Source: Microglena sp. YARC
Taxonomy: Eukaryota; Chlorophyta; Chlorophyceae; Chlamydomonadales; Chlamydomonadaceae
Direction of reading: 5' to 3'
Assembly (NCBI GenBank): GCA_022414725.1
Contig: CM039464.1
Coordinates: forward strand, 25,365,110 to 25,429,109
Length of the DNA: 64,000 nucleotides
The position numbers and the translations under genes are program-made. The notes under the pieces were generated by a model. That model was not told where the DNA came from, searched no databases, and saw only the letters and a list, made by a program, of their open reading frames with translations. Below, in pieces: positions 1 to 64,000 of this stretch; positions within the stretch are counted from its first letter, which is position 1; each line of letters begins with the position of its first letter.

Positions 1-299
1 ACGTATAGCCTTCGCCCTGCGACGTATCGGACCCTTCCTTCTGGTCTACTGACCCTCCCCACGTTGCGTCCTGTAACACAACGGACTCTTCAACGTTGAG
101 TCTGCGACAGAGAACGCAGCATCCTGAACAACTCTGAAAACGATATGCTTTGTTTTGTTTGAAGAACACTCTTTTGTGATTATAATACTTATATTTGAAT
201 TGGTTATGTTACTACCGAAGACGGCAAACAGCCTTAAAGGCTGGGGCCATGTAAACAAGTTCAAGCCTATAATGTTTGAATGCACATATAGCTAGGGAT

Positions 300-560
300 C
301 GGCAAATCATATGATGTTGACCAAAGGCGAGTATGATATCATATGATAGCATACACATCGCATCATATGAAATTGAAATTGTTACATCCGAGTATTGTTC
401 CACTCGCAGGACGTGTAGTTAAGGACTCCACTGCTAAAGCCGGAGCTAGGCATCATATGATATAGTATATAAATGGTAACTTTAGCCTTGTCAGACTGCC
501 GGCATCATATGATATCATATGATGACATGATATCATATTGCCTATCCCTACACATAGCAC
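300..560. repeat. Cluster of ATCATATGAT palindromes
   Basis: CATATGAT or ATCATATGAT occurs about eight times in 260 bp, alternating with GATATC. It looks like an AT-rich simple region that hosts a retroposon at 371-450. A related CATATGATTTG stretch lies at 6600-6680. Confidence 0.6.
371..450 (-). mobile_element. Short retroposon with AATTTC tail, flanked by 10-bp direct repeats
   Basis: On the minus strand it reads from CTAGCTCCGGCTT through CACGTCCTG to GGATGTAACAATTTCAATT. It is flanked by CATCATATGA at 361-370 and 451-460. Other copies of the family are at 885-971, 7134-7226 and 63348-63402. The 3' tail with CAATTT repeats is like that of a SINE or LINE end. The host region is rich in CATATGA, so the direct repeat could be partly coincidental. 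Confidence 0.6.
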
Positions 561-884
561 ATAATGCTTTAGTTTATTTGAAGAACTATCCTTTGAATAG
601 ACCGATACTTATAGAACAAGCATTAAGAGCGTGTCGTAAGCGACATGGAAAACGCTAGGGCAGTCACCGGCAGGGAGTTTCGAAAGTAGTGGAGAGAGTA
701 GCTACTCGTAGCCGAATAAAGCTACAAAAACATTGCGCAACTTTTGCGGAGGATCTTGGCCGCTGCGATGCTGCTCACTCTAGTTATGCGCTTCCCAACC
801 GGGGTGAAAAACCCCCGTATTAAGCTGCACTGGTATGATGTAGTTGGTAATTCTTTTTACTGAGATGGTCCTACCGTGACTGTA

Positions 885-971
885 GCTAGCTCCGGCTTAC
901 GCTATGGTGTTCTTAACTTCACGTCCTGTGAGTAACGGTTGTACACGGATGTAACAATTTCAATTTCAATT
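885..971 (+). mobile_element. Second copy of the AATTTC-tail retroposon
   Basis: It shares TAGCTCCGGCTTACGCTATG, TTAACTTCACGTCCTGTGAG and the GGATGTAACAATTTCAATTT tail with the copies at 7134 and 371. Confidence 0.6.
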
Positions 972-999
972 ATGCGCACTCCAACTATGAGCCAAATGT

Positions 1000-1396
1000 T
1001 TGAGGCGGTGCCCGGGATCGTTCAAACGCCTGGACAGATGGGGGGACGGTGGACAGATGGGGAGGCGGAGATGGAGAGGCGGACAGATGGAGAGACGGCG
1101 GACACAGAACGGAGAGATTCCAGTATTGGGGTATTTGATGGTCTGTATACCGGAGCCCAAAATTCCCAATGTCGGTTTGCCCAGAACTCTCTTGGGAGTC
1201 CGTTCCGGTATGCACCGACCAATTCAGAGGGCGAGTTCCGGTCAGGCCAACCTAAATCCGACCACGGTACAAGTACAAGTACACAGTATTTCAGGTGCAG
1301 TCGCAAAATTAAATGATCACTGTAGCACGAACTCGGTAAAACTATTGTTTGAGGTTCAGTTCTCCAGTTTTTGTTTCGTTTTATCCCCTCCTGATG
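1000..1396. other. Intergenic stretch with purine-rich mini-repeat
   Basis: A GGACAGATGGAGAGGCGG-type repeat occupies about 1030-1110. No exon with convincing borders was found in the rest. Confidence 0.4.
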
Positions 1397-1660
1397 TCAT
1401 GGTTGGGCAAGTCACTTCAGCCTATTTGGCCACCTCTGGACTGTAACTACATGCAGCACAGAATAGATTCCTGCATGTGTGTGGTTCCTGCAATTGAATG
1501 TATGAACTGATATTGGATCAGGGATATCATGGTTGGGCAGGTTCCTTTAGCATATTTGGCCACCCCTGGGCTGTAACGACATACATTAAAGTACCGTATA
1601 CAGTCTCGCAAGTGTGTGGTTACTGCTATCGAATGTATGGATGTATGTAGATATTGGATC
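1397..1660. repeat. Two tandem copies of a ~130-bp segment
   Basis: TCATGGTTGGGCA, TTTGGCCACC and CTGTAAC recur at 1397 and 1528. Each is followed by a GTGTGTGGTT-CTGC-AT-GAATGTATG block. Copies are diverged by substitutions and small indels. Confidence 0.65.
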
Positions 1661-1743
1661 AAGTATATCTTCATAATAATGCTGAGATTTTTGATTTTTG
1701 TTTTTAAGCATTCGAACATTTTTCTGGTAATTGATTTTACTGC

Positions 1744-1805
1744 TGAAGGCGGCGGGCAGCAAAATTTATGGCTGATGCCATGTAACCAAGTTCAAGCTCA
1801 AGTGA
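1744..1805 (+). repeat. Interspersed repeat with CCATGTAACCAAGTTCAAG end
   Basis: Related stretches occur at 219-262 and 55415-55460, sharing ATGTAA-CAAGTTCAAG preceded by GGCTG. This suggests a short retroposon 3' end. Confidence 0.45.
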
Positions 1806-1984
1806 CTGCAATCTAGCATGTCTTGTATGAGAAAATGTGGCCTGTTGTATTGGACCAGCGCACCATTCAGGAAGTTCCCGGGTGGTTGGCCACAACACAA
1901 GGCAGTGTCCATGCTCCTGAGCATAATGACACAAACGGAAGGGGACTGGGGGTTCCCATCCCAGTACTTGTCCCTTCCCCTAGT

Positions 1985-2080
1985 TCAACACCAGGACCTA
2001 TTGAGTGCATTGATGTCGCATTGTTTGGAAACCTGCTCAAGCCACGGGGTTCCGTACACCCTGTACGGAACGGCTCCAGG
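1985..2080 (-). CDS. Candidate terminal exon of the same unidentified gene
   Basis: The acceptor is a duplicated catag. The reading starts PGAVPYRVYGTPWLEQVSKQ, continues CDINALNRSWC, then TGA; 32 codons with stop. The phase fits the exon at 4701-4627. Support comes from the array at 2.1-3.25 kb, whose units repeat the acceptor (gtcacatag plus the first exon bases) in the same way as acceptor arrays of the two better genes. Two other frames are also open here, so the assignment is tentative. Confidence 0.35.
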   Translation of the reverse strand, partial: PGAVPYRVYGTPWLEQVSKQCDINALNRSWC

Positions 2081-3255
2081 CTATGCTATGTGACATGCGT
2101 TTTCATGGTGTTGCGTGATGCATGGTGATGACATAAGGTGTGTATGTTCCAGAGACTAGGCTATGTGACATGCGTTTTCATGGTGTTGCGTGATGCATGG
2201 TGATGACATAAGGTGTATGTTCCAGAGACTAGGCTATGTGACATGCGTTTTTGTGGTGTTGCATGATGCATGGTGATGACATAAGGTGTGTATGTTCCAG
2301 AGACTAGGCTATGTGACATGCGTTTTCATGGTGTTGCGTGATGCATGGTGATGACATAAGGTGTATGTTCCAGAGACTAGGCTATGTGACATGCGTTTTT
2401 GTGGTGTTGCATGATGCATGGTGATGACATAAGGTGTGTATGTTCCAGAGACTAGGCTATGTGACATGCGTTTTTGTGGTGTTGCAATGATGCCATGGTG
2501 ATGAGCATAAAGGTGTGGTTGAGATGCTGACAGGTGTGTATGTTCCAGAGGCTAGGTTATGTGACATGCATTTGTGGTGTTGCATGATGCATGGTGATGA
2601 CATAAGGTGTGGTGAGATGCTGACAGGTGTGTATGTTCTAGAGGCTAGTTTATGTAACATGCATTTGTATGGTGTTGCGTGATGCATGGTGTTGACATAA
2701 GGTGTGGCGAGATGCTGATAGAAGATGTGTATGTTCCAGAGGCTGGGCTATGTGACATGCATTTTTGTGGTGTTGCATGATGCATGGTGATGACATAAGG
2801 TGTGGTGAGATGCTGATAGAAGATGTGTATGTTCTACAGGCTGGGCTATGTGACATGCATTTGTATCGTGTTGCGTGATGCATGGTGATGGTATAATGTG
2901 TTGCATGATGTTCATGGTAGAGGTGGCACTGCATGTGTTATGTTGCATACGTTGTCAATGTGTTGCGTGCCGTATGGTGGTGACATGAAGTGTGGGTAAG
3001 GTGCTGATAGGGTGTGTGTTGCTCCAGAGGCTGGGCTATGTGAAATATGTTTTTGTATGGTGTTGCGTGATGCATGGTGATGCATGGTGATGGTAGAATG
3101 TGTTGCATGATGTTCGTAGTAGAGGTGGCACTGCATGCGTTGAACAGGATGTGCTATGTGGCATTCGTTGTCATGGTGTTGCACGATGCTTGGTGATGAC
3201 ACAGGGTGTGGTGAGATGCTGCTAGAAGGTGTGCATGTTCCAGAGGCTATGCTAT
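2081..3255 (-). repeat. Tandem array repeating a candidate acceptor border
   Basis: Units of roughly 65-110 bp share, on the minus strand, GCATCA-GCAACACCA, GCATGTCACATAG and CTCTGGAACATACAC. Each unit repeats the acceptor-like cacatag that precedes the candidate exon at 2080. About 14 units are present, and identity is highest near the exon. Confidence 0.6.
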
Positions 3256-3269
3256 GTGACATGCATTTT

Positions 3270-4620
3270 GTGTGGTGTTGCATGATGATGGTGGAAGATA
3301 TCATCATCATCATCAGCAGCAACAGCGGCCATCATCATCATCAGCATTTTGTGTGGTGTTGCATGGTGATGGTGGAAGATATCATCATCATCGTCAGCAG
3401 CAACAGCGGCCATCATCATCAGCAGCATTTTGTGTGGTGTTGCATGGTGATGGTGGAAGATATCATCATCATCATCAGCAGCAACAGCGGCCATCATCAT
3501 CATCAACTGTATCATCATAAGCCTCAGCACCGGCATCATCAGCAGCAGAAGCGGTAACATTACCATCATCATCATCAGCAACAGCATCGTCATAAGCTTC
3601 AGCACCGTCATCATCATCATCATCAACAGCATCATCATAAGCCTCAGCACCGGCATCATCATCATCATCATTATCAGAAGCAGTAACATCATCATCATCA
3701 TCAGTAGCAGCAGCAACATCATCACCAGCACCATCATAAGCCTCAGCACTACCATCATCATCATCATCATCAGCAGCAGCGATAACATCATCATCATCAG
3801 TAGCAGCGGCATTATCAGCAGCAGCAGGGGCATCACCATCATCATCAGTAGAGGCATCATCATCATCATCTTCATCAGTAGTAGTGGCATCATCATCATC
3901 ATCATCATGATCATCATCAGCAGCAGGGACATCATCATCATAATCACCATCAGCAGCAGTTGAGGCATCATCATCATCATCATCATCATCAGCAGGGACA
4001 TCATCATCGTAATCACCGTCAGCAGCAGTAGAGACATCATCATCATCATCATCATCAGCAGGGACATCATCATCATAATCACCATCAGCAGCAGTAGAGA
4101 CATCATCATCACCATTAGTGGCATCATCATCAGCAGCAGCAGTAGTGGCATCATCATCATAATCACCATCATCAGCAGTACTTATATCATCATCACAATC
4201 ACCATCAGCAGCAGTACTTACATCATCATCATAATCACCGTCAGCAGCAGTACTTACATCATCATCATAATCACCATCAGCAGCAGTACTTACATCATCA
4301 TCATAATCACCATCATCATCATTAGTTACACCATCATCATAATTACCATCATCAGCAGTAGTGGCATCATCATCATCATCATCAGCAGCAGCAGGGACAT
4401 CATCATCACCATCATCAGCAGTAGTGGCATCATCATCATCATCATCAGGGACATCATCATCACCATCAGCAGCAGTCGAGGCATCATCATCATTAGTAGT
4501 GGCATCATCATCATCATCATCATCATCATCAGGGACATCATCATCACCATCATCATCAGTAGAGGCATCATCATCATTAGTAGTGGCATCATCATCATCA
4601 TCATCATCATCAGCAGTGGC
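3270..4620. repeat. Compound ATC/AGC trinucleotide array
   Basis: It begins with three 74-bp units (3270-3500) and continues as CATCATCATCAGCAGCAG variants. It produces long poly-Asp/Ala/Thr, poly-Met/Leu and poly-Ser frames on both strands, which I treat as non-coding intron repeat. Confidence 0.8.
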
Positions 4621-4626
4621 ACTTAC

Positions 4627-4701
4627 CTCACTGCTGGAGGCCACATGCTCACCAGAGTCATATTCAGGTAGCACATGCTGATGTGCTTCCTGATGTACAT
4701 G
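4627..4701 (-). CDS. Candidate internal exon of an unidentified minus-strand gene
   Basis: There are 25 codons between acceptor tttgtgtag and a perfect donor gtaagt. The product is HVHQEAHQHVLPEYDSGEHV then ASSSE. It is in phase 0 at both ends. I do not recognise the family. It lies downstream of the EMSY-like stop on the same strand, so it belongs to a different gene. The large trinucleotide array (3.3-4.6 kb) lies immediately inside the intron that follows. Confidence 0.42.
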
Positions 4702-5084
4702 CTACACAAAGGCCACATGCCCACTGGGGGCGCAGACAGGCGTACAGGCGCAGATCAGTGTTTCATTTTTCGACAACGCGTCGCCCTTCCGTCGCCCTTT
4801 CCGTAGAAGGCTACACCCCCTGCCCCCCCGATATCGGGACGCGCTGCCCCCCGACCCCCCAGGCTCTGCGTTTCGCACTCCGCCATGCGATGGCTACGCA
4901 ATATCCTGAAATCAAGGTTGAGTAGTCCAAGTGGCTATTTTGCGTCAATCGCCCAGCCGGGCTCAAAACCTTGCGCGCTACCGCGCGTCATGTAGTAACC
5001 TGCAGTCCACACAGCGTCCTAGAACCTCATGTACCCTTTTACATAGCTCAAGGAAACATCCGTTGCAGAAAAGTTATCAGGGAA

Positions 5085-5160
5085 GTATTGGTGGTTGGCC
5101 CCATTGCAAGCCAACGGGCTGGCCCCCCTCGGACGCTCACGCCTTGTAGTAAGGCGTTCT
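5085..5160 (+). repeat. Interspersed family GGTTGGCCCCAATGCAAGC, copy 1
   Basis: It shares GGTTGGCCCC-TTGCAAGC, GGGCTGGCCCCC, CTCACGCC and GTA-TAAGGC with 43138-43205 (plus) and 59578-59650 (minus). The conserved CTCACGCC-TGTAATAAGG end suggests a common 3' end of a mobile element. Confidence 0.6.
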
Positions 5161-5274
5161 GTATATTTATACAGAAATAAGCAGTAAGCAGTATTACAAG
5201 GCGTGCTGTTTATTTATTTGTTCACCAGGGCAGATCAGGGACACACATATGGTGATTGTATTCAAGCACAAAGA

Positions 5275-6010
5275 ATGTCCTCGAGACATAAACAGGCAAC
5301 CTATCAAATCAAATCATATGTAACACAGGGGTCTGAAGACCTGAACAGGCAACCTATAAAATCCAATCATATGTAACCCAGGGCAATATAACCCTAAACA
5401 ACATAAAGGCCAGAAGGCTTAGATAGGCAACCTATCCAATCCAGTGATAGGCAACCTAGGAGCCTTGAGACCTAGCCAATGCAATAGAATGATATGCAAA
5501 CAAGGGGCCTGAAGACCTAAACAGACAACCCATCCAATCCAGTCATATGCAACCTAAGGGCCTGAAGACCTAAACAGGCAACCTATCCAAAGCAATATAA
5601 TGCTAGGCAACCTAGGGGCCTGAAGACCTAAATAGGCAACCTATGCAATGCAATATAATGATAGGCAAACTAGGGACCTGAAGACCCAAATAGGCAATCT
5701 AGGGACCTGAAGACCCAAATAGGCAATCTCCGCAGACAGTGGGCAGCCCCAAGGCTGTTGAAAGTAATTAAGCAAATCCAATCATAGGTAACCTAGGGGC
5801 CTGAAGACTTGTCGTTAAATGTCGTTAAATTATCTATCCCCATGTGATAGCATTCTGTACTCATGAGTGATGTGTATAAGTGTTTGTAGCACCCCAGTTA
5901 ACTCTTCCCGCAGACAGAGGGCAGCCCCAAAACCGCTAGACCATGTAAGTAAGTCAATCCATAGGCAATCTCCGCAGACAGTGGGCAGCCCCAAGGCTGT
6001 TGAAAGGAAT
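5275..6010. repeat. Degenerate minisatellite of AGGCAACCTATCCAATC / GGGGCCTGAAGACCTAAA units
   Basis: Units of about 55-60 bp recur about ten times. At 5720-6010 a second motif, CCGCAGACAGTGGGCAGCCC, occurs three times and is followed by AAGTAAGTCAATCCATAGG. No exon is assigned. Confidence 0.65.
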
Positions 6011-6200
6011 GATAACGCCTGGTGGGGCGTGGTATTAAGGGAGCCCCGTCTCACGGCGGTAGGGAACGGGCTGTTGCTTTACCTGGACAAAGCTACCATG
6101 ACGGTTGACAGCGACCGCGAACACCTAAGCGCACCCGTGGGGATTCGAACCTGGCACCTTCGTCGTTCAAGGAGCTCTGCCATTGAGCCATCCGTTGAAC
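6011..6200 (-). mobile_element. tRNA-derived SINE, copy A
   Basis: On the minus strand a tRNA-like head carries an A box (TGGCTCAATGG, 6190-6180) and a B box (GGTTCGAATCC, 6151-6141). A body follows with TGTCAACCGTCATGGTAGC, GGGCTCCCTTAATACCACG and CCCACCAGGCGTTAT. The same body occurs at 52375-52710 and 60395-60560. The T and anticodon stems do not pair properly, so it is not a working tRNA gene. Confidence 0.75.
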
Positions 6201-6796
6201 GGGGATTCCAAGGCTGCTAGAACATGCAAGTAAGTCAATCCATGGGGGCCTATATGAACATCCAAAAACACACAGACACAGGAGTTTCTTCATTCTGAGG
6301 GTTGCTATCTGTTGAGGAACGCCAACTCACTCCTCCACCGCTACCCACTCCCTCCACCCTGCAAGGGGTTATTTGAACTCAACTCTCGGTACTGAGGATG
6401 GAGAGACAAGGCCTAGGTAGCGTCGCAAGCGACGCGGATAATTGGCGTTGAGTGTTGGCAACGGAACGACAGGTGGCGACATAATTGAGTGCCATCGAGC
6501 CGTTCGTTGAACAATTCAACATCTATCTAGCTGTTGAATTTGAGCCAAGGACGAACCGAAATCCAATGGGTCCGTGGATCGGCATTCAGAGCCACTTTGT
6601 GCTTTGCATATGATTTACATATGATGCTTTGTATATGATTTGCATAATTATGATGATTTGCATATGATGCTTTGCGTCTCTCTCATATTCTGTTGCTGGG
6701 AGGACTCAGACCTATCCAGCTGTTGAGATTGAGCCAAGGAAGAACCGTGCTAGGTAGATGCCGTGCTAGGTAGCGAACTGTGGTAGGTAGGATAAT
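6201..6796. other. Intergenic, no gene seen
   Basis: It contains GCGTCGCAAGCGACGC (about 6421-6437), CATATGATTTG repeats (6600-6680) and GTGCTAGGTAG short repeats (6750-6805). No exon borders in phase were found. Confidence 0.4.
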
Positions 6797-6866
6797 CGTG
6801 CTAGGTAGCAAACTATTCTCCATACTCGAATAACTCCTCATGGATGATCATTTCTTGTCTGCGAGT
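6797..6866 (-). pseudogene. Duplicated 3' end of EMSY-like terminal exon
   Basis: The reverse complement reads EMIIHEELFEYGE followed by a stop. This parallels EMIIHEEFYTEEEQFAT at the end of exon 5, and the same GTTTGCTAC bases follow. It lies about 500 bp downstream of the true stop, so it looks like a partial duplication of the gene's last 60-70 nt. It could also be an alternative last exon, but no acceptor with a convincing pyrimidine tract precedes it. Confidence 0.6.
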
Positions 6867-7133
6867 TCACACAGCAGCTTCTATGGCAGCTTGTCGCCCT
6901 GAGTGCCAGCCACTGGGCTATTGTTTTGTGAGCGCCAATATTTTGGCAGTTCTGGACATCGGATTCTGTCAGCTTCCAGTATTACTAGGTTGCATTAGCT
7001 CCGGTGACTATAGCTAGCTGAAGTACCCTGACGTCCACCAGTGTGGACCTGGACAAGTCTTCAAACGGTATAGGTTATAAGGTTTCATCTGCTTCGTGTG
7101 CTCCTTGGTATCCGTGGGTGCGATACGGTGACT

Positions 7134-7226
7134 ATAGCTAGCTCGGGCTTACGCTATGGTGTCCTTAACTTCACGTCCTGTGAGTAACGGTTCTAAACGG
7201 ATGTAACAATTTCAATTTCAATTTCG
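7134..7226 (+). mobile_element. AATTTC-tail retroposon, third copy
   Basis: The copy is nearly full length relative to 885-971, with the same GCTTACGCTATGGTGTCCTT and GGATGTAACAATTTCAATTT ends. It lies just 3' of the EMSY-like stop codon. Confidence 0.6.
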
Positions 7227-7305
7227 ATTGCATTAGCTCCGGCTGAATAGCCAGTCAGGGGAGCTGCGTAGAAGCTGCTGGTTTTAGCTGGAAAGAAAAA
7301 CACTG

Positions 7306-7432
7306 CTATGTAGCAAACTGCTCTTCTTCCGTGTAGAACTCCTCGTGAATGATCATTTCTGCTGTCTGCTGATACGGGTACCACATCGAAATGCGGTTCG
7401 CTTTATTTCGGTCTTGCATGTTGTATGTGATG
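7306..7432 (-). CDS. EML: EMSY-like exon 5 (end of Agenet domain, stop)
   Basis: The acceptor is ggcgatgcag. One base completes Cys185, then 41 codons run to TAG (7308-7306). The product begins ITYNMQDRNKANRISMWYPY and ends in an acidic tail with HEEFYTEEEQ. CITYNM then a Trp after about 13 residues parallels the LVYDI/M...W strands of Agenet domains. The phase fits exon 4 exactly although they are 30.4 kb apart, which is the strongest argument that the satellite lies inside one intron. A diverged second copy of the 3' part lies at 6797-6866. Confidence 0.8.
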
Positions 7433-9160
7433 CTGCATCGCCAAGATGGAGGGATTGGAAGTATGTGGTGGGTGAGTGTGGCGTGTGGTGAGGGTGTATG
7501 TAATGCTGTATGGCCAAGATGGAGAGAGTGTGAGTGTGAGTGTGTGGTGTGTGAGTGTGTGAGTGTGGTGTGTGGTGTGTGTGTATGTAATGCTGCAGGG
7601 TGATCGCCAAGATGGAGGGAGTGGGAGTGTGTGGTGTGTAAGTGTAGTGTGTGGTGTGTGAGTGTGGCGTGTGGTTGGTGTGTATGTCATGCTGCATCGC
7701 CAAGATGGAGAGAGTGGGAGTGTGTGGTGTGTGAGTGTGGTGTGTGGGTGTGGCGTGATGGGTGTGTATGTCATGCTGTATCGCCAAGATGGAGAGAGTG
7801 GAAGTAGGTGGTCGGTGAGTTGTGGCGTTGTGTGGGTGTGTATGTAATGCAGCATCGCCAAGATGGAGGGAGTGTGAGTATGTGGTGTGTGAGTGTGGTG
7901 TGTGGTGTGTGGGTGTGGCGTGATGGGTGTGTATGTCATGCTGTATCGCCAAGATGGAGGAAGTGTGGTGGGTGAGTGTGGCGTGTGGTGAGGGTGTATG
8001 TAATGCTGTATGGCCAAGATGGAGAGAGTGTGAGTGTGTGGTGTGTGAGTGTGTGAGTGTGGTGGGTGTGTATGTAATGCTGCATCGTCAAGATGGAGGG
8101 ATTGGAAGTATGTGGTGTGTGAGTGTGGTGTGAGGAGGGTGGGTGTGGCGTGATGGGTGTGTATGTCATGCTGTATCGCCTAGATGGAGGGATTGGGAGT
8201 GTGTGGAGTGTGAGTGTGGTGTGTGGCGTGTGAGTGTGGCGTGTGGTGGGTGTGCATGTCATGCTGCATCGCCAAGATGGAGGGAGTGTGGTGTGTGAGT
8301 GTGTGGTGTGTGAGTGTGTGTATGTGTGGGTGTATGCATGGGTGTGTATGTGTGTATGCATGGGTGTGTATGTAATGCTGCATCGCCAAGATGGAGTGAA
8401 AGATGAGAGAAAAAAGGGGGAAAGGGCGGCGGGGATTGGAAGTATATGGTGGGTGAGTGTGGCGTGTGGTGGGTGTGTATGTAATGCTGTATTGCCAAGA
8501 TGGAGGGATAGGGAGTGTCTGGAGTGTGAGTGTGGTGTGTGGTGTGTGAGTGTGGCGTGTGGTGGGTGTGTATGTAATGCTGTATCGCCAAGATGGAGGG
8601 AGTGTGGTGGGTGAGTGTGGCGTGTGTCAGTGTGTGGTGTGTGAGTGTGTGGGTGTGGTGTGTGATGGGTGTGTATGTAATGCTGTATCGCCAAGATGGA
8701 GGGATTGGAAGTATGTGGTGGGTGAGTGTGGCGTGTGGTGGTTGTGTATGTAATGCTGTATTGCCAAGATGGAGGGATAGGGGGTGTCTGGAGTGTGAGT
8801 GTGGTGTGTGGTGTGTGGTGTGTGACGTGTGGTGGGTGTGTATGTCATGCTGCATCGCCAAGATGGAGGGAGTGGGAGAGTGTGGTATGTAAGTGTAGTG
8901 TGGCGTGTGGTGGGTGTTTATGTAATGCTGCATCGCCAAGATTGAGGGAGTGTGAGTGTGTGGTGTGTGAGCGTGGTGTGTGAGATCGTATGGGTGTGTG
9001 AGTATGGTGTGTGGTGTGTGGGTGTGGCGTGATGGGTGTGTATGTCATGCTGTATCGCCAAGATGGAGGGAGTGTCGTGGGTGAGTGTGGTGCGTGGTGG
9101 GTGTGTATGTTATGCTGTGTTTCCAAGATGGAGGGAGTCGGGAGTGGTGTGGTGGGTGAG

Positions 9161-9227
<67 letters not shown>

Positions 9228-12200
9228 TGTGGTGTTGTGTCTGAACGGAGTGGGTAGGGTGGAGGGAGTGGGCTGAGGTGGAGGGTGTGGGTAGGGTAGA
9301 GTGAGTGGGGTGGGGTGAGTGGGTAGGGTAAAGTGAGTGGGGTGGAGTGAGTGGGTATGTAGGATGGTGTGAGTGAGTGGGAGTGAGTGGGGTGGAGTGA
9401 GTGGGTATGGTGGATGGAGTGAGTGAGTGGGTAGGGTAGAGTGAGTGGGGTGGATGGAGTGTGTGGGGTGGATGGAGTGAGTGGGAGTGAGTGGGTATGG
9501 TGGATGGAGTGAGTGGGAGTGAGTGTGTAGGGTGGAGTGAGTGGGGTGGAGTGAGTGGGGTGGAGTGAGTGGGTAGGGTGGATAAAGTGAGTGGGAGTGA
9601 GATTAAGTGGATGGAGTGGGATGAGGTGGAGGGTGTGGGTAGGGAGGATGGAGTGTATAGGGTGGAGTGAGTGTGTAGAGTGGAGTGAGTGGGGTGGATG
9701 GAGTGGGTAGGGTGGATGGAGTGAGTGGGAGTGAGATGAGGTGGATGGAGTGGGATGAGGTGGAGGGTGTGTGTAGGAAGGATGGAGTGTGTAGGGTGGA
9801 GGGAGTGTGTAGGGTGGAGGGAGTGGGATGAGGTGGAAGGGGTGGGAGTGAGATGAGGGTGTAGAGTGTAGGGTGTAGGGAGTGGGTAGGGTGGAGGGTG
9901 TGGGTAGGGTGGAGAGAGTGGTTTGGGTGGATCGAGTGTGTAGGGTGGAGGGAGTGTGTAGGGTGGAGGGAGTGGGATGAGGTGGAAGGGGTGGGAGTGA
10001 GATGAGGGTGTAGAGTGTAGAGTGTAGGGTGTAGGGAGTGGGTAGGGTGGAGGGTGTGGGTAGGGTGGAGAGAGTGGTTTGGGTGGATCGAGTGTGTAGG
10101 GTGGAGGGAGTGGGAGTGAGATGAAGGGAGTGGGTGTGTAGGGTGGAGGGTTTGGTCTGAGGTGGAGGGTGTGGGTAGGGTGGAGGGAGTGGGAGTGAGT
10201 TGGAGGGAATGGGTAGGGTGGAGGGAGTGGGTAGGGTGGAGGGAGTGAGAGTAAGATGGAGGGATTGAGAGTGAGATGGAGGGAGCGGGTAGGGTGGAGG
10301 GAGTGGGCTCAACCAAATCAAGTTGTAGTTTGTAAGAACACCGTCACCACAATCATAACAAGAGAGCATTGGGTCGCACCAAATCAAGTTGTGGTTTGTA
10401 AGAAGCAACACGGCCACCACAATCATAACAAGAGAGCATTGGGTCGCACCAAATGAAGTTGTCACAAGGGTTGTAGTTAGTAGCAACACATTCACGTCAT
10501 TCACAACTAGAAGATCATTACAAGTGTGCATTGGGTCGCGCCAAATGAAGTTTTCATGGGGGTTGCAGTTAATAGAAACACATTCACGTCATTCATAATT
10601 AGAAGATCACTACAAGTGTGCATTGGGTCTAACCAAATCAAGTTGTCATGGGGGGTGCAGTTTGTAAGAATACCATTACGACATTCACAACAAGTTTTTT
10701 TTAAAGTTGTGAAAGGACTTTCACCCAAGGAGGTGGGTCTCCGAACACAAACCAGCGACACAGAGGATTCAGTTCAAATGGTGGTGCCACTCCTACAATA
10801 TGCAAGTAGGGCATCAGGTCTTACCAAATCAAGTTTTTCATGGGGGTTGTAATTTAGTACACACACATTCACAACATTCATCATTAGATGATCAGTACAA
10901 GTGTGCATTGGGACTCACCAAATCAATTTTCATGGGGGTTGTGATTAGTAACAACTCCCTCTTTTCAAGTGTTGGTATCAAACTAATAGCAGTCATGATA
11001 CTCATATTGACGCTCATCGTAGAGAGTGTGCATTGGGACTCACCAAATCAAGTTGTCATGGAGGTTGTGGTTAGCAATTACGCATTCACGACATTCAGAA
11101 TCAGATGATCATTTCAAGTGTGCATTAAGACTCACCAAATCAAGTTGTCATGGAGGTTGTGGTTAGTAATAACACATTCACGACATTCAGAATCAGATGA
11201 TCATTTCAAGTGTGCATTAAGACTCACCAAATCAAGTTGTCATGGAGGTTGTGGTTAGTAATAACACATTCACGACATTCAGAGTCAGATGATCATTCAA
11301 TTGTGCATTAAGACTCACCAAATCAAGTTTGTCATGGAGGTTGTGGTTAGTAATAACACATTCACGACATTCAGAATCAGATGATCATTTCAAGTGTGCA
11401 TTAAGACTCACCACGCCATGGAGGTTGTGGTTAGTAATAACACATTCGGACATTCAGAATCAATTTTCCAGTGTGGGTTGTCAAGTTGTATGGAGGTTGT
11501 GTGTTAGTATAACACATTCACGACATTCAGAATCAGATGATCATTTCAAGTGTGCATTAAGACTCACCAAATCAAGTTGTCATGGAGGTTGGGTTAGTAT
11601 ACACAATCACGACAGTAACAAATTCACGACATCAGTGCGAGCAGAAGAGGAATCAGATGACATTTCTTCATTAGCAATGACGATCAGTGTGTTGCATTTG
11701 GGACTCACCCAATTTTCATGGGGGTGGGGGTTGTAATTAGTCACACATTGCATCATTAAGATGATCAGTACAAGTGTTGCATTGGGACTCACCAAATCTT
11801 TTTTCAGGTGGGTTGTAATTAGTAAACACACAAACATTCATCATTAGATGAGCAGTAACAAGTGTGATTGGGACTCACGCAATTCATTTTCATGGGGGTT
11901 TTGTGATGGGGGTTGTGTTAGTAACAATTTTCATGTTGGGTATCAAAACTAATAACAGTCATGTAATACTCATATTGACGCTCATCGTAGAGAGGTGTGC
12001 ATTGGGGAACTCACCAAATCAAGTTTGTCATGGAGGTTGTGGTTAGTTAATTACACTTCACGACATTCAGAATCAGATGTGTGGGTTTTCATTTCACCAA
12101 AATCTTGTAATAACACATTCGCACGACAGTATTGATCATATAGTTCAAGTGTGTCATTAAGACCTCACCAATCGGAGTTTGTGGTTATAATAACGACATC

Positions 12201-15200
12201 ACCAAGTTGGTCATGGAGTTGTGGTTTAGTAATAACACATCACGACATTTCAGAACCAGATCATCCATGGACTCACCATAATCAAGTTTTTCAGGTAGGT
12301 TGTAATTAGCATAGAATGGTACAAGTGTGGCATATGGACTCACCAATCAATTTTCATTAGTCATTCACAACATTCATCATTAGATGATCAGTACAAGTGT
12401 GCATTGGGACTCACCAAATCAAGTTTTCAGGTGGGTTGTAATTAGTAACAACACATTCACAACATTCATCATTAGATGAGCAGTACAAGTGTGCATATGG
12501 GACTCACCAAATCAATTTCATGGGGTTGTGATTAGTAACAACTCCTCTTTTCAATGTGTTGGAATCAAAACTAATAACAGTCATGATACTCATATTGGGA
12601 GAGAGTGTGCTTGGGACTCACCAAATCAAGTTGTCATGGAGGTTGTGGTTAGTAATTACACATTCACGACATTCAGAATCAGATGTTCATTTCAAGTGTG
12701 CATTAAGACTCACCAAATCAATTTGTCATGGAGGTTGGGTTAGTAATCAACACATTCACGACATTCAGAATCAGATGATCATTTCAAGTGTGCATTAAAG
12801 GTTGTCATGGGTTGTGGTTAGTAATCATTCACGACATTCAGATTGAATGGAGTTTCAAGTGTGCATTTAAGACTCACCAAATCAAGTTGTCTAGTATACA
12901 CACATTCACGACATTCAGAATATGATCATTTAACCGCAGTGATCGGTCAGTGTGTAACTAACACACTCACCCAAATAAGTTTTCACCAAGATCAGAGTAG
13001 TACATTATAACAACACATAAAAACAGAGAGTCACGACATTCATAAGAATCAGGATGATCCATCATTTTACAAGTTGTGCATGAGGACTCACAATCCATGG
13101 AGGTTGTTGGTTAGTAATAACACATTCACATCAGAAATGTTATGGGACTCAACAATAATCAAGTTTTCAGGGGGGTTAGTAAGATAAGTACAGTGTGCAT
13201 GGGACATCACCAAATCAAGTTTTCAGGTGGGTTGTAATTAGTAACAAACACATTCACAACATTCATCACTTTAGTATGTATGAGCAGACAAGTGATTGCA
13301 TTGGGACTCACCAAATCAATTTTCATGGGGTATGTGATTAGTAACAACTCACTTTTTCATGTGTTGGTATCAAACTAATAAACAGTCATGATACTCATAT
13401 ACTCATCATTGAGAGAGTGTGCATGGGTATACATTAGGTTTGGTTAGTGGGGGGGGGGTCACGGTTATTGAATCAGAACAAGTGTCCATTTAAGACTCAC
13501 CAAATCAAGTTTGTCATGGAGGTTTGTGTTTTAGTTAAGTTAATCACACGACATTCAGAATCAGATGTTTCATTTCAAAGTGTGCATTAAGACTCACCAA
13601 ATCAAGTTGTCATTGGAGGTTGTGGTTAGTAATAACACATTCACGGGAATTCCCCAGAATCAGATGATCATTTCCAAGTGTGCCATTAAGACTCACCAGA
13701 TACAAGTTGTCATGGAGGTGGGTTAGTTAATAAACATTCACTGACATCAGAATCAGATGAATTCATATCAAAGGTTGCATTAAGACTCACCAAATCAAGT
13801 TTGTCATCATGAGGTTGTGTAGTAATAACACATTCACGACATTCAGTAATCAGATGATCATTTCAAGTGTGCATTGACTCACCAAATCAATGATTTCAGG
13901 TGGGTAGTATTAGTAACAACACATTCACGACATTCATCATTAGATGATCAGTACAAGTGTGCATTTGGGACTCACAATCAATTTTCATGGGGGTTTGTAA
14001 TTAGTAACAACACATTCACAACATTCATCATTAGATGATCAGTACAAGTGGTGCATTGGGACTACCAAAATCAAAGTTTTCAGGTGGGTTGTAATTAGTA
14101 ACAACCACATTCACAACATTCATCATTAGATGAGCAGTTTTACAAGTGTGCATTGGGACTCTACCAAATCAATTTTCATGGGGATTGTTGATTAGTAACA
14201 ACTTCCATCCCTCTTTTCATGTGTTGGTATCAAACTAATCACCAGTCAATATACTCATAATTGCGCTCATCGTAGAGAGTGTGCATTGGGACCCACAAAA
14301 TAAGTTGTCATGGAGGTTGTGGTTTAGTAATAACGATGTCAGCGATGAATCAGATGTTCATTTTCAAGTGTGCTTAAGACTCACCAAATCAAAGCAATTG
14401 TCATGGAGGTTGTGGTTAGTAAGTAACACATTCACGACATTCAGAATCAGATGATCATTTCAAGTGTGCATTTAAGGACTCACGCAAATCAGTTGTCATC
14501 GCGAGGTATGTGGTTAGTAATAAACACATTCAGACATTCAGCATAATCAGATGATCATTTCAAGTGTGCATTAAGACTCACCAGAATCAAGTTGTCATGG
14601 AGGTTGTGTTAGTAATAACACATTCACGACATTCAGAATCAGCATGATCATTTCAAGTGTTGCATGGGGGACTCACAAATCTGTTTTCAGGTGGGTAGTA
14701 ATTCAGTAACAAACACATTCACGAGGACATTCATCATTTAGATGATCAGTACAAAGTGTGGCATTGGGACTCACCAAATCAATTTTCATGGGGGTTGTAA
14801 TTTTAGTAACAACACATTCACAACATTCATCATTAGATGATCAGTACAAGTGTGCATTGGGGACTCACCAAATCAAGTTTTCAGGTGGGTTGTAATTAGT
14901 AACAACACATTTCACAACATTCATCATTAGATTGAGCAGTACAAGTGTGCATTGGGACTCACCAAATCAATTTTCATGGGGGTTGTATTAGTAACACTCG
15001 TTTCTTTTATGTGTTGGTACAACTAATAAAAGTCATGATACTCATATTGACGGCTTCGTAGAGAGGTGTGCATTGACTCACCAAATCAGTTGCAATGGAG
15101 GTGGTTAGTAATTACAACATTCCGATTATTTTCAGAATAATGTTAATTTCAGTCATAAGATACAATAAGTTGTCATGGAGGTTGTGGTTAGAATAACACA

Positions 15201-18200
15201 TTGTCACGCTCAGAATCAGAATGTACGGTCAAGTGTGCATTAAGACTCCCAAATCAAGTGCATGGAGGTTTGGTTAGTAATACACATTTCACGAACACAG
15301 ATCAGATGAACATTTCAAGTGTCATTAAGACTCACCAAATCAAGTTGTCATGGAGGTTGTGGTTGTAATGGAACACATTCACGACATTCAGAATAATTAT
15401 TTCAGTGTTGCATTGGACTCACCGAAATCATGTTTTTCAGGTGGGTATAATTAGTAACAACACATTCAGACATCAATCATTAGAGATCATACAAGTTCAT
15501 GGGACTCACCAAAATCATTTTCATGGGGGTTTGTAATTTGTACAACACATTCACAACATTCATCATTAAGATGATCAGTAAGTGTGGCATTGGGACTCAC
15601 AAATCAAGTTTTTAGGTGGGTTGTAATTAGAACACCATTGCACAACATTCATCATTGATGAAGTACACAGTGTCATGGACTTCACCACAAATCCATTTTC
15701 ATGGGGGTTGTGGATTAGTAACAACTCCTCTTTCATCGTGTTTTTGGTTATCAAACTAATAACAGTAATGATACATAATTGACGTCATGTAGAGAGTGTG
15801 CATGGGACTCAAAAACCCAAAAAAAAAATTCCCCAGTTTGGTTCCCCAAAAAATGGAGGGTTGTGGTTAGTTAATTACAATTCTCAGACATTCAGAATGA
15901 TGTTCATTTCAAGTGTGCATTAAGACTCACCAAATCAAGTTGGTCATGGAGGTTGTGTGGTTAGTAATAACACATTCCTAATGCAGCAACAGATGACATT
16001 TCAAGTGTGCATTAAGACTCACAAATCAGTTTGTCAATGGAGGTTGTGGCTAGTAATAACACATTCACGACATTCAGAATCAGATGATCATTTCAAGGTG
16101 CATTGGAGCTCACCAAATCATGTTTTCAGGTAGGTTGTAATTAGTAACAACACATTCACAACATTCAATCATAAGATGATCAGTACAAGTTGTGGCATTG
16201 GGACTCACCAAATCAATTTTCACGGGGGTTGTAATAGTAACAAACATTCACAACATTCATCATTAGATGATTCAGTACAAGTGTGCATTGTGGAACTCAC
16301 CAAATCAAGTTTTTCAGGTGGGTTGTAAATAGTAACAACACATTCACACATTCATCATTAGATGAGCAGTACAAGTGTGCATTGGGACTCACCAAATCAA
16401 TTTTCATGGGGGTTGTGATTCAGTAACAACTCCCTCTTTTCATGTGTTGGTATCAAACTAATAACAGTCATGATACTCATATTGACGCTCATCGTAGAGA
16501 GTGTGCATTGGGACTCACCAATCAAGTTTTCATGGAGGGTTGTGGTTAGTAATTACACATTCACGACATTCAGAATCAGATGATCATTTCAAGTGTGCAT
16601 TAGAGCACTCACCAAAAATCAAGTTTGTCATGGAGGTGTGGTTAGTAATTACACATTCACGACATTCAGATCCTTAATGCAGCATGATCATTTCAAGTGT
16701 GCATTAAGTTTACTTCACCGAAAATTCAAGTTGTCATGGAGGTTGTTGGGTTAGTAATAAACACATTTCACGACATTCAGAATCAGATGATCATTCAAGT
16801 GGTGCTTAAGACTCACCCCACCAAATCAAGTTCTTCGTCATGGAGGTTGTGGTTAGTAATAACACATTCACGACATTATCAGCAATCAGCATGATCATTT
16901 CAAGGATGCATATAGGACCTCACCAAATTTCAGTTTCATGCGTAGTTGTTGGCGTTAGTATACACAATTCACGACATTCAGATTCAAGGATGATCATTTC
17001 AATGTAGCGTATAAGACTCACCAAACTAGCCGTCTGTCATGGAGGTTGTTGAGTTTTCAGTAATAAATCACATATTCACGCATTCAGAAATCAGATGATC
17101 ATTTCAAGTGTGCATTTAAGAACTCACAAATCAAGTTTCATGGAGTGCTTGTGGGTTAGTAATAACATCAGTGTCACGACATTCAGAATCAGTATGATCA
17201 TTTCATGTGTGCATCTGGGACTCACCAAATCATCTTTCATGTGGTGGTATGTAATTGTAACAACATTTCACAACAATTTCGGATCATTAGACTGAGCAGT
17301 ACAAGTGTTGCATTGGGACTCACCCAAACAATTTTCATGGGTTGTAATTCAGTAACAACGACATTCAACATTCATCTTAGATGATCTAGTAAAGTGTGCA
17401 TTGGACTCACCAAATTCAATTTTCATGGGGGTTTGTATGATAGTAAACAAACAACATTCCAACATTCATCATTAGATGATCAGTTTACAATTTGCATGGG
17501 ACTCACCAAACTCAAGTGTCAGGTGGCGTTGTAATTTAGTAACAACACATTCACAACATTCATCAATTATATGAGCAGTTACAAGTGATGCATTGGGACT
17601 CACCAACATCAATTTTCATAATGCGGGGTCTGTGGATTAGTAACAACTCCTCTTTTAGTTGTTAGGTTATCAAACAATAATCAGATAAATGATACTCCAT
17701 ATTGACGCTTCATCGTACGAGGGTGTGATACAGATCACCAATCAAGTGTCATGGAGGTTGTGGTTTAGTAATTAACAATTCGACTTGACATAATTCTCAA
17801 GAATCAGATTGATCTATTTCTACTGTGTGCTTAAGACTCACCAAATCAAGGTGTTCATGGAGGTTGTGGTTATATAGAACACATTGTCAGCGACATACAG
17901 AATCAGATGATCATTTCTAGAAGTGTTGCATTAAAGCTCACCAGAATCAAGGGTTGTCATTGGCGGTTGTGAGTTGTTAGTAATAACCCTATGTGTCACG
18001 ACATTCAGATCAGATGATCATTTCAAGTGTGCATTAAGGACTCACCAAATCAAAGTTTGTCATGGAGGTTATGGTTGTAATAACACATTCACGACATTTC
18101 AGAATCAGAATGATCATTTCAGTGCTTCATTGGGACTCACCAATGACAATTGTCAATGGAGGTTGTGTTGGTTTCAAGTAATCAACACATTCACGCGTTT

Positions 18201-21200
18201 CAGGAACTCAAGGCCTTAAGGCATTGGTGCATTTCAAGTGTGCAATTAAAACTCACCAATCAAGTTGTCATGGAGGTGATGCGTTATAATACACATTACA
18301 TCGACATTCAGATCAGCATTACATAGAATCGTATTTCTCTCTGTAGCATTGGGTACCACCACGAATCAATTTTCTATGGCCGCGGTTTAATTAGAACAAC
18401 CACTTTCACAACATTCATCATTTAGTGATCAGTACAAGTCGTTGCATGGACTCACCAACATCAATTTTCCATGGGGGTTGTAAATTAAGTAACTAACAAC
18501 CATCACAACGTTCATCATTAGATGTCAGTTACAAATAAGTGATGCATTGGGACTCCACCAAATCAATTTTCTGGGGTTGTAATTAGTAACCAACACATTC
18601 AAACATTAGTCATATATACAGTTGTATGTATGAGTCTAGCATTCAAGTGTTAGACATTGGAACTTCACAACACAATACATCATGATCTTTCCACAAGGTT
18701 TCAGGATCTTGCAATTGCTCAGTAACCAACACCATTCACATAGCGCTTCATCATTAAGATGAGCAGTACAATGTGCATTGGACTGCACCAATTTACTCTA
18801 TTTCATGGGGGTTGTTGGATAGTAAAACAACTCCCTCTTTCATTGTTGGTATCAACTAATGGGAACACGTCAGATGATACTATATGAACGCTCATCGTAG
18901 AGAGTTGTCATTTAAGACTCACCAAATTCAAGTTGTCATGGAGGTTGGTGTTAGTTAATTACACATTCACGACATTCAGAATCCAGAGATCATTTCAAAT
19001 GTGCATTAAGACTCACCAAATCAGTTGTCATGGAGGTTGTGGTTAGTAATAACACATTCACGACATTCAGAAATCAGTATGATCCATTTCAAGTGAGTGC
19101 ATAAGACTCACCAAAATCCAAAGTTGTCATGGAGTTGTGGTTAGTAATAACACATTTCGACGGACATTTCAGAATCAGATATCATTTTCAAATCAGTTCG
19201 TGCATGGTTGTCTCACCTAATAATCATTTCAATGGGGGTTGATAATTGTAACAAACACATTGCAAGCAGTCCCAGACATCTCTTTCATTATGTAATGCGT
19301 TGATCTAGTCAGCACTAAGAGTCGCGTCTCTTGGGATGCCATTGGACTCACCAAATCAATTTTCATGGGGTTGTAATTTAGAACAACACATTCAACAACA
19401 TTCATCATTTAATAGATGATCAGTAACAAGTGTGCCATTGGGACTCACAAATCAATTTTTCATGGGAACTGGTTTAGCTATTCAGCTTACAGTACAAGCA
19501 CATTACCACAACATTCATCATTAGATGATCAGTACTCAAGTGAAGCACGTTGGGACTCACCAAATCAAGTTTTTCAGGTGGCGTTGTAATTAGTCAACAC
19601 ACATTCACAAACATTTCTATCATTAGGGATGAGCAGTACAAGTGTGCATTGGGACTCACCAAATCAATTTTCATGGGGGGTGATTAGTAACCAACTCCCT
19701 CTTTTCATGATGTTTGGTATCAAACTAATAACAGTCATCGATACTCATATTGACGGCTCATGTCGTAGGAAGTGTGCATTACAGACTGCACCAAATCAAG
19801 TTGGCATGGAGGTTGTGTTAGTAATTACACATTCCACCACGCACATTCAGAATCAGATGAATCATATCAAGATGTGCATGTAAGACTCCACCAAATCAAG
19901 TGTGTCAGGAGGGTGGTGCAGTTGTTTAGTTATATAACTACATTCACGAACAATGTCAGAATCAGCTTGATCATTATCAAGGTGCATTAAGATCAACCAA
20001 ATCAAGTTGTCATGAGGGTGGTAGTGAATCACACTACTGACATTCAGAATCAGGATGATCAATTTCAAGTGTGCATTAAGACTCACCAAATCAAGTTGTC
20101 ATGTTGAGGTTGTGGTTTAGTAATAATACATTCACGACATTAGAATCAGCATAGCATCATTCAAGTGATTGCATTAAGACTCACCAAATCAAGTTGTCCA
20201 TGGGAGGTTTGGGTTAGTAATAACCACTATATAGACGAGCACTTCAGAATCAGTGGGTAGTGATTGCATATTTCAAGTGCTGCATTAATGATCTCTCGAC
20301 CATCAAATATTGTCATGTGAGGTTGTGGTAGTAATAACAATTCACACATTCAGAATTCAGATGTATCAATTTCATAGTGTTGCATTGGGTTCACAAATCA
20401 AATTTTTCATTGGGGTTTGTAATTAGTAACAACACATTTCAACAACATTCGATCATTGAGGATGATCAGTACAAGTGTGCATTGGACTTCACCAAATCAA
20501 TTTTCATGGGTTGTAATTAAGTAACAACACATCACAACATTTCATATTAATGATTCAGTACAAGTGTGGCATTGGGATCAACCAAATCCAATTTTTCATG
20601 ATGGGGGTTGTAATTAGTAACAACACATTCACAACATTCATGCATAGATGATCAGTACAAGTGCTGCATTGGACCACCAAATCAAGGTTTTCAGGTGGGT
20701 TGTAATTAGACAACACATTCACAACATTCATCATTAGATGAGCAGTACAAGTGAGCATTGGGGACTCACCAACATTCAAATTTTCAGGGTTGTGAATTAA
20801 AACAACTCGCCTCTTCAGGTGTTGGTATCAAACAAATAACAGTCATGATACTCATATTGAACGCTCATCGTAGAGGACGTGTGCATTAAGACTCACCAAA
20901 TTCAAGTTGTCAGGAGTTGTGGTAGTAATTACACATGTCACGACATCAGAATCAGAGATGTATTCATTTTCAAGTGTGCATTTAAGACCCCTCACTCCAA
21001 ATTCAAGTTGTTGTCATGGAGGTTGATGGTGTATAATAACACTTCACGTGAACATTCAGAATCAGTATGATTCATTTCAAGGTGGCTGCATTAATGCGAC
21101 TTCACCAAATCAATGTTGTCATGGGAGGGTTTCGTGCGTATGAGTTAATAACACATTCACGATCATTCAGAATCAAGTATAGTGATCTCATTTCAAAGTG

Positions 21201-24200
21201 GGTGCATTGGACTCACCATAAGACTCAATTTGTCATGGGTGTGGTTATGTAATATGAGTAACACAAACGTAATCTAATCAACATTTCTATCATTAGCATG
21301 ATCAAGTACAGTTGTGCATTGGTACTCACCAAGATCCAATTTTTTCGAATGGTCAGGGTTGTAATTAGATACTATTACAATTCACAACAATTCATCCATT
21401 AGATGGTATCATGTACAAAGTGTGCATTGGGGACTCACCAAATCAATTTCATGGGGTTGAATTAAGACGTAATCAAGAGCACATTCTAAAACATTTCATC
21501 ATTAGATGATTCCTAGTTACAAGGTGTGCAGTTGGTACGCACCGAATCATAGTTTTCAGGTGGGTTGTAATGTAGTAACGAACACATTCACATTTACATT
21601 CGGCGATCCGTGTTAGAATGAGCAGTAACATAGTGTGCAATTGGGACTCACCGAAATCAATTTTCAATGGTGTAGTAGTTATAGAGCGAAAAACGTCCCC
21701 GGGTTTCATGTGTTGTACAAACTAATAAGCAGCTCATAGATGACTGCATATTGGACGGCTCCATCGCGGTAGAGATGTGCTGACAGTTAAGACCACCAAA
21801 TCAAGTTGTCATTGGACGGTTGTGCGGTTGCAGTAATACACGTATCACGACATTCAGATTATCAGTGGAAGGTGTATGATCATTTCAAGCTGTGCACTAA
21901 GGAGCTCACCAAGTCAATTGTCAATAGGTGAGGTTGTGGGTCTAAGTACTGGAGGGAAAGGTAGATTTAAACACGGAAGTTCATTGCGACATGTCAAAGC
22001 AGTCGAGCATGGTATGATCAGTTGTCACAGTTCGCAGAGACATAAGACTGCACGAACAGTCAATGAGTGTGCATTATGGAGCGTTAGGGTGGCGTGTCAA
22101 GCGTGCGATATAAGAGTTAAGAGTATACACGAAAAATTCACAGTAATTCCAAGAATCAGACTGATCGATTTCATAGTTGTTGCGATTGGACCTCACCAAA
22201 AGTCAATTTTGCATGGGGGTCTGTATATTGACCGAGTAACAACAATTCACAACAGTTCATCATTACCATTGGACTAGGTAGGCGAATGGTGCAATGGGAC
22301 TCATCCAACATCAATTTCATGCGGGGTTGTAATGGTAGGTAAAGAGCGCAACACATTTGCTATCAACACAATGTGCATCAGTAGGATGAAGTCCGACGTT
22401 ACAAGCTCCCGTAATGCATGTGGGAGAGCTCACCAAATCAATTTCCACTGAGGGCCTATTTAATGGTGTTAGTATACAACACATTCCCCAACATTTCGAG
22501 ATCATTATGTGAGATCAGTACAAGTGTGCACTTGGGACTCACCAAGTTCAAGTTTCTCAGGTGGACTTTTGTAATTAGCTAACAACCACCATTGTACAAC
22601 ATTCAAGCCATGCATTAGCCGAGCGTATGAGCAAAGTACAAGTGCTGCTAATGGATCACCAATCATATTCTTTCATGGGGGTTTGGAATTGCTACAGTTG
22701 AAGCAAACTCCCTTTTCATCGTGTCTGGCTGTGAGGAATGGCTCGGGTGATCAAACTACATCAACAGTCATAGTACATCTACATAACTTTGAGCGCTACA
22801 TCGTAGACGCGTGTGCTTAATTTGAATGAATCCACCCAAANNNNNNNNNNNNNNNNNNNNNNNNNNNNNNNNNNNNNNNNNNNNNNNNNNNNNNNNNNNN
22901 NNNNNNNNNNNNNNNNNNNNNNNNNNNNNNNNNNNNNNNNNNNNNNNNNNNNNNNNNNNNNNNNNNNNNNNNNNNNNNNNNNNNNNNNNNNNNNNNNNNN
23001 NNNNNNNNNNNNNNNNNNNNNNNNNNNNNNNNNNNNNNNNNNNNNNNNNNNNNNNNNNNNNNNNNNNNNNNNNNNNNNNNNNNNNNNNNNNNNNNNNNNN
23101 NNNNNNNNNNNNNNNNNNNNNNNNNNNNNNNNNNNNNNNNNNNNNNNNNNNNNNNNNNNNNNNNNNNNNNNNNNNNNNNNNNNNNNNNNNNNNNNNNNNN
23201 NNNNNNNNNNNNNNNNNNNNNNNNNNNNNNNNNNNNNNNNNNNNNNNNNNNNNNNNNNNNNNNNNNNNNNNNNNNNNNNNNNNNNNNNNNNNNNNNNNNN
23301 NNNNNNNNNNNNNNNNNNNNNNNNNNNNNNNNNNNNNNNNNNNNNNNNNNNNNNNNNNNNNNNNNNNNNNNNNNNNNNNNNNNNNNNNNNNNNNNNNNNN
23401 NNNNNNNNNNNNNNNNNNNNNNNNNNNNNNNNNNNNNNNNNNNNNNNNNNNNNNNNNNNNNNNNNNNNNNNNNNNNNNNNNNNNNNNNNNNNNNNNNNNN
23501 NNNNNNNNNNNNNNNNNNNNNNNNNNNNNNNNNNNNNNNNNNNNNNNNNNNNNNNNNNNNNNNNNNNNNNNNNNNNNNNNNNNNNNNNNNNNNNNNNNNN
23601 NNNNNNNNNNNNNNNNNNNNNNNNNNNNNNNNNNNNNNNNNNNNNNNNNNNNNNNNNNNNNNNNNNNNNNNNNNNNNNNNNNNNNNNNNNNNNNNNNNNN
23701 NNNNNNNNNNNNNNNNNNNNNNNNNNNNNNNNNNNNNNNNNNNNNNNNNNNNNNNNNNNNNNNNNNNNNNNNNNNNNNNNNNNNNNNNNNNNNNNNNNNN
23801 NNNNNNNNNNNNNNNNNNNNNNNNNNNNNNNNNNNNNNNNGTAGATATAGAAGGTAACGCACTACCATGTGCGGGTGGTTGGCGATGTCAGAATGCGAGA
23901 TGGATATGTTTGCGATGTTTGCATTGGGACCACCAAAGTAAGTGTGTTCGAGGTAGGGTTGTAAATTAGTAACAACCAGTTGCGACAGACATTCATGCGA
24001 TTAATGAGTAAAGTTCGATTGAACTGCGCACCAGCATAATTTTTCATGGGTTGGTAAGAGGATTATAGTAAACACCAATTCGAACATTTGATGTAAAGTG
24101 AATGGCAGTACGAGGTGTGCTTGGGAGACTGCGAACATCATCAATGTCTTTAGTGTTGTAATAGTAACCAATTCACAACAGTCATCATGTTAGATGAGGT

Positions 24201-27200
24201 CAGTACAGTGTGCATTTGGGATCACATCAATTTTCATGAGGTGTGTGATAGTAAGGAGAATCTCCTCTTTTCAATGTGTTGGTATCAATTTGACTCTAAT
24301 AATAGTGAACAGGTCGTGAGTACCATATTGACGCCTTCATTGGCGTTAGGAGACGTGTAGCGATTGGGACTCACAATATCAAGTTTTTGTCATGGAGGTT
24401 GTGGTTGAGGTAATCTGAACATCATTCCGAACTGGGCGACATTCAGAATCAAGATGATGATGTTCAAGTGTGCATTAAGACTCAAAAATGAAGCTGGGTG
24501 TCATGGAGGTTGTTGGTTAGTATAACACTTCACGACATTTCAGAAGTCAGATGATATTTCGTGTCATTAAGACTCACCAAATCAAGTTGTCATGGAGGTT
24601 GTGGGGTAGTAATAACACATTCACGACATTCCAAATCAAGTGATCATTTCAAGTGTTGCATTAAGACTCACCAAATCAAGTTGTCGAGGAGGGTTGTGGT
24701 TAGTAAATAATACACATTCACTTCAGTATAGCGACATTCCAGAATCAAGATGATATTTCAAGTGTGCATTAGACGACTCACCAAATCAAGGTTGTCATGG
24801 AGGTTGTGTTAGTTGACTTAATAACAATGTCTACGTTTGGTCATTCAATGCAGAATGATCATTTACCAGAGTGTGCATTTCAGGTACTCCACCAAATCAA
24901 GTTGATCATATTCAGTAGGTAATAACCATTCCCGCTCAGAATAAAAGACATTGGTCAAGTGTGCACTTGGGGACTGGACACCAAATCAATGTTTTCGGTG
25001 GTTTTATATATAGTAACACATTCACGCAACAGATGCATATATTCAATCCACTCCCCTCAAGTGTGGCTTGGGACTCACCAGAATCAAAAGTTCAATGGGT
25101 AAGGGTAATTAGTAACAAACATTCACACGGCCAGCATTCAGATTGATACTTGTGTGCATTGGGGCTCACCAAATCAAGTTTTGGGTGGGGTTGTAATTAG
25201 TAAAAACATTCACACATTATCATTAGATTCAAAGTGTGCTGGTGACCACCGATTGGAGATAGTGAACTCGAAAAAACACAATCACCACAACATCACCAAC
25301 ATTCATCATTAAGTGAGCAGTACAAGTGTGCATTGGGACTCACCAAATCAATTTTTCATGGGGGTTGTGATTAGTAACTCCGTACTCCCTCCGCTTTCAT
25401 GTGTATGTTCAAACTAATAACAGTTCATGATACTCATATTGACGCTCATTCGTAAGAGGAGTGGGTTGCAATTGGGACTCACCAAATCAAGTTGTATCTC
25501 AGTCAGAGGTTGTGGGTTAGTAATTACACATTCAAGAATTCAGCATCAGTTTCAAGTTAGCATTAAACTCGACAAATCAAGTTGTCATGGATGGTGTGTT
25601 AGTAATAACACATTCACGACATCAGAATCATGATCAGATATTTCATTAAAGTGTGCATTAAGACTCACCAATCAAGTTGTCAAAGTAGTGGTTAGTACCA
25701 ATCAGAATCAGATGATCATTTCAAGTGTGCATTAAGACTCACCAAATCAAGTTGTCAAGTGGGAGGTTGTGGTTAGACATTGCAGAATCAGATGCATCAT
25801 TTCAAGTGTGCATTGGGACTCACCAAATCAAGTTTTCAGGTAGGTTACGACAACTAATATCACAGACAATTCATCATTTGATGATCACTACAGTGTGATT
25901 GGGACTGCACCAAATCATTTTTTTCATGGGGGTTGTAATTAGTAACAAACACATTACAACATTCATCATTAGATGATCAGTACAAGTGTGCATTGGGACT
26001 CACCAAAATCAAGTTTTTCAGGTGGGTTGTAAGTAAGTAACACATTCACAACATTCATCATTAGATGAGCAGTAAGTGTGCATTGGGACTCACCAAATCA
26101 ATTTTCATGGGGGTTGTGATTAGTAACAAGCTCCCTCTTTTCATGTGTTGGTATGCAAACTAATAACAGTCATGATACATATCATAGTGACGCTCATCGT
26201 AGAGAGTGTATAAAGACTCACCAATAAACACTCAACATCAGTCGTTCATTTTGTGCATTAACATCAAGTGAATCAGAGGTGTTAAGGGGACTACCAAAAT
26301 CATGGAGAGGTTGGTGCAAGTTAGTAGATAACACATTCACGACATTCAGAATCAGATGATCATTTCAAGTGTGCATCATGGAGGTTGTGGGTTAGTAATA
26401 CACTCACGAAATCAAATCAGAGTTGTCATGTCCAAGGCATAAGGCTTTGGTGTAGGTTAGTAATAACACATTCACGACATTCAGAAAATCAGATGATCAT
26501 TTCAAGTGTGCATTAAGACTCACCAAATCAAGTTGTCATGGAGGTTGTGTTAGTAATAACACATTCACGACATTCAGAATCAGATGATCATTTTCAAGTG
26601 TGCATTGGGGACTCACCAAATCAAGTTTTCAGGTAGGTTGTAATTAGTAACAACACATTCACAACATTCATCATTAGATGATCAGTACAAGTGTGCATTG
26701 GGACTCACCAAATCAATTTTCATGGGGGTTGTAATTAGTAACAACACATTCCAACATTCCATTAGATGATCCAGTACAGAGTTGTGCATTGGGACTCACC
26801 AAATCAAGTGGTTTTCAGGTGGGTTGTAACTTAGTAACAACACATTCACAAACATTCAGTCATTAGATGAGCAGTACAAGTGTGCATTGGGACATCACCA
26901 AATCAATTTTCATGAAGGTTGTGATTAGTAAAACTCCCCTCTTTTCATGTGTTGGTATCAAAACTAATAACAGTCATGATACTCAATATTGAGCGCTCAT
27001 CGTAGAGAGTGTGCATTGGGACTCACCAAATAAGTTTTCATGGAGGTTGTGGTTAGTAATTACACATTCAACGACATTCAGAATCAGATGATCATTTCAA
27101 GTGTGCATTAAGACTCACCAAATCAAGTTGTCATGGAGGTTGTGGTTTAGTAATAACACATTCACGACATTCAGAATCAGATGATCATCTTCAATGTGTG

Positions 27201-30200
27201 CATTAAGACTCACCAAATCAAGTTGTCATGGAGGTTGTGGTTAGTAAATTACACATTCACGACATTCAGAATCAGATGATCATTTCAAAAGTGTGCATTA
27301 AGACTCACCAAATCAAGTTGTCATGGAGGTTGTGGTTAGTAATAACACATTCACGACATTCAGAATCAGATGATCATTTCAAGTGTGCATTAAGACTCAC
27401 CAAATCAGTTGTCATGGAGGTAGTGGTTAGTAATAACACATTCACGACATTCAGAATCAGATGATCATTTCAAGTGTGCATTAAGACTCACCAAATCAAG
27501 TTGTCATGGAGGTTGTGGTTAGTAATAACACATTCACGACATTCAGAATCAGATGATCATTTCAAGTGTGCATTGGGACTTCACCAAATCAAGTTTTCAG
27601 GTAGGTTGTAATTAGTAACTACACATTCACAACATTCATCATTAGATGATCACTACATGTGTGCATTGGACTCACCAAATCAATTTTCATGGGGGTTGTA
27701 ATTAGTAACAACACATTCACAACATTCATCATTAGATGATCAGTACAAGTGTGCATTGGGACTCACCAAATCAAGGTTTTCAGGTGGGTTGTAATTAGTA
27801 ACAACACATTCACAACATTCATCATTAGATGATCAGTACAAGTGTGCATTGGGACTCACCGAATCAATTTTCATGGGGGTTGTGATTAGTAACAACTCCC
27901 TCTTTTCATGTGTTGGTTATCAAACTAATAACAGTCATGATACTCATATTGACGCTCATCGTAGAGAGTGTGCATTGGGACTCACCAAATCAAGTTGTCA
28001 TGGAGGTTGTGGTTAGTAATTACACATTCAACGACATTCAGAATCAGATGATCATTTCAAGTGTGCATTAAGACTCACCAAATCAAGTTGTCATGGAGGT
28101 TGTGGTTAGTAATAACACATTCACGACATTCAGAATCAGATGATCATTTCAAGTGTGCATTAAGACTCACCAAATCAAGTTGTCATGGAGGTTGTGGTTT
28201 AGTAATTACACATTCACGACATTCAGAATCAAGATGATCATTTCAAGTGTGCATTAAGACTCACCAAATCAAGTTGTCATGGAGGTTGTGGTTAGTAATA
28301 ACACATTCACGACATTCAGAATCAGATGATCATTTCAAGTGTGCATTGGGACTCACCAAATCAAGTTTTCAGGTAGGTTGTAATTAGTAACAACACATTC
28401 ACAACATTCATCATTTGATGATCACTAACAAGTGTGCATTGGGACTCACCAAATCAATTTTCATGGGGGTTGTAATTAGTAACAACACATTCACAACATT
28501 CATCATTAGATGATCAGTACAAGTGTGCATTGGGACTCACCAAATCAAGTTTTCAGGTGGGTTGTAATTAGTAACAACACATTCACAACATTCATCATTA
28601 GATGAGCAGTATAAGTGTGCATTGGGACTCACCAAATCAATTTTCATGGGGGTTGTGATTAGTAACAACTCCCTCTTTTCATGTGTTGGTATCAAACTAA
28701 TAACAGTCATGATACTCATATTGACGCTCATCGTAGAGAGTGTGCATTAAGACTCACCAAATCAAGTTGTCATGGAGGTTGTGGTTAGTAATTACACATT
28801 CACGACATTCAGAATCAGATGTTCATTTCAAGTGTGCATTAAGACTCACCAAATCAAGTTGTCATGGAGGTTGTGGTTAGTAATAACACATTCACGACAT
28901 TCAGAATCAGATGATCATTTCAAGTGTGCATTGGGACTCACCAAATCAAGTTGTCATGGAGGTTGTGGTTAGTAATAACACATTCACGACATTCAGAATC
29001 AGATGATCATTTTCAAGTGTGCATTAAGACTCACCAAATCAAGTTGTCATGGAGGTTGTGGTTAGTAATAACACATTCACGACATTCAGAATCAGATGAT
29101 CATTTCAAGTGTGCATTAAGACTCACCAAATCAAGTTGTCATGGAGGTTGTGGTTAGTAATAACACATTCACGACATTCAGAATCAGATGATCATTTCAA
29201 GTGTGCATTGGGACTCACCAAATCAAGTTTTCAGGTAGGTTGTAATTAGTAACAACACATTCACAACATTCATCATTAGATGATCAGTACAAGTGTGCAT
29301 TGGGACTCACCAAATCAATTTTCATGGGGGTTGTAATTAGTAACAACACATTCACAACATTCATCATTAGATGATCAGTACAAGTGTGCATTGGGACTCA
29401 CCAAATCAAGTTTTCAGGTGGGTTGTAATTAGTAACAACACATTCACAACATTCATCATTAGATGAGCAGTACAAGTGTGCATTGGGACTCACCAAATCA
29501 ATTTTTCATGAAGGTTGTGATTAGTAACAACTCCCTCTTTTCATGTGTTGGTATCAAACTAATAACAGTCATGATACTCATATTGACGCTCATCGTAGAG
29601 AGTGTGCATTGGGACTCACCAAATCAAGTTTTCATGGAGGTTGTGGTTAGTAATTACACATTCACGACATTCAGAATCAGATGATCATTTCAAGTGTGCA
29701 TTAAGACTCACCAAATCAAGTTGTCATGGAGGTTGTGGTTAGTAATAACACATTCACGACATTCAGAATCAGATGATCATTTCAAGTGTGCATTAAGACT
29801 CACCAAATCAAGTTGTCATGGAGGTTGTGGTTAGTAATTACACATTCACGACATTCAGAATCAGATGATCATTTCAAGTGTGCATTAAGACTCACCAAAT
29901 CAAGTTGTCATGGAGGTTGTGGTTAGTAATAACACATTCACGACATTCAGAATCAGATGATCATTTCAAGTGTGCATTAAGACTCACCAAATCAAGTTGT
30001 CATGGAGGTAGTGGTTAGTAATAACACATTCACGACATTCAGAATCAGATGATCATTTCAAGTGTGCATTAAGACTCACCAAATCAAGTTGTCATGGAGG
30101 TTGTGGTTAGTAATAACACATTCACGACATTCAGAATCAGATGATCATTTCAAGTGTGCATTGGGACTCACCAAATCAAGTTTTCAGGTAGGTTGTAATT

Positions 30201-33200
30201 AGTAACTACACATTCACAACATTCATCATTAGATGATCACTACATGTGTGCATTGGGACTCACCAAATCAATTTTCATGGGGGTTGTAATTAGTAACAAC
30301 ACATTCACAACATTCATCATTAGATGATCAGTACAAGTGTGCATTGGGACTCACCAAATCAAGTTTTCAGGTGGGTTGTAATTAGTAACAACACATTCAC
30401 AACATTCATCATTAGATGATCAGTACAAGTGTGCATTGGGACTCACCGAATCAATTTTCATGGGGGGTTGTGATTAGTAACAACTCCCTCTTTTCATGTG
30501 TTGGTATCAAACTAATAACAGTCATGATACTCATATTGACGCTCATCGTAGAGAGTGTGCATTGGGACTCACCAAATCAAGTTGTCATGGAGGTTGTGGT
30601 TAGTAATTACACATTCACGACATTCAGAATCAGATGATCATTTCAAGTGTGCATTAAGACTCACCAAATCAAGTTGTCATGGAGGTTGTGGTTAGTAATA
30701 ACACATTCACGACATTCAGAATCAGATGATCATTTCAAGTGTGCATTAAGACTCACCAAATCAAGTTGTCATGGAGGTTGTGGTTAGTAATTACACATTC
30801 ACGACATTCAGAATCAGATGATCATTTCAAGTGTGCATTAAGACTCACCAAATCAAGTTGTCAATGGAGGTTGTGGTTAGTAATAACACATTCACGACAT
30901 TCAGAATCAGATGATCATTTCAAGTGTGCATTGGGACTCACCAAATCAAGTTTTCAGGTAGGTTGTAATTAGTAACAACACATTCACAACATTCATCATT
31001 AGATGATCACTACATGTGTGCATTGGGACTCACCAAATCAATTTTCATGGGGGTTGTAATTAGTAACAACACATTCACAACATTCATCATTAGATGATCA
31101 GTACAAGTGTGCATGGGACTCACCAAATCAAGTTTTCAGGTGGGTTGTAATTAGTAACAACACATTCACAACATTCATCATTAGATGAGCAGTACAAGTG
31201 TGCATTGGGACTCACCGAATCAATTTTCATGGGGGTTGTGATTAGTAAACAACTCCCTCTTTTTCATGTGTTGGTATCAAACTAATAACAGTCATGATAC
31301 TCATATTGACGCTCATCGTAGAGAGTGTGCATTGGGACTCACCAAATCAAGTTGTCATGGAGGTTGTGGTTAGTAATTACACATTCACGACATTCAGAAT
31401 CAGATGATCATTTCAAGTGTGCATTAAGACTCACCAAATCAAGTTGTCATGGAGGTTGTGGTTAGTAATAACACATTCACGACATTCAGAATCAGATGAT
31501 CATTTCAAGTGTGCATTAAGACTCACCAAATCAAGTTGTCATGGAGGTTGTGGTTAGTAATAACACATTCACGACATTCAGAATCAGATGATCATTTCAA
31601 AGTGTGCATTAAGACTCACCAAATCAAGTTGTCATGGAGGTTGTGGTTAGTAATAACACATTCACGACATTCAGAATCAGATGATCATTTCAAGTGTGCA
31701 TTGGGACTCACCAAATCAAGTTTTCAGGTAGGTTGTAATTAGTAACAACACATTCACAACATTCATCATTAGATGATCAGTACAAGTGTGCATTGGGACT
31801 CACCAAATCAATTTTCATGGGGGTTGTAATTAGTAACAACACATTCACAACATTCATCATTAGATGATCAGTACAAGTGTGCATTGGGACTCACCAAATC
31901 AAGTTTTCAGGTGGGTTGTAATTAGTAACAACACATTCACAACATTCATCATTAGATGAGCAGTACAAGTGTGCATTGGGACTCACCAAATCAATTTTCA
32001 TGGGGGTTGTGATTAGTAACAACTCCCTCTTTTCATGTGTTGGTATCGAACTAATAACAGTCATGATACTCATATTGACGCTCATCGTAGAGAGTGTGCA
32101 TTGGGACTCACCAAATCAAGTTGTCATGGAGGTTGTGGTTAGTAATTACACATTCACGACATTCAGAATCAGATGATCATTTCAAGTGTGCATTAAGACT
32201 CACCAAATCAAGTTGTCATGGACGTTGTGGTTAGTAATAACACATTCACGACATTCAGAATCAGATGATCATTTCAAGTGTGCATTAAGACTTACCAAAT
32301 GAAGTTGTCATGGAGGTTGTGGTTAGTAATAACACATTCACGACATTCAGAATCAGATGATCATTTCAAGTGTGCATTGGGACTCACCAAATCAAGTTTT
32401 CAGGTGGGTTGTAATTAGTAACAACACATTCACAACATTCATCATTAGATGATCAGTACAAGTGTGCATTGGGACTCACCAAATCAATTTTCATGGGGTT
32501 GTATTAGTAACAACACATTCACAACATTCATCATTAGATGATCAGTACAAGTGTGCATTGGGACTCACCAAATCAATTTTCATGGGGGTTGTAATTAGTA
32601 ACAACACATTCACAACATTCATCATTAGATGATCAGTACAAGTGTGCATTGGGACTCACCAAATCAATTTTCATGGGGGTTGTAATTAGTAACAACACAT
32701 TCACAACATTCATCATTAGATGATCAGTACAAGTGTGCATTGGGACTCACCAAATCAATTTTCATGGGGGTTGTAATTAGTAACAACACATTCACAACAT
32801 TCATCATTAGATGATCAGTACAAGTGTGCATTGGGACTCACCAAAATCAATTTTCATGGGGGTTGTAATTAGTAAACAACACATTCACAACATTCATCAT
32901 TAGATGATCAGTACAAGTGTGCATTGGGACTCACCAAATCAATTTTCATGGGGGTTGTAATTAGTAACAACACATTCACAACATTCATCATTAGATGATC
33001 AGTACAAGTGTGCATTGGGACTCACCAAATCAATTTTCATGGGGGTTGTAATTAGTAACAACACATTCACAACATTCATCATTAGATGATCAGTACAAGT
33101 GTGCATTGGGACTCACCAAATCAAGTTTTCAGGTGGGTTGTAATTAGTAACAACACATTCACAACATTCATCATTAGATGATCAGTACAAGTGTGCATTG

Positions 33201-36200
33201 GGACTCACCAAATCAATTTTCATGGGGGTTGTGATTAGTAACAACTCCCTCTTTTCATGTGTTGGTATCAAACTAATAACAGTCATGATACTCATATTGA
33301 CGCTCATCGTAGAGAGTGTGCATTGGGACTCACCAAATCAAGTTGTCATGGAGGTTGTGGTTAGTAATTACACATTCACGACATTCAGAATCAGATGTTC
33401 ATTTCAAGTGTGCATTAAGACTCACCAAATCAAGTTGTCATGGAGGTTGTGGTTAGTAATAACACATTCACGACATTCAGAATCAGATGATCATTTCAAG
33501 TGTGCATTGGGACTCACCAACTCAAGTTTTCAGGTAGGTTGTAATTAGTAACAACACATTCACAACATTCATCATTAGATGAGCAGTACAAGTGTGCATT
33601 GGGACTCACCAAATCAATTTTCATGGGGGTTGTAATTAGTAACAACACATTCACAACATTCATCATTAGATGATCAGTACAAGTGTGCATTGGGACTCAC
33701 CAAATCAAGTTTTCATGGGGGTTGTAATTAGTAACAACACATTCACAACATTCATCATTAGATGAGCAGTACAAGTGTGCATTGGGACTCACCAAATCAA
33801 TTTTCATGGGGGTTTTGATTAGTAACAACTCCCTCTTTTCATGTGTTGGTATCAAACTAATAACAGTCATGATACTCATATTGACGCTCATCGTAGAGAG
33901 TGTGCATTGGGACTCACCAAATCAAGTTGTCATGGAGGTTGTGGTTAGTAATTACACATTCACGACATTCAGAATCAGATGATCATTTCAAGTGTGCATT
34001 AAGACTCACCAAATCAAGTTGTCATGGAGGATGTGGTTAGTAATTACACATTCACGACATTCAGAATCAGATGATCATTTCAAGTGTGCATTAAGACTCA
34101 CCAAATCAAGTTGTCATGGAGGTTGTGGTTAGTAATAACACATTCACAACATTCAGAATCAGATGATCATTTCAAGTGTGCATTAAGACTCACCAAATCA
34201 AGTTGTCATGGAGGTTGTGGTTAGTAATAACACATTCACGACATTCAGAATCAGATGATCATTTCAAGTGTGCATTAAGACTTACCAATCAAGTTGTCAT
34301 GGACGTTGTGGTTAGTAATAACACATTCACGACATTCAGAATCAGATGATCATTTCAAGTGTGCATTAAGACTTACCAAATGAAGTTGTCATGGAGGTTG
34401 TGGTTAGTAATAACACATTCACGACATTCAGAATCAGATGATCATTTCAAGTGTGCATTGGGACTCACCAAATCAAGTTTTCAGGTGGGTTGTAATTAGT
34501 AACAACACATTCACAACATTTCATCATTAGATGATCAGTACAAGTGTGCATTGGGACTCACCAAATCAATTTTCATGGGGGTTGTAATTAGTAACAACAC
34601 ATTCACAACATTCATCATTAGATGATCAGTACAAGTGTGCATTGGGACTCACCAAATCAATTTTCATGGGGGTTGTAATTAGTAACAACACATTCACAAC
34701 ATTCATCATTAGATGATCAGTACAAGTGTGCATTGGGACTCACCAAATCAATTTTCATGGGGGTTGTAATTAGTAACAACACATTCACAACATTTCATCA
34801 TTAGATGAGCAGTACAAGTGTGCATTGGGACTCACCAAATCAATTTTTCATGGGGGTTGTAATTAGTAACAACACATTCACAACATTCATCATTAGATGA
34901 GCAGTACAAGTGTGCATTGGGACTCACCAAATCAATTTTCATGGGGGTTGTAATTAGTAACAACACATTCACAACATTCATCATTAGATGATCAGTACAA
35001 GTGTGCATTGGGACTCACCAAATCAAGTTTTCATGGGGGTTGTAATTAGTAACAACACATTCACAACATTCATCATTAGATGAGCAGTACAAGTGTGCAT
35101 TGGGACTCACCAAATCAATTTTCATGGGGGTTGTGATTAGTAACAACTCCCTCTTTTCATGTGTTGGTATCGAACTAATAACAGTCATGATACTCATATT
35201 GACGCTCATCGTAGAGAGTGTGCATTGGGACTCACCAAATCAAGTTGTCATGGAGGTTGTGGTTAGTAATTACACATTCACGACATTCAGAATCAGATGA
35301 TCATTTCAAGTGTGCATTAAGACTCACCAAATCAAGTTGTCATGGAGGATGTGGTTAGTAATTACACATTCACGACATTCAGAATCAGATGATCATTTCA
35401 AGTGTGCATTAAGACTCACCAAATCAAGTTGTCATGGAGGTTGTGGTTAGTAATAACACATTCACAACATTCAGAATCAGATGATCATTTCAAGTGTGCA
35501 TTAAGACTCACCAAATCAAGTTGTCATGGAGGTTGTGGTTAGTAATAACACATTCACGACATTCAGAATCAGATGATCATTTCAAGTGTGCATTAAGACT
35601 TACCAAATCAAGTTGTCATGGACGTTGTGGTTAGTAATAACACATTCACGACATTCAGAATCAGATGATCATTTCAAGTGTGCATTAAGACTTACCAAAT
35701 GAAGTTGTCATGGAGGTTGTGGTTAGTAATAACACATTCACGACATTCAGAATCAGATGATCATTTCAAGTGTGCATTGGGACTCACCAAATCAAGTTTT
35801 CAGGTGGGTTGTAATTAGTAACAACACATTCACAACATTCATCATTAGATGATCAGTACAAGTGTGCATTGGGACTCACCAAATCAATTTTCATGGGGGT
35901 TGTAATTAGTAACAACACATTCACAACATTCATCATTAGATGATCAGTACAAGTGTGCATTGGGACTCACCAAATCAATTATCATGGGGGTTGTAATTAG
36001 TAACAACACATTCACAACATTCATCATTAGATGATCAGTACAAGTGTGCATTGGGACTCACCAAATCAATTTTCATGGGGGTTGTAATTAGTAACAACAC
36101 ATTCACAACATTCATCATTAGATGAGCAGTACAAGTGTGCATTGGGACTCACCAAATCAATTTTCATGGGGGTTGTAATTAGTAACAACACATTCACAAC

Positions 36201-39200
36201 ATTCATCATTAGATGATCAGTACAAGTGTGCATTGGGACTCACCAAATCAATTTTCATGGGGGTTGTAATTAGTAACAACACATTCACAACATTCATCAT
36301 TAGATGATCAGTACAAGTGTGCATTGGGACTCACCAAATCAATTTTCATGGGGGTTGTAATTAGTAACAACACATTCACAACATTCATCATTAGATGATC
36401 AGTACAAGTGTGCATTGGGACTCACCAAATCAATTTTCATGGGGGTTGTAATTAGTAACAACACATTCACAACATTCATCATTAGATGATCAGTACAAGT
36501 GTGCATTGGGACTCACCAATCAATTTTCATGGGGGTTGTAATTAGTAACAACACATTCACAACATTCATCATTAGATGATCAGTACAAGTGTGCATTGGG
36601 ACTCACCAAATCAAGTTTTCAGGTGGGTTGTAATTAGTAACAACACATTCACAACATTCATCATTAGATGATCAGTACAAGTGTGCATTGGGACTCACCG
36701 AATCAATTTTTCATGGGGGGTTGTGATTAGTAACAACTCCCTCTTTTCATGTGTTGGTATCAAACTAATAACAGTCATGATACTCATATTGACGCTCATC
36801 GTAGAGAGTGTGCATTGGGACTCACCAAATCAAGTTGTCATGGAGGTTGTGGTTAGTAATTACACATTCACGACATTCAGAATCAGATGTTCATTTCAAG
36901 TGTGCATTAAGACTCACCAAATCAAGTTGTCATGGAGGTTGTGGTTAGTAATAACACATTCACGACATTCAGAATCAGATGATCATTTCAAGTGTGCATT
37001 GGGACTCACCAAATCAAGTTTTCAGGTAGGTTGTAATTAGTAACAACACATTCACAACATTCATCATTAGATGATCAGTACAAGTGTGCATTGGGACTCA
37101 CCAAATCAATTTTCATGGGGGTTGGAATTAGTAACAACACATTCACAACATTCATCATTAGATGATCAGTACAAGTGTGCATTGGGACTCACCAAATCAA
37201 GTTTTCATGGGGGTTGTAATTAGTAACAACACATTCACAACATTCATCATTAGATGAGCAGTACAAGTGTGCATTGGGACTCACCAAATCAATTTTCATG
37301 GGGGTTGTGATTAGTAACAACACATTCACAACATTCATCATTAGATGATCAGTACAAGTGTGCATTGGGACTCACCAAATCAATTTTCGTAGGGGTTGTA
37401 ATTAGTAACAACTCCCTCTTTCCAAGTGTTGGTATCAAACTAATAACAGTCATGATACTCATATTGACGCTCATCGTAGAGAGTGTGCAGTGGGACTCAC
37501 CAAATCAAGTTTTCGTGGGGGTTGTAATTAGTAACAACTCCCTCTTTCCAAGTGTTGGTATCAAACTAATAACAGTCATGATACTCATATTGACGCTCAT
37601 CGTAGAGAGTGTGCATTGGGACTCACCAAATCAAGTTTTCATGGAAGTTGTGGTTAGTAATAACACATTCACGACATTCAGAATCAGATGATCATTTCAA
37701 GTGTGCATTGGGTCTCACCAAATCATGTTGTCACAAGGGTTGCAGTTAGTTGCAACACATTCACAACATTCAGAATCAGATGATCATTTCAAGTGTGCAT
37801 TGGGACTCACCAAATCAAGTTTTCATGTGGGTTGTAATTAGTAACAACACCCTCTTTCCAAGTGTTCTCGTCAGCCCACCACCGCTGCACTCGTCGCATG
37901 ATGGTGTGCTCCCCCTTGCTTCCCATCGCAGCCTCGGGATTGTTGTCGGTGGATTTTTGAGCTTGCTCCTCCACGACCACTGCCGATGCGGTCGAGCTCT
38001 GGAGCAGGGGTGATACATATCAAATGTGTGAGAGTGTACATGTGTGTGTGTGCTTGGGTGTCTGTGTGCTTGCGAGTGTGTGTGAGTGTAAGTTTGTGTG
38101 CTGGGGTGTCTGTGTGCTTGCGAGTGTGTGTGAGTGTACGTTTGTGTGCTGGGGTGTCTGTGTTTGCATGCTTGTGAGTGTGTGTGAGTGTACGTGTGTA
38201 AGCTGGGGTGTCTGTGTTTGTGTGCTTGCGTGTGTGTGTGCGTGTGCGCCCACCACCGCTGCACTCGTCGCTGTATGCTCCCCCTTGCTTCCCATCGCAG
38301 CCTCGGGATTGTTGTCGTTGGATTGTTGAGCTTGCTCCTCCACAGCCACTGCCGATGCGGTAGAGCTCTGGAGCAGGGGTGATACATATCAAATGTGTGT
38401 GAGTGTCTGTGTGAGTGTACGTGTCTGTGCGAGAGAGTGTGAGTGTGTGTGTCCAAGTGTGTGTGTCCAATCACGAAGTAGGGATTGTTGTCGTTGGATT
38501 GTTGATCTTGCTCCTTGACAACCACTGCCGTAGTGGCAGAGCTCATGAGCAGGGGTGATACATATCAGATGTACTTGTGAACATGTGTGTGCAGAGAGTT
38601 TGAGTGTGTGTGTCCATATTTGTGTGTCCAATGACAAAGTAGAGATTATTGTTGGTGGATTGTTGAGCTTGCTCCTCGACAACCACTCCCTCCCTCTCCC
38701 CCTTATGCCCCTGACCTGCCCTCACCTTACATCCCGCCCGCTGCTTCTTGCCCCCCCCGTGGGTGTACTGGCAGGGCCTTGCTTCCCCCCCCCCCCCCCC
38801 CCCCCCCCCCTCTCACTCACCCGATTACCCTCCCCCCCCTCCCCCTTAGGCCCCTGTGTTGCCCCCACCTTACGACCCGCCCGCTGCTTCTTGCCCCCTC
38901 CCTCACTCCCCCTGAGGCCCCCCTATTGCCCTCACCTTACAACCCGCCCGCTGCCTCTTGCCCCCCCCCCCCCCCCCCCCCCTAGGTGTGCTGGCAGGCA
39001 TGGCTGCACCCCCTCCCCCCCCCACCCCTCCCCCTTCGGCCCCCTGTGTTGCCCCCACCTTACGACCCGCCCGCTGTTTCTTGCCCCCTCCTCACTCCCC
39101 TGAGGCCCCCCTCTTGCCCTCACCTTACAACCCGCCCGCTGCCTCTTGCCCCCCCCCCCCCCCCCCCCCCCCTAGGTGTGCTGGCAGGCATGGCTGCACC

Positions 39201-42200
39201 CCCTCCCCCCCACCCAATACCCCCCCACCCCTCCCCCTTAGGCCCCCTGTCTTGCCATCACCTTACGACCCGCCCGCTGTTCCTTGCCCCCTCCCTCCCT
39301 CCCCCTGAGGCCCCCCTCTTGCCCTCACCTTACAACTCGCCCGCTGCCTCTTGCCCCCCCCCCCCCCCCCCCTAGGTGGTGCTGGCAGGCATGGCTGCAC
39401 CCCCTCCCACCCACCCAATACCCACCCACTCCTCCCCCTTAGGCCCCTGTCTTGCCCTCACCTTCCGACCCGCCCGCTGTTTCTTGCCCCCTCCCTCACT
39501 CCCCCTGAGGCCCCCTCTTTGCCCTCACCTTACGACTCGCCGCAGCTTCTTGGACCCCCCCTAAGTGTACTGGCAGGCATGGCTGCTACCCCCCCCCCCC
39601 TTCCCCCTTTTGCCCCCTGTCCTGCCCTCACCTTACGACCCGCCCGCTGCTTCTTGGCCCCTCCCTTAGGTGTACTGGCAGGCATGGCTGCTGCTACCGG
39701 CTGTGCAATGTACATTTGCGAGGGCGTCGATTGCAATCCAGCTCCTAAGTCCCATGGGTTGTTGCCCATGCTGGCATCATACCTGGGGGGAAGCCGAGCA
39801 TGGGCAAGTATAAGAAATAGGATGATCAAGAATAAGCAGGGGGATGATATGGTGGTATGGTAATTGCTGTTAGAGGTGGTGTGTGCTGATGCTGGTGTGG
39901 GGCAAGAGGTGGGCTGCTCCTAAGTCCCATGGGTTGTTGCCCATGCTGGATTTAAACCTGAGGGGAAGCCAAGCATGGGCAAGTATAAGAAATATGATGG
40001 TATGGTTGGATGGTATGTGCTGGTGCTGGTGTGGGAAAGGAGGTGGGCAGCTTCAAAGCCTCATGGCTTGTGCTGGCATCATACCTGGGGGGAAGCCAAG
40101 CATGGGCAAGTATAAGAAATATGATGGTATGGTTGGTGATATGGGAGGTGGTATGGTAGATGGTATGGTTGGATGGTATGTGCTGGTGCTGGTGTGGGAA
40201 AGGAGGTGGGCAGCTTCTAAGCCTCATGGCTGGTGCTGGCATCATACCTGGGGGGAAGCCAAGCATGGGCAAGTATAAGAAATAGGGTGGGCAAGTATAA
40301 GCAGTAGGATGATATGGTGGTATGGTAATTGCTGCTTGAGGTGGTGTGTGCTGATGCTGGTGTGGGACAACAGGTGGGCAGCTCCTAAGTCCCATGGCTT
40401 GTTGCCCATGATGGCTCTAAATCTGAGGGGAAGCCAAGCATGGGCAAGTATAATCAATAGGATGGTAGGGTTGTATGGTAGGTGCTGGTGTGGGACAACA
40501 GGTGGGCAGCTCCTAAGTCCCATGGCTTGTTGCCCATGCTGGCTCTAAATCTGAGGGGAAGCCAAGCATGGGCAAGTATGAGCGATAATTCCACCCCACT
40601 CGCCACACCCCAATCCCCACCAACACCCACCAACAGACACACCATCTCACCAACCACAACACCCCAATCCCCTCCTCACCACCCACCCACAGACACACCA
40701 TCTCACCAACCACGACACCCCTCCCCTCCCCACCACCCACCATCATCCACAGACACACCATCTCACCAACCACAACACCACCCCCCTCCCCACCACCCAC
40801 CCACCACCCACCCAAAAACACACCGTCTCACCAACCACGACACCCCACTCCCTCCCAGGCACCCCAAAACACACCATCTCACCCACACACACATCCTCTT
40901 CAGATCACCACCACCCACCCAGGCACCCACCATCACCCACAAACACACCATCTCACCAACCACTACACCTCCCTACCATCACCACCCACACACAGACACA
41001 CCACCTCACCAACTACGACAAGGTAACTTACTGCAAGTCTCCATTCTTCTTCGCTGTCATGATCACTTTTTGCCACTTCTTGTACTGATCCTGCAATCCC
41101 ACACCCCCATCCCCTACCCACCACCCACCCACCATCACCCACAAACACACCATCTCACCAACCACGACGCCCCAATCCCCTCCCCACCACCACCAACAGA
41201 CACACCATCTCACCAACCACGCCACACCCCAATCCCCTCCCCACCACCACCAACAGACACACCATCTCACCAACCACGCCACACCCCAATCCCCTCCCCA
41301 CCACCACCAACAGACACACCATCTCACCAACCACGCCACACCCCAATCCCCACCACCACCCACCCACAGACACACCATCTCACCAACCACGCCACACCCT
41401 AATCCCCACCACCACCCACTTACAGACACACCATCTCACCAACCACGCCACACCCCAATCCCCACCACCACCCACCCACAGACACACCATCTCACCAACC
41501 ACGCCACACCCCAATCCCCACCACCACCCACCCACAGACACACCATCTCACCAACCACGCCACACCCCAATCCCCACCACCACCCACCCACAGACACACC
41601 ATCTCACCAACCACGCCACACCCCAATCCCCACCACCACCCACCCACAGACACACCATCTCACCAACCACAACACGACAAGGTGACTTACTGCAAGGCTC
41701 CATTCTTCTTTGCGGTCATGATCTCTTTTCACCACTTCTTGTGCTGATCTTACAATCCCACACCCCATCCCCTACCCACCACCCACCCACCATCACCCAC
41801 AAACACACCATCTCACCAACCACGACACCCCAATCCCCACCACCATCCACTCACAGACACACCATGTCACCAACCACGCCACACCCCAATCCCCACCACC
41901 ACCCACCCACAGACACACCATCTCACCAACCTCGCCACACCCCAATCCCCACCACCATCCACTCACAGACACACAATGTCACCAACCACAACACGACAAG
42001 GTGACTTTCATGATCATGATCTCTTTTCGCCACTTCTTGTATTGATCTTGCCATCCCACACCCCTTTCCCCTCCCCAACACCCACCCAGGCACCCACCAT
42101 CACCCACAGACACACCATGTCACCAACCACAACACGACAAGGTGACTTACTGCAAGGCTCCATTCTTCTTTGCGGTCATGATCTCTTTTCGCCACTTCTT

Positions 42201-44163
42201 GTACTGATCTTGGGAGATGTTCAGCTCTCCTTTAAGCTTATTTACTATCATCATCCCTTTCTGTTAGGGGATGGGTGGTGGGGGTGGGGTGTCGTGGGTG
42301 GAGGGTGGGGGAAGGGGTAGGGGTGGGTGGTGGTGGTGGTGGGGATAGGAGGTGGGGTGGGGGTTTGGACAATCACAGACCATTCAGAAGGCCTTCAGTT
42401 AGGGGTGGGAGCCGGGGTGGGCGGTGGTGGTGGTGGTGGGTGGGGTAGGGTGAAGGTAGGGTGGGTGGTGGGGGGTCGTGGGTGGGGTACGGGTAAAGTA
42501 GGGGTGGGGGAAGGGTGGGTGGTGGTGGTGGTGGGGATAGGGGTGGGTTGGTGGTTCGGACAATCACAGACCATTCGGAAGGCCATCAGTTAGGGGGTGG
42601 GCGCCCGGGGTGCGCGGTGGGTGGGGTGGGGGTGCGGACAATCACAGACCATTCGGAAGGCTATCTCTTAGGGGGTGGGCGGTGGTGGTGGGGTAGGGGG
42701 GTGGGGGTTCGGACAATCACAGACCATTCGAAAGGCTATCTGTTAGGGGATGGGTGGGGTGGGGTGGGGTGGGGTGGGGAGGGGTAGGAGTAGAGGGTGC
42801 GGGGGTGGGTGGGGTGCTGCGGGGTGGGGGTGGGGGTGGGATCCGCGAGAATTACAAACCATTTGAATGAATCACCATTTGAAACATATGAGTGGTTAAA
42901 TAGTATCATGGCTTTCTATTAGAGGAGGGCTTTGGACAATCACTGACCTGTCGCAGTTAATGAAAATCGAGAGCCATTAAATATCATTATATATTTGTAC
43001 TATAATCATGGCATTCTGATAGGGGATGAGTTAGGACAACGTTGAGGGACACTGTTGAGGTAATTTTGTTTTTCGGGAGGGTGACAGCCCCCCCCCCCCA
43101 CCCACCCACCCACCCACACCCACCCACACCACCACCCCTATCGGTGGTTGGCCCCAATGCAAGCAAACAGGCTGGCCCCCTCAACCTCACGCCCCGTAAT
43201 AATGCATACCATTTCTTGATTTTATTAGGGGGTTTTCTTTGTAAGAAAAGGAACCAGTGTCTTTACGTAGCACCATGGTGCTACTAGTAGCTTTTCTGCG
43301 AGTCAGGAAATGTATTCCGCTATATACAGCGATCGCTACTCTGTACCCAGTTTTAACCCAAATTATCGGTATAACAAATTTAACAAGCCCTAAAACGCTA
43401 TAAAACTCGGTCCCTGGAGGAGGCCTACTAACATTAAGCTAGAAAAAACCACTGTCAGATTTGAAAAAGGCCTTGACGAGATGATGCTCATGGAACCCCA
43501 ATTTCACTATGTAATAATGTATGTGTATGAATATGAAGCCTCGAGGGTGGGAGGTGGGGTGGGGGTGGGTAGGTGAGTGGTCAGGGTGAAAAAAAAACAA
43601 TTTCCGAACAAGCAGTCTGCAGACTTCATTCTTGCCCCCCCCCCTCGAAGTATCCCCTGAATTGCTTGAAGTGAACCTTGTCCTCCACGTAGACTACCAT
43701 GCACGAGACACCCAGGACTGCGATAAAACATGAAATAACATTGGACGCACTGACCCCATGAATGAAAATTGCACAATATCTGACACACAGACCCCATAAA
43801 CAATATGCGCAATAACACAACGCCACAACCTAGGACACGATACACATTACACCCAACCCAGCCCAGAACACACCCAACCCTACCCAACCCAGAACACAAT
43901 AAACGATACAGAACCCCAGAAACACAATACACATACACCATCTGACTCACAGTCCATACAGACAATCATTCCTGGGTAGGGGACAGACAGACCCCTCTAT
44001 TTACTGGATCTTTTTACCAGCAGCTAGCAGACTGGATCCCACCCAACATGCAGCTCACCGCTGAATCTGCGTCCGACTGGTTCATCACTGCTCGCAGCAC
44101 TTTCAAGAAGGCCTCCTCGTTCAAAGCCTGCCTCTTCTTCACGACTTCGGGCGGGGCCTCCAT
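7306..44163 (-). CDS. EML: EMSY-LIKE (ENT + Agenet/Tudor) protein, complete five-exon gene
   Basis: Exons in coding order are 44163-44059, 42260-42151, 39782-39632, 37998-37811 and 7432-7306, totalling 681 nt: 226 codons plus TAG. Intron phases agree at every junction (0, 2, 0, 2), and the split codons resolve to Gln72 and Cys185. Residues about 12-72 fit an ENT domain: LNEEAF, VLRA, QSD, then helices with KLKGELNIS and YKKW. Residues 110-122 are basic (PKGGAKKQRAGRK). Residues about 159-204 (VQRWWADENTW, EGVVTNYNP, ITYNM) fit an Agenet/Tudor fold. Plants pair these two domains in EMSY-LIKE nuclear proteins that read histone marks, so a chromatin-bound nuclear role is inferred. The start is the first ATG after an in-frame TAG at 44199-44197. 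Introns are about 1.8, 2.4, 1.6 and 30.4 kb. Identification is by motif memory, without a search. Confidence 0.82.
7437..9135 (-). repeat. Acceptor-side junction array of EMSY-like exon 5
   Basis: About 20 units of 65-110 bp each carry, on the minus strand, CCATCTTGGCGATGCAG|CAT-ACATACA. That is the real acceptor and first bases of exon 5 (ggcgatgcag|CATCACATACA). Spacers are CACACTCACAC-type repeats. Every unit I checked keeps the pattern, with small changes (CTGTATGGCC, CTGTATTGCC on plus). Confidence 0.85.
9163..9226. repeat. (GT)n microsatellite
   Basis: About 30 uninterrupted GT dinucleotides. Confidence 0.9.
9240..10310. repeat. GGGTAGGGTGGAGGGAGTG minisatellite (pyrimidine-rich on the coding strand)
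   Basis: Short units of GTGGGTAGGGTGGAGGGAGT variants. On the gene's strand this is CCCTCCACCCTACCCACTC, a long polypyrimidine tract between the donor satellite and the acceptor array of the last EMSY-like intron. It parallels the 50.1-51.9 kb block in the other gene. Confidence 0.8.
10690..10815 (+). repeat. Non-satellite insert sharing a block with 45.15 kb
   Basis: TTTCACCCAAGGAGGTGGGTC followed by AACACAAACCAGCGACAC resembles CTTCACCCCAGGAGGTGGGA and CCCAAACAAGCGCCAC at 45146-45196. A perfect palindrome GTGAAAGGACTTTCAC opens it. It is likely an interspersed element inserted in the satellite. Confidence 0.45.
22841..23840. other. Assembly gap (1000 N)
   Basis: Exactly 1000 N, so a placeholder of unknown true length inside the satellite. 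Flanking sequence has the highest indel noise of the window. Confidence 0.98.
37811..37998 (-). CDS. EML: EMSY-like exon 4 (linker and first part of Agenet/Tudor domain)
   Basis: There are 62 codons plus two bases. The acceptor is ctgctccag and the donor is ATTTG|GTGAGTCCC. The product begins SSTASAVVVEEQAQKS and later reads GEHTIMRRVQRWWADENTW and KEGVVTNYNPHENLI. The W-DENTW-EGVVTNYNP pattern is what the first beta strands of plant Agenet/Tudor domains look like (W--D---YEAVI-DYNP). The last two bases join the first base of exon 5 to make Cys185. The donor half of this exon is the seed of the 27.5-kb 91-bp satellite downstream. Confidence 0.83.
38003..38690 (-). repeat. Acceptor-side junction array of EMSY-like exon 4
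   Basis: Three extra copies (about 38250-38370, 38475-38550, 38640-38690) carry the acceptor region TGATATGTATCACCCCTGCT and decreasing lengths of exon (about 115, 70 and 50 nt). The nearest copy covers more than half of exon 4. Spacers are GTGTGTGAGTGT repeats. Confidence 0.82.
38691..39631 (-). repeat. Donor-side junction array of EMSY-like exon 3
   Basis: About nine copies repeat, on the minus strand, GCAGCGGGCGGGT-GTAAG|GTGAGGGC, the end of exon 3 (KKQRAGRK) and its donor. Many units also include GCAGCCATGCCTGCCAG from further inside the exon. Units are separated by long G or C runs that are probably length-unreliable. Confidence 0.82.
39632..39782 (-). CDS. EML: EMSY-like exon 3 (low-complexity basic linker)
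   Basis: One base completes Gln72, then 50 codons run to the donor gtgaggg. The acceptor is cttccccccag. The product begins YDASMGNNPWDLGAG, continues as a Gln/Ser/Ala-rich segment with QPVAAAMPAST, and ends in the basic run PKGGAKKQRAGRK, a likely nuclear-localisation or DNA-contacting patch (inference). It has no recognised fold, as expected between ENT and Agenet domains. It is flanked by five acceptor-side copies (39.9-40.6 kb) and about nine donor-side copies (38.7-39.55 kb) of its own borders. Confidence 0.78.
39783..40590 (-). repeat. Acceptor-side junction array of EMSY-like exon 3
   Basis: Five copies (acceptor borders near 39957, 40084, 40247, 40433 and 40551) repeat GCCCATGCTTGGCTTCCCC, CAG and the exon start GCCAGCATGGGCAACAA, CCATGGGACTTAGGAGC. 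Spacers include GGTATGGTTGGATGGTATG. Confidence 0.82.
40591..42150 (-). repeat. Donor-side junction array of EMSY-like exon 2 with 54-bp minisatellite
   Basis: Copies of the exon end (GATCAGTACAAGAAGTGG to TTGCA|GTAAGT) lie near 41025-41090, 41682-41750 and, partly, 42000-42050. Between them is a CCCACAGACACACCATCTCA / CCAACCACGCCACACCCCAA minisatellite, nearly identical from 41160 to 41670. Confidence 0.82.
42151..42260 (-). CDS. EML: EMSY-like exon 2 (second half of ENT domain)
   Basis: The exon has 36 codons plus two bases, from acceptor cccctaacag to donor gtaagt. The product starts KGMMIVNKLKGELNISQDQY and continues KKWRKEIMTAKKNGAL. KLKGEL-IS-D corresponds to the LRKELRVSD-like stretch of ENT domains. 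It is lysine-rich and helical. Partial donor-side copies recur three times downstream (near 42.0, 41.7 and 41.05 kb), and acceptor-side copies recur about six times upstream (42.39-43.03 kb). Confidence 0.82.
42261..43040 (-). repeat. Acceptor-side junction array of EMSY-like exon 2
   Basis: About six copies of CCCCTAACAG|A or CCTATCAG|A occur on the minus strand (near 42395, 42590, 42670, 42745, 42930 and 43015). Farther ones keep the exon start, AATGCCATGATTATAG or AAAGCCATGAT versus AAAGGGATGATGATAG. Nearer ones end in a CCTTC-GAATGGTCTGTGATTG block. Confidence 0.72.
43138..43205 (+). repeat. Interspersed family GGTTGGCCCCAATGCAAGC, copy 2
   Basis: Same family as 5085-5160, preceded by a C and CCCA run (43087-43135). 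Confidence 0.6.
43303..43490 (+). repeat. Interspersed family ATTCCGCTATATA-AGCGATCGCTA, copy 1
   Basis: Blocks shared with 48172-48360 in the same order: ATTCCGCTATATA, ATTATCG-TATAA, GCCCTAA, CTATAAAA, GTCCCTGGA-GGGCCTA and AAGCTAGAA-AAACC. Two copies of about 185 bp. Confidence 0.65.
44059..44163 (-). CDS. EML: EMSY-like exon 1 (start, first half of ENT domain)
   Basis: There are 35 codons from ATG (44163-44161) to GCG, followed by the donor gtgagc. The product begins MEAPPEVVKKRQ and continues with LNEEAFLKVLRAVMNQSD. This matches the first ENT helix, where plant EMSY-LIKE proteins have an E-AY--VLRA---QSD pattern. The exon ends in phase 0, which fits exon 2. An in-frame TAG lies 11 codons upstream. 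The exon is too short to stand out as an open frame. No junction-derived tandem array follows this donor, unlike most donors in the window. Confidence 0.8.
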
Positions 44164-44199
44164 CTCCGGTGCAGAAAGGCTTTCCAAGGTGCGCGCCTA

Positions 44200-45395
44200 G
44201 AGAGGCTAGGTTGCGTAGGTGCTTAAAGTGTGCAGGGGCAGGTAGCCGCAGTTAGTGCGCCCAGCGCAGTTGGAGTTGGGAAGAGAGGAGGAGGGAAATT
44301 GGAAATCGGACAGATGCCTAGGAGGATGGAGACTTGGAGGGAGGGAACAACCTGTTCAGAAACGTATTTTCAAACGCAAGCTAGGCAACTTGCTTCTCTC
44401 GGATGAAAGAGGATGGCTCAGGCGAATGTAATCAAAAGTTTAGTTCGTGCTTTCTTTGTAAACTCTTGCTGCGATAATTGTAGCAGACGCAGCTCTTGAC
44501 TCTCAAACCAGAACTTATAATACGCAATCGGCCAATCGGACAGCTAGATGCAAAACGTAGGGCGACGAAGTAAGCAACTCGACTCGAGAAAATCAGTAGC
44601 ACAGTCGGCCCCCTTCGTTGGGCCTTGGTCCCGAATTTCGGTGGGCCTTGGTCCCGAGTTTCTCTTCGCCAAGTGCCAGGCGTGAGCGGGCGTGAGTAGA
44701 TCCCTGAGTAGATCTGAGTAGATCCGAGTAGATCCACGATGTGTTGACGTGCCAGGTAGCCGAACAGTAGGTTCGTACCCGGATTTGTTGCCTGGAGACC
44801 GTCCCAATTTCCCATCTCGCATCTGACCTCCATCGGCCCACCTCTTTCGTTCTATAAGCCACGCCTCCTGGCGCCTCTTTTTCCTTCCATTCAAGTAACC
44901 CTGCTACTCGCGCGCCTAACTAAGGTGCCACGCAGTTCCCATCTTACACTGAATTGCCTCACTCTTCCTTGCAACTCCCAGGCCTGCCAGGGCCAACCAG
45001 TCTCCCTGCGACTCTCCCCCCCAAGTAGCCTTCTAATTTAGACTCCACTAATAATAACCCACTCTGGGTTTGGAGTTAAGGGTCTTGTGACCCTCACATA
45101 CCACTCCTGGTGTCAAAAACTCGTACCGCTCTTGGTGTAAAACAAGGTACTTCACCCCAGGAGGTGGGACCCCATACCCAAACAAGCGCCACTAAGGCAT
45201 ACCCAGCAAGCAAGGCAGTTAGAGGCAGTGAGAGGCAGTTAGGGGCAGTTAGAGGCAGTTATAGACAGGTAGAGGCCGTTGCACTCTCTGTATGCAAGCA
45301 AGGCAGTTAGAGGCAGTTAGAGGCAGTTAGAGGCAGTTAGAGGCAGTTAGGGGCAGTTAGAGGCAGTTAGAGACAGGTAGAGGCCGTAGCACAGC
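44200..45395. promoter_or_regulatory. Divergent intergenic region between the two genes
   Basis: It is 1.2 kb between the EMSY-like ATG (44163, minus) and the hydroxylase ATG (45396, plus), so it must hold both promoters. It contains a GAGTAGATC short repeat (44695-44740), a GGGCCTTGGTCCCGA duplication (44619-44660), and an 11-bp GGCAGTTAGAG minisatellite (45211-45385) probably in the plus-strand leader. No core promoter motif is called. Confidence 0.6.
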
Positions 45396-45755
45396 ATGCA
45401 CAACAGTCAGGCTAAAGGTCGTGGTGGTGTCATGGCAGTTTCTCGCAAAACCCTACGTCATGGTGCCGTACTTCTGTTGGCTGCTGCTGTCCTCTTGGCC
45501 CTCACAGTGTTCATGTACCACTCACGAGGCCTTCCTGCAGCCATCACCATCAACCAGCCTGCTGTGTCGACCCTAGCTGGCCAGAGGACACAAGCGGCAA
45601 CAGGCCAAGCCACTCTGGATGCCTCTCAGCAAACAGCAGGGAAGAAGTTGGATCTTTCCAATCACGCGGTGTTGCGGAAAAAGGCCGAGAGAGACCTAAC
45701 CCAAGGGTTGGAGACAGTGGCTATGGCACGATCTAAGCAGCTGCTGGCCGACCTG
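45396..45755 (+). CDS. Hydroxylase-like exon 1: signal anchor and stalk
   Basis: There are 120 codons ending in CTG before the donor gtaagt. An in-frame TAG at 45387-45389 makes 45396 the first possible Met; Met13 (45432) is an alternative. The N-terminus is short and basic (KGRGG, SRKTLRH). A hydrophobic span follows (GAVLLLAAAVLLALTVFMY, residues 23-41), then a Thr/Gln/Ala-rich stalk and a charged helix, RDLTQGLETV to SKQLLADL. This is typical type II anchor architecture. The last 66 nt recur three times in the following intron with intact frame and splice-like borders. Confidence 0.8.
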
Positions 45756-45938
45756 GTAAGTTGCACACACACACACACACACACACAAACACATGCACAA
45801 ACAAACACACACACACACACACACAACAGCAGAGAGAGACCTTACCCAAGGGTTAGAGACTGTGGCTTTGACAAGATATAGGCAGCTGCTGGCCGACCTG
45901 GTAGCTTGAACACACACACAAACACATGCACAAACAAA

Positions 45939-45976
<38 letters not shown>

Positions 45977-48900
45977 GGCAGAGAGAGACCTTACCCAAGG
46001 GTTAGAGACTGTGGCTTTGACAAGGTCTAATCAGCTGCTGGCTGACCTGGTAGGTTGAACACATGCATGTGCACAAACACACATGCAACCAACAATCTGG
46101 CAATAAATACACACACACACAGAGGCAGAGAGAGACCTTACCCAAGGGTTAGAGACTGTGGCTTTGACAAGGTCTAATCAGCTGCTGGCTGACCTGGTAG
46201 GTTGAACACATGCATGTGTACAAACACACATGCGCATGCACATACACAAGCGCATATGCAACCAGCAATATAGCAATCAGCACACACTCACACACTCAAG
46301 CACACATGCACATGCACAAACACGCATGCAACCAGCAATCTGGCAATCAGCACACACACACACACACACACTCGCGCACACATGCGCATGCACATGCACA
46401 AACACGCATGCAACCAGCAATCTGGCAATCAGCACACACACACACACACACACTCGCGCACACATGCGCATGCACATGCACAAACACGCATGCAACCAGC
46501 AATCTGGCAATCAGCACACACACACGCACACACTCGCGCACACATGCGCATGCACATGCACAAACACGCATGCAACCAGCAATCTGGCAATCAGCACACA
46601 CACACACACACACACTCGCGCACACATGCGCATGCACATGCACAAACACGCATGCAACCAGCAATCTGGCAATCAGCACACACACACACATGCACATGCA
46701 AAAACACGCATGCAGCCAGCAATCTGGCAATCAGCACACACACACACACACACTCGCGCACACATGCACATGCACAAACACGCATGCAACCAACAACCTG
46801 GCAATCAGCACACACATATACACACACTCACGCACACATGCACCTGCACAAACACGCATGCAACCAACAATCTGCTTCACACAAGTACACACATACACAC
46901 ACACACACTCATACTCACACATATCTTCCCCCATCGTTCCCTATCTTTCCCTATCTTTCCCTATCCTGGTTCACACGACCTAGTGTCCCGGACAGCACGG
47001 AGCTTCCCAGCTTCACACAAGTACGCACACACACACACACACGCATATGCACACACATTTTTGCCCCCATCATTCCCTATCTTTCCCTATCTTTCCCTAC
47101 CCTGGTTTACCTGACCTGGTGTCCCGGACAGCACAGAGCTTCTCAGCTTCACACAAGCACGCACACACACACACACACTCATACTCACACATATCTTCCC
47201 CCATCCTTCCCTATCTTTCCCTATCTTTCCCTATCCTGGTTTACCTGACCTGGTGTCCCGGACAGCACAGAGCTTCCCAGCTTCACACAAGTACGCACAC
47301 ACACACACACACTCATATGCACACACATATCTTTCCCCATCTTTCCCTATCTTTCCCTATCTTCCCCTGACCTGGTTTCTCAAAGTAATATTTCCCAGCT
47401 TCACACGTGACTACCTAGGTAGCCTATCTTGATGTGTGCCCGCGGCAGTTTGTTTTGTCCGACGCGTCGCAAATTTAGCGACTCGGTGTGACGCTCAGGC
47501 CCAAATTGCGACCAGTAGCCCAACCTTTCAAGACACCAAATCCCTGACCGCTACCAGAAGACCCCCTTTCTAAAACGGGAAAATAAGCTCTAATTTGTTC
47601 CCATGCCCATTTTAAAATCCAAAATTTTTGATTGAGGGATTAGCCTGTCAAAACTGTGTGTCCGTGTGTCTGTCATAAAGTTCTATTTCAGGTTTCACTT
47701 CAAATAAAAAAAAACGAAACATTGTATAAGATATAAAAATTATAAGACTTACAGATACCGGACATATTCTCACCCGACCACATATGAGCATCGCAATTCA
47801 AGAAAAGAAGCTAAGGATTGTGCTTTTTGGGCCATTTATCCATTCAGGGTTATGCGTCCAAGATTGGCGGTTCGTAGGCAAGCGGCCCGGGGGGCCGGCT
47901 CGGGGGATCACGGGGCGGGTCCGCCATTTGAGTCTCATGGTAGCTGAACGTTTGGCCAAAAGAGGATCCCAGGTAGCGATTGCTACTAGTAGCGGGAGGA
48001 AAACGAACTCTGATGTGTGCCCCTGCCCATTTTTTTTATCCATTCAGGGTTATACGTTTAAGATTTGCGGTACTTGGGCAAGTGGACCGGGGGGCCAGCC
48101 CGAGGGGTCAGGGGGCGGGTCCACGATTTGAGTCTCATGGTAGCGGAAGGTTGAGCCAGAAGAGGGATATTTAATTCCGCTATATATAGCAATCGCTAGT
48201 TTTGACCCCGTTTTGGAGAAATTATCGCTATAAAAAGAAAAAAAAAATGCCCTAAGCTACAAAAAGCTATAAAAAGCTATAGACAGCACTAAAACATTGT
48301 CCCTGGATGGGGCCTAAAGCCATCAAGCTAGAAGAAACCCACTTTCACATTTGAAAAAAAAATCACTGGCCCAAAAGAGGGTCCCAGGTAGCGATCGCTA
48401 CTAGTAGCGGGAGGAAAACGAACTCTGATGTGTGCCCCTGCCCATGTTTAATCTGCTCAGGGTTATGAGTCCAAGATTGGCGGTACTTGGGCTAGTGGTC
48501 CAAAGGCCTGGCCCGGGGGTTCAGGGGACGGGGCTGCAATTCGAGTCTTGTAGTAGTGGAAGGTTTGGCCAGAACTGGGTCCCACGTACCGATCGCTACT
48601 GGTAGCGGGGGGGACAAAGCTCTGATATTTGCCCCTGCCCATTTTTGGATCCATTCAGGGTTATGCATCCAAGATTGGCGGTACCCAGCAGGGCCACCTT
48701 TGCAAATCACGACCAGGAGCCCAACCTTGGAAGACATCGAATCCCTGATCGATACCAGACAACCAGGGTACTTCAAATGGCCAAATTTGCCAGCGCTTTA
48801 GCGCACTTGAAAACAAAAAAACTGCGCTTTGTAGTGCAAAAAACGCAAAAATGCTTGCTGCGCCCACAGGGAGTTGCAAAAAACTGCGCTTAAAGCGCAG

Positions 48901-51900
48901 AGGGGGTCAAAAAGTCAGCGCTCAAAAGCGCAAAAGCGCGCGCTTTGAATTACCCTGTACCAGACAAACCCCTTTCTAAAACAGGAACATAAGCTCTGAT
49001 GTGTTCCCCTGCCCATTTTTTATCCTTTCAGGGTTATGCGTCCAACATTGGCGGTACTTGGGCTAGTGGACCGGGGGGCCAGCCCGGGGGGGTTCAGGGG
49101 ACAGGCGGGGCCGCGATTTGAGTCTCATGATAGCGGAAGGTTTGGCCAAAACAGGGTCCCAGGTAGCGATCGCTACAGGTAGCGGGGGGAACTGAGCTCT
49201 GAAGAGGGGGCTCCGCAAAAAAAACCTGATGTGTGCCCCTGCCCATTTTTGATCCATTCAGGGGTATGCGTCCAAGATTGGCGGTACTTGGGCAAGTGGC
49301 CTGCCACATTTGGACGTAAAGCTGAAGCAGACAAAAAGATTTTGGGAGGCCGGTGCCCAGCTAGCGCTAGCAAAGGTTGATGTGTCAGCAGTACAGGTGT
49401 GACTTTGTTGAGGTCGATGTGTCAGCAGTACAGGTGTGACTTTGTTGAGGTTGATGTGTCAGCAGTACAGGTGTGACTTTGTTGAGGTTGATGTGTCAGC
49501 AGTACAGGTGTGACTTTGTTGAGTTTGACATGTCAGCAGTACAGGTGTGACTTTGTTGAGGTTGATGTGTCAGCAGTCCAGGTGTGACTTTGTTGAGGTT
49601 GATGTGTCAGCAGTCCAGGTGTGACTTTGTTGAGTTTGACATGTCAGCAGTACATGTGTGGCTTTGTTGAGGTTGATGTGTCAGCAGTACAGGTGTGACT
49701 TTGTTGAGGTTGATGTGTCAGCAGTACAGGTGTGACTTTGTTGAGGTTGATGTGTCAGCAGTCCAGGTGTGACTTTGTTGAGTTTGACATGTCAGCAGTA
49801 CTGGTGTGACTTTGTTGAGTTTGACATGTCAGCAGTACATGTGTGGCTTTGTTCAGGTTGATGTGTCAGCAGTAAAGGTGTGACTTTGTTGAGGTTGATG
49901 TGTCAGCAGTACAGGTGTGACTTTAATGAGGTTGCTGTGTCAGCAGTACAGGTGTGACTTTATTGAGGTTGATGTGTCAGCAGTACATGAGTGACTTTGT
50001 TCAGGTTGGTGTGTAAGCAGTACATGAGTGCCTTTGTTCAGGTTGATGTGTCAGCAGTACATGTGTGACTTTGTTCTGGTTGTCGGGTCGCAGGCAATGT
50101 TTGGCTTCATCGAGTCGCCCCATTCCCTGTCATGAACTTCCCTGCGCCCCTTATTATTTTGTTTCACCCTCCCTGCCCTGAGCTTATGCCCCCTGCCCCC
50201 CACCCCCCTGCATCCCCCTGCACCCTTACCCCGTCTGCCGCCCCTGTCCCCTTTGCCCCCCTTTTCCCTCTTCCCCCCCTGCCCCCTCCCTTGTCGCCCT
50301 TACGCATTCTACCGCCTCTGCCCCCCATTTCCCCCTGCCCCCCCTGCCCCCTCCCTTGTTGCCCTTACCCCTTCTACCTCCCCTGCCCTCCCTTCTCCCT
50401 TTCCCCCCTGCCCCCCCTGCCCCCCCTGCCCCACCTGCCCCACCTGCCCCCTCTCTTGTCGCCCTTACCCCTTCTACCTCCCCTGCCCCCCCTGCCCTTC
50501 CTGCCTCCTCCCCTGTTCCCCTTACCCCTTCTACCTCCCCTGCCCCCCCTTTCCCCCTGCCCCCTCCCTTGTCGCCCTGACCCCTTCTACCTCCCCTGCC
50601 CTCCCTTCCCCCTTTCCCCCCTGCCCCACCTGCCCCACCTGCCCCACCTGCCCCCTCTCTTGTCGCCCTTACCCCTTCTACCTCCCCTGCCCCCCTGCCC
50701 TTCCTGCCTCCTCCCGTGTTTCCCTTACCCCTTCTACCTCCCCTGCCCCCCTGCCCTTCCTGCCTCCTCCCGTGTTTCCCTTACCCCTTCTACCTCCCCT
50801 GCCCCCCCTTTCCCCCTGCCCCCTCCCTTGTCGACCTGACCCCTTCTACCTCCCCTGCCCTCCCTTCCCCCTTTCCCCCCTGCCCCACCTGCCCCACCTG
50901 CCCCCTCTCTTGTCGCCCTTACCCCTTCTACCTCCCCTGCCCCCCTGTCCTTCCTGCCTCCTCCCGTGTTTCCCTTACCCCTTCTACCTCCCCTGCCCCC
51001 CTGCCCTTCCTGCCTCCTCCCGTGTTTCCCTTACCCCTTCTGCCTCCCCTGCCCCCCTGCCCTTCCTGCCTCCAACCGTGTTTCCCTTACCCCTTCTACC
51101 TCCCCTGCCCCCCCTTTCCCCCTGCCCCCTCCCTTGTCGCCCTGACCCCTTCTACCTCCCCTGCCCCACCTTCCCCCTCTCCCCCTGCCCCACCTGCCCC
51201 ACCTGCCCCCTCTCTTGTCGCCCTTACCCCTTCTACCTCCCCTGCCCCCCTGCCCTTCCTGCCTCCTCCCGTGTTTCCCTTACCCCTTCTACCTCCCCTG
51301 CCCCCCTGCCCTTCCTGCCTCCTCCCGTGTTTCCCTTACCCCTTCTACCTCCCCTGCCCCCCTGCCCTTCCTGCCTCCTCCCGTGTTTCCCTTACCCCTT
51401 CTACCTCCCCTGCCCCCCCTTTCCCCCTGCCCCCTCCCTTGTTGCCCTGACCCCTTCTACCTCCCCTGCCCCACCTTTCCCCCTGACCCCTCCCTTGTCC
51501 CCCTTACCCCTTATACCGCCCCTGCCCCCCCTTTCCCCCTGCCCCCTCCCTTGTCGCCCTGACCCCTTCTACCTCCCCTGCCCCACCTTTCCCCCTGACC
51601 CCCCTGCCTCCTCCCTTGTCGCCCTTACCCCTTCTACCGCCCCTGCCCCCCTTTCCCCCTGACCCCTCGCTTGTCGCCCTTACCCCTTCTACCGCCCCTG
51701 CCCCCCCTTCCCCCCTGCCCCCCTTGCCCCCTCCCTTGTCGCCCTTACCCCTTCTACCGCCCCTGCCCCTCCTTTCCCACTGCCCCCCCTGCCCCCTCCC
51801 TTGTCGCCCTTACCCCTTCTACCTCCCCTGCCCTCCCTGCTCCCTCAGCTCCCCCCCCACCCCCACCCCCCACCCCCCACCCACACACACCTGTGGTGCT

Positions 51901-52104
51901 CTTCTCAGGAGGCCATCAAGAATCTTCCAGAAAACATGTGGGATGACAAAGAGGCTGGCATGTCCACTGCCCCTCCATTGTCTTGAACCTGCTTCCCCTG
52001 CTCGCCCTGCCACCTCCCTTGTCCCCCTTACCCCTTCTACCGCCCCTGCGCCCCCTTTCCCCTCTGCCCCTCCCCCTCACACACACCCCCACCCCACCCC
52101 ACAC

Positions 52105-52140
<36 letters not shown>

Positions 52141-55100
52141 TGCTCTTCTCAGGAGGCCATCAAGAATCTTCCAGAAAAGATGTGGGATGATAATGAGGCT
52201 CGCGTGTCCAATGCCATGGTTGAGGGCCGAGACGCCAACATGGCCAACATCAAGCCTGGCTGTGGTATGTGAATATGCGTCCCAGTGTGTTACTTGTGTT
52301 AATTGTATAAATTACGTTTATTGTTGGAGCGTGTCAGGGTGGGTGTGGTATATTGTTAGTAGTTAGCCCCTCTCAGTGATATACAATGGTCTAGTGGTAG
52401 ACCAGATTGCTGGAGGACGAAGAGTCGGGGGTTCGACTCCCCCTTTGGTTGCTCTTGGCGTTGCAGGTCGTCGTCAACCGCGATGGTAGCTTGTCCAGTT
52501 GAGGTAGGAGACCGCTCCCCACCCGGGTACGACGGGCTCCCTTATAGCAATTCAGCAGATGATTTGGGTTCAAGATTTCTGAAGAACCCGGACTTCGTAC
52601 ATGATCTCGATAATTTGGCCTGGAATTCTGAGAACCAAGTCCGAAGTATAAAGTGTGCTTCCCAAATCATCCCCTGAATTGCTATAACACCACGCCCCAC
52701 CAGGCGTTATGAGTACCTTTGTTAGTAGTACCTTTTACCTTACCTTAACCTTTACCTTACCTTACCTTACCTTACCTTACCTTACCTTACCTTACCTTAC
52801 CTTACCTTACCTTACCTTACCTTACCTTACCTTACCTTACCTTACCTTACCTTACCTTACCTTACATTACCTTACCTTACCTTACCTTACCTTACCTTAC
52901 CTTACCTTACCTTACCTTACCTTACCTTACCTTACCTTACCTTACCTTACCTTACCTTACCTTACCTTACCTTATCTTACCTTACCTTACCTTACCTTAC
53001 CTTACCTTACCTTACCTTACCTTACCTTACCTTACCTTACCTTACCTTTACCTTACCTTACCTTACCTTACCTTACCTTACCTTACCTTACCTTTACCTT
53101 ACCTTACCTTACCTTACCTTATCAGTACCTTTGTTAGTAGTACTTTTACCTTACCTTACCTTACCTTACCTTTAGTAGTAGTACCTTTTACCTGACCTGA
53201 CCTTACCTTACCTTTAGTAGTAGTACCTTTTTTATCAGTACCTTTGTTAGTAGTTTTTTTAGTTCATGACTTAATGATTGAATACAAGTGATGTATGTTC
53301 TTGCCTTGCCTTAGTGCCTTAGTTGAGGGCCGGGACGCCAACATGGCCAACATCAAACAAACATGAATACGAGTGATGTATGTTCCAATGCCTTAGTTGA
53401 GGGCCGGGACGCCAACATGGCCAACATCAAACCTCGCAGTGGATATGCTTCTCAGTGTGTTTATTGTGGTTATTGAGGGAGGGAGGGTGGGTGTGGGAGG
53501 GTGGGTGTGGTATGTTGGTAAGTAGTTGTTTTAATTCATGACTTAATGGATGGATGCGAGTGTGGTATGTTCCGATGCCATGTTTGAGGGCCGGGACGCC
53601 AACATGGCCAACATCAAACCTCGCTGTGGTATGTGGACATGCTTCCCAGTGTGTTACTTGAGTTTATTGTGGGAGCGTGGGAGGGTGGGAGGGCGAATGT
53701 GGTATGTTCCACTGCCATGTTTGAGGGCCGGGACGCCAACATGGCCAACATCAAAGCTGGCTGTGGATATGCTTCTCAGTGTGTTTATTGTGGGAGCGTG
53801 GGAGGGTGGGTGTGGTATGTTCCACTGCAATGTTTGAGGGCCAAGACGCCAACATGGCCAACATCAAAGCTGGCTGTAGTATGTGGACATGCTTCCCAGT
53901 GTGTTAATTGTGTTAATTGAGTTTATTGTGGGAGGGCGAGTGTGGTCTGTTCCACTGCCCTGTGTTAGGGCCAGGACGCCAACATGGCCAACATCAAACC
54001 TCGCTGTGGTATGTGGACATGCTTCCCAGTGTGTCACTTGTGTTAATTGAGTTTATTGTGGGAGCGTGGGAGGGTGGGTGTGGTATGTTCCGCTGCCATG
54101 TTTGAGGGCCAGGACCAGGTTACTTAAAATTGCCAAATTGGCCAGCGCTTTAGCGTACTTGAAAACAAAAAAACTGCGCTTTGTAGTGCAAAAAGCGCAA
54201 AAATTGCTTGCTGCGCCCACAGGGAGTTGCAAAAAACTGCGCTTAAAGCGCAGAGGGGGTCAAAAAGTCAGCGCTCAAAAGCGCAAAAGCGCGCGCTTTG
54301 AATCACCCTGGCCAGGTCGCTGTGGATATCATGGTACTTCCATTGACCAAACTGGCCAGCGCTTTAGCGCACTCGAAAACAAAAAAACTGCGCTTAGTAG
54401 TGCGAAAAGCGCAAAAATTGCTTGCTGCGCCCACAGGGGGTTGCAAAAAACTGCGGGAAGCGTGCAGTGGGGCTCAAAAAGGCAGCGCGCCAGCGGGCTT
54501 GGAAGAACCCTGATGGATATGCTATGTGGATACGCTTCTCAGTGTGTTAATTGTGTTTATTGAAGGAGGGTGGGAGGGTGGGTGCGGTGTGTTGGTAGTA
54601 GTTGTTTTAATTCATGACTTAATGGATGGATGCGAGTGTGGTATGCTCCACTGCCATGTTTGAGGGCCGAGACGCCAACATGGCCAACATCAACCTGGCT
54701 GTGGATATGCTATGTGGATATGCTATGTGGATATGCTATGTGGATATGCTATGTGGATATGCTTCTTAGCGTATGTAGAGTTGTCATTATATTTCTGCCA
54801 CTCTGCCACATCCCTGGACTAATCCGAGCCATTTTAGAAGTGGGCAACGGAAGCAGTAGGCAATGGTAGCGATGGGCGACTGGTGGGCGACCGAAGGCCA
54901 TTTGCCAACGGCCTTACGTAGCTCAGTGTGCGAAGGAAGGCCAATTCTGACTATTTCAGCCGAACCCATGCGTGTGAATGTGTGTGGGAGGGTAGGTAGA
55001 TAGGCGTCATGGATTTGAATTTGAATTTGAATTTGGATCGTCTGGCTGCATGCAGGTACCATATTTCTGGTGTTCTCAGACCAAATGGCGGAACATGCGT

Positions 55101-56291
55101 ACCGCTTTCCGTACTACGAGTACTTTAGGGACGTTTTGGAGCCACTCATTTTGGAGGTGAGCGAGGTTGATGCAAAATGCAGCGCCTGGGGGTGGGACTG
55201 CTGTTTTTCTTTTCGGCTGAGGAGATTGGATCAATTACATTTTGATAAGAATGCATAGCTTTTGATTGTTTTGATCACGCTGCTGCTGCTGCTGCTTATA
55301 ATGGTGATGATGATGATGATGATGATGATGTTGATGACGATGATGATGTTGATGCCGATGATGCCGATGATGATGATGATGATGACATTTTCTTGGCAAT
55401 TATTTGTACTGCCCGATATGGCAACACCAAATTGCTGGCTATGTAACCAAGTTCAAGTTCATTTTTCTTTTCAACTACGTGCAGCAGCTGCTAGGAAGCC
55501 CCCTGAACCAGCCTCAGGCCTGACCCAAGAGATTGCAGCAGTGCTGGTTATCCGATTGTGATAGGTGCACTACCGTGCTTTATGTTTGGCAGAATTACCT
55601 TGTAAAAATTAAATTTGAATTCAATATGGACAAAAAATTGCAGAATTGCGCAAGGGAGGGGGGGCAAAAAAGTGAAAGACCCCATCCTCCCAAAGTGCTG
55701 AGGCACCCTTCTGCAGACCCCCCCCCCCCCCCCCCCCGGCTCCGGAACCCACTGTACAGTCACTATCTCAGCCACCACTTAGTGTAATGCTGTAATGGTG
55801 TCTAATTAGGCTCATTTTACAGGGTTTTCACAGACCTATCCATTGAAGTTGGTCTAGAGACCATTGGGAATAATTGGAACATAGAGAATCATCATCACCT
55901 ATGTTACATTGTTTGGTAGGGCTTGGGGGTCAGGGCCCCTTGGCCCCTAATGTGCCCACCTTCAATATTATTCAATTATCAGGCCTTCAATAATCAGGCC
56001 TTCAATAATCAGTTCTTCAATCCAAGCTTCAATGAGGCATAAAATAATCAGGTCTTCAATCCAAGTTTCAATCAGGCATTAAATAATCAGCTCTTCAATC
56101 TAAGTTTCCGTGGTCGCCGCTAAGCAATTGTTTACCGCACTTGTCACAGGTAGTGCCCTTTGATTGTCGGTCCAACGAATAACATCAATTAGCACAAGTC
56201 ACCAGAACGAAAACAGAAGGGAAGGGAAAAAGAAGAATGAGGTCTCGCTCTGTACGTCGATGTACAAGTGTTGGTCAGGGCGTTGTGTGTG

Positions 56292-56353
<62 letters not shown>

Positions 56354-59300
56354 CTGTTCCCCCCCCCCCCCCCCCCCCCCCCCATGTGCCCTGGGCAAAA
56401 TATGTGGTGGGTCTCTCCCCCAATAGCATTTTTGGACTGGTATTTAGTAGAGGAAAACCCTAGTTCCACTCCCATGTCATTCTGAGGGCTTGAAAAAAAG
56501 TACCTGGAAAGTATATAATTTTTTGAAAATGTCAGATTTTTTCCTTCCCCCCCCCCCTCCCCCGTTCGGCCCCAAACTTAGGAGGACCGTTACTTTTTTT
56601 CTACTGGGCCAAATCAAGAAATAAAACCGGATTCTTCAACCTCTCTATGATATCTACAAAGTTGGACGATGGGGTCATTTTGGTTAGAAGTAGCCCCCCC
56701 CCTGGAATTATGTTGTAAATACCAAATTTGAATACAAATGTGATGATACAGATCTTTGGGCCTGATAGCTTGACAAGGGTGATTCAAATTTGAATTAAAT
56801 TCAAACTTTGATGTCAAGACAAAGATCTCTGGAACTGGTGGCTTAAGGAGTGTTATTCAAATTTGAATTTAATTCAAACAAGAGATGTGATGACAAGGAT
56901 CTTGGGACCTGGTGGCTTGTTTAGTGTTATTCAAATTTAAATTCAAAACAAGCTTAGATGTGATGACAAAGATCTTGGGACCTGGTGGCTTAGCGAGGGT
57001 TGTTCAAATTTGACGACGGTTATTCAATTTGACAACGATTATTCAAATTTGGCGAGGGTTATTCAAATTTGGCGACGGTGATCAAGTTTAGCGAGGGTTA
57101 TTCAAATTTGGCGACGGTGATCAAGTTTGGCGAGGATTATTCAAATTTGGCAAGGGTTATTTAAATTTGACGACGATTATTCAAATTAGGCAAGGGTTAT
57201 TCAAATTTGACGACGGTATTTCAATTTTGACGACGGTTATTCAAATTTGGTGAGGTTTATTAAAATTTGATGACGGTTTTGCAAATTTGAATCCAAATCG
57301 GATCAACTTGGGTGAGGTGATGCAGATCTTTGGTTCTGGCGATATATGACCAGGTTTATTCAAATTTTACTAGGGTCATTCAAATTTGACGACGGTTGTG
57401 CAAATTTGAATTCAACTTGGATCAACTTGGGTGAGGTGATGCAGATCTTCAGTCCTGTCAGTATGCTGTGGTTACCATGTAGGAGGATGACCATGTCCAC
57501 ATGACCATGTAGACACTATGTTGTACTCCAGCCCCTGGTAGAAGCAGCTTTGACTAGGTTTATTCAAATTTGAAGACGGGTGTGCAAATTTGAATTCAAC
57601 TTGGATCAACTTGGGTGTGGTATTGCAGATCTTGGGTCCCCAAATTTGACGTCGTTTTTCAAATTTGAATTCGAAGTGGATACTTGAATGTGATGTTGCA
57701 GATCTTGGGACCTGGCGGATTGACAAGAGTAATTCCAATATGACAATGTTTTTTCAAATTTGACGTCGTTTTTTTCAAATTTGAATTCAAAGTGGATACT
57801 TGAATGTGATGTTGCGGATCTTGGGACCTGGTAGATTGATAGTGGTTCAAAGAAGACGATGGGTTTTTAAATTTGACGTCGTTTTTTCAAATTTGAATGT
57901 GATGTTGCAGACCCGGTGGATTGACAAGAGTGGTTCGAATATGACGATGCTTTTCGAATTTGACGTCGTTTTTTTCAAATTTGAATTCAATTTCGATTTT
58001 TGAATGTGATGTCGCAGATCTTGGGACCTGGCGGACTGACAAGAGTGGTTCGAATGCAATTCGCTCGGATGCCTCCTGGTGGAGTCATCCACCTCCATCC
58101 AGATGGGGGGGCTTTGCCCACAAGGCACACCGCATACATGTGCCTATCTTTACAAACCCAAATGTGTCGTTCCAGGTGAGCAGGCTATAAATAAATGTAA
58201 ATAAGTATAAATAAATATAAATAGATAATCTTGTAAATAATGCATGTTAAATGCATACATGTGCCTATGTTCACAAACCCAAATGTGTCGTTTCAGGTGA
58301 GCAGGCTATAAATAAATGTAAATAAGTATAAATAAATATATGTATAAATATTGAATACTAAATGCATACATGTGCCTATCATCACAAACCCAAATGTGTC
58401 ATTTCAGGTGAGCAGGCTATAAATAAATGTAAATAAGTATAAATAAATATATGTATAAATATTGAATACTAAATGCATACATGTGCCTATCTTCACAAAC
58501 CCAAATGTGTCGTTTCAGGTGAGCAGGCTATAAATAAATGTAAATAATTATAAATAAATAAATAAATATAAATACTAAATGCATACATGTGCCTATCTTC
58601 ACAAACCCAAATGTGTCGTTTCAGGTGAGCAGGCTATAAACATATGTAACGCATAATAAATATAAAATGGATACATGTGCCTATCTTCACGAGCCCAAAT
58701 GTGTCGTTTCAGGTGAGCAGGCTATAAATTAATGTAAATACGTATAAATAAGTATAAATTGTAGAAACCTGAGTATAAATATATAACAAATATTCAATGC
58801 ATACATGCGCCTGTCTTAACATGAACCCAAATGTGTCATTTTTATGTGAGCAGGCTATAAATAAATAAAAATAAGTATAAACAGGAGAACCCCGTGAGAA
58901 CCTGAGTATAAAGAAATATAAATAAGTAACAAATATTAAATGCATATATGTGCCTATGTTCACAAACCCAAATGTGTCGTTTCAGGCGAGCAGGCTATAA
59001 ATAAATGTAAAAAATATAAATAAATGTAAAAAGTATAAATAAATGTAAATAGTATAAATAAATGTAATAAGTATAAATAAATGTAAAAAGTATAAATAAA
59101 TGTAAATAGTATAAATGAATGTAAAAAGTATACATAAATGTAAATAGTATAAATAAATGTAAAAAGTATAAATAAATGTAAAAAGTACAAATAAATGTAA
59201 ATAGTACAAATAAATATAAAAAGTACAAATAAATGTAAATAGTACAAATAAATGTAAACAGTACAAATAAATGTAAATAGTATAAATAAATGTAAAAAGT

Positions 59301-59536
59301 ATAAATAAATGTAAATAGTATAAATAAATGTAAAAAGTATAAATAAATGTAAATAGTATAAATAAATGTAAATAGTATAAATAAATGTAAAAACTATAAA
59401 TAAATGTAAAAAGTGTAAATTAATGTAAAAAGTATAAATACATGTAAATAATATTAAATATTAAATGCATACATGTGCCTATCTTCACAAACCCAAATGT
59501 GTCGTTTCAGGTGAGCAAGCTATAAATAAATATACA

Positions 59537-59568
<32 letters not shown>

Positions 59569-61339
59569 ATATAAAGTATGCCTTATTACGAGGTGTGAGG
59601 TTGAGGGGGCCAGCCCGTTTGCTTGCACTGGGGCCAACTACCAAGTGATCTAGGCTACTTGTACTGAAATCCTGAAATCAGGCTTGAGTTGCAACTTTAG
59701 CTACCGTACTGGCACACAAATTTGACGGTTGGAAATTATCGTTGAAGGTGAGCGGTCTGAGATAATAGGACAGAGCAGCAGCCTGTGCACCCCACTCACC
59801 CCACTCAACCCCGCCTTTTCTACACATATAAAGTTTCACGTGAGCAGGCTGAGAGAATCAGACAGAGCAACGGCCTATGCACCCCCACCCCCACCACACC
59901 ACACCACACCACCACTACTTTCATCCCTCCAACTTGGTTCGAGAATCCTTTCAGATATGCCCTAAGCTGGTACAAAGCTGCACAGAACATGATCTCCCGC
60001 TCAGTGAACCCTACAAAAACTTAATCCTAAACCCTAACCCTGGTTCAGATATGCCCTAAGCTTGTACAACGCTGCACAAAACAAGATCTCCCGCTCGGCA
60101 AACCCTAAAAACCTGTCCCCCTTATATCTAAACCCTGAACACTAAACCCTAAACCCTGGTTCAGATATGCCCTAAGCTTGTCTAACGCTGCAAAGAGCAA
60201 GGTCTCCCTCTCAGTGAACCCTACATAAAAAACGAACTCCTAAACTCTAAACCCTGAACCCTAAACCATAAAACCTTGACCGGGGTTCAGATATGCCCTA
60301 AGCTTGTTCAACGCTGCAAAGAGCAAGGTCTCCCTCTCAGAGAACCCTAAAGAAAAACGAACCTCTAAACTATAAACCCTGAACATTGCTAAAGAATGAA
60401 GAGTCGGGGGTTCGACTCCCCCTTCGGTCGCTCTTGGCGTTGCAGGTCGTCGTCAACCGCGATGGTAGCTTGTCCAGTTGAGGTAGGAGACCGCTCCCCA
60501 CCCGCGTACGACGGGCTCCCTTAACACCACGCCCCATCAGGCGTTATTATTACTTTTTTTAAACCCTGAACCCTAAACCCTGGTTAAGATATGCCTTAAG
60601 CTTGTCCAACGCTGCAAAGAGCAAGGTCTCCCTCTCAGAGAACCCAAAAGAAAAACGAACCCCTAAACTCTAAACCCTGAACCTTAAACCCTTGACCCTG
60701 GTTCAGATATGCCCTAAGCTTGTCCAACACTGCAAAGAGCAAGGTCTCCCTCTCAGAGAACCCTAAAGAAAAACGACCCCCTAAACTCTAAACCCTGAAC
60801 CCTAAACCCTGAACCCTGGTTCAGATATGCTCCAAACTTGTCCAACGCTGCAAAGAGCAGGGTCTCCCTCTCAGTGAACCCTACAGAAAAACGACCCCCT
60901 AAACTCTAAACCCTGAACCCTGAACCCTGAACCCTAAACACTTAACCTTGGTTCAGATATGCCCTAAGCTTGTCCGACGCTGCAAAGAGTAAGGTCTCCC
61001 TCTCAGAGAACCCTAACGAAATACAAACCCCTAAACTCTAAACCCTGAACCCTGAAACCTAAACCCTGAACCCTGAACCCTAATCACTTAACCATTTGTC
61101 AGATATGCCCTAGGCTTGTCCTACGCTGCAAAGAGCAAGGTCTCCTTCTCAGAGAACCCTAAATAAAAACAAACCCCTAAACCCTGAACCCTGGTTCAGA
61201 TATGCCCTAAGCTTGTCCAACGCTGCAAAGAGCAAGGCCTCCCTCTTGGCGAACACCGGATCACTGAGACCTCCGACTGTGTTGAGGTGCCTATGGAGGA
61301 AGGCATTGTCAGTGAAATCAACAATGTGGTCGCTCATAG
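45396..61339 (+). CDS. Aspartyl/asparaginyl beta-hydroxylase-like type II membrane protein (5' part; continues past window)
   Basis: Six exons are visible: 45396-45755, 49262-49396, 52153-52264, 55056-55156, 58018-58175 and 61200-61339. Codon phases agree at each junction (0, 0, 1, 0, 0), and exon 6 ends in phase 2 at a GTAAGA donor. About 335 residues are visible. A basic N-terminus and one membrane segment (about 23-41) suggest a Golgi or ER type II topology. Residues 256-289 carry the HxD iron motif (HPD) and RIHVPIFTNP. Residues about 320-335 carry EEGIVSEINN and then His. These are hallmarks of the Asp/Asn beta-hydroxylase family (Fe(II)/2-oxoglutarate), which hydroxylates Asp, Asn or related side chains of lumenal substrates. 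The 2-oxoglutarate-binding Arg should lie in exon 7, beyond the window. Exon 5 needs a one-base frame correction. Confidence 0.8.
45756..46205 (+). repeat. Donor-side junction array of hydroxylase exon 1 (three in-frame 66-nt exon copies)
   Basis: Copies at 45835-45900, 45984-46049 and 46131-46196 translate to RDLTQGLETVALTR then QLLADL, as in exon 1 (RDLTQGLETVAMAR, QLLADL). Each is preceded by an AG and followed by GTAG, phase 0 at both ends. Spacers are CA repeats. Confidence 0.88.
46206..47400. repeat. CA-rich minisatellite and ~130-bp repeat in hydroxylase intron 1
   Basis: 46206-46870: units of about 75 bp with CATGCAACCAGCAATCTGGC and CACTCGCGCACACATGCGCA. 46915-47400: about four units with TCTTTCCCTATC, TGGTGTCCCGGACAGCAC and CTTCCCAGCTTCACACAAG. 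Confidence 0.8.
48172..48360 (+). repeat. Interspersed family ATTCCGCTATATA-AGCGATCGCTA, copy 2
   Basis: Homologous to 43303-43490, inserted in the acceptor array of hydroxylase intron 1. Confidence 0.65.
48764..48957. mobile_element. hAT-like MITE, copy 1 (194 bp)
   Basis: Terminal inverted repeats are CAGGGTACTTCAAA and, reversed, CAGGGTAATTCAAAG. The interior is dense in AGCGC / GCGCTTT motifs. The flanks carry TACCAGACAA at 48753-48762 and 48958-48967. The related array unit at 47540-47580 (CTACCAGAAGACCCCC) is uninterrupted and serves as an empty site. No coding capacity. Confidence 0.82.
49262..49396 (+). CDS. Hydroxylase-like exon 2
   Basis: There are 45 codons in phase 0 at both ends, from acceptor gatccattcag to CAG|GTGTGA. 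The product reads GYASKIGGTWASG, then HLDVKLKQTKRFWEAG, then LALAKVDVSAVQ. It is a membrane-distal helical segment without a recognised motif. The reading frame is supported by phase agreement with exons 1 and 3. Five acceptor-side copies (GYASKIGG) precede it, and about 18 donor-side copies (VDVSAVQ plus donor) follow it. Confidence 0.75.
49397..50085 (+). repeat. Donor-side junction array of hydroxylase exon 2 (37-bp minisatellite)
   Basis: About 18 units of GTTGATGTGTCAGCAGTACA, GGTGTGACTTTGTTGAG. The first part is the end of exon 2 (VDVSAVQ) and the second its donor and first intron bases. Identity is highest next to the exon and falls toward 50.05 kb. Confidence 0.9.
50130..51870 (+). 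repeat. Polypyrimidine minisatellite before hydroxylase exon 3
   Basis: Units of about 45-60 bp: TTGTCGCCCTTACCCCTTCT, ACCTCCCCTGCCCCC, CTTTCCCCCTGCCCCCTCCC. The coding strand is almost purine-free for 1.7 kb and leads straight to the exon 3 acceptors at 51908 and 52152. It generates Pro/Leu-rich frames of no coding meaning. Confidence 0.85.
51909..51985 (+). pseudogene. Acceptor-side copy of hydroxylase exon 3
   Basis: After cttctcag it reads EAIKNLPENMWDDKEAGMS, then TAPPLS and TGA. It matches exon 3 for 16 codons with three substitutions and then diverges. Use of this acceptor would end the protein prematurely. Confidence 0.8.
52153..52264 (+). CDS. Hydroxylase-like exon 3
   Basis: The exon has 37 codons plus one base, from acceptor ctcttctcag to donor gtatgtg. 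The product reads EAIKNLPEKMWDDNEARVSN then AMVEGRDANMANIKPGC. The final G joins GT of exon 4 to form Gly203. No family motif lies here, but the phase agreement and the repeated use of its borders support a true exon. One acceptor-side copy lies at 51909, and about eight donor-side copies lie at 53.3-54.7 kb. Confidence 0.78.
52375..52710 (+). mobile_element. tRNA-derived SINE, copy B, interrupted by a MITE
   Basis: A box TGGTCTAGTGG at 52387-52397 and B box GGTTCGACTCC at 52430-52440 have tRNA-correct spacing. The T stem is perfect (GGGGG/CCCCC) and the D stem is intact, but the anticodon stem does not pair. The body matches copies A and C, ends at CAGGCGTTAT (52710), and is split by the insertion at 52545-52684. 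Confidence 0.82.
52545..52684. mobile_element. 140-bp MITE with 24-bp inverted repeats and TA target duplication
   Basis: The ends start TAGCAATTCAG and are inverted over 24 bp with two mismatches. TA flanks both sides (52543-52544, 52685-52686). The SINE at 60395-60560 reads CTCCCTTAACACC across the site with a single TA, so the empty site is present in this window. The TA duplication suggests mobilisation by a Tc1/mariner-type transposase. Confidence 0.88.
52735..53236 (+). repeat. (TTACC)n pentanucleotide array at the SINE tail
   Basis: About 75 nearly perfect TTACC units to 53121, then imperfect units with AGTAGTACCTTT. It follows directly from the SINE 3' end GCGTTATGAGTACCTTT, suggesting the array grew from the SINE tail. 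Confidence 0.88.
54116..54310. mobile_element. hAT-like MITE, copy 2 (195 bp)
   Basis: Ends are CAGGTTACTTAAAA and, reversed, CAGGGTGATTCAAAG. Flanks GCCAGGAC and GCCAGGTC form an imperfect 8-bp duplication (7 of 8). The interior is nearly identical to copy 1 with AGCGC motifs. Some host sequence is missing on the right. Confidence 0.78.
54330..54512. mobile_element. hAT-like MITE, copy 3 (183 bp, more diverged)
   Basis: Inner termini GGTACTTCCA and, reversed, GGTTCTTCCA. Flanks GTGGATAT and ATGGATAT match at 7 of 8 bases. It is shortened and has lost several GCGC motifs. Confidence 0.68.
54708..54768 (+). repeat. GGATATGCTATGT 14-bp tandem repeat
   Basis: Four to five copies, apparently grown from the downstream part of the last donor-array unit. 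Confidence 0.75.
54880..54965 (-). repeat. Interspersed family GTCAGAATT-GCCTTCC
   Basis: The reverse complement matches 63825-63895: GGCTRAA-TAGTCAGAATT, GCCTTCC-TCGC, GAGCTACG-AAGGCC and GTTGGC. Two copies in opposite orientation. Confidence 0.6.
55056..55156 (+). CDS. Hydroxylase-like exon 4
   Basis: Two bases complete Gly203, then 33 codons run to GAG|gtgagc. The acceptor is ggctgcatgcag. The product reads TIFLVFSDQMAEHAYRFPYY then EYFRDVLEPLILE. The hydrophobic strand followed by an amphipathic helix rich in aromatic residues fits the region just before the catalytic barrel. Neither border has an obvious junction array, the only exon here without one on either side. Confidence 0.78.
55266..55385 (+). 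repeat. (GAT)n trinucleotide array
   Basis: GATGATGATG with GCT and GCC variants, inside hydroxylase intron 4. No junction copies are seen at this donor. Confidence 0.85.
55700..56600. other. Intron 4 simple-sequence stretch
   Basis: C runs at 55719-55737 and 56360-56383, (GA)n at 56293-56352, and AATCAGGCCTTCAAT repeats at 55975-56100. No exon seen. Confidence 0.6.
56740..58017 (+). repeat. Acceptor-side junction array of hydroxylase exon 5
   Basis: About ten copies of GATG--GCAG|ATCTTGGGACC, TGGCGGATTGACAAGAG (near 56750, 56825, 56903, 56970, 57325, 57445, 57628, 57700, 57815 and 57910) match the acceptor and exon start ILGPGGLTR. Spacers are GTTATTCAAATTTGACGACG repeats. Confidence 0.82.
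58018..58175 (+). CDS. Hydroxylase-like exon 5: HxD iron-binding segment, frame broken in a G run
   Basis: The acceptor is gatgtcgcag and the donor is CAG|gtgagc. From the acceptor, phase 0 reads ILGPGGLTRVVRMQF, ARMPPGGVIHLHPDGG. From the donor backwards, the other frame reads GFAHKAHRIHVPIFTNPN, VSFQ. The two meet in a run of seven G (58105-58111). One extra G gives 53 codons, phase 0 at both ends, and a continuous Asp/Asn beta-hydroxylase signature with PPGG-IH-HPDGG and R-HVPI-TNP. HPD supplies two of the three iron ligands. The break is most likely a homopolymer assembly error; a real pseudogenising indel is the alternative. Confidence 0.78.
58176..59560 (+). repeat. Donor-side junction array of hydroxylase exon 5
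   Basis: Eight copies (near 58252, 58366, 58476, 58580, 58671, 58798, 58944, 59468) read ATACATGTGCCTATCTTCAC, AAACCCAAATGTGTCGTTTC, AG|GTGAGC, i.e. IHVPIFTNPNVSFQ and donor. Spacers are ATAAATAAATGTAAATAGT repeats, pure from 59000 to 59450. Several copies differ from the exon at silent positions. Confidence 0.9.
59578..59660 (-). repeat. Interspersed family GGTTGGCCCCAATGCAAGC, copy 3
   Basis: The reverse complement shares the GCCCCAGTGCAAGCAAACGG, GCTGGCCCCCTCAACCTCAC core with copies at 5085 and 43138. Confidence 0.6.
59950..61199 (+). repeat. Acceptor-side junction array of hydroxylase exon 6 with telomere-like spacers
   Basis: Nine copies (borders near 59954, 60049, 60164, 60290, 60585, 60704, 60824, 60954, 61095) read GGTTCAG|ATATGCCCTAAG, CTTGTCCAACGCTGCAAAGA, GCAAGGTCTCCCTCTCAG, matching exon 6 (ICPKLVQRCKEQGLPL). 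Spacers are ACCCTAAACCCTGAACCCTA variants resembling plant-type telomeric repeats. Confidence 0.88.
60395..60560 (+). mobile_element. tRNA-derived SINE, copy C (5'-truncated, uninterrupted)
   Basis: It begins within the tRNA-like anticodon region (GAAGAGTCGGGGGTTCGACT), continues through GGTAGCTTGTCCAGTTGAGG and CTCCCTTAACACCACGCCCC, and ends GCGTTATTATTACTTTTTTT. It lacks the MITE present in copy B and sits inside the exon 6 acceptor array. Confidence 0.82.
61200..61339 (+). CDS. Hydroxylase-like exon 6: second part of the double-stranded beta-helix
   Basis: There are 46 codons plus two bases, from acceptor ggttcag to CATAG|GTAAGA. The product reads ICPKLVQRCKEQGLPLGEHR, then ITETSDCVEVPMEEGIVSE, INNVVAH. 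In Asp/Asn beta-hydroxylases the sequence G-V-E-NN---H supplies the distal iron-binding His after the HxD, and EEGIVSEINNVVAH fits that. Nine acceptor-side copies precede it and a 2.6-kb donor-side array follows it to the window edge. Confidence 0.8.
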
Positions 61340-63347
61340 GTAAGAATGTCAACATGAAATCAACACTGTGTCAGTGTAATTCAGAGTCTTAGTGAAGTTA
61401 ACACTGTGTCAGTGTAATTCAGAGTCTTAGTGAAATTAACAATGTGTCAGTGTAATTCAGAGTCTTAGTGAAATTAACACTGTGTCAGTGTAATTCAGAG
61501 TCTTAGTGAAATTAACAATGTGTCAGTGTAATTCAGAGTCTTAGTGAAGTTAACACTGTGTCAGTGTAATTCAGAGTCTTAGTGAAATTAACAATGTGTC
61601 AGTGTAATTCAGAATCTTAGTGAAGTTAACACTGTGTCAGTGTAATTCAGAGTCTTAGTGAAATTAACACTGTGTCAGTGTAATTCAGAGTCTTAGTGAA
61701 ATTAACACTGTGTCAGTGTAATTCAGAGTCTTAGTGAAATTAACACTGTGTCAGTGTAATTCAGAGTCTTAGTGAAATTAACAATGTGTCAGTGTAATTC
61801 AGAGTCTTAGTGAAGTTAACACTGTGTCAGTGTAATTCAGAGTCTTAGTGAAATTAACACTGTGTCAGTGTAATTCAGAGTCTTAGTGAAGTTAACAATG
61901 TGTCAGTGTAATTCAGAGTCTTAGTGAAATTAACACTGTGTCAGTGTAATTCAGAGTCTTAGTGAAGAAATTAAACGTGTCAGTGTTCAGAGAAATTCTT
62001 AGTTAGTGTTCAGAAAATTAACACTGTGTCAGTGTAATTCAGAGTCTTAGTGAAATTAACAATGTGTCAGTGTAATTCAGAGTCTTAGTGAAATTAACAC
62101 TGTGTCAGTGTAATTCAGAGTCTTAGTGAAATTAACAATTTTTAGTGAAATTAACAAGTCTTAGTGAAATTATGTGTCAGTGTAATTCAGAGTCTTAGTG
62201 AAATTAACACTGTGTCAGTGTAATTCAGAGTCTTAGTGAAATTAACAATGTGTCAGTGTAATTCAGAGTCTTAGTGAAATTAACACTGTGTCCAGCTGTG
62301 TCCAGCTTTGTCCGTATAATTTCTGTTGTCAGTGGAATCAACAATGTGGTCGCTCATAGGTACGAATGTCAACATGAAATTAACAATGTGTCTGTGTAAT
62401 TCAGAGTCTTAGTGAAATCAACAATGTCGTCGCTCATAGGTAAGAATGTCAACATGAACTGAACAATATGCCAGTTAAATACTCAATGTTAGTGAAATCA
62501 ACAACATGCCAGTGTAGTATATAGTAAATAGGTAACATCTTGTATGTCAGTATCTGAAATCAGCAATGCCGTCGCTCATAGGTAAGAATGTCAACATGAA
62601 ATGAACAATAGGCCAGTTAAATATTCAATGTTAGCAGATGTTAGTGAATTTAACACTGTGTCCGTATAATTGACATTATCAGTGAAATCAACAATGTTGC
62701 TCAATAGGTAAGAATGTGAATGTGAAATCAACAATATGTCAGTATAATTCAGAGTGTTAGTGAAATCAACAATATGTCAGTATAATTCAGAGTGTTAGTG
62801 AAATCAACAATATGTCAGTATAATTCAGAGTGTTAGTGAAATCAACAATATGTCAGTATAATTCAGAGTGTTAGTGAAATCAGCAATGTCGTCGCTCATA
62901 GGTAAGAATGTGAATGTGAAATCAACAACATGCCAGTTAAATATTCATTGTCAGTGAAATCAACAATGTCGCCGCTCATAGGTAAGAATGTCAACATGAA
63001 ATTAAAAATGTGTCACTGTAATTCAGAGTCTTAGTGAAGTCAGCAATGTCGTCGCTCATAGGTAAGAATATGAATGTGAAATCAACAGTAGGTCCGGATA
63101 TGTCAGATGAATTATTAGTATCAGAGAAATCAGCAATGTTGTTGCCCAATAGGTAAGAATATGAATGTGAAATCAACAATAGGTCCGGATATGTCAGATG
63201 AATTATTAGTATCAGAGAAATCAGCAATGTTGTTGCTCAATAGGTGAGAATATCAACATGACATGAACAATGTGTCAGTAGAATGAGAAATTTCAGTGAA
63301 ATCGACATTACGGTATGCCAGTTAATTTTACAATGTTAGTGAAATCC

Positions 63348-63402
63348 ACGTCCTGTGAATAACTGTATTACACGGATGTAACAATTTCAATTTCAATTTC
63401 AC
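63348..63402 (+). mobile_element. AATTTC-tail retroposon, 5'-truncated copy
   Basis: CACGTCCTGTGAATAACTG, ACACGGATGTAACAATTT and CAATTTCAATTTC are inserted between two TTAGTGAAATC units of the host array. The flanking repeat could be a target duplication or simply the array unit. Confidence 0.6.
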
Positions 63403-63764
63403 TTAGTGAAATCGACGCTGTGTCCATATAATTTACATTGTAAGCGAAATCAACAATGCGTCAGCATGATTCATAGTGCCAGTGAAAGCAACAATGCCGT
63501 TGCTCGGTAAAACTGTGAATGACAAATCAACAGTATGCCCTGATGTGCCAGTTAAATTTGAAATGTTAGTGAAGCAAGAATGCGTCAGTATAACTCATAG
63601 TGCCAGTGAAATCAACAATGTTTTTGCTCATAGATAAAAGTGTGAATGACAAATCAACAGTATGCCCTGATATACCAGTTCAATTTGCAATGTTAGTGAA
63701 ATCAACACTGTCTCCCACTGTGTCTGTATAATTTATATTGTCAGCGAAATCAACAATGTTGTTG

Positions 63765-63897
63765 GCAGTTTTTTTTACGGCGACGCGTCGCCACTGCGTC
63801 GCCCACCCATCGTGGCTGGGCGACGCATGGTTTTGGCTAAACTAGTCAGAATTTGCCTTCCGTCGCCCACGGAGCTACGGAAGGCCATTGGCCAATC
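63765..63897 (+). mobile_element. Insertion of a GCGACGCGTCGC-containing element in the exon 6 donor array
   Basis: It interrupts the unit CAACAATGTTGTTGG and is followed by GAATTCAACAATGTGGTTG. It contains GCGACGCGTCGC and TGCGTCGCCC / GGGCGACGCA inverted repeats and the family shared with 54880-54965. GACGCGTCG also occurs near 4768 and 47462. Confidence 0.55.
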
Positions 63898-64000
63898 TGA
63901 ATTCAACAATGTGGTTGCTCATAGATAAAACTGTGGAAGTGAAATTTGCAATGTTAGTCAAATCAACACTGTGTCCCGCGGTGTCCGTATAATTTGTATT

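Follow-up and report, generated by a model that had tools for sequence, protein, structure and literature searches.

About half of the intron ends examined in Microglena sp. YARC carry, within the intron, tandem copies of the splice junction at that end. The copies are real and not limited to the window, i.e. the whole stretch of 64,000 nucleotides analyzed here, in which they were first noticed. The best explanation, to which we assign a probability of roughly 0.7, is that random local tandem duplications straddling exon borders gave rise to the arrays, and that these would do no harm provided the site next to the exon is the one spliced.

Both genes of the window were rebuilt exon by exon, which gave 19 intron ends (Table 1). 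The EMSY-like ENT-domain gene lies on the minus strand and has five exons, the ENT domain being found for exon e2, and the hydroxylase-like gene lies on the plus strand with six exons inside the window. Exon by exon, the sequences matched three predicted EukProt proteins (P0001–P0003) at approximately 91–100%. Most of the rebuilt exon joins were present in these models, which also included decoy copies: copies of the starts of e4, h3 and h7 were called coding sequence, and the hydroxylase gene was split between two models. Frame slips were present in the window exons. A Pfam search of the genome with PF05118 gave no match, which says little because its controls matched nothing either. ARAGORN and Rfam found nothing in the window, nor did a plasmid near-DNA search with one 1-kb piece.

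Table 1. Exons of the two window genes and junction-copy arrays at their intron ends (window positions).
Feature	Position	Strand	Remark
EMSY-like exon e1	44059..44163	-	donor without array
e2 acceptor copy (weak, 9 edits)	42735..43020	-	
EMSY-like exon e2	42151..42260	-	
e2 donor copies, 62 nt of exon + GTAAGT	41002..42051	-	
e3 acceptor array, 5 copies, ~44 nt of exon	39915..40580	-	
EMSY-like exon e3	39632..39782	-	
e3 donor array, 9 copies, 33-61 nt of exon	38695..39588	-	
e4 acceptor copies, up to 125 nt of exon	38247..38690	-	one is coding sequence in EukProt P0003
EMSY-like exon e4	37811..37998	-	
e4 donor array, 92-bp satellite, 223 junction copies	10314..37759	-	each unit 40 nt of exon + GTGAGT; interrupted by a run of N at 22841-23840, copy number and length as assembled
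e5 acceptor array, ~11 nt of exon	7494..9079	-	5 copies by 36-nt probe, 18 by local alignment
EMSY-like exon e5 (last exon)	7306..7432	-	open frame to its stop codon; outside EukProt models
Hydroxylase-like exon h1	45396..45755	+	
h1 donor array, 3 copies, 72-76 nt of exon	45829..46230	+	AG upstream and GT downstream in some copies
h2 acceptor array, 5 copies, ~38 nt of exon	47829..49070	+	
Hydroxylase-like exon h2	49262..49396	+	
h2 donor array, 37-bp unit, 18 copies, 23 nt of exon	49397..50085	+	
h3 acceptor copy, 63 nt of exon	51880..51983	+	coding sequence in EukProt P0002
Hydroxylase-like exon h3	52153..52264	+	
h3 donor array, 6 copies, 58 nt of exon	53315..54720	+	
Hydroxylase-like exon h4	55056..55156	+	array at neither end
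h5 acceptor array, 3-4 copies, 38 nt of exon	56957..57940	+	
Hydroxylase-like exon h5	58018..58175	+	slip of one base in a run of G compared with P0001
h5 donor array, 8 copies, 44 nt of exon	58252..59540	+	
h6 acceptor array, 9 copies, 55 nt of exon	59940..61157	+	
Hydroxylase-like exon h6	61200..61339	+	
h6 donor array, 29-42 nt of exon	62326..63941	+	17 copies in window, 20 in whole intron

Junction copies were searched with probes of 36 nt (26 nt of exon and 10 nt of intron), allowing up to nine edits. Own-intron copies were detected at 16 of the 19 intron ends, while the same probes found copies in none of the 171 cells in which they were set against other introns. At all 16 positive ends the best copy (0–9 edits) was closer than the best shuffled probe (minima 9–12; 60 shuffled probes per junction, 20 for the 30-kb intron). 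Two acceptors were weak cases: at e2 the best copy had nine edits and an exonic reach of 4 or 18 nt, depending on which of two measurements was used, and at e5 the exonic reach was mostly 11 nt. Three copies were present also at a 20th end, the acceptor of hydroxylase exon 7 just beyond the window. The search thus recovered the arrays that the initial annotation had described at 16 of 19 ends in two genes on opposite strands, and the three ends without an array were exactly those it had named (EMSY-like intron 1 donor, hydroxylase intron 3 acceptor and hydroxylase intron 4 donor).

Ten chaperonin genes and three pieces of tRNA-synthetase genes, picked regardless of repeats, served for comparison. 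Of 64 family matches, the analysis took only those within the ten fetched loci, and ends with an unplaceable border (including L024 exon-2, L029 exon-3 and the outer ends of first exons) were excluded before counting. Own-junction copies were detected at 30 of the 70 remaining chaperonin ends against 4 of 2,520 off-target cells, and at 4 of the 8 tRNA-synthetase ends against 0 of 320. Pooled, the samples gave 34 of 78 ends against 4 of 2,840 cells, so the excess over other introns holds outside the window as well. The pattern was thus seen at 13 loci besides those of the window, on five contigs. It is not universal: 44 of the 78 ends in these genes had no copies, and when ten paralogous ends were compared, the array was confined to one paralogue in six. 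The chaperonin intron regions were 0.3–7.5 kb long. For CCT6, the closest matches with a name, at 79%, were in Sanguina aurantia, Chlamydomonas sp. UWO 241 and Myrmecia bisecta, and Cymbomonas matched at 72%.

The copies carried one border only, either an exon end with the donor or the acceptor with an exon start (46 arrays, the e2 acceptor being a weak case), and their exonic reach varied from 11 to 180 nt with a median of 52. Within arrays the copies differed among themselves. In 24 of 45 arrays the first copy was joined head to tail, within 10 nt, to the piece of intron that had been duplicated, with units of 37–519 bp; in the other 21 it was not, and later insertion or loss must be assumed there. 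Donor copies lay 5' of every acceptor copy in all 16 introns having both, six of them in the window, and a 17th intron agreed. In the chaperonin genes, coverage at the border (14/37 donors, 14/33 acceptors) remained level 150 nt inside the intron (17/35 and 14/31, respectively) but fell to 1/37 and 0/32 at 150 nt inside the exon.

These observations bear out part of what had been concluded about the arrays from the window. The unit is indeed an exon border with its splice dinucleotide, donor and acceptor copies are not mixed, and the seeding of each array by its own local junction agrees with the empty off-target cells and with words of 25–26 bases from the e4 donor, h2 donor and h6 acceptor arrays, which had 35, 14 and 6 matches in the 568-Mb genome, all in their own intron. 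The view that one rule explains most satellites held for the window introns, where it covered 89% of tandem-repeat bases, but not for the chaperonin sample, where it covered 33% of the intronic tandem-repeat bases. Copies of one segment at both intron ends, expected from AGGT-type intron gain, were absent as stated; this origin is rejected because donor and acceptor copies share no segment in any of the 16 introns.

Duplication probably does not favour the splice junction as such. In the chaperonin regions 30 of 78 arrays spanned a junction, compared with about 43% expected from random 165-bp duplications, a rough estimate that uses a single unit length, weights introns equally and includes eight of 37 regions probably containing exons that could not be placed. 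As the two values are close, junctions need not be special targets. An alternative is that an R-loop, snRNP-protected RNA copied back into DNA, or breakage makes junctions preferred starting points of arrays. The share of junction-spanning arrays in the window (16/19 against 45% expected) is in line with this, although the window was chosen for this very feature, and the acceptor AG is kept slightly better in the copies (p = 0.027). On the other hand, the unselected chaperonin sample shows no such surplus, the exonic end points are scattered over 11 to 180 nt, and plain intronic arrays are also common (48/78 in the chaperonin regions), which makes such splice-linked seeding rather unlikely.

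The nearest decoy, if used, would shift the frame or add a stop in 44 of the 46 arrays (395 of 397 copies), and we therefore infer that splicing must choose the exon-proximal sites. The same count argues against the copies being working alternative exons or mini-exons. The EukProt models do treat the e4, h3 and h7 start copies as coding, and some copies, such as those of the h1 donor, have both an upstream AG and a downstream GT, but the models are predictions and the copies end inside the exon, with the other border missing, so that this explanation appears very improbable. Tandem exon duplication in the strict sense, with whole exons, both borders and the frame kept, is not what the arrays show, as the copies are partial and the frame is broken in 44 of the 46 arrays.

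There is little sign of selection on the copies. The donor GT was kept at 0.90 compared with 0.90 and 0.87 in its flanks (p = 0.20), which gives no clear signal, and the acceptor AG at 0.93 compared with 0.90 and 0.86 (p = 0.027), a weak one. In the 92-bp array the GT reached 0.992 against 0.926 at the remaining non-exonic positions, but this profile is biased because the units were found with a motif containing GTGAGTC; divergence along the same array is unreliable because of the run of N and its noisy flanks. That selection maintains the arrays for a role in splicing or expression, perhaps as a reserve of splice sites, might be read from the better kept acceptor AG and from the splice 9-mer, which is unchanged in 241 of 397 copies (165 of these in one array, the remainder being 76/174). 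The donor GT is nevertheless kept no better than its flanks, copies are absent at 44 of the 78 ends in other genes, and 6 of 10 paralogous ends differ; we consider a function hardly probable.

Even less can be said for a dispersed satellite or a mobile, introner-like element landing at splice sites. Tandem repeats are abundant in the genome (in eleven 10-kb stretches chosen arbitrarily, their share varied from 0.3% to 100%), and interspersed repeats occur within introns, but the unit is different in each intron, as the off-target counts in the window (0/171) and in the other genes (4/2,840) show, and for the three arrays searched genome-wide this origin is ruled out by words found in their own intron only. 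An assembly artefact, with long-read repeats misjoined or inflated, is just as improbable. The run of N with noisy flanks inside the 92-bp satellite and the frame slips in exons speak for it; the same pattern at 13 other loci, the non-identity of the copies and, if the EukProt models come from a separate assembly, their inclusion of array copies speak against it.

Random local tandem duplication thus remains the preferred reading. Such duplications would often straddle a splice junction, so that 11–180 nt of exonic sequence end up in the intron. They may be products of replication slippage, of unequal exchange or of break repair, and could later expand as ordinary satellites do. Duplications within exons would be purged, whereas border-crossing ones would survive because the exon retains one intact border and the surplus goes to the intron. 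Among sites that are locally alike, the spliceosome would then use the donor and the acceptor nearest to the exons, at the outer edges of the intron, and pass over the decoys, in other words follow an exon-centred rule. More tentatively, and with the odds somewhat against it, strict exon-centred splicing may be what lets introns grow by copying their own junctions, with the more than 100 decoys with authentic motifs that one intron can hold being ignored by position alone and the arrays forming a standing supply of new exons, as is hinted by the gene models that already contain copies.

If the preferred reading is true, border-crossing duplications forgiven by splicing are a concrete route to longer introns, and should the sampled rate hold genome-wide, the genome offers very many natural tests of how the spliceosome chooses among copies that are locally identical. 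The differences in arrays between paralogues make it possible to trace how intronic satellites arise. The decoys called coding, and the hydroxylase gene split over two models, are also a warning for annotation.

The satellites of the gigantic introns of Drosophila are not known to derive from the gene's own junctions, unlike the arrays described here. Those introns are filled with satellites, reach megabase size and are still spliced (PMC6508621); the e4–e5 intron, with 69% tandem repeat, resembles them in content but at 30,378 bp is far below them in size. In relatives of Chlamydomonas, introns are longer than in other compact genomes (median 198–343 bp) and the driver is unknown (PMC8226300), compared with chaperonin regions of 0.3–7.5 kb and one 30-kb intron here; junction arrays were not found in the excerpts of that account. 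The initial annotation knew of no described feature that matches, and this stood in part: a single border-crossing tandem duplication is in print (PMC4974935), while satellite arrays of own junctions on such a scale had no match in the open-licence literature searched. In that case, the potato RdRp gene, one tandem duplication over an intron-exon boundary gave one new intron (PMC4974935). The copies here likewise span one intron-exon border, but existing introns are lengthened, with up to 223 copies in an array and at about half of the checked ends. In the Rogers model of intron gain from AGGT segments (PMC4974935), tandem duplication also spreads splice signals; here, however, no new intron is formed, the unit is one existing border, and donor and acceptor units differ. 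Finally, whether an exon-centred or an intron-centred proximity rule decides which of the competing splice sites is used has been inferred by others (PMC10228655), and the natural decoy arrays, through their reading frames, would imply the exon-centred rule in this genome.

When the exon-intron junctions of the window were compared with their own and with other introns using a 36-nt probe allowing at most nine edits, copies in the own intron were found at 16 of the 19 junctions (1 to 223 copies each), and in none of the 171 combinations of a junction with another intron. The initial annotation had described own-junction arrays at 16 of 19 intron ends, and the three exceptions named in it were exactly the three junctions that lacked copies in this search. 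The acceptor of hydroxylase exon 7, just beyond the window, likewise had three copies. About 27 kb of the 30-kb intron in the EMSY-like gene consists of a 92-bp satellite with 223 copies, the unit of which includes 40 nt of exon end and GTGAGT. This satellite is broken at window positions 22841-23840 by approximately 1,000 N, and the flanks of the N run resemble uncorrected long-read sequence, so both the length and the local divergence of the array are uncertain.

The window corresponds to positions 25365110-25429109 of contig C3 in a genome of 568 Mb in 2,390 contigs, and the six contigs touched by the analysis measure 18.6-195 Mb each. The EMSY-like gene has a joined frame that is open for 226 codons and ends at a stop, and its Pfam ENT match scored 29.2 bits against a cut-off of 28.5. 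The hydroxylase-like gene was named from the Pfam domain PF05118 in the predicted EukProt protein P0001, while our own joined protein gave no match in Pfam. Its exon 5 shows a one-base slip within a G run relative to P0001, and the single gene is broken into two consecutive EukProt models, P0002 and P0001. Exon by exon, the predicted proteins P0001-P0003 match the window genes at about 91-100%, and the chaperonin protein CCT6 of this genome matches P0004 at 100% over 92% of the query; with matches this close, EukProt includes either this organism or one very near to it. The closest named matches of CCT6 were green algae (79% identity).

Genes and other repeats placed in the window
Feature	Start	End	Strand	Remarks
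EMSY-like gene, ENT domain	44163	7306	-	5 exons placed
Hydroxylase-like gene	45396	61339	+	6 exons placed in window
CAT/ATG-rich long tandem array	3263	4612		outside both genes; 72-81-bp periods
Interspersed element with tRNA-like stretch	52385	52545		SINE-like by eye; 92-96% copies at 60385-60523, twice in genome stretch L007, also in L028
TTACC pentanucleotide run	~52720	~53130		lengthy; separates hydroxylase exon 3 donor from its copies
Interspersed repeat	54101	54330		copies at 48762-48957, 54342-54488 and in L001, L007, L012, L016, L027

Ten chaperonin genes (Pfam PF00118) on five contigs, picked without looking at repeats, provided 70 ends at which the match to the family, together with splice motifs and the reading frame, set the borders. 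Own-intron copies were found at 30 of these ends (donors 15/37, acceptors 15/33), eight of the 37 regions probably including exons that could not be placed. Only 4 of 2,520 off-target combinations had a copy, and all four junctions came from genes for which the set also contains a paralogue. In three short fragments of tRNA-synthetase genes, 4/8 ends had copies, against 0/320 off target, which gives 34 of 78 ends for the two samples combined. P0004 agrees with five of the six CCT6 joins used and exits exon 4 earlier. In a CCT4-like gene (L022 position 4229, reverse strand of C2:52780900-52789500), a GC-AG intron is likely, as the donor AG|GCAAGT is needed if the frame is to be kept. Unlike the other genes, the chaperonin matches at C6:13962293-13963762 and C5:11283081-11284901 are intronless, each covering nearly the full length of the family within a single open frame.

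Local seeding, as originally proposed, was borne out for three arrays by 25-26-base words taken from them: the genome-wide counts were 35, 14 and 6, and every match lay in the single own intron. Also the proposed separation of donor and acceptor arrays held: donor copies lay 5' of every acceptor copy in all 16 introns with both kinds. Among ten homologous ends of paralogous genes, an array was present in one paralogue only at six, in both at two and in neither at two, and where both had arrays the exonic reach differed (18 vs 42 nt and 180 vs 91 nt), which suggests that arrays arise repeatedly.

In most window arrays the copies end at nearly one exonic point; the donor arrays of EMSY-like exons 3 and 4 and the acceptor array of exon 4 have two classes of end point, and the donor array of hydroxylase exon 6 is variable. 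Copies in 46 arrays extended 11-180 nt into the exon, with a median of 52 nt, and the first copy lay a median of 173 nt from its source. In 24 of 45 arrays, the units of which measure 37-519 bp, the first copy abutted the duplicated intron piece to within 10 nt. Copy coverage in the chaperonin genes was 1/37 for donors and 0/32 for acceptors 150 nt inside the exon, 14/37 and 14/33 at the border, and 17/35 and 14/31 at 150 nt inside the intron. Tandem duplications whose end points are scattered would produce such a profile.

In the chaperonin regions, 30 of 78 minisatellite arrays cross a junction, compared with 43% expected by a rough estimate in which 165-bp segments are placed at random on the non-array part; in the window, which had been chosen for this feature, the figure was 16 of 19 against 45% expected. 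Junctions therefore need not be hot spots. The claim that one rule explains most satellites here stood for the window introns, where 89% of intronic tandem-repeat bases are homologous to junction units; in the chaperonin genes the share is 33%. Eleven arbitrarily placed 10-kb stretches had tandem-repeat shares from 0.3% to 100%; one of them, L011 (C1:20000000-20009999), is tandem repeat throughout.

Use of the nearest decoy, i.e. the splice site of a copy, would cause a frame shift or introduce a stop codon in 44 of 46 arrays; counted by copy, this holds for 395 of 397, copy borders being exact only where no indel intervenes. Since decoys would break the frame this often, we infer that the exon-proximal sites must be the productive choice. 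According to a review (PMC10228655), an intron-centred rule takes the innermost site pair and an exon-centred rule the exon-proximal sites; the former would bring the arrays into the mRNA, and the genome, judged by its sequence, implies the latter. Some EukProt models include decoys as predicted coding sequence: a second copy of the start of EMSY-like exon 4 in P0003, and decoys of hydroxylase exons 3 and 7 in P0002 and P0001, respectively.

Averaged by array (23 donor and 23 acceptor arrays), the donor GT was retained in copies at 0.90, compared with 0.90 and 0.87 for the flanks (p = 0.20), and the acceptor AG at 0.93, compared with 0.90 and 0.86 (p = 0.027). These rates fit a mostly neutral decay of the copies, and leave room for a weak selective effect on acceptors. 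The splice 9-mer of the authentic site was intact in 241 of 397 copies: 165 of the 223 in the 92-bp array and 76 of 174 in the remaining arrays.

The initial annotation knew of no described feature that matches these introns. This stands for own-junction arrays across a genome, as no report of introns built genome-wide in this way was found in the open-licence papers searched, but single tandem duplications over an intron-exon border are in print, e.g. in a potato RdRp gene (PMC4974935). Giant introns filled with satellite are known from Drosophila (PMC6508621). We rate the scale and outcome as undescribed and the process itself as known.
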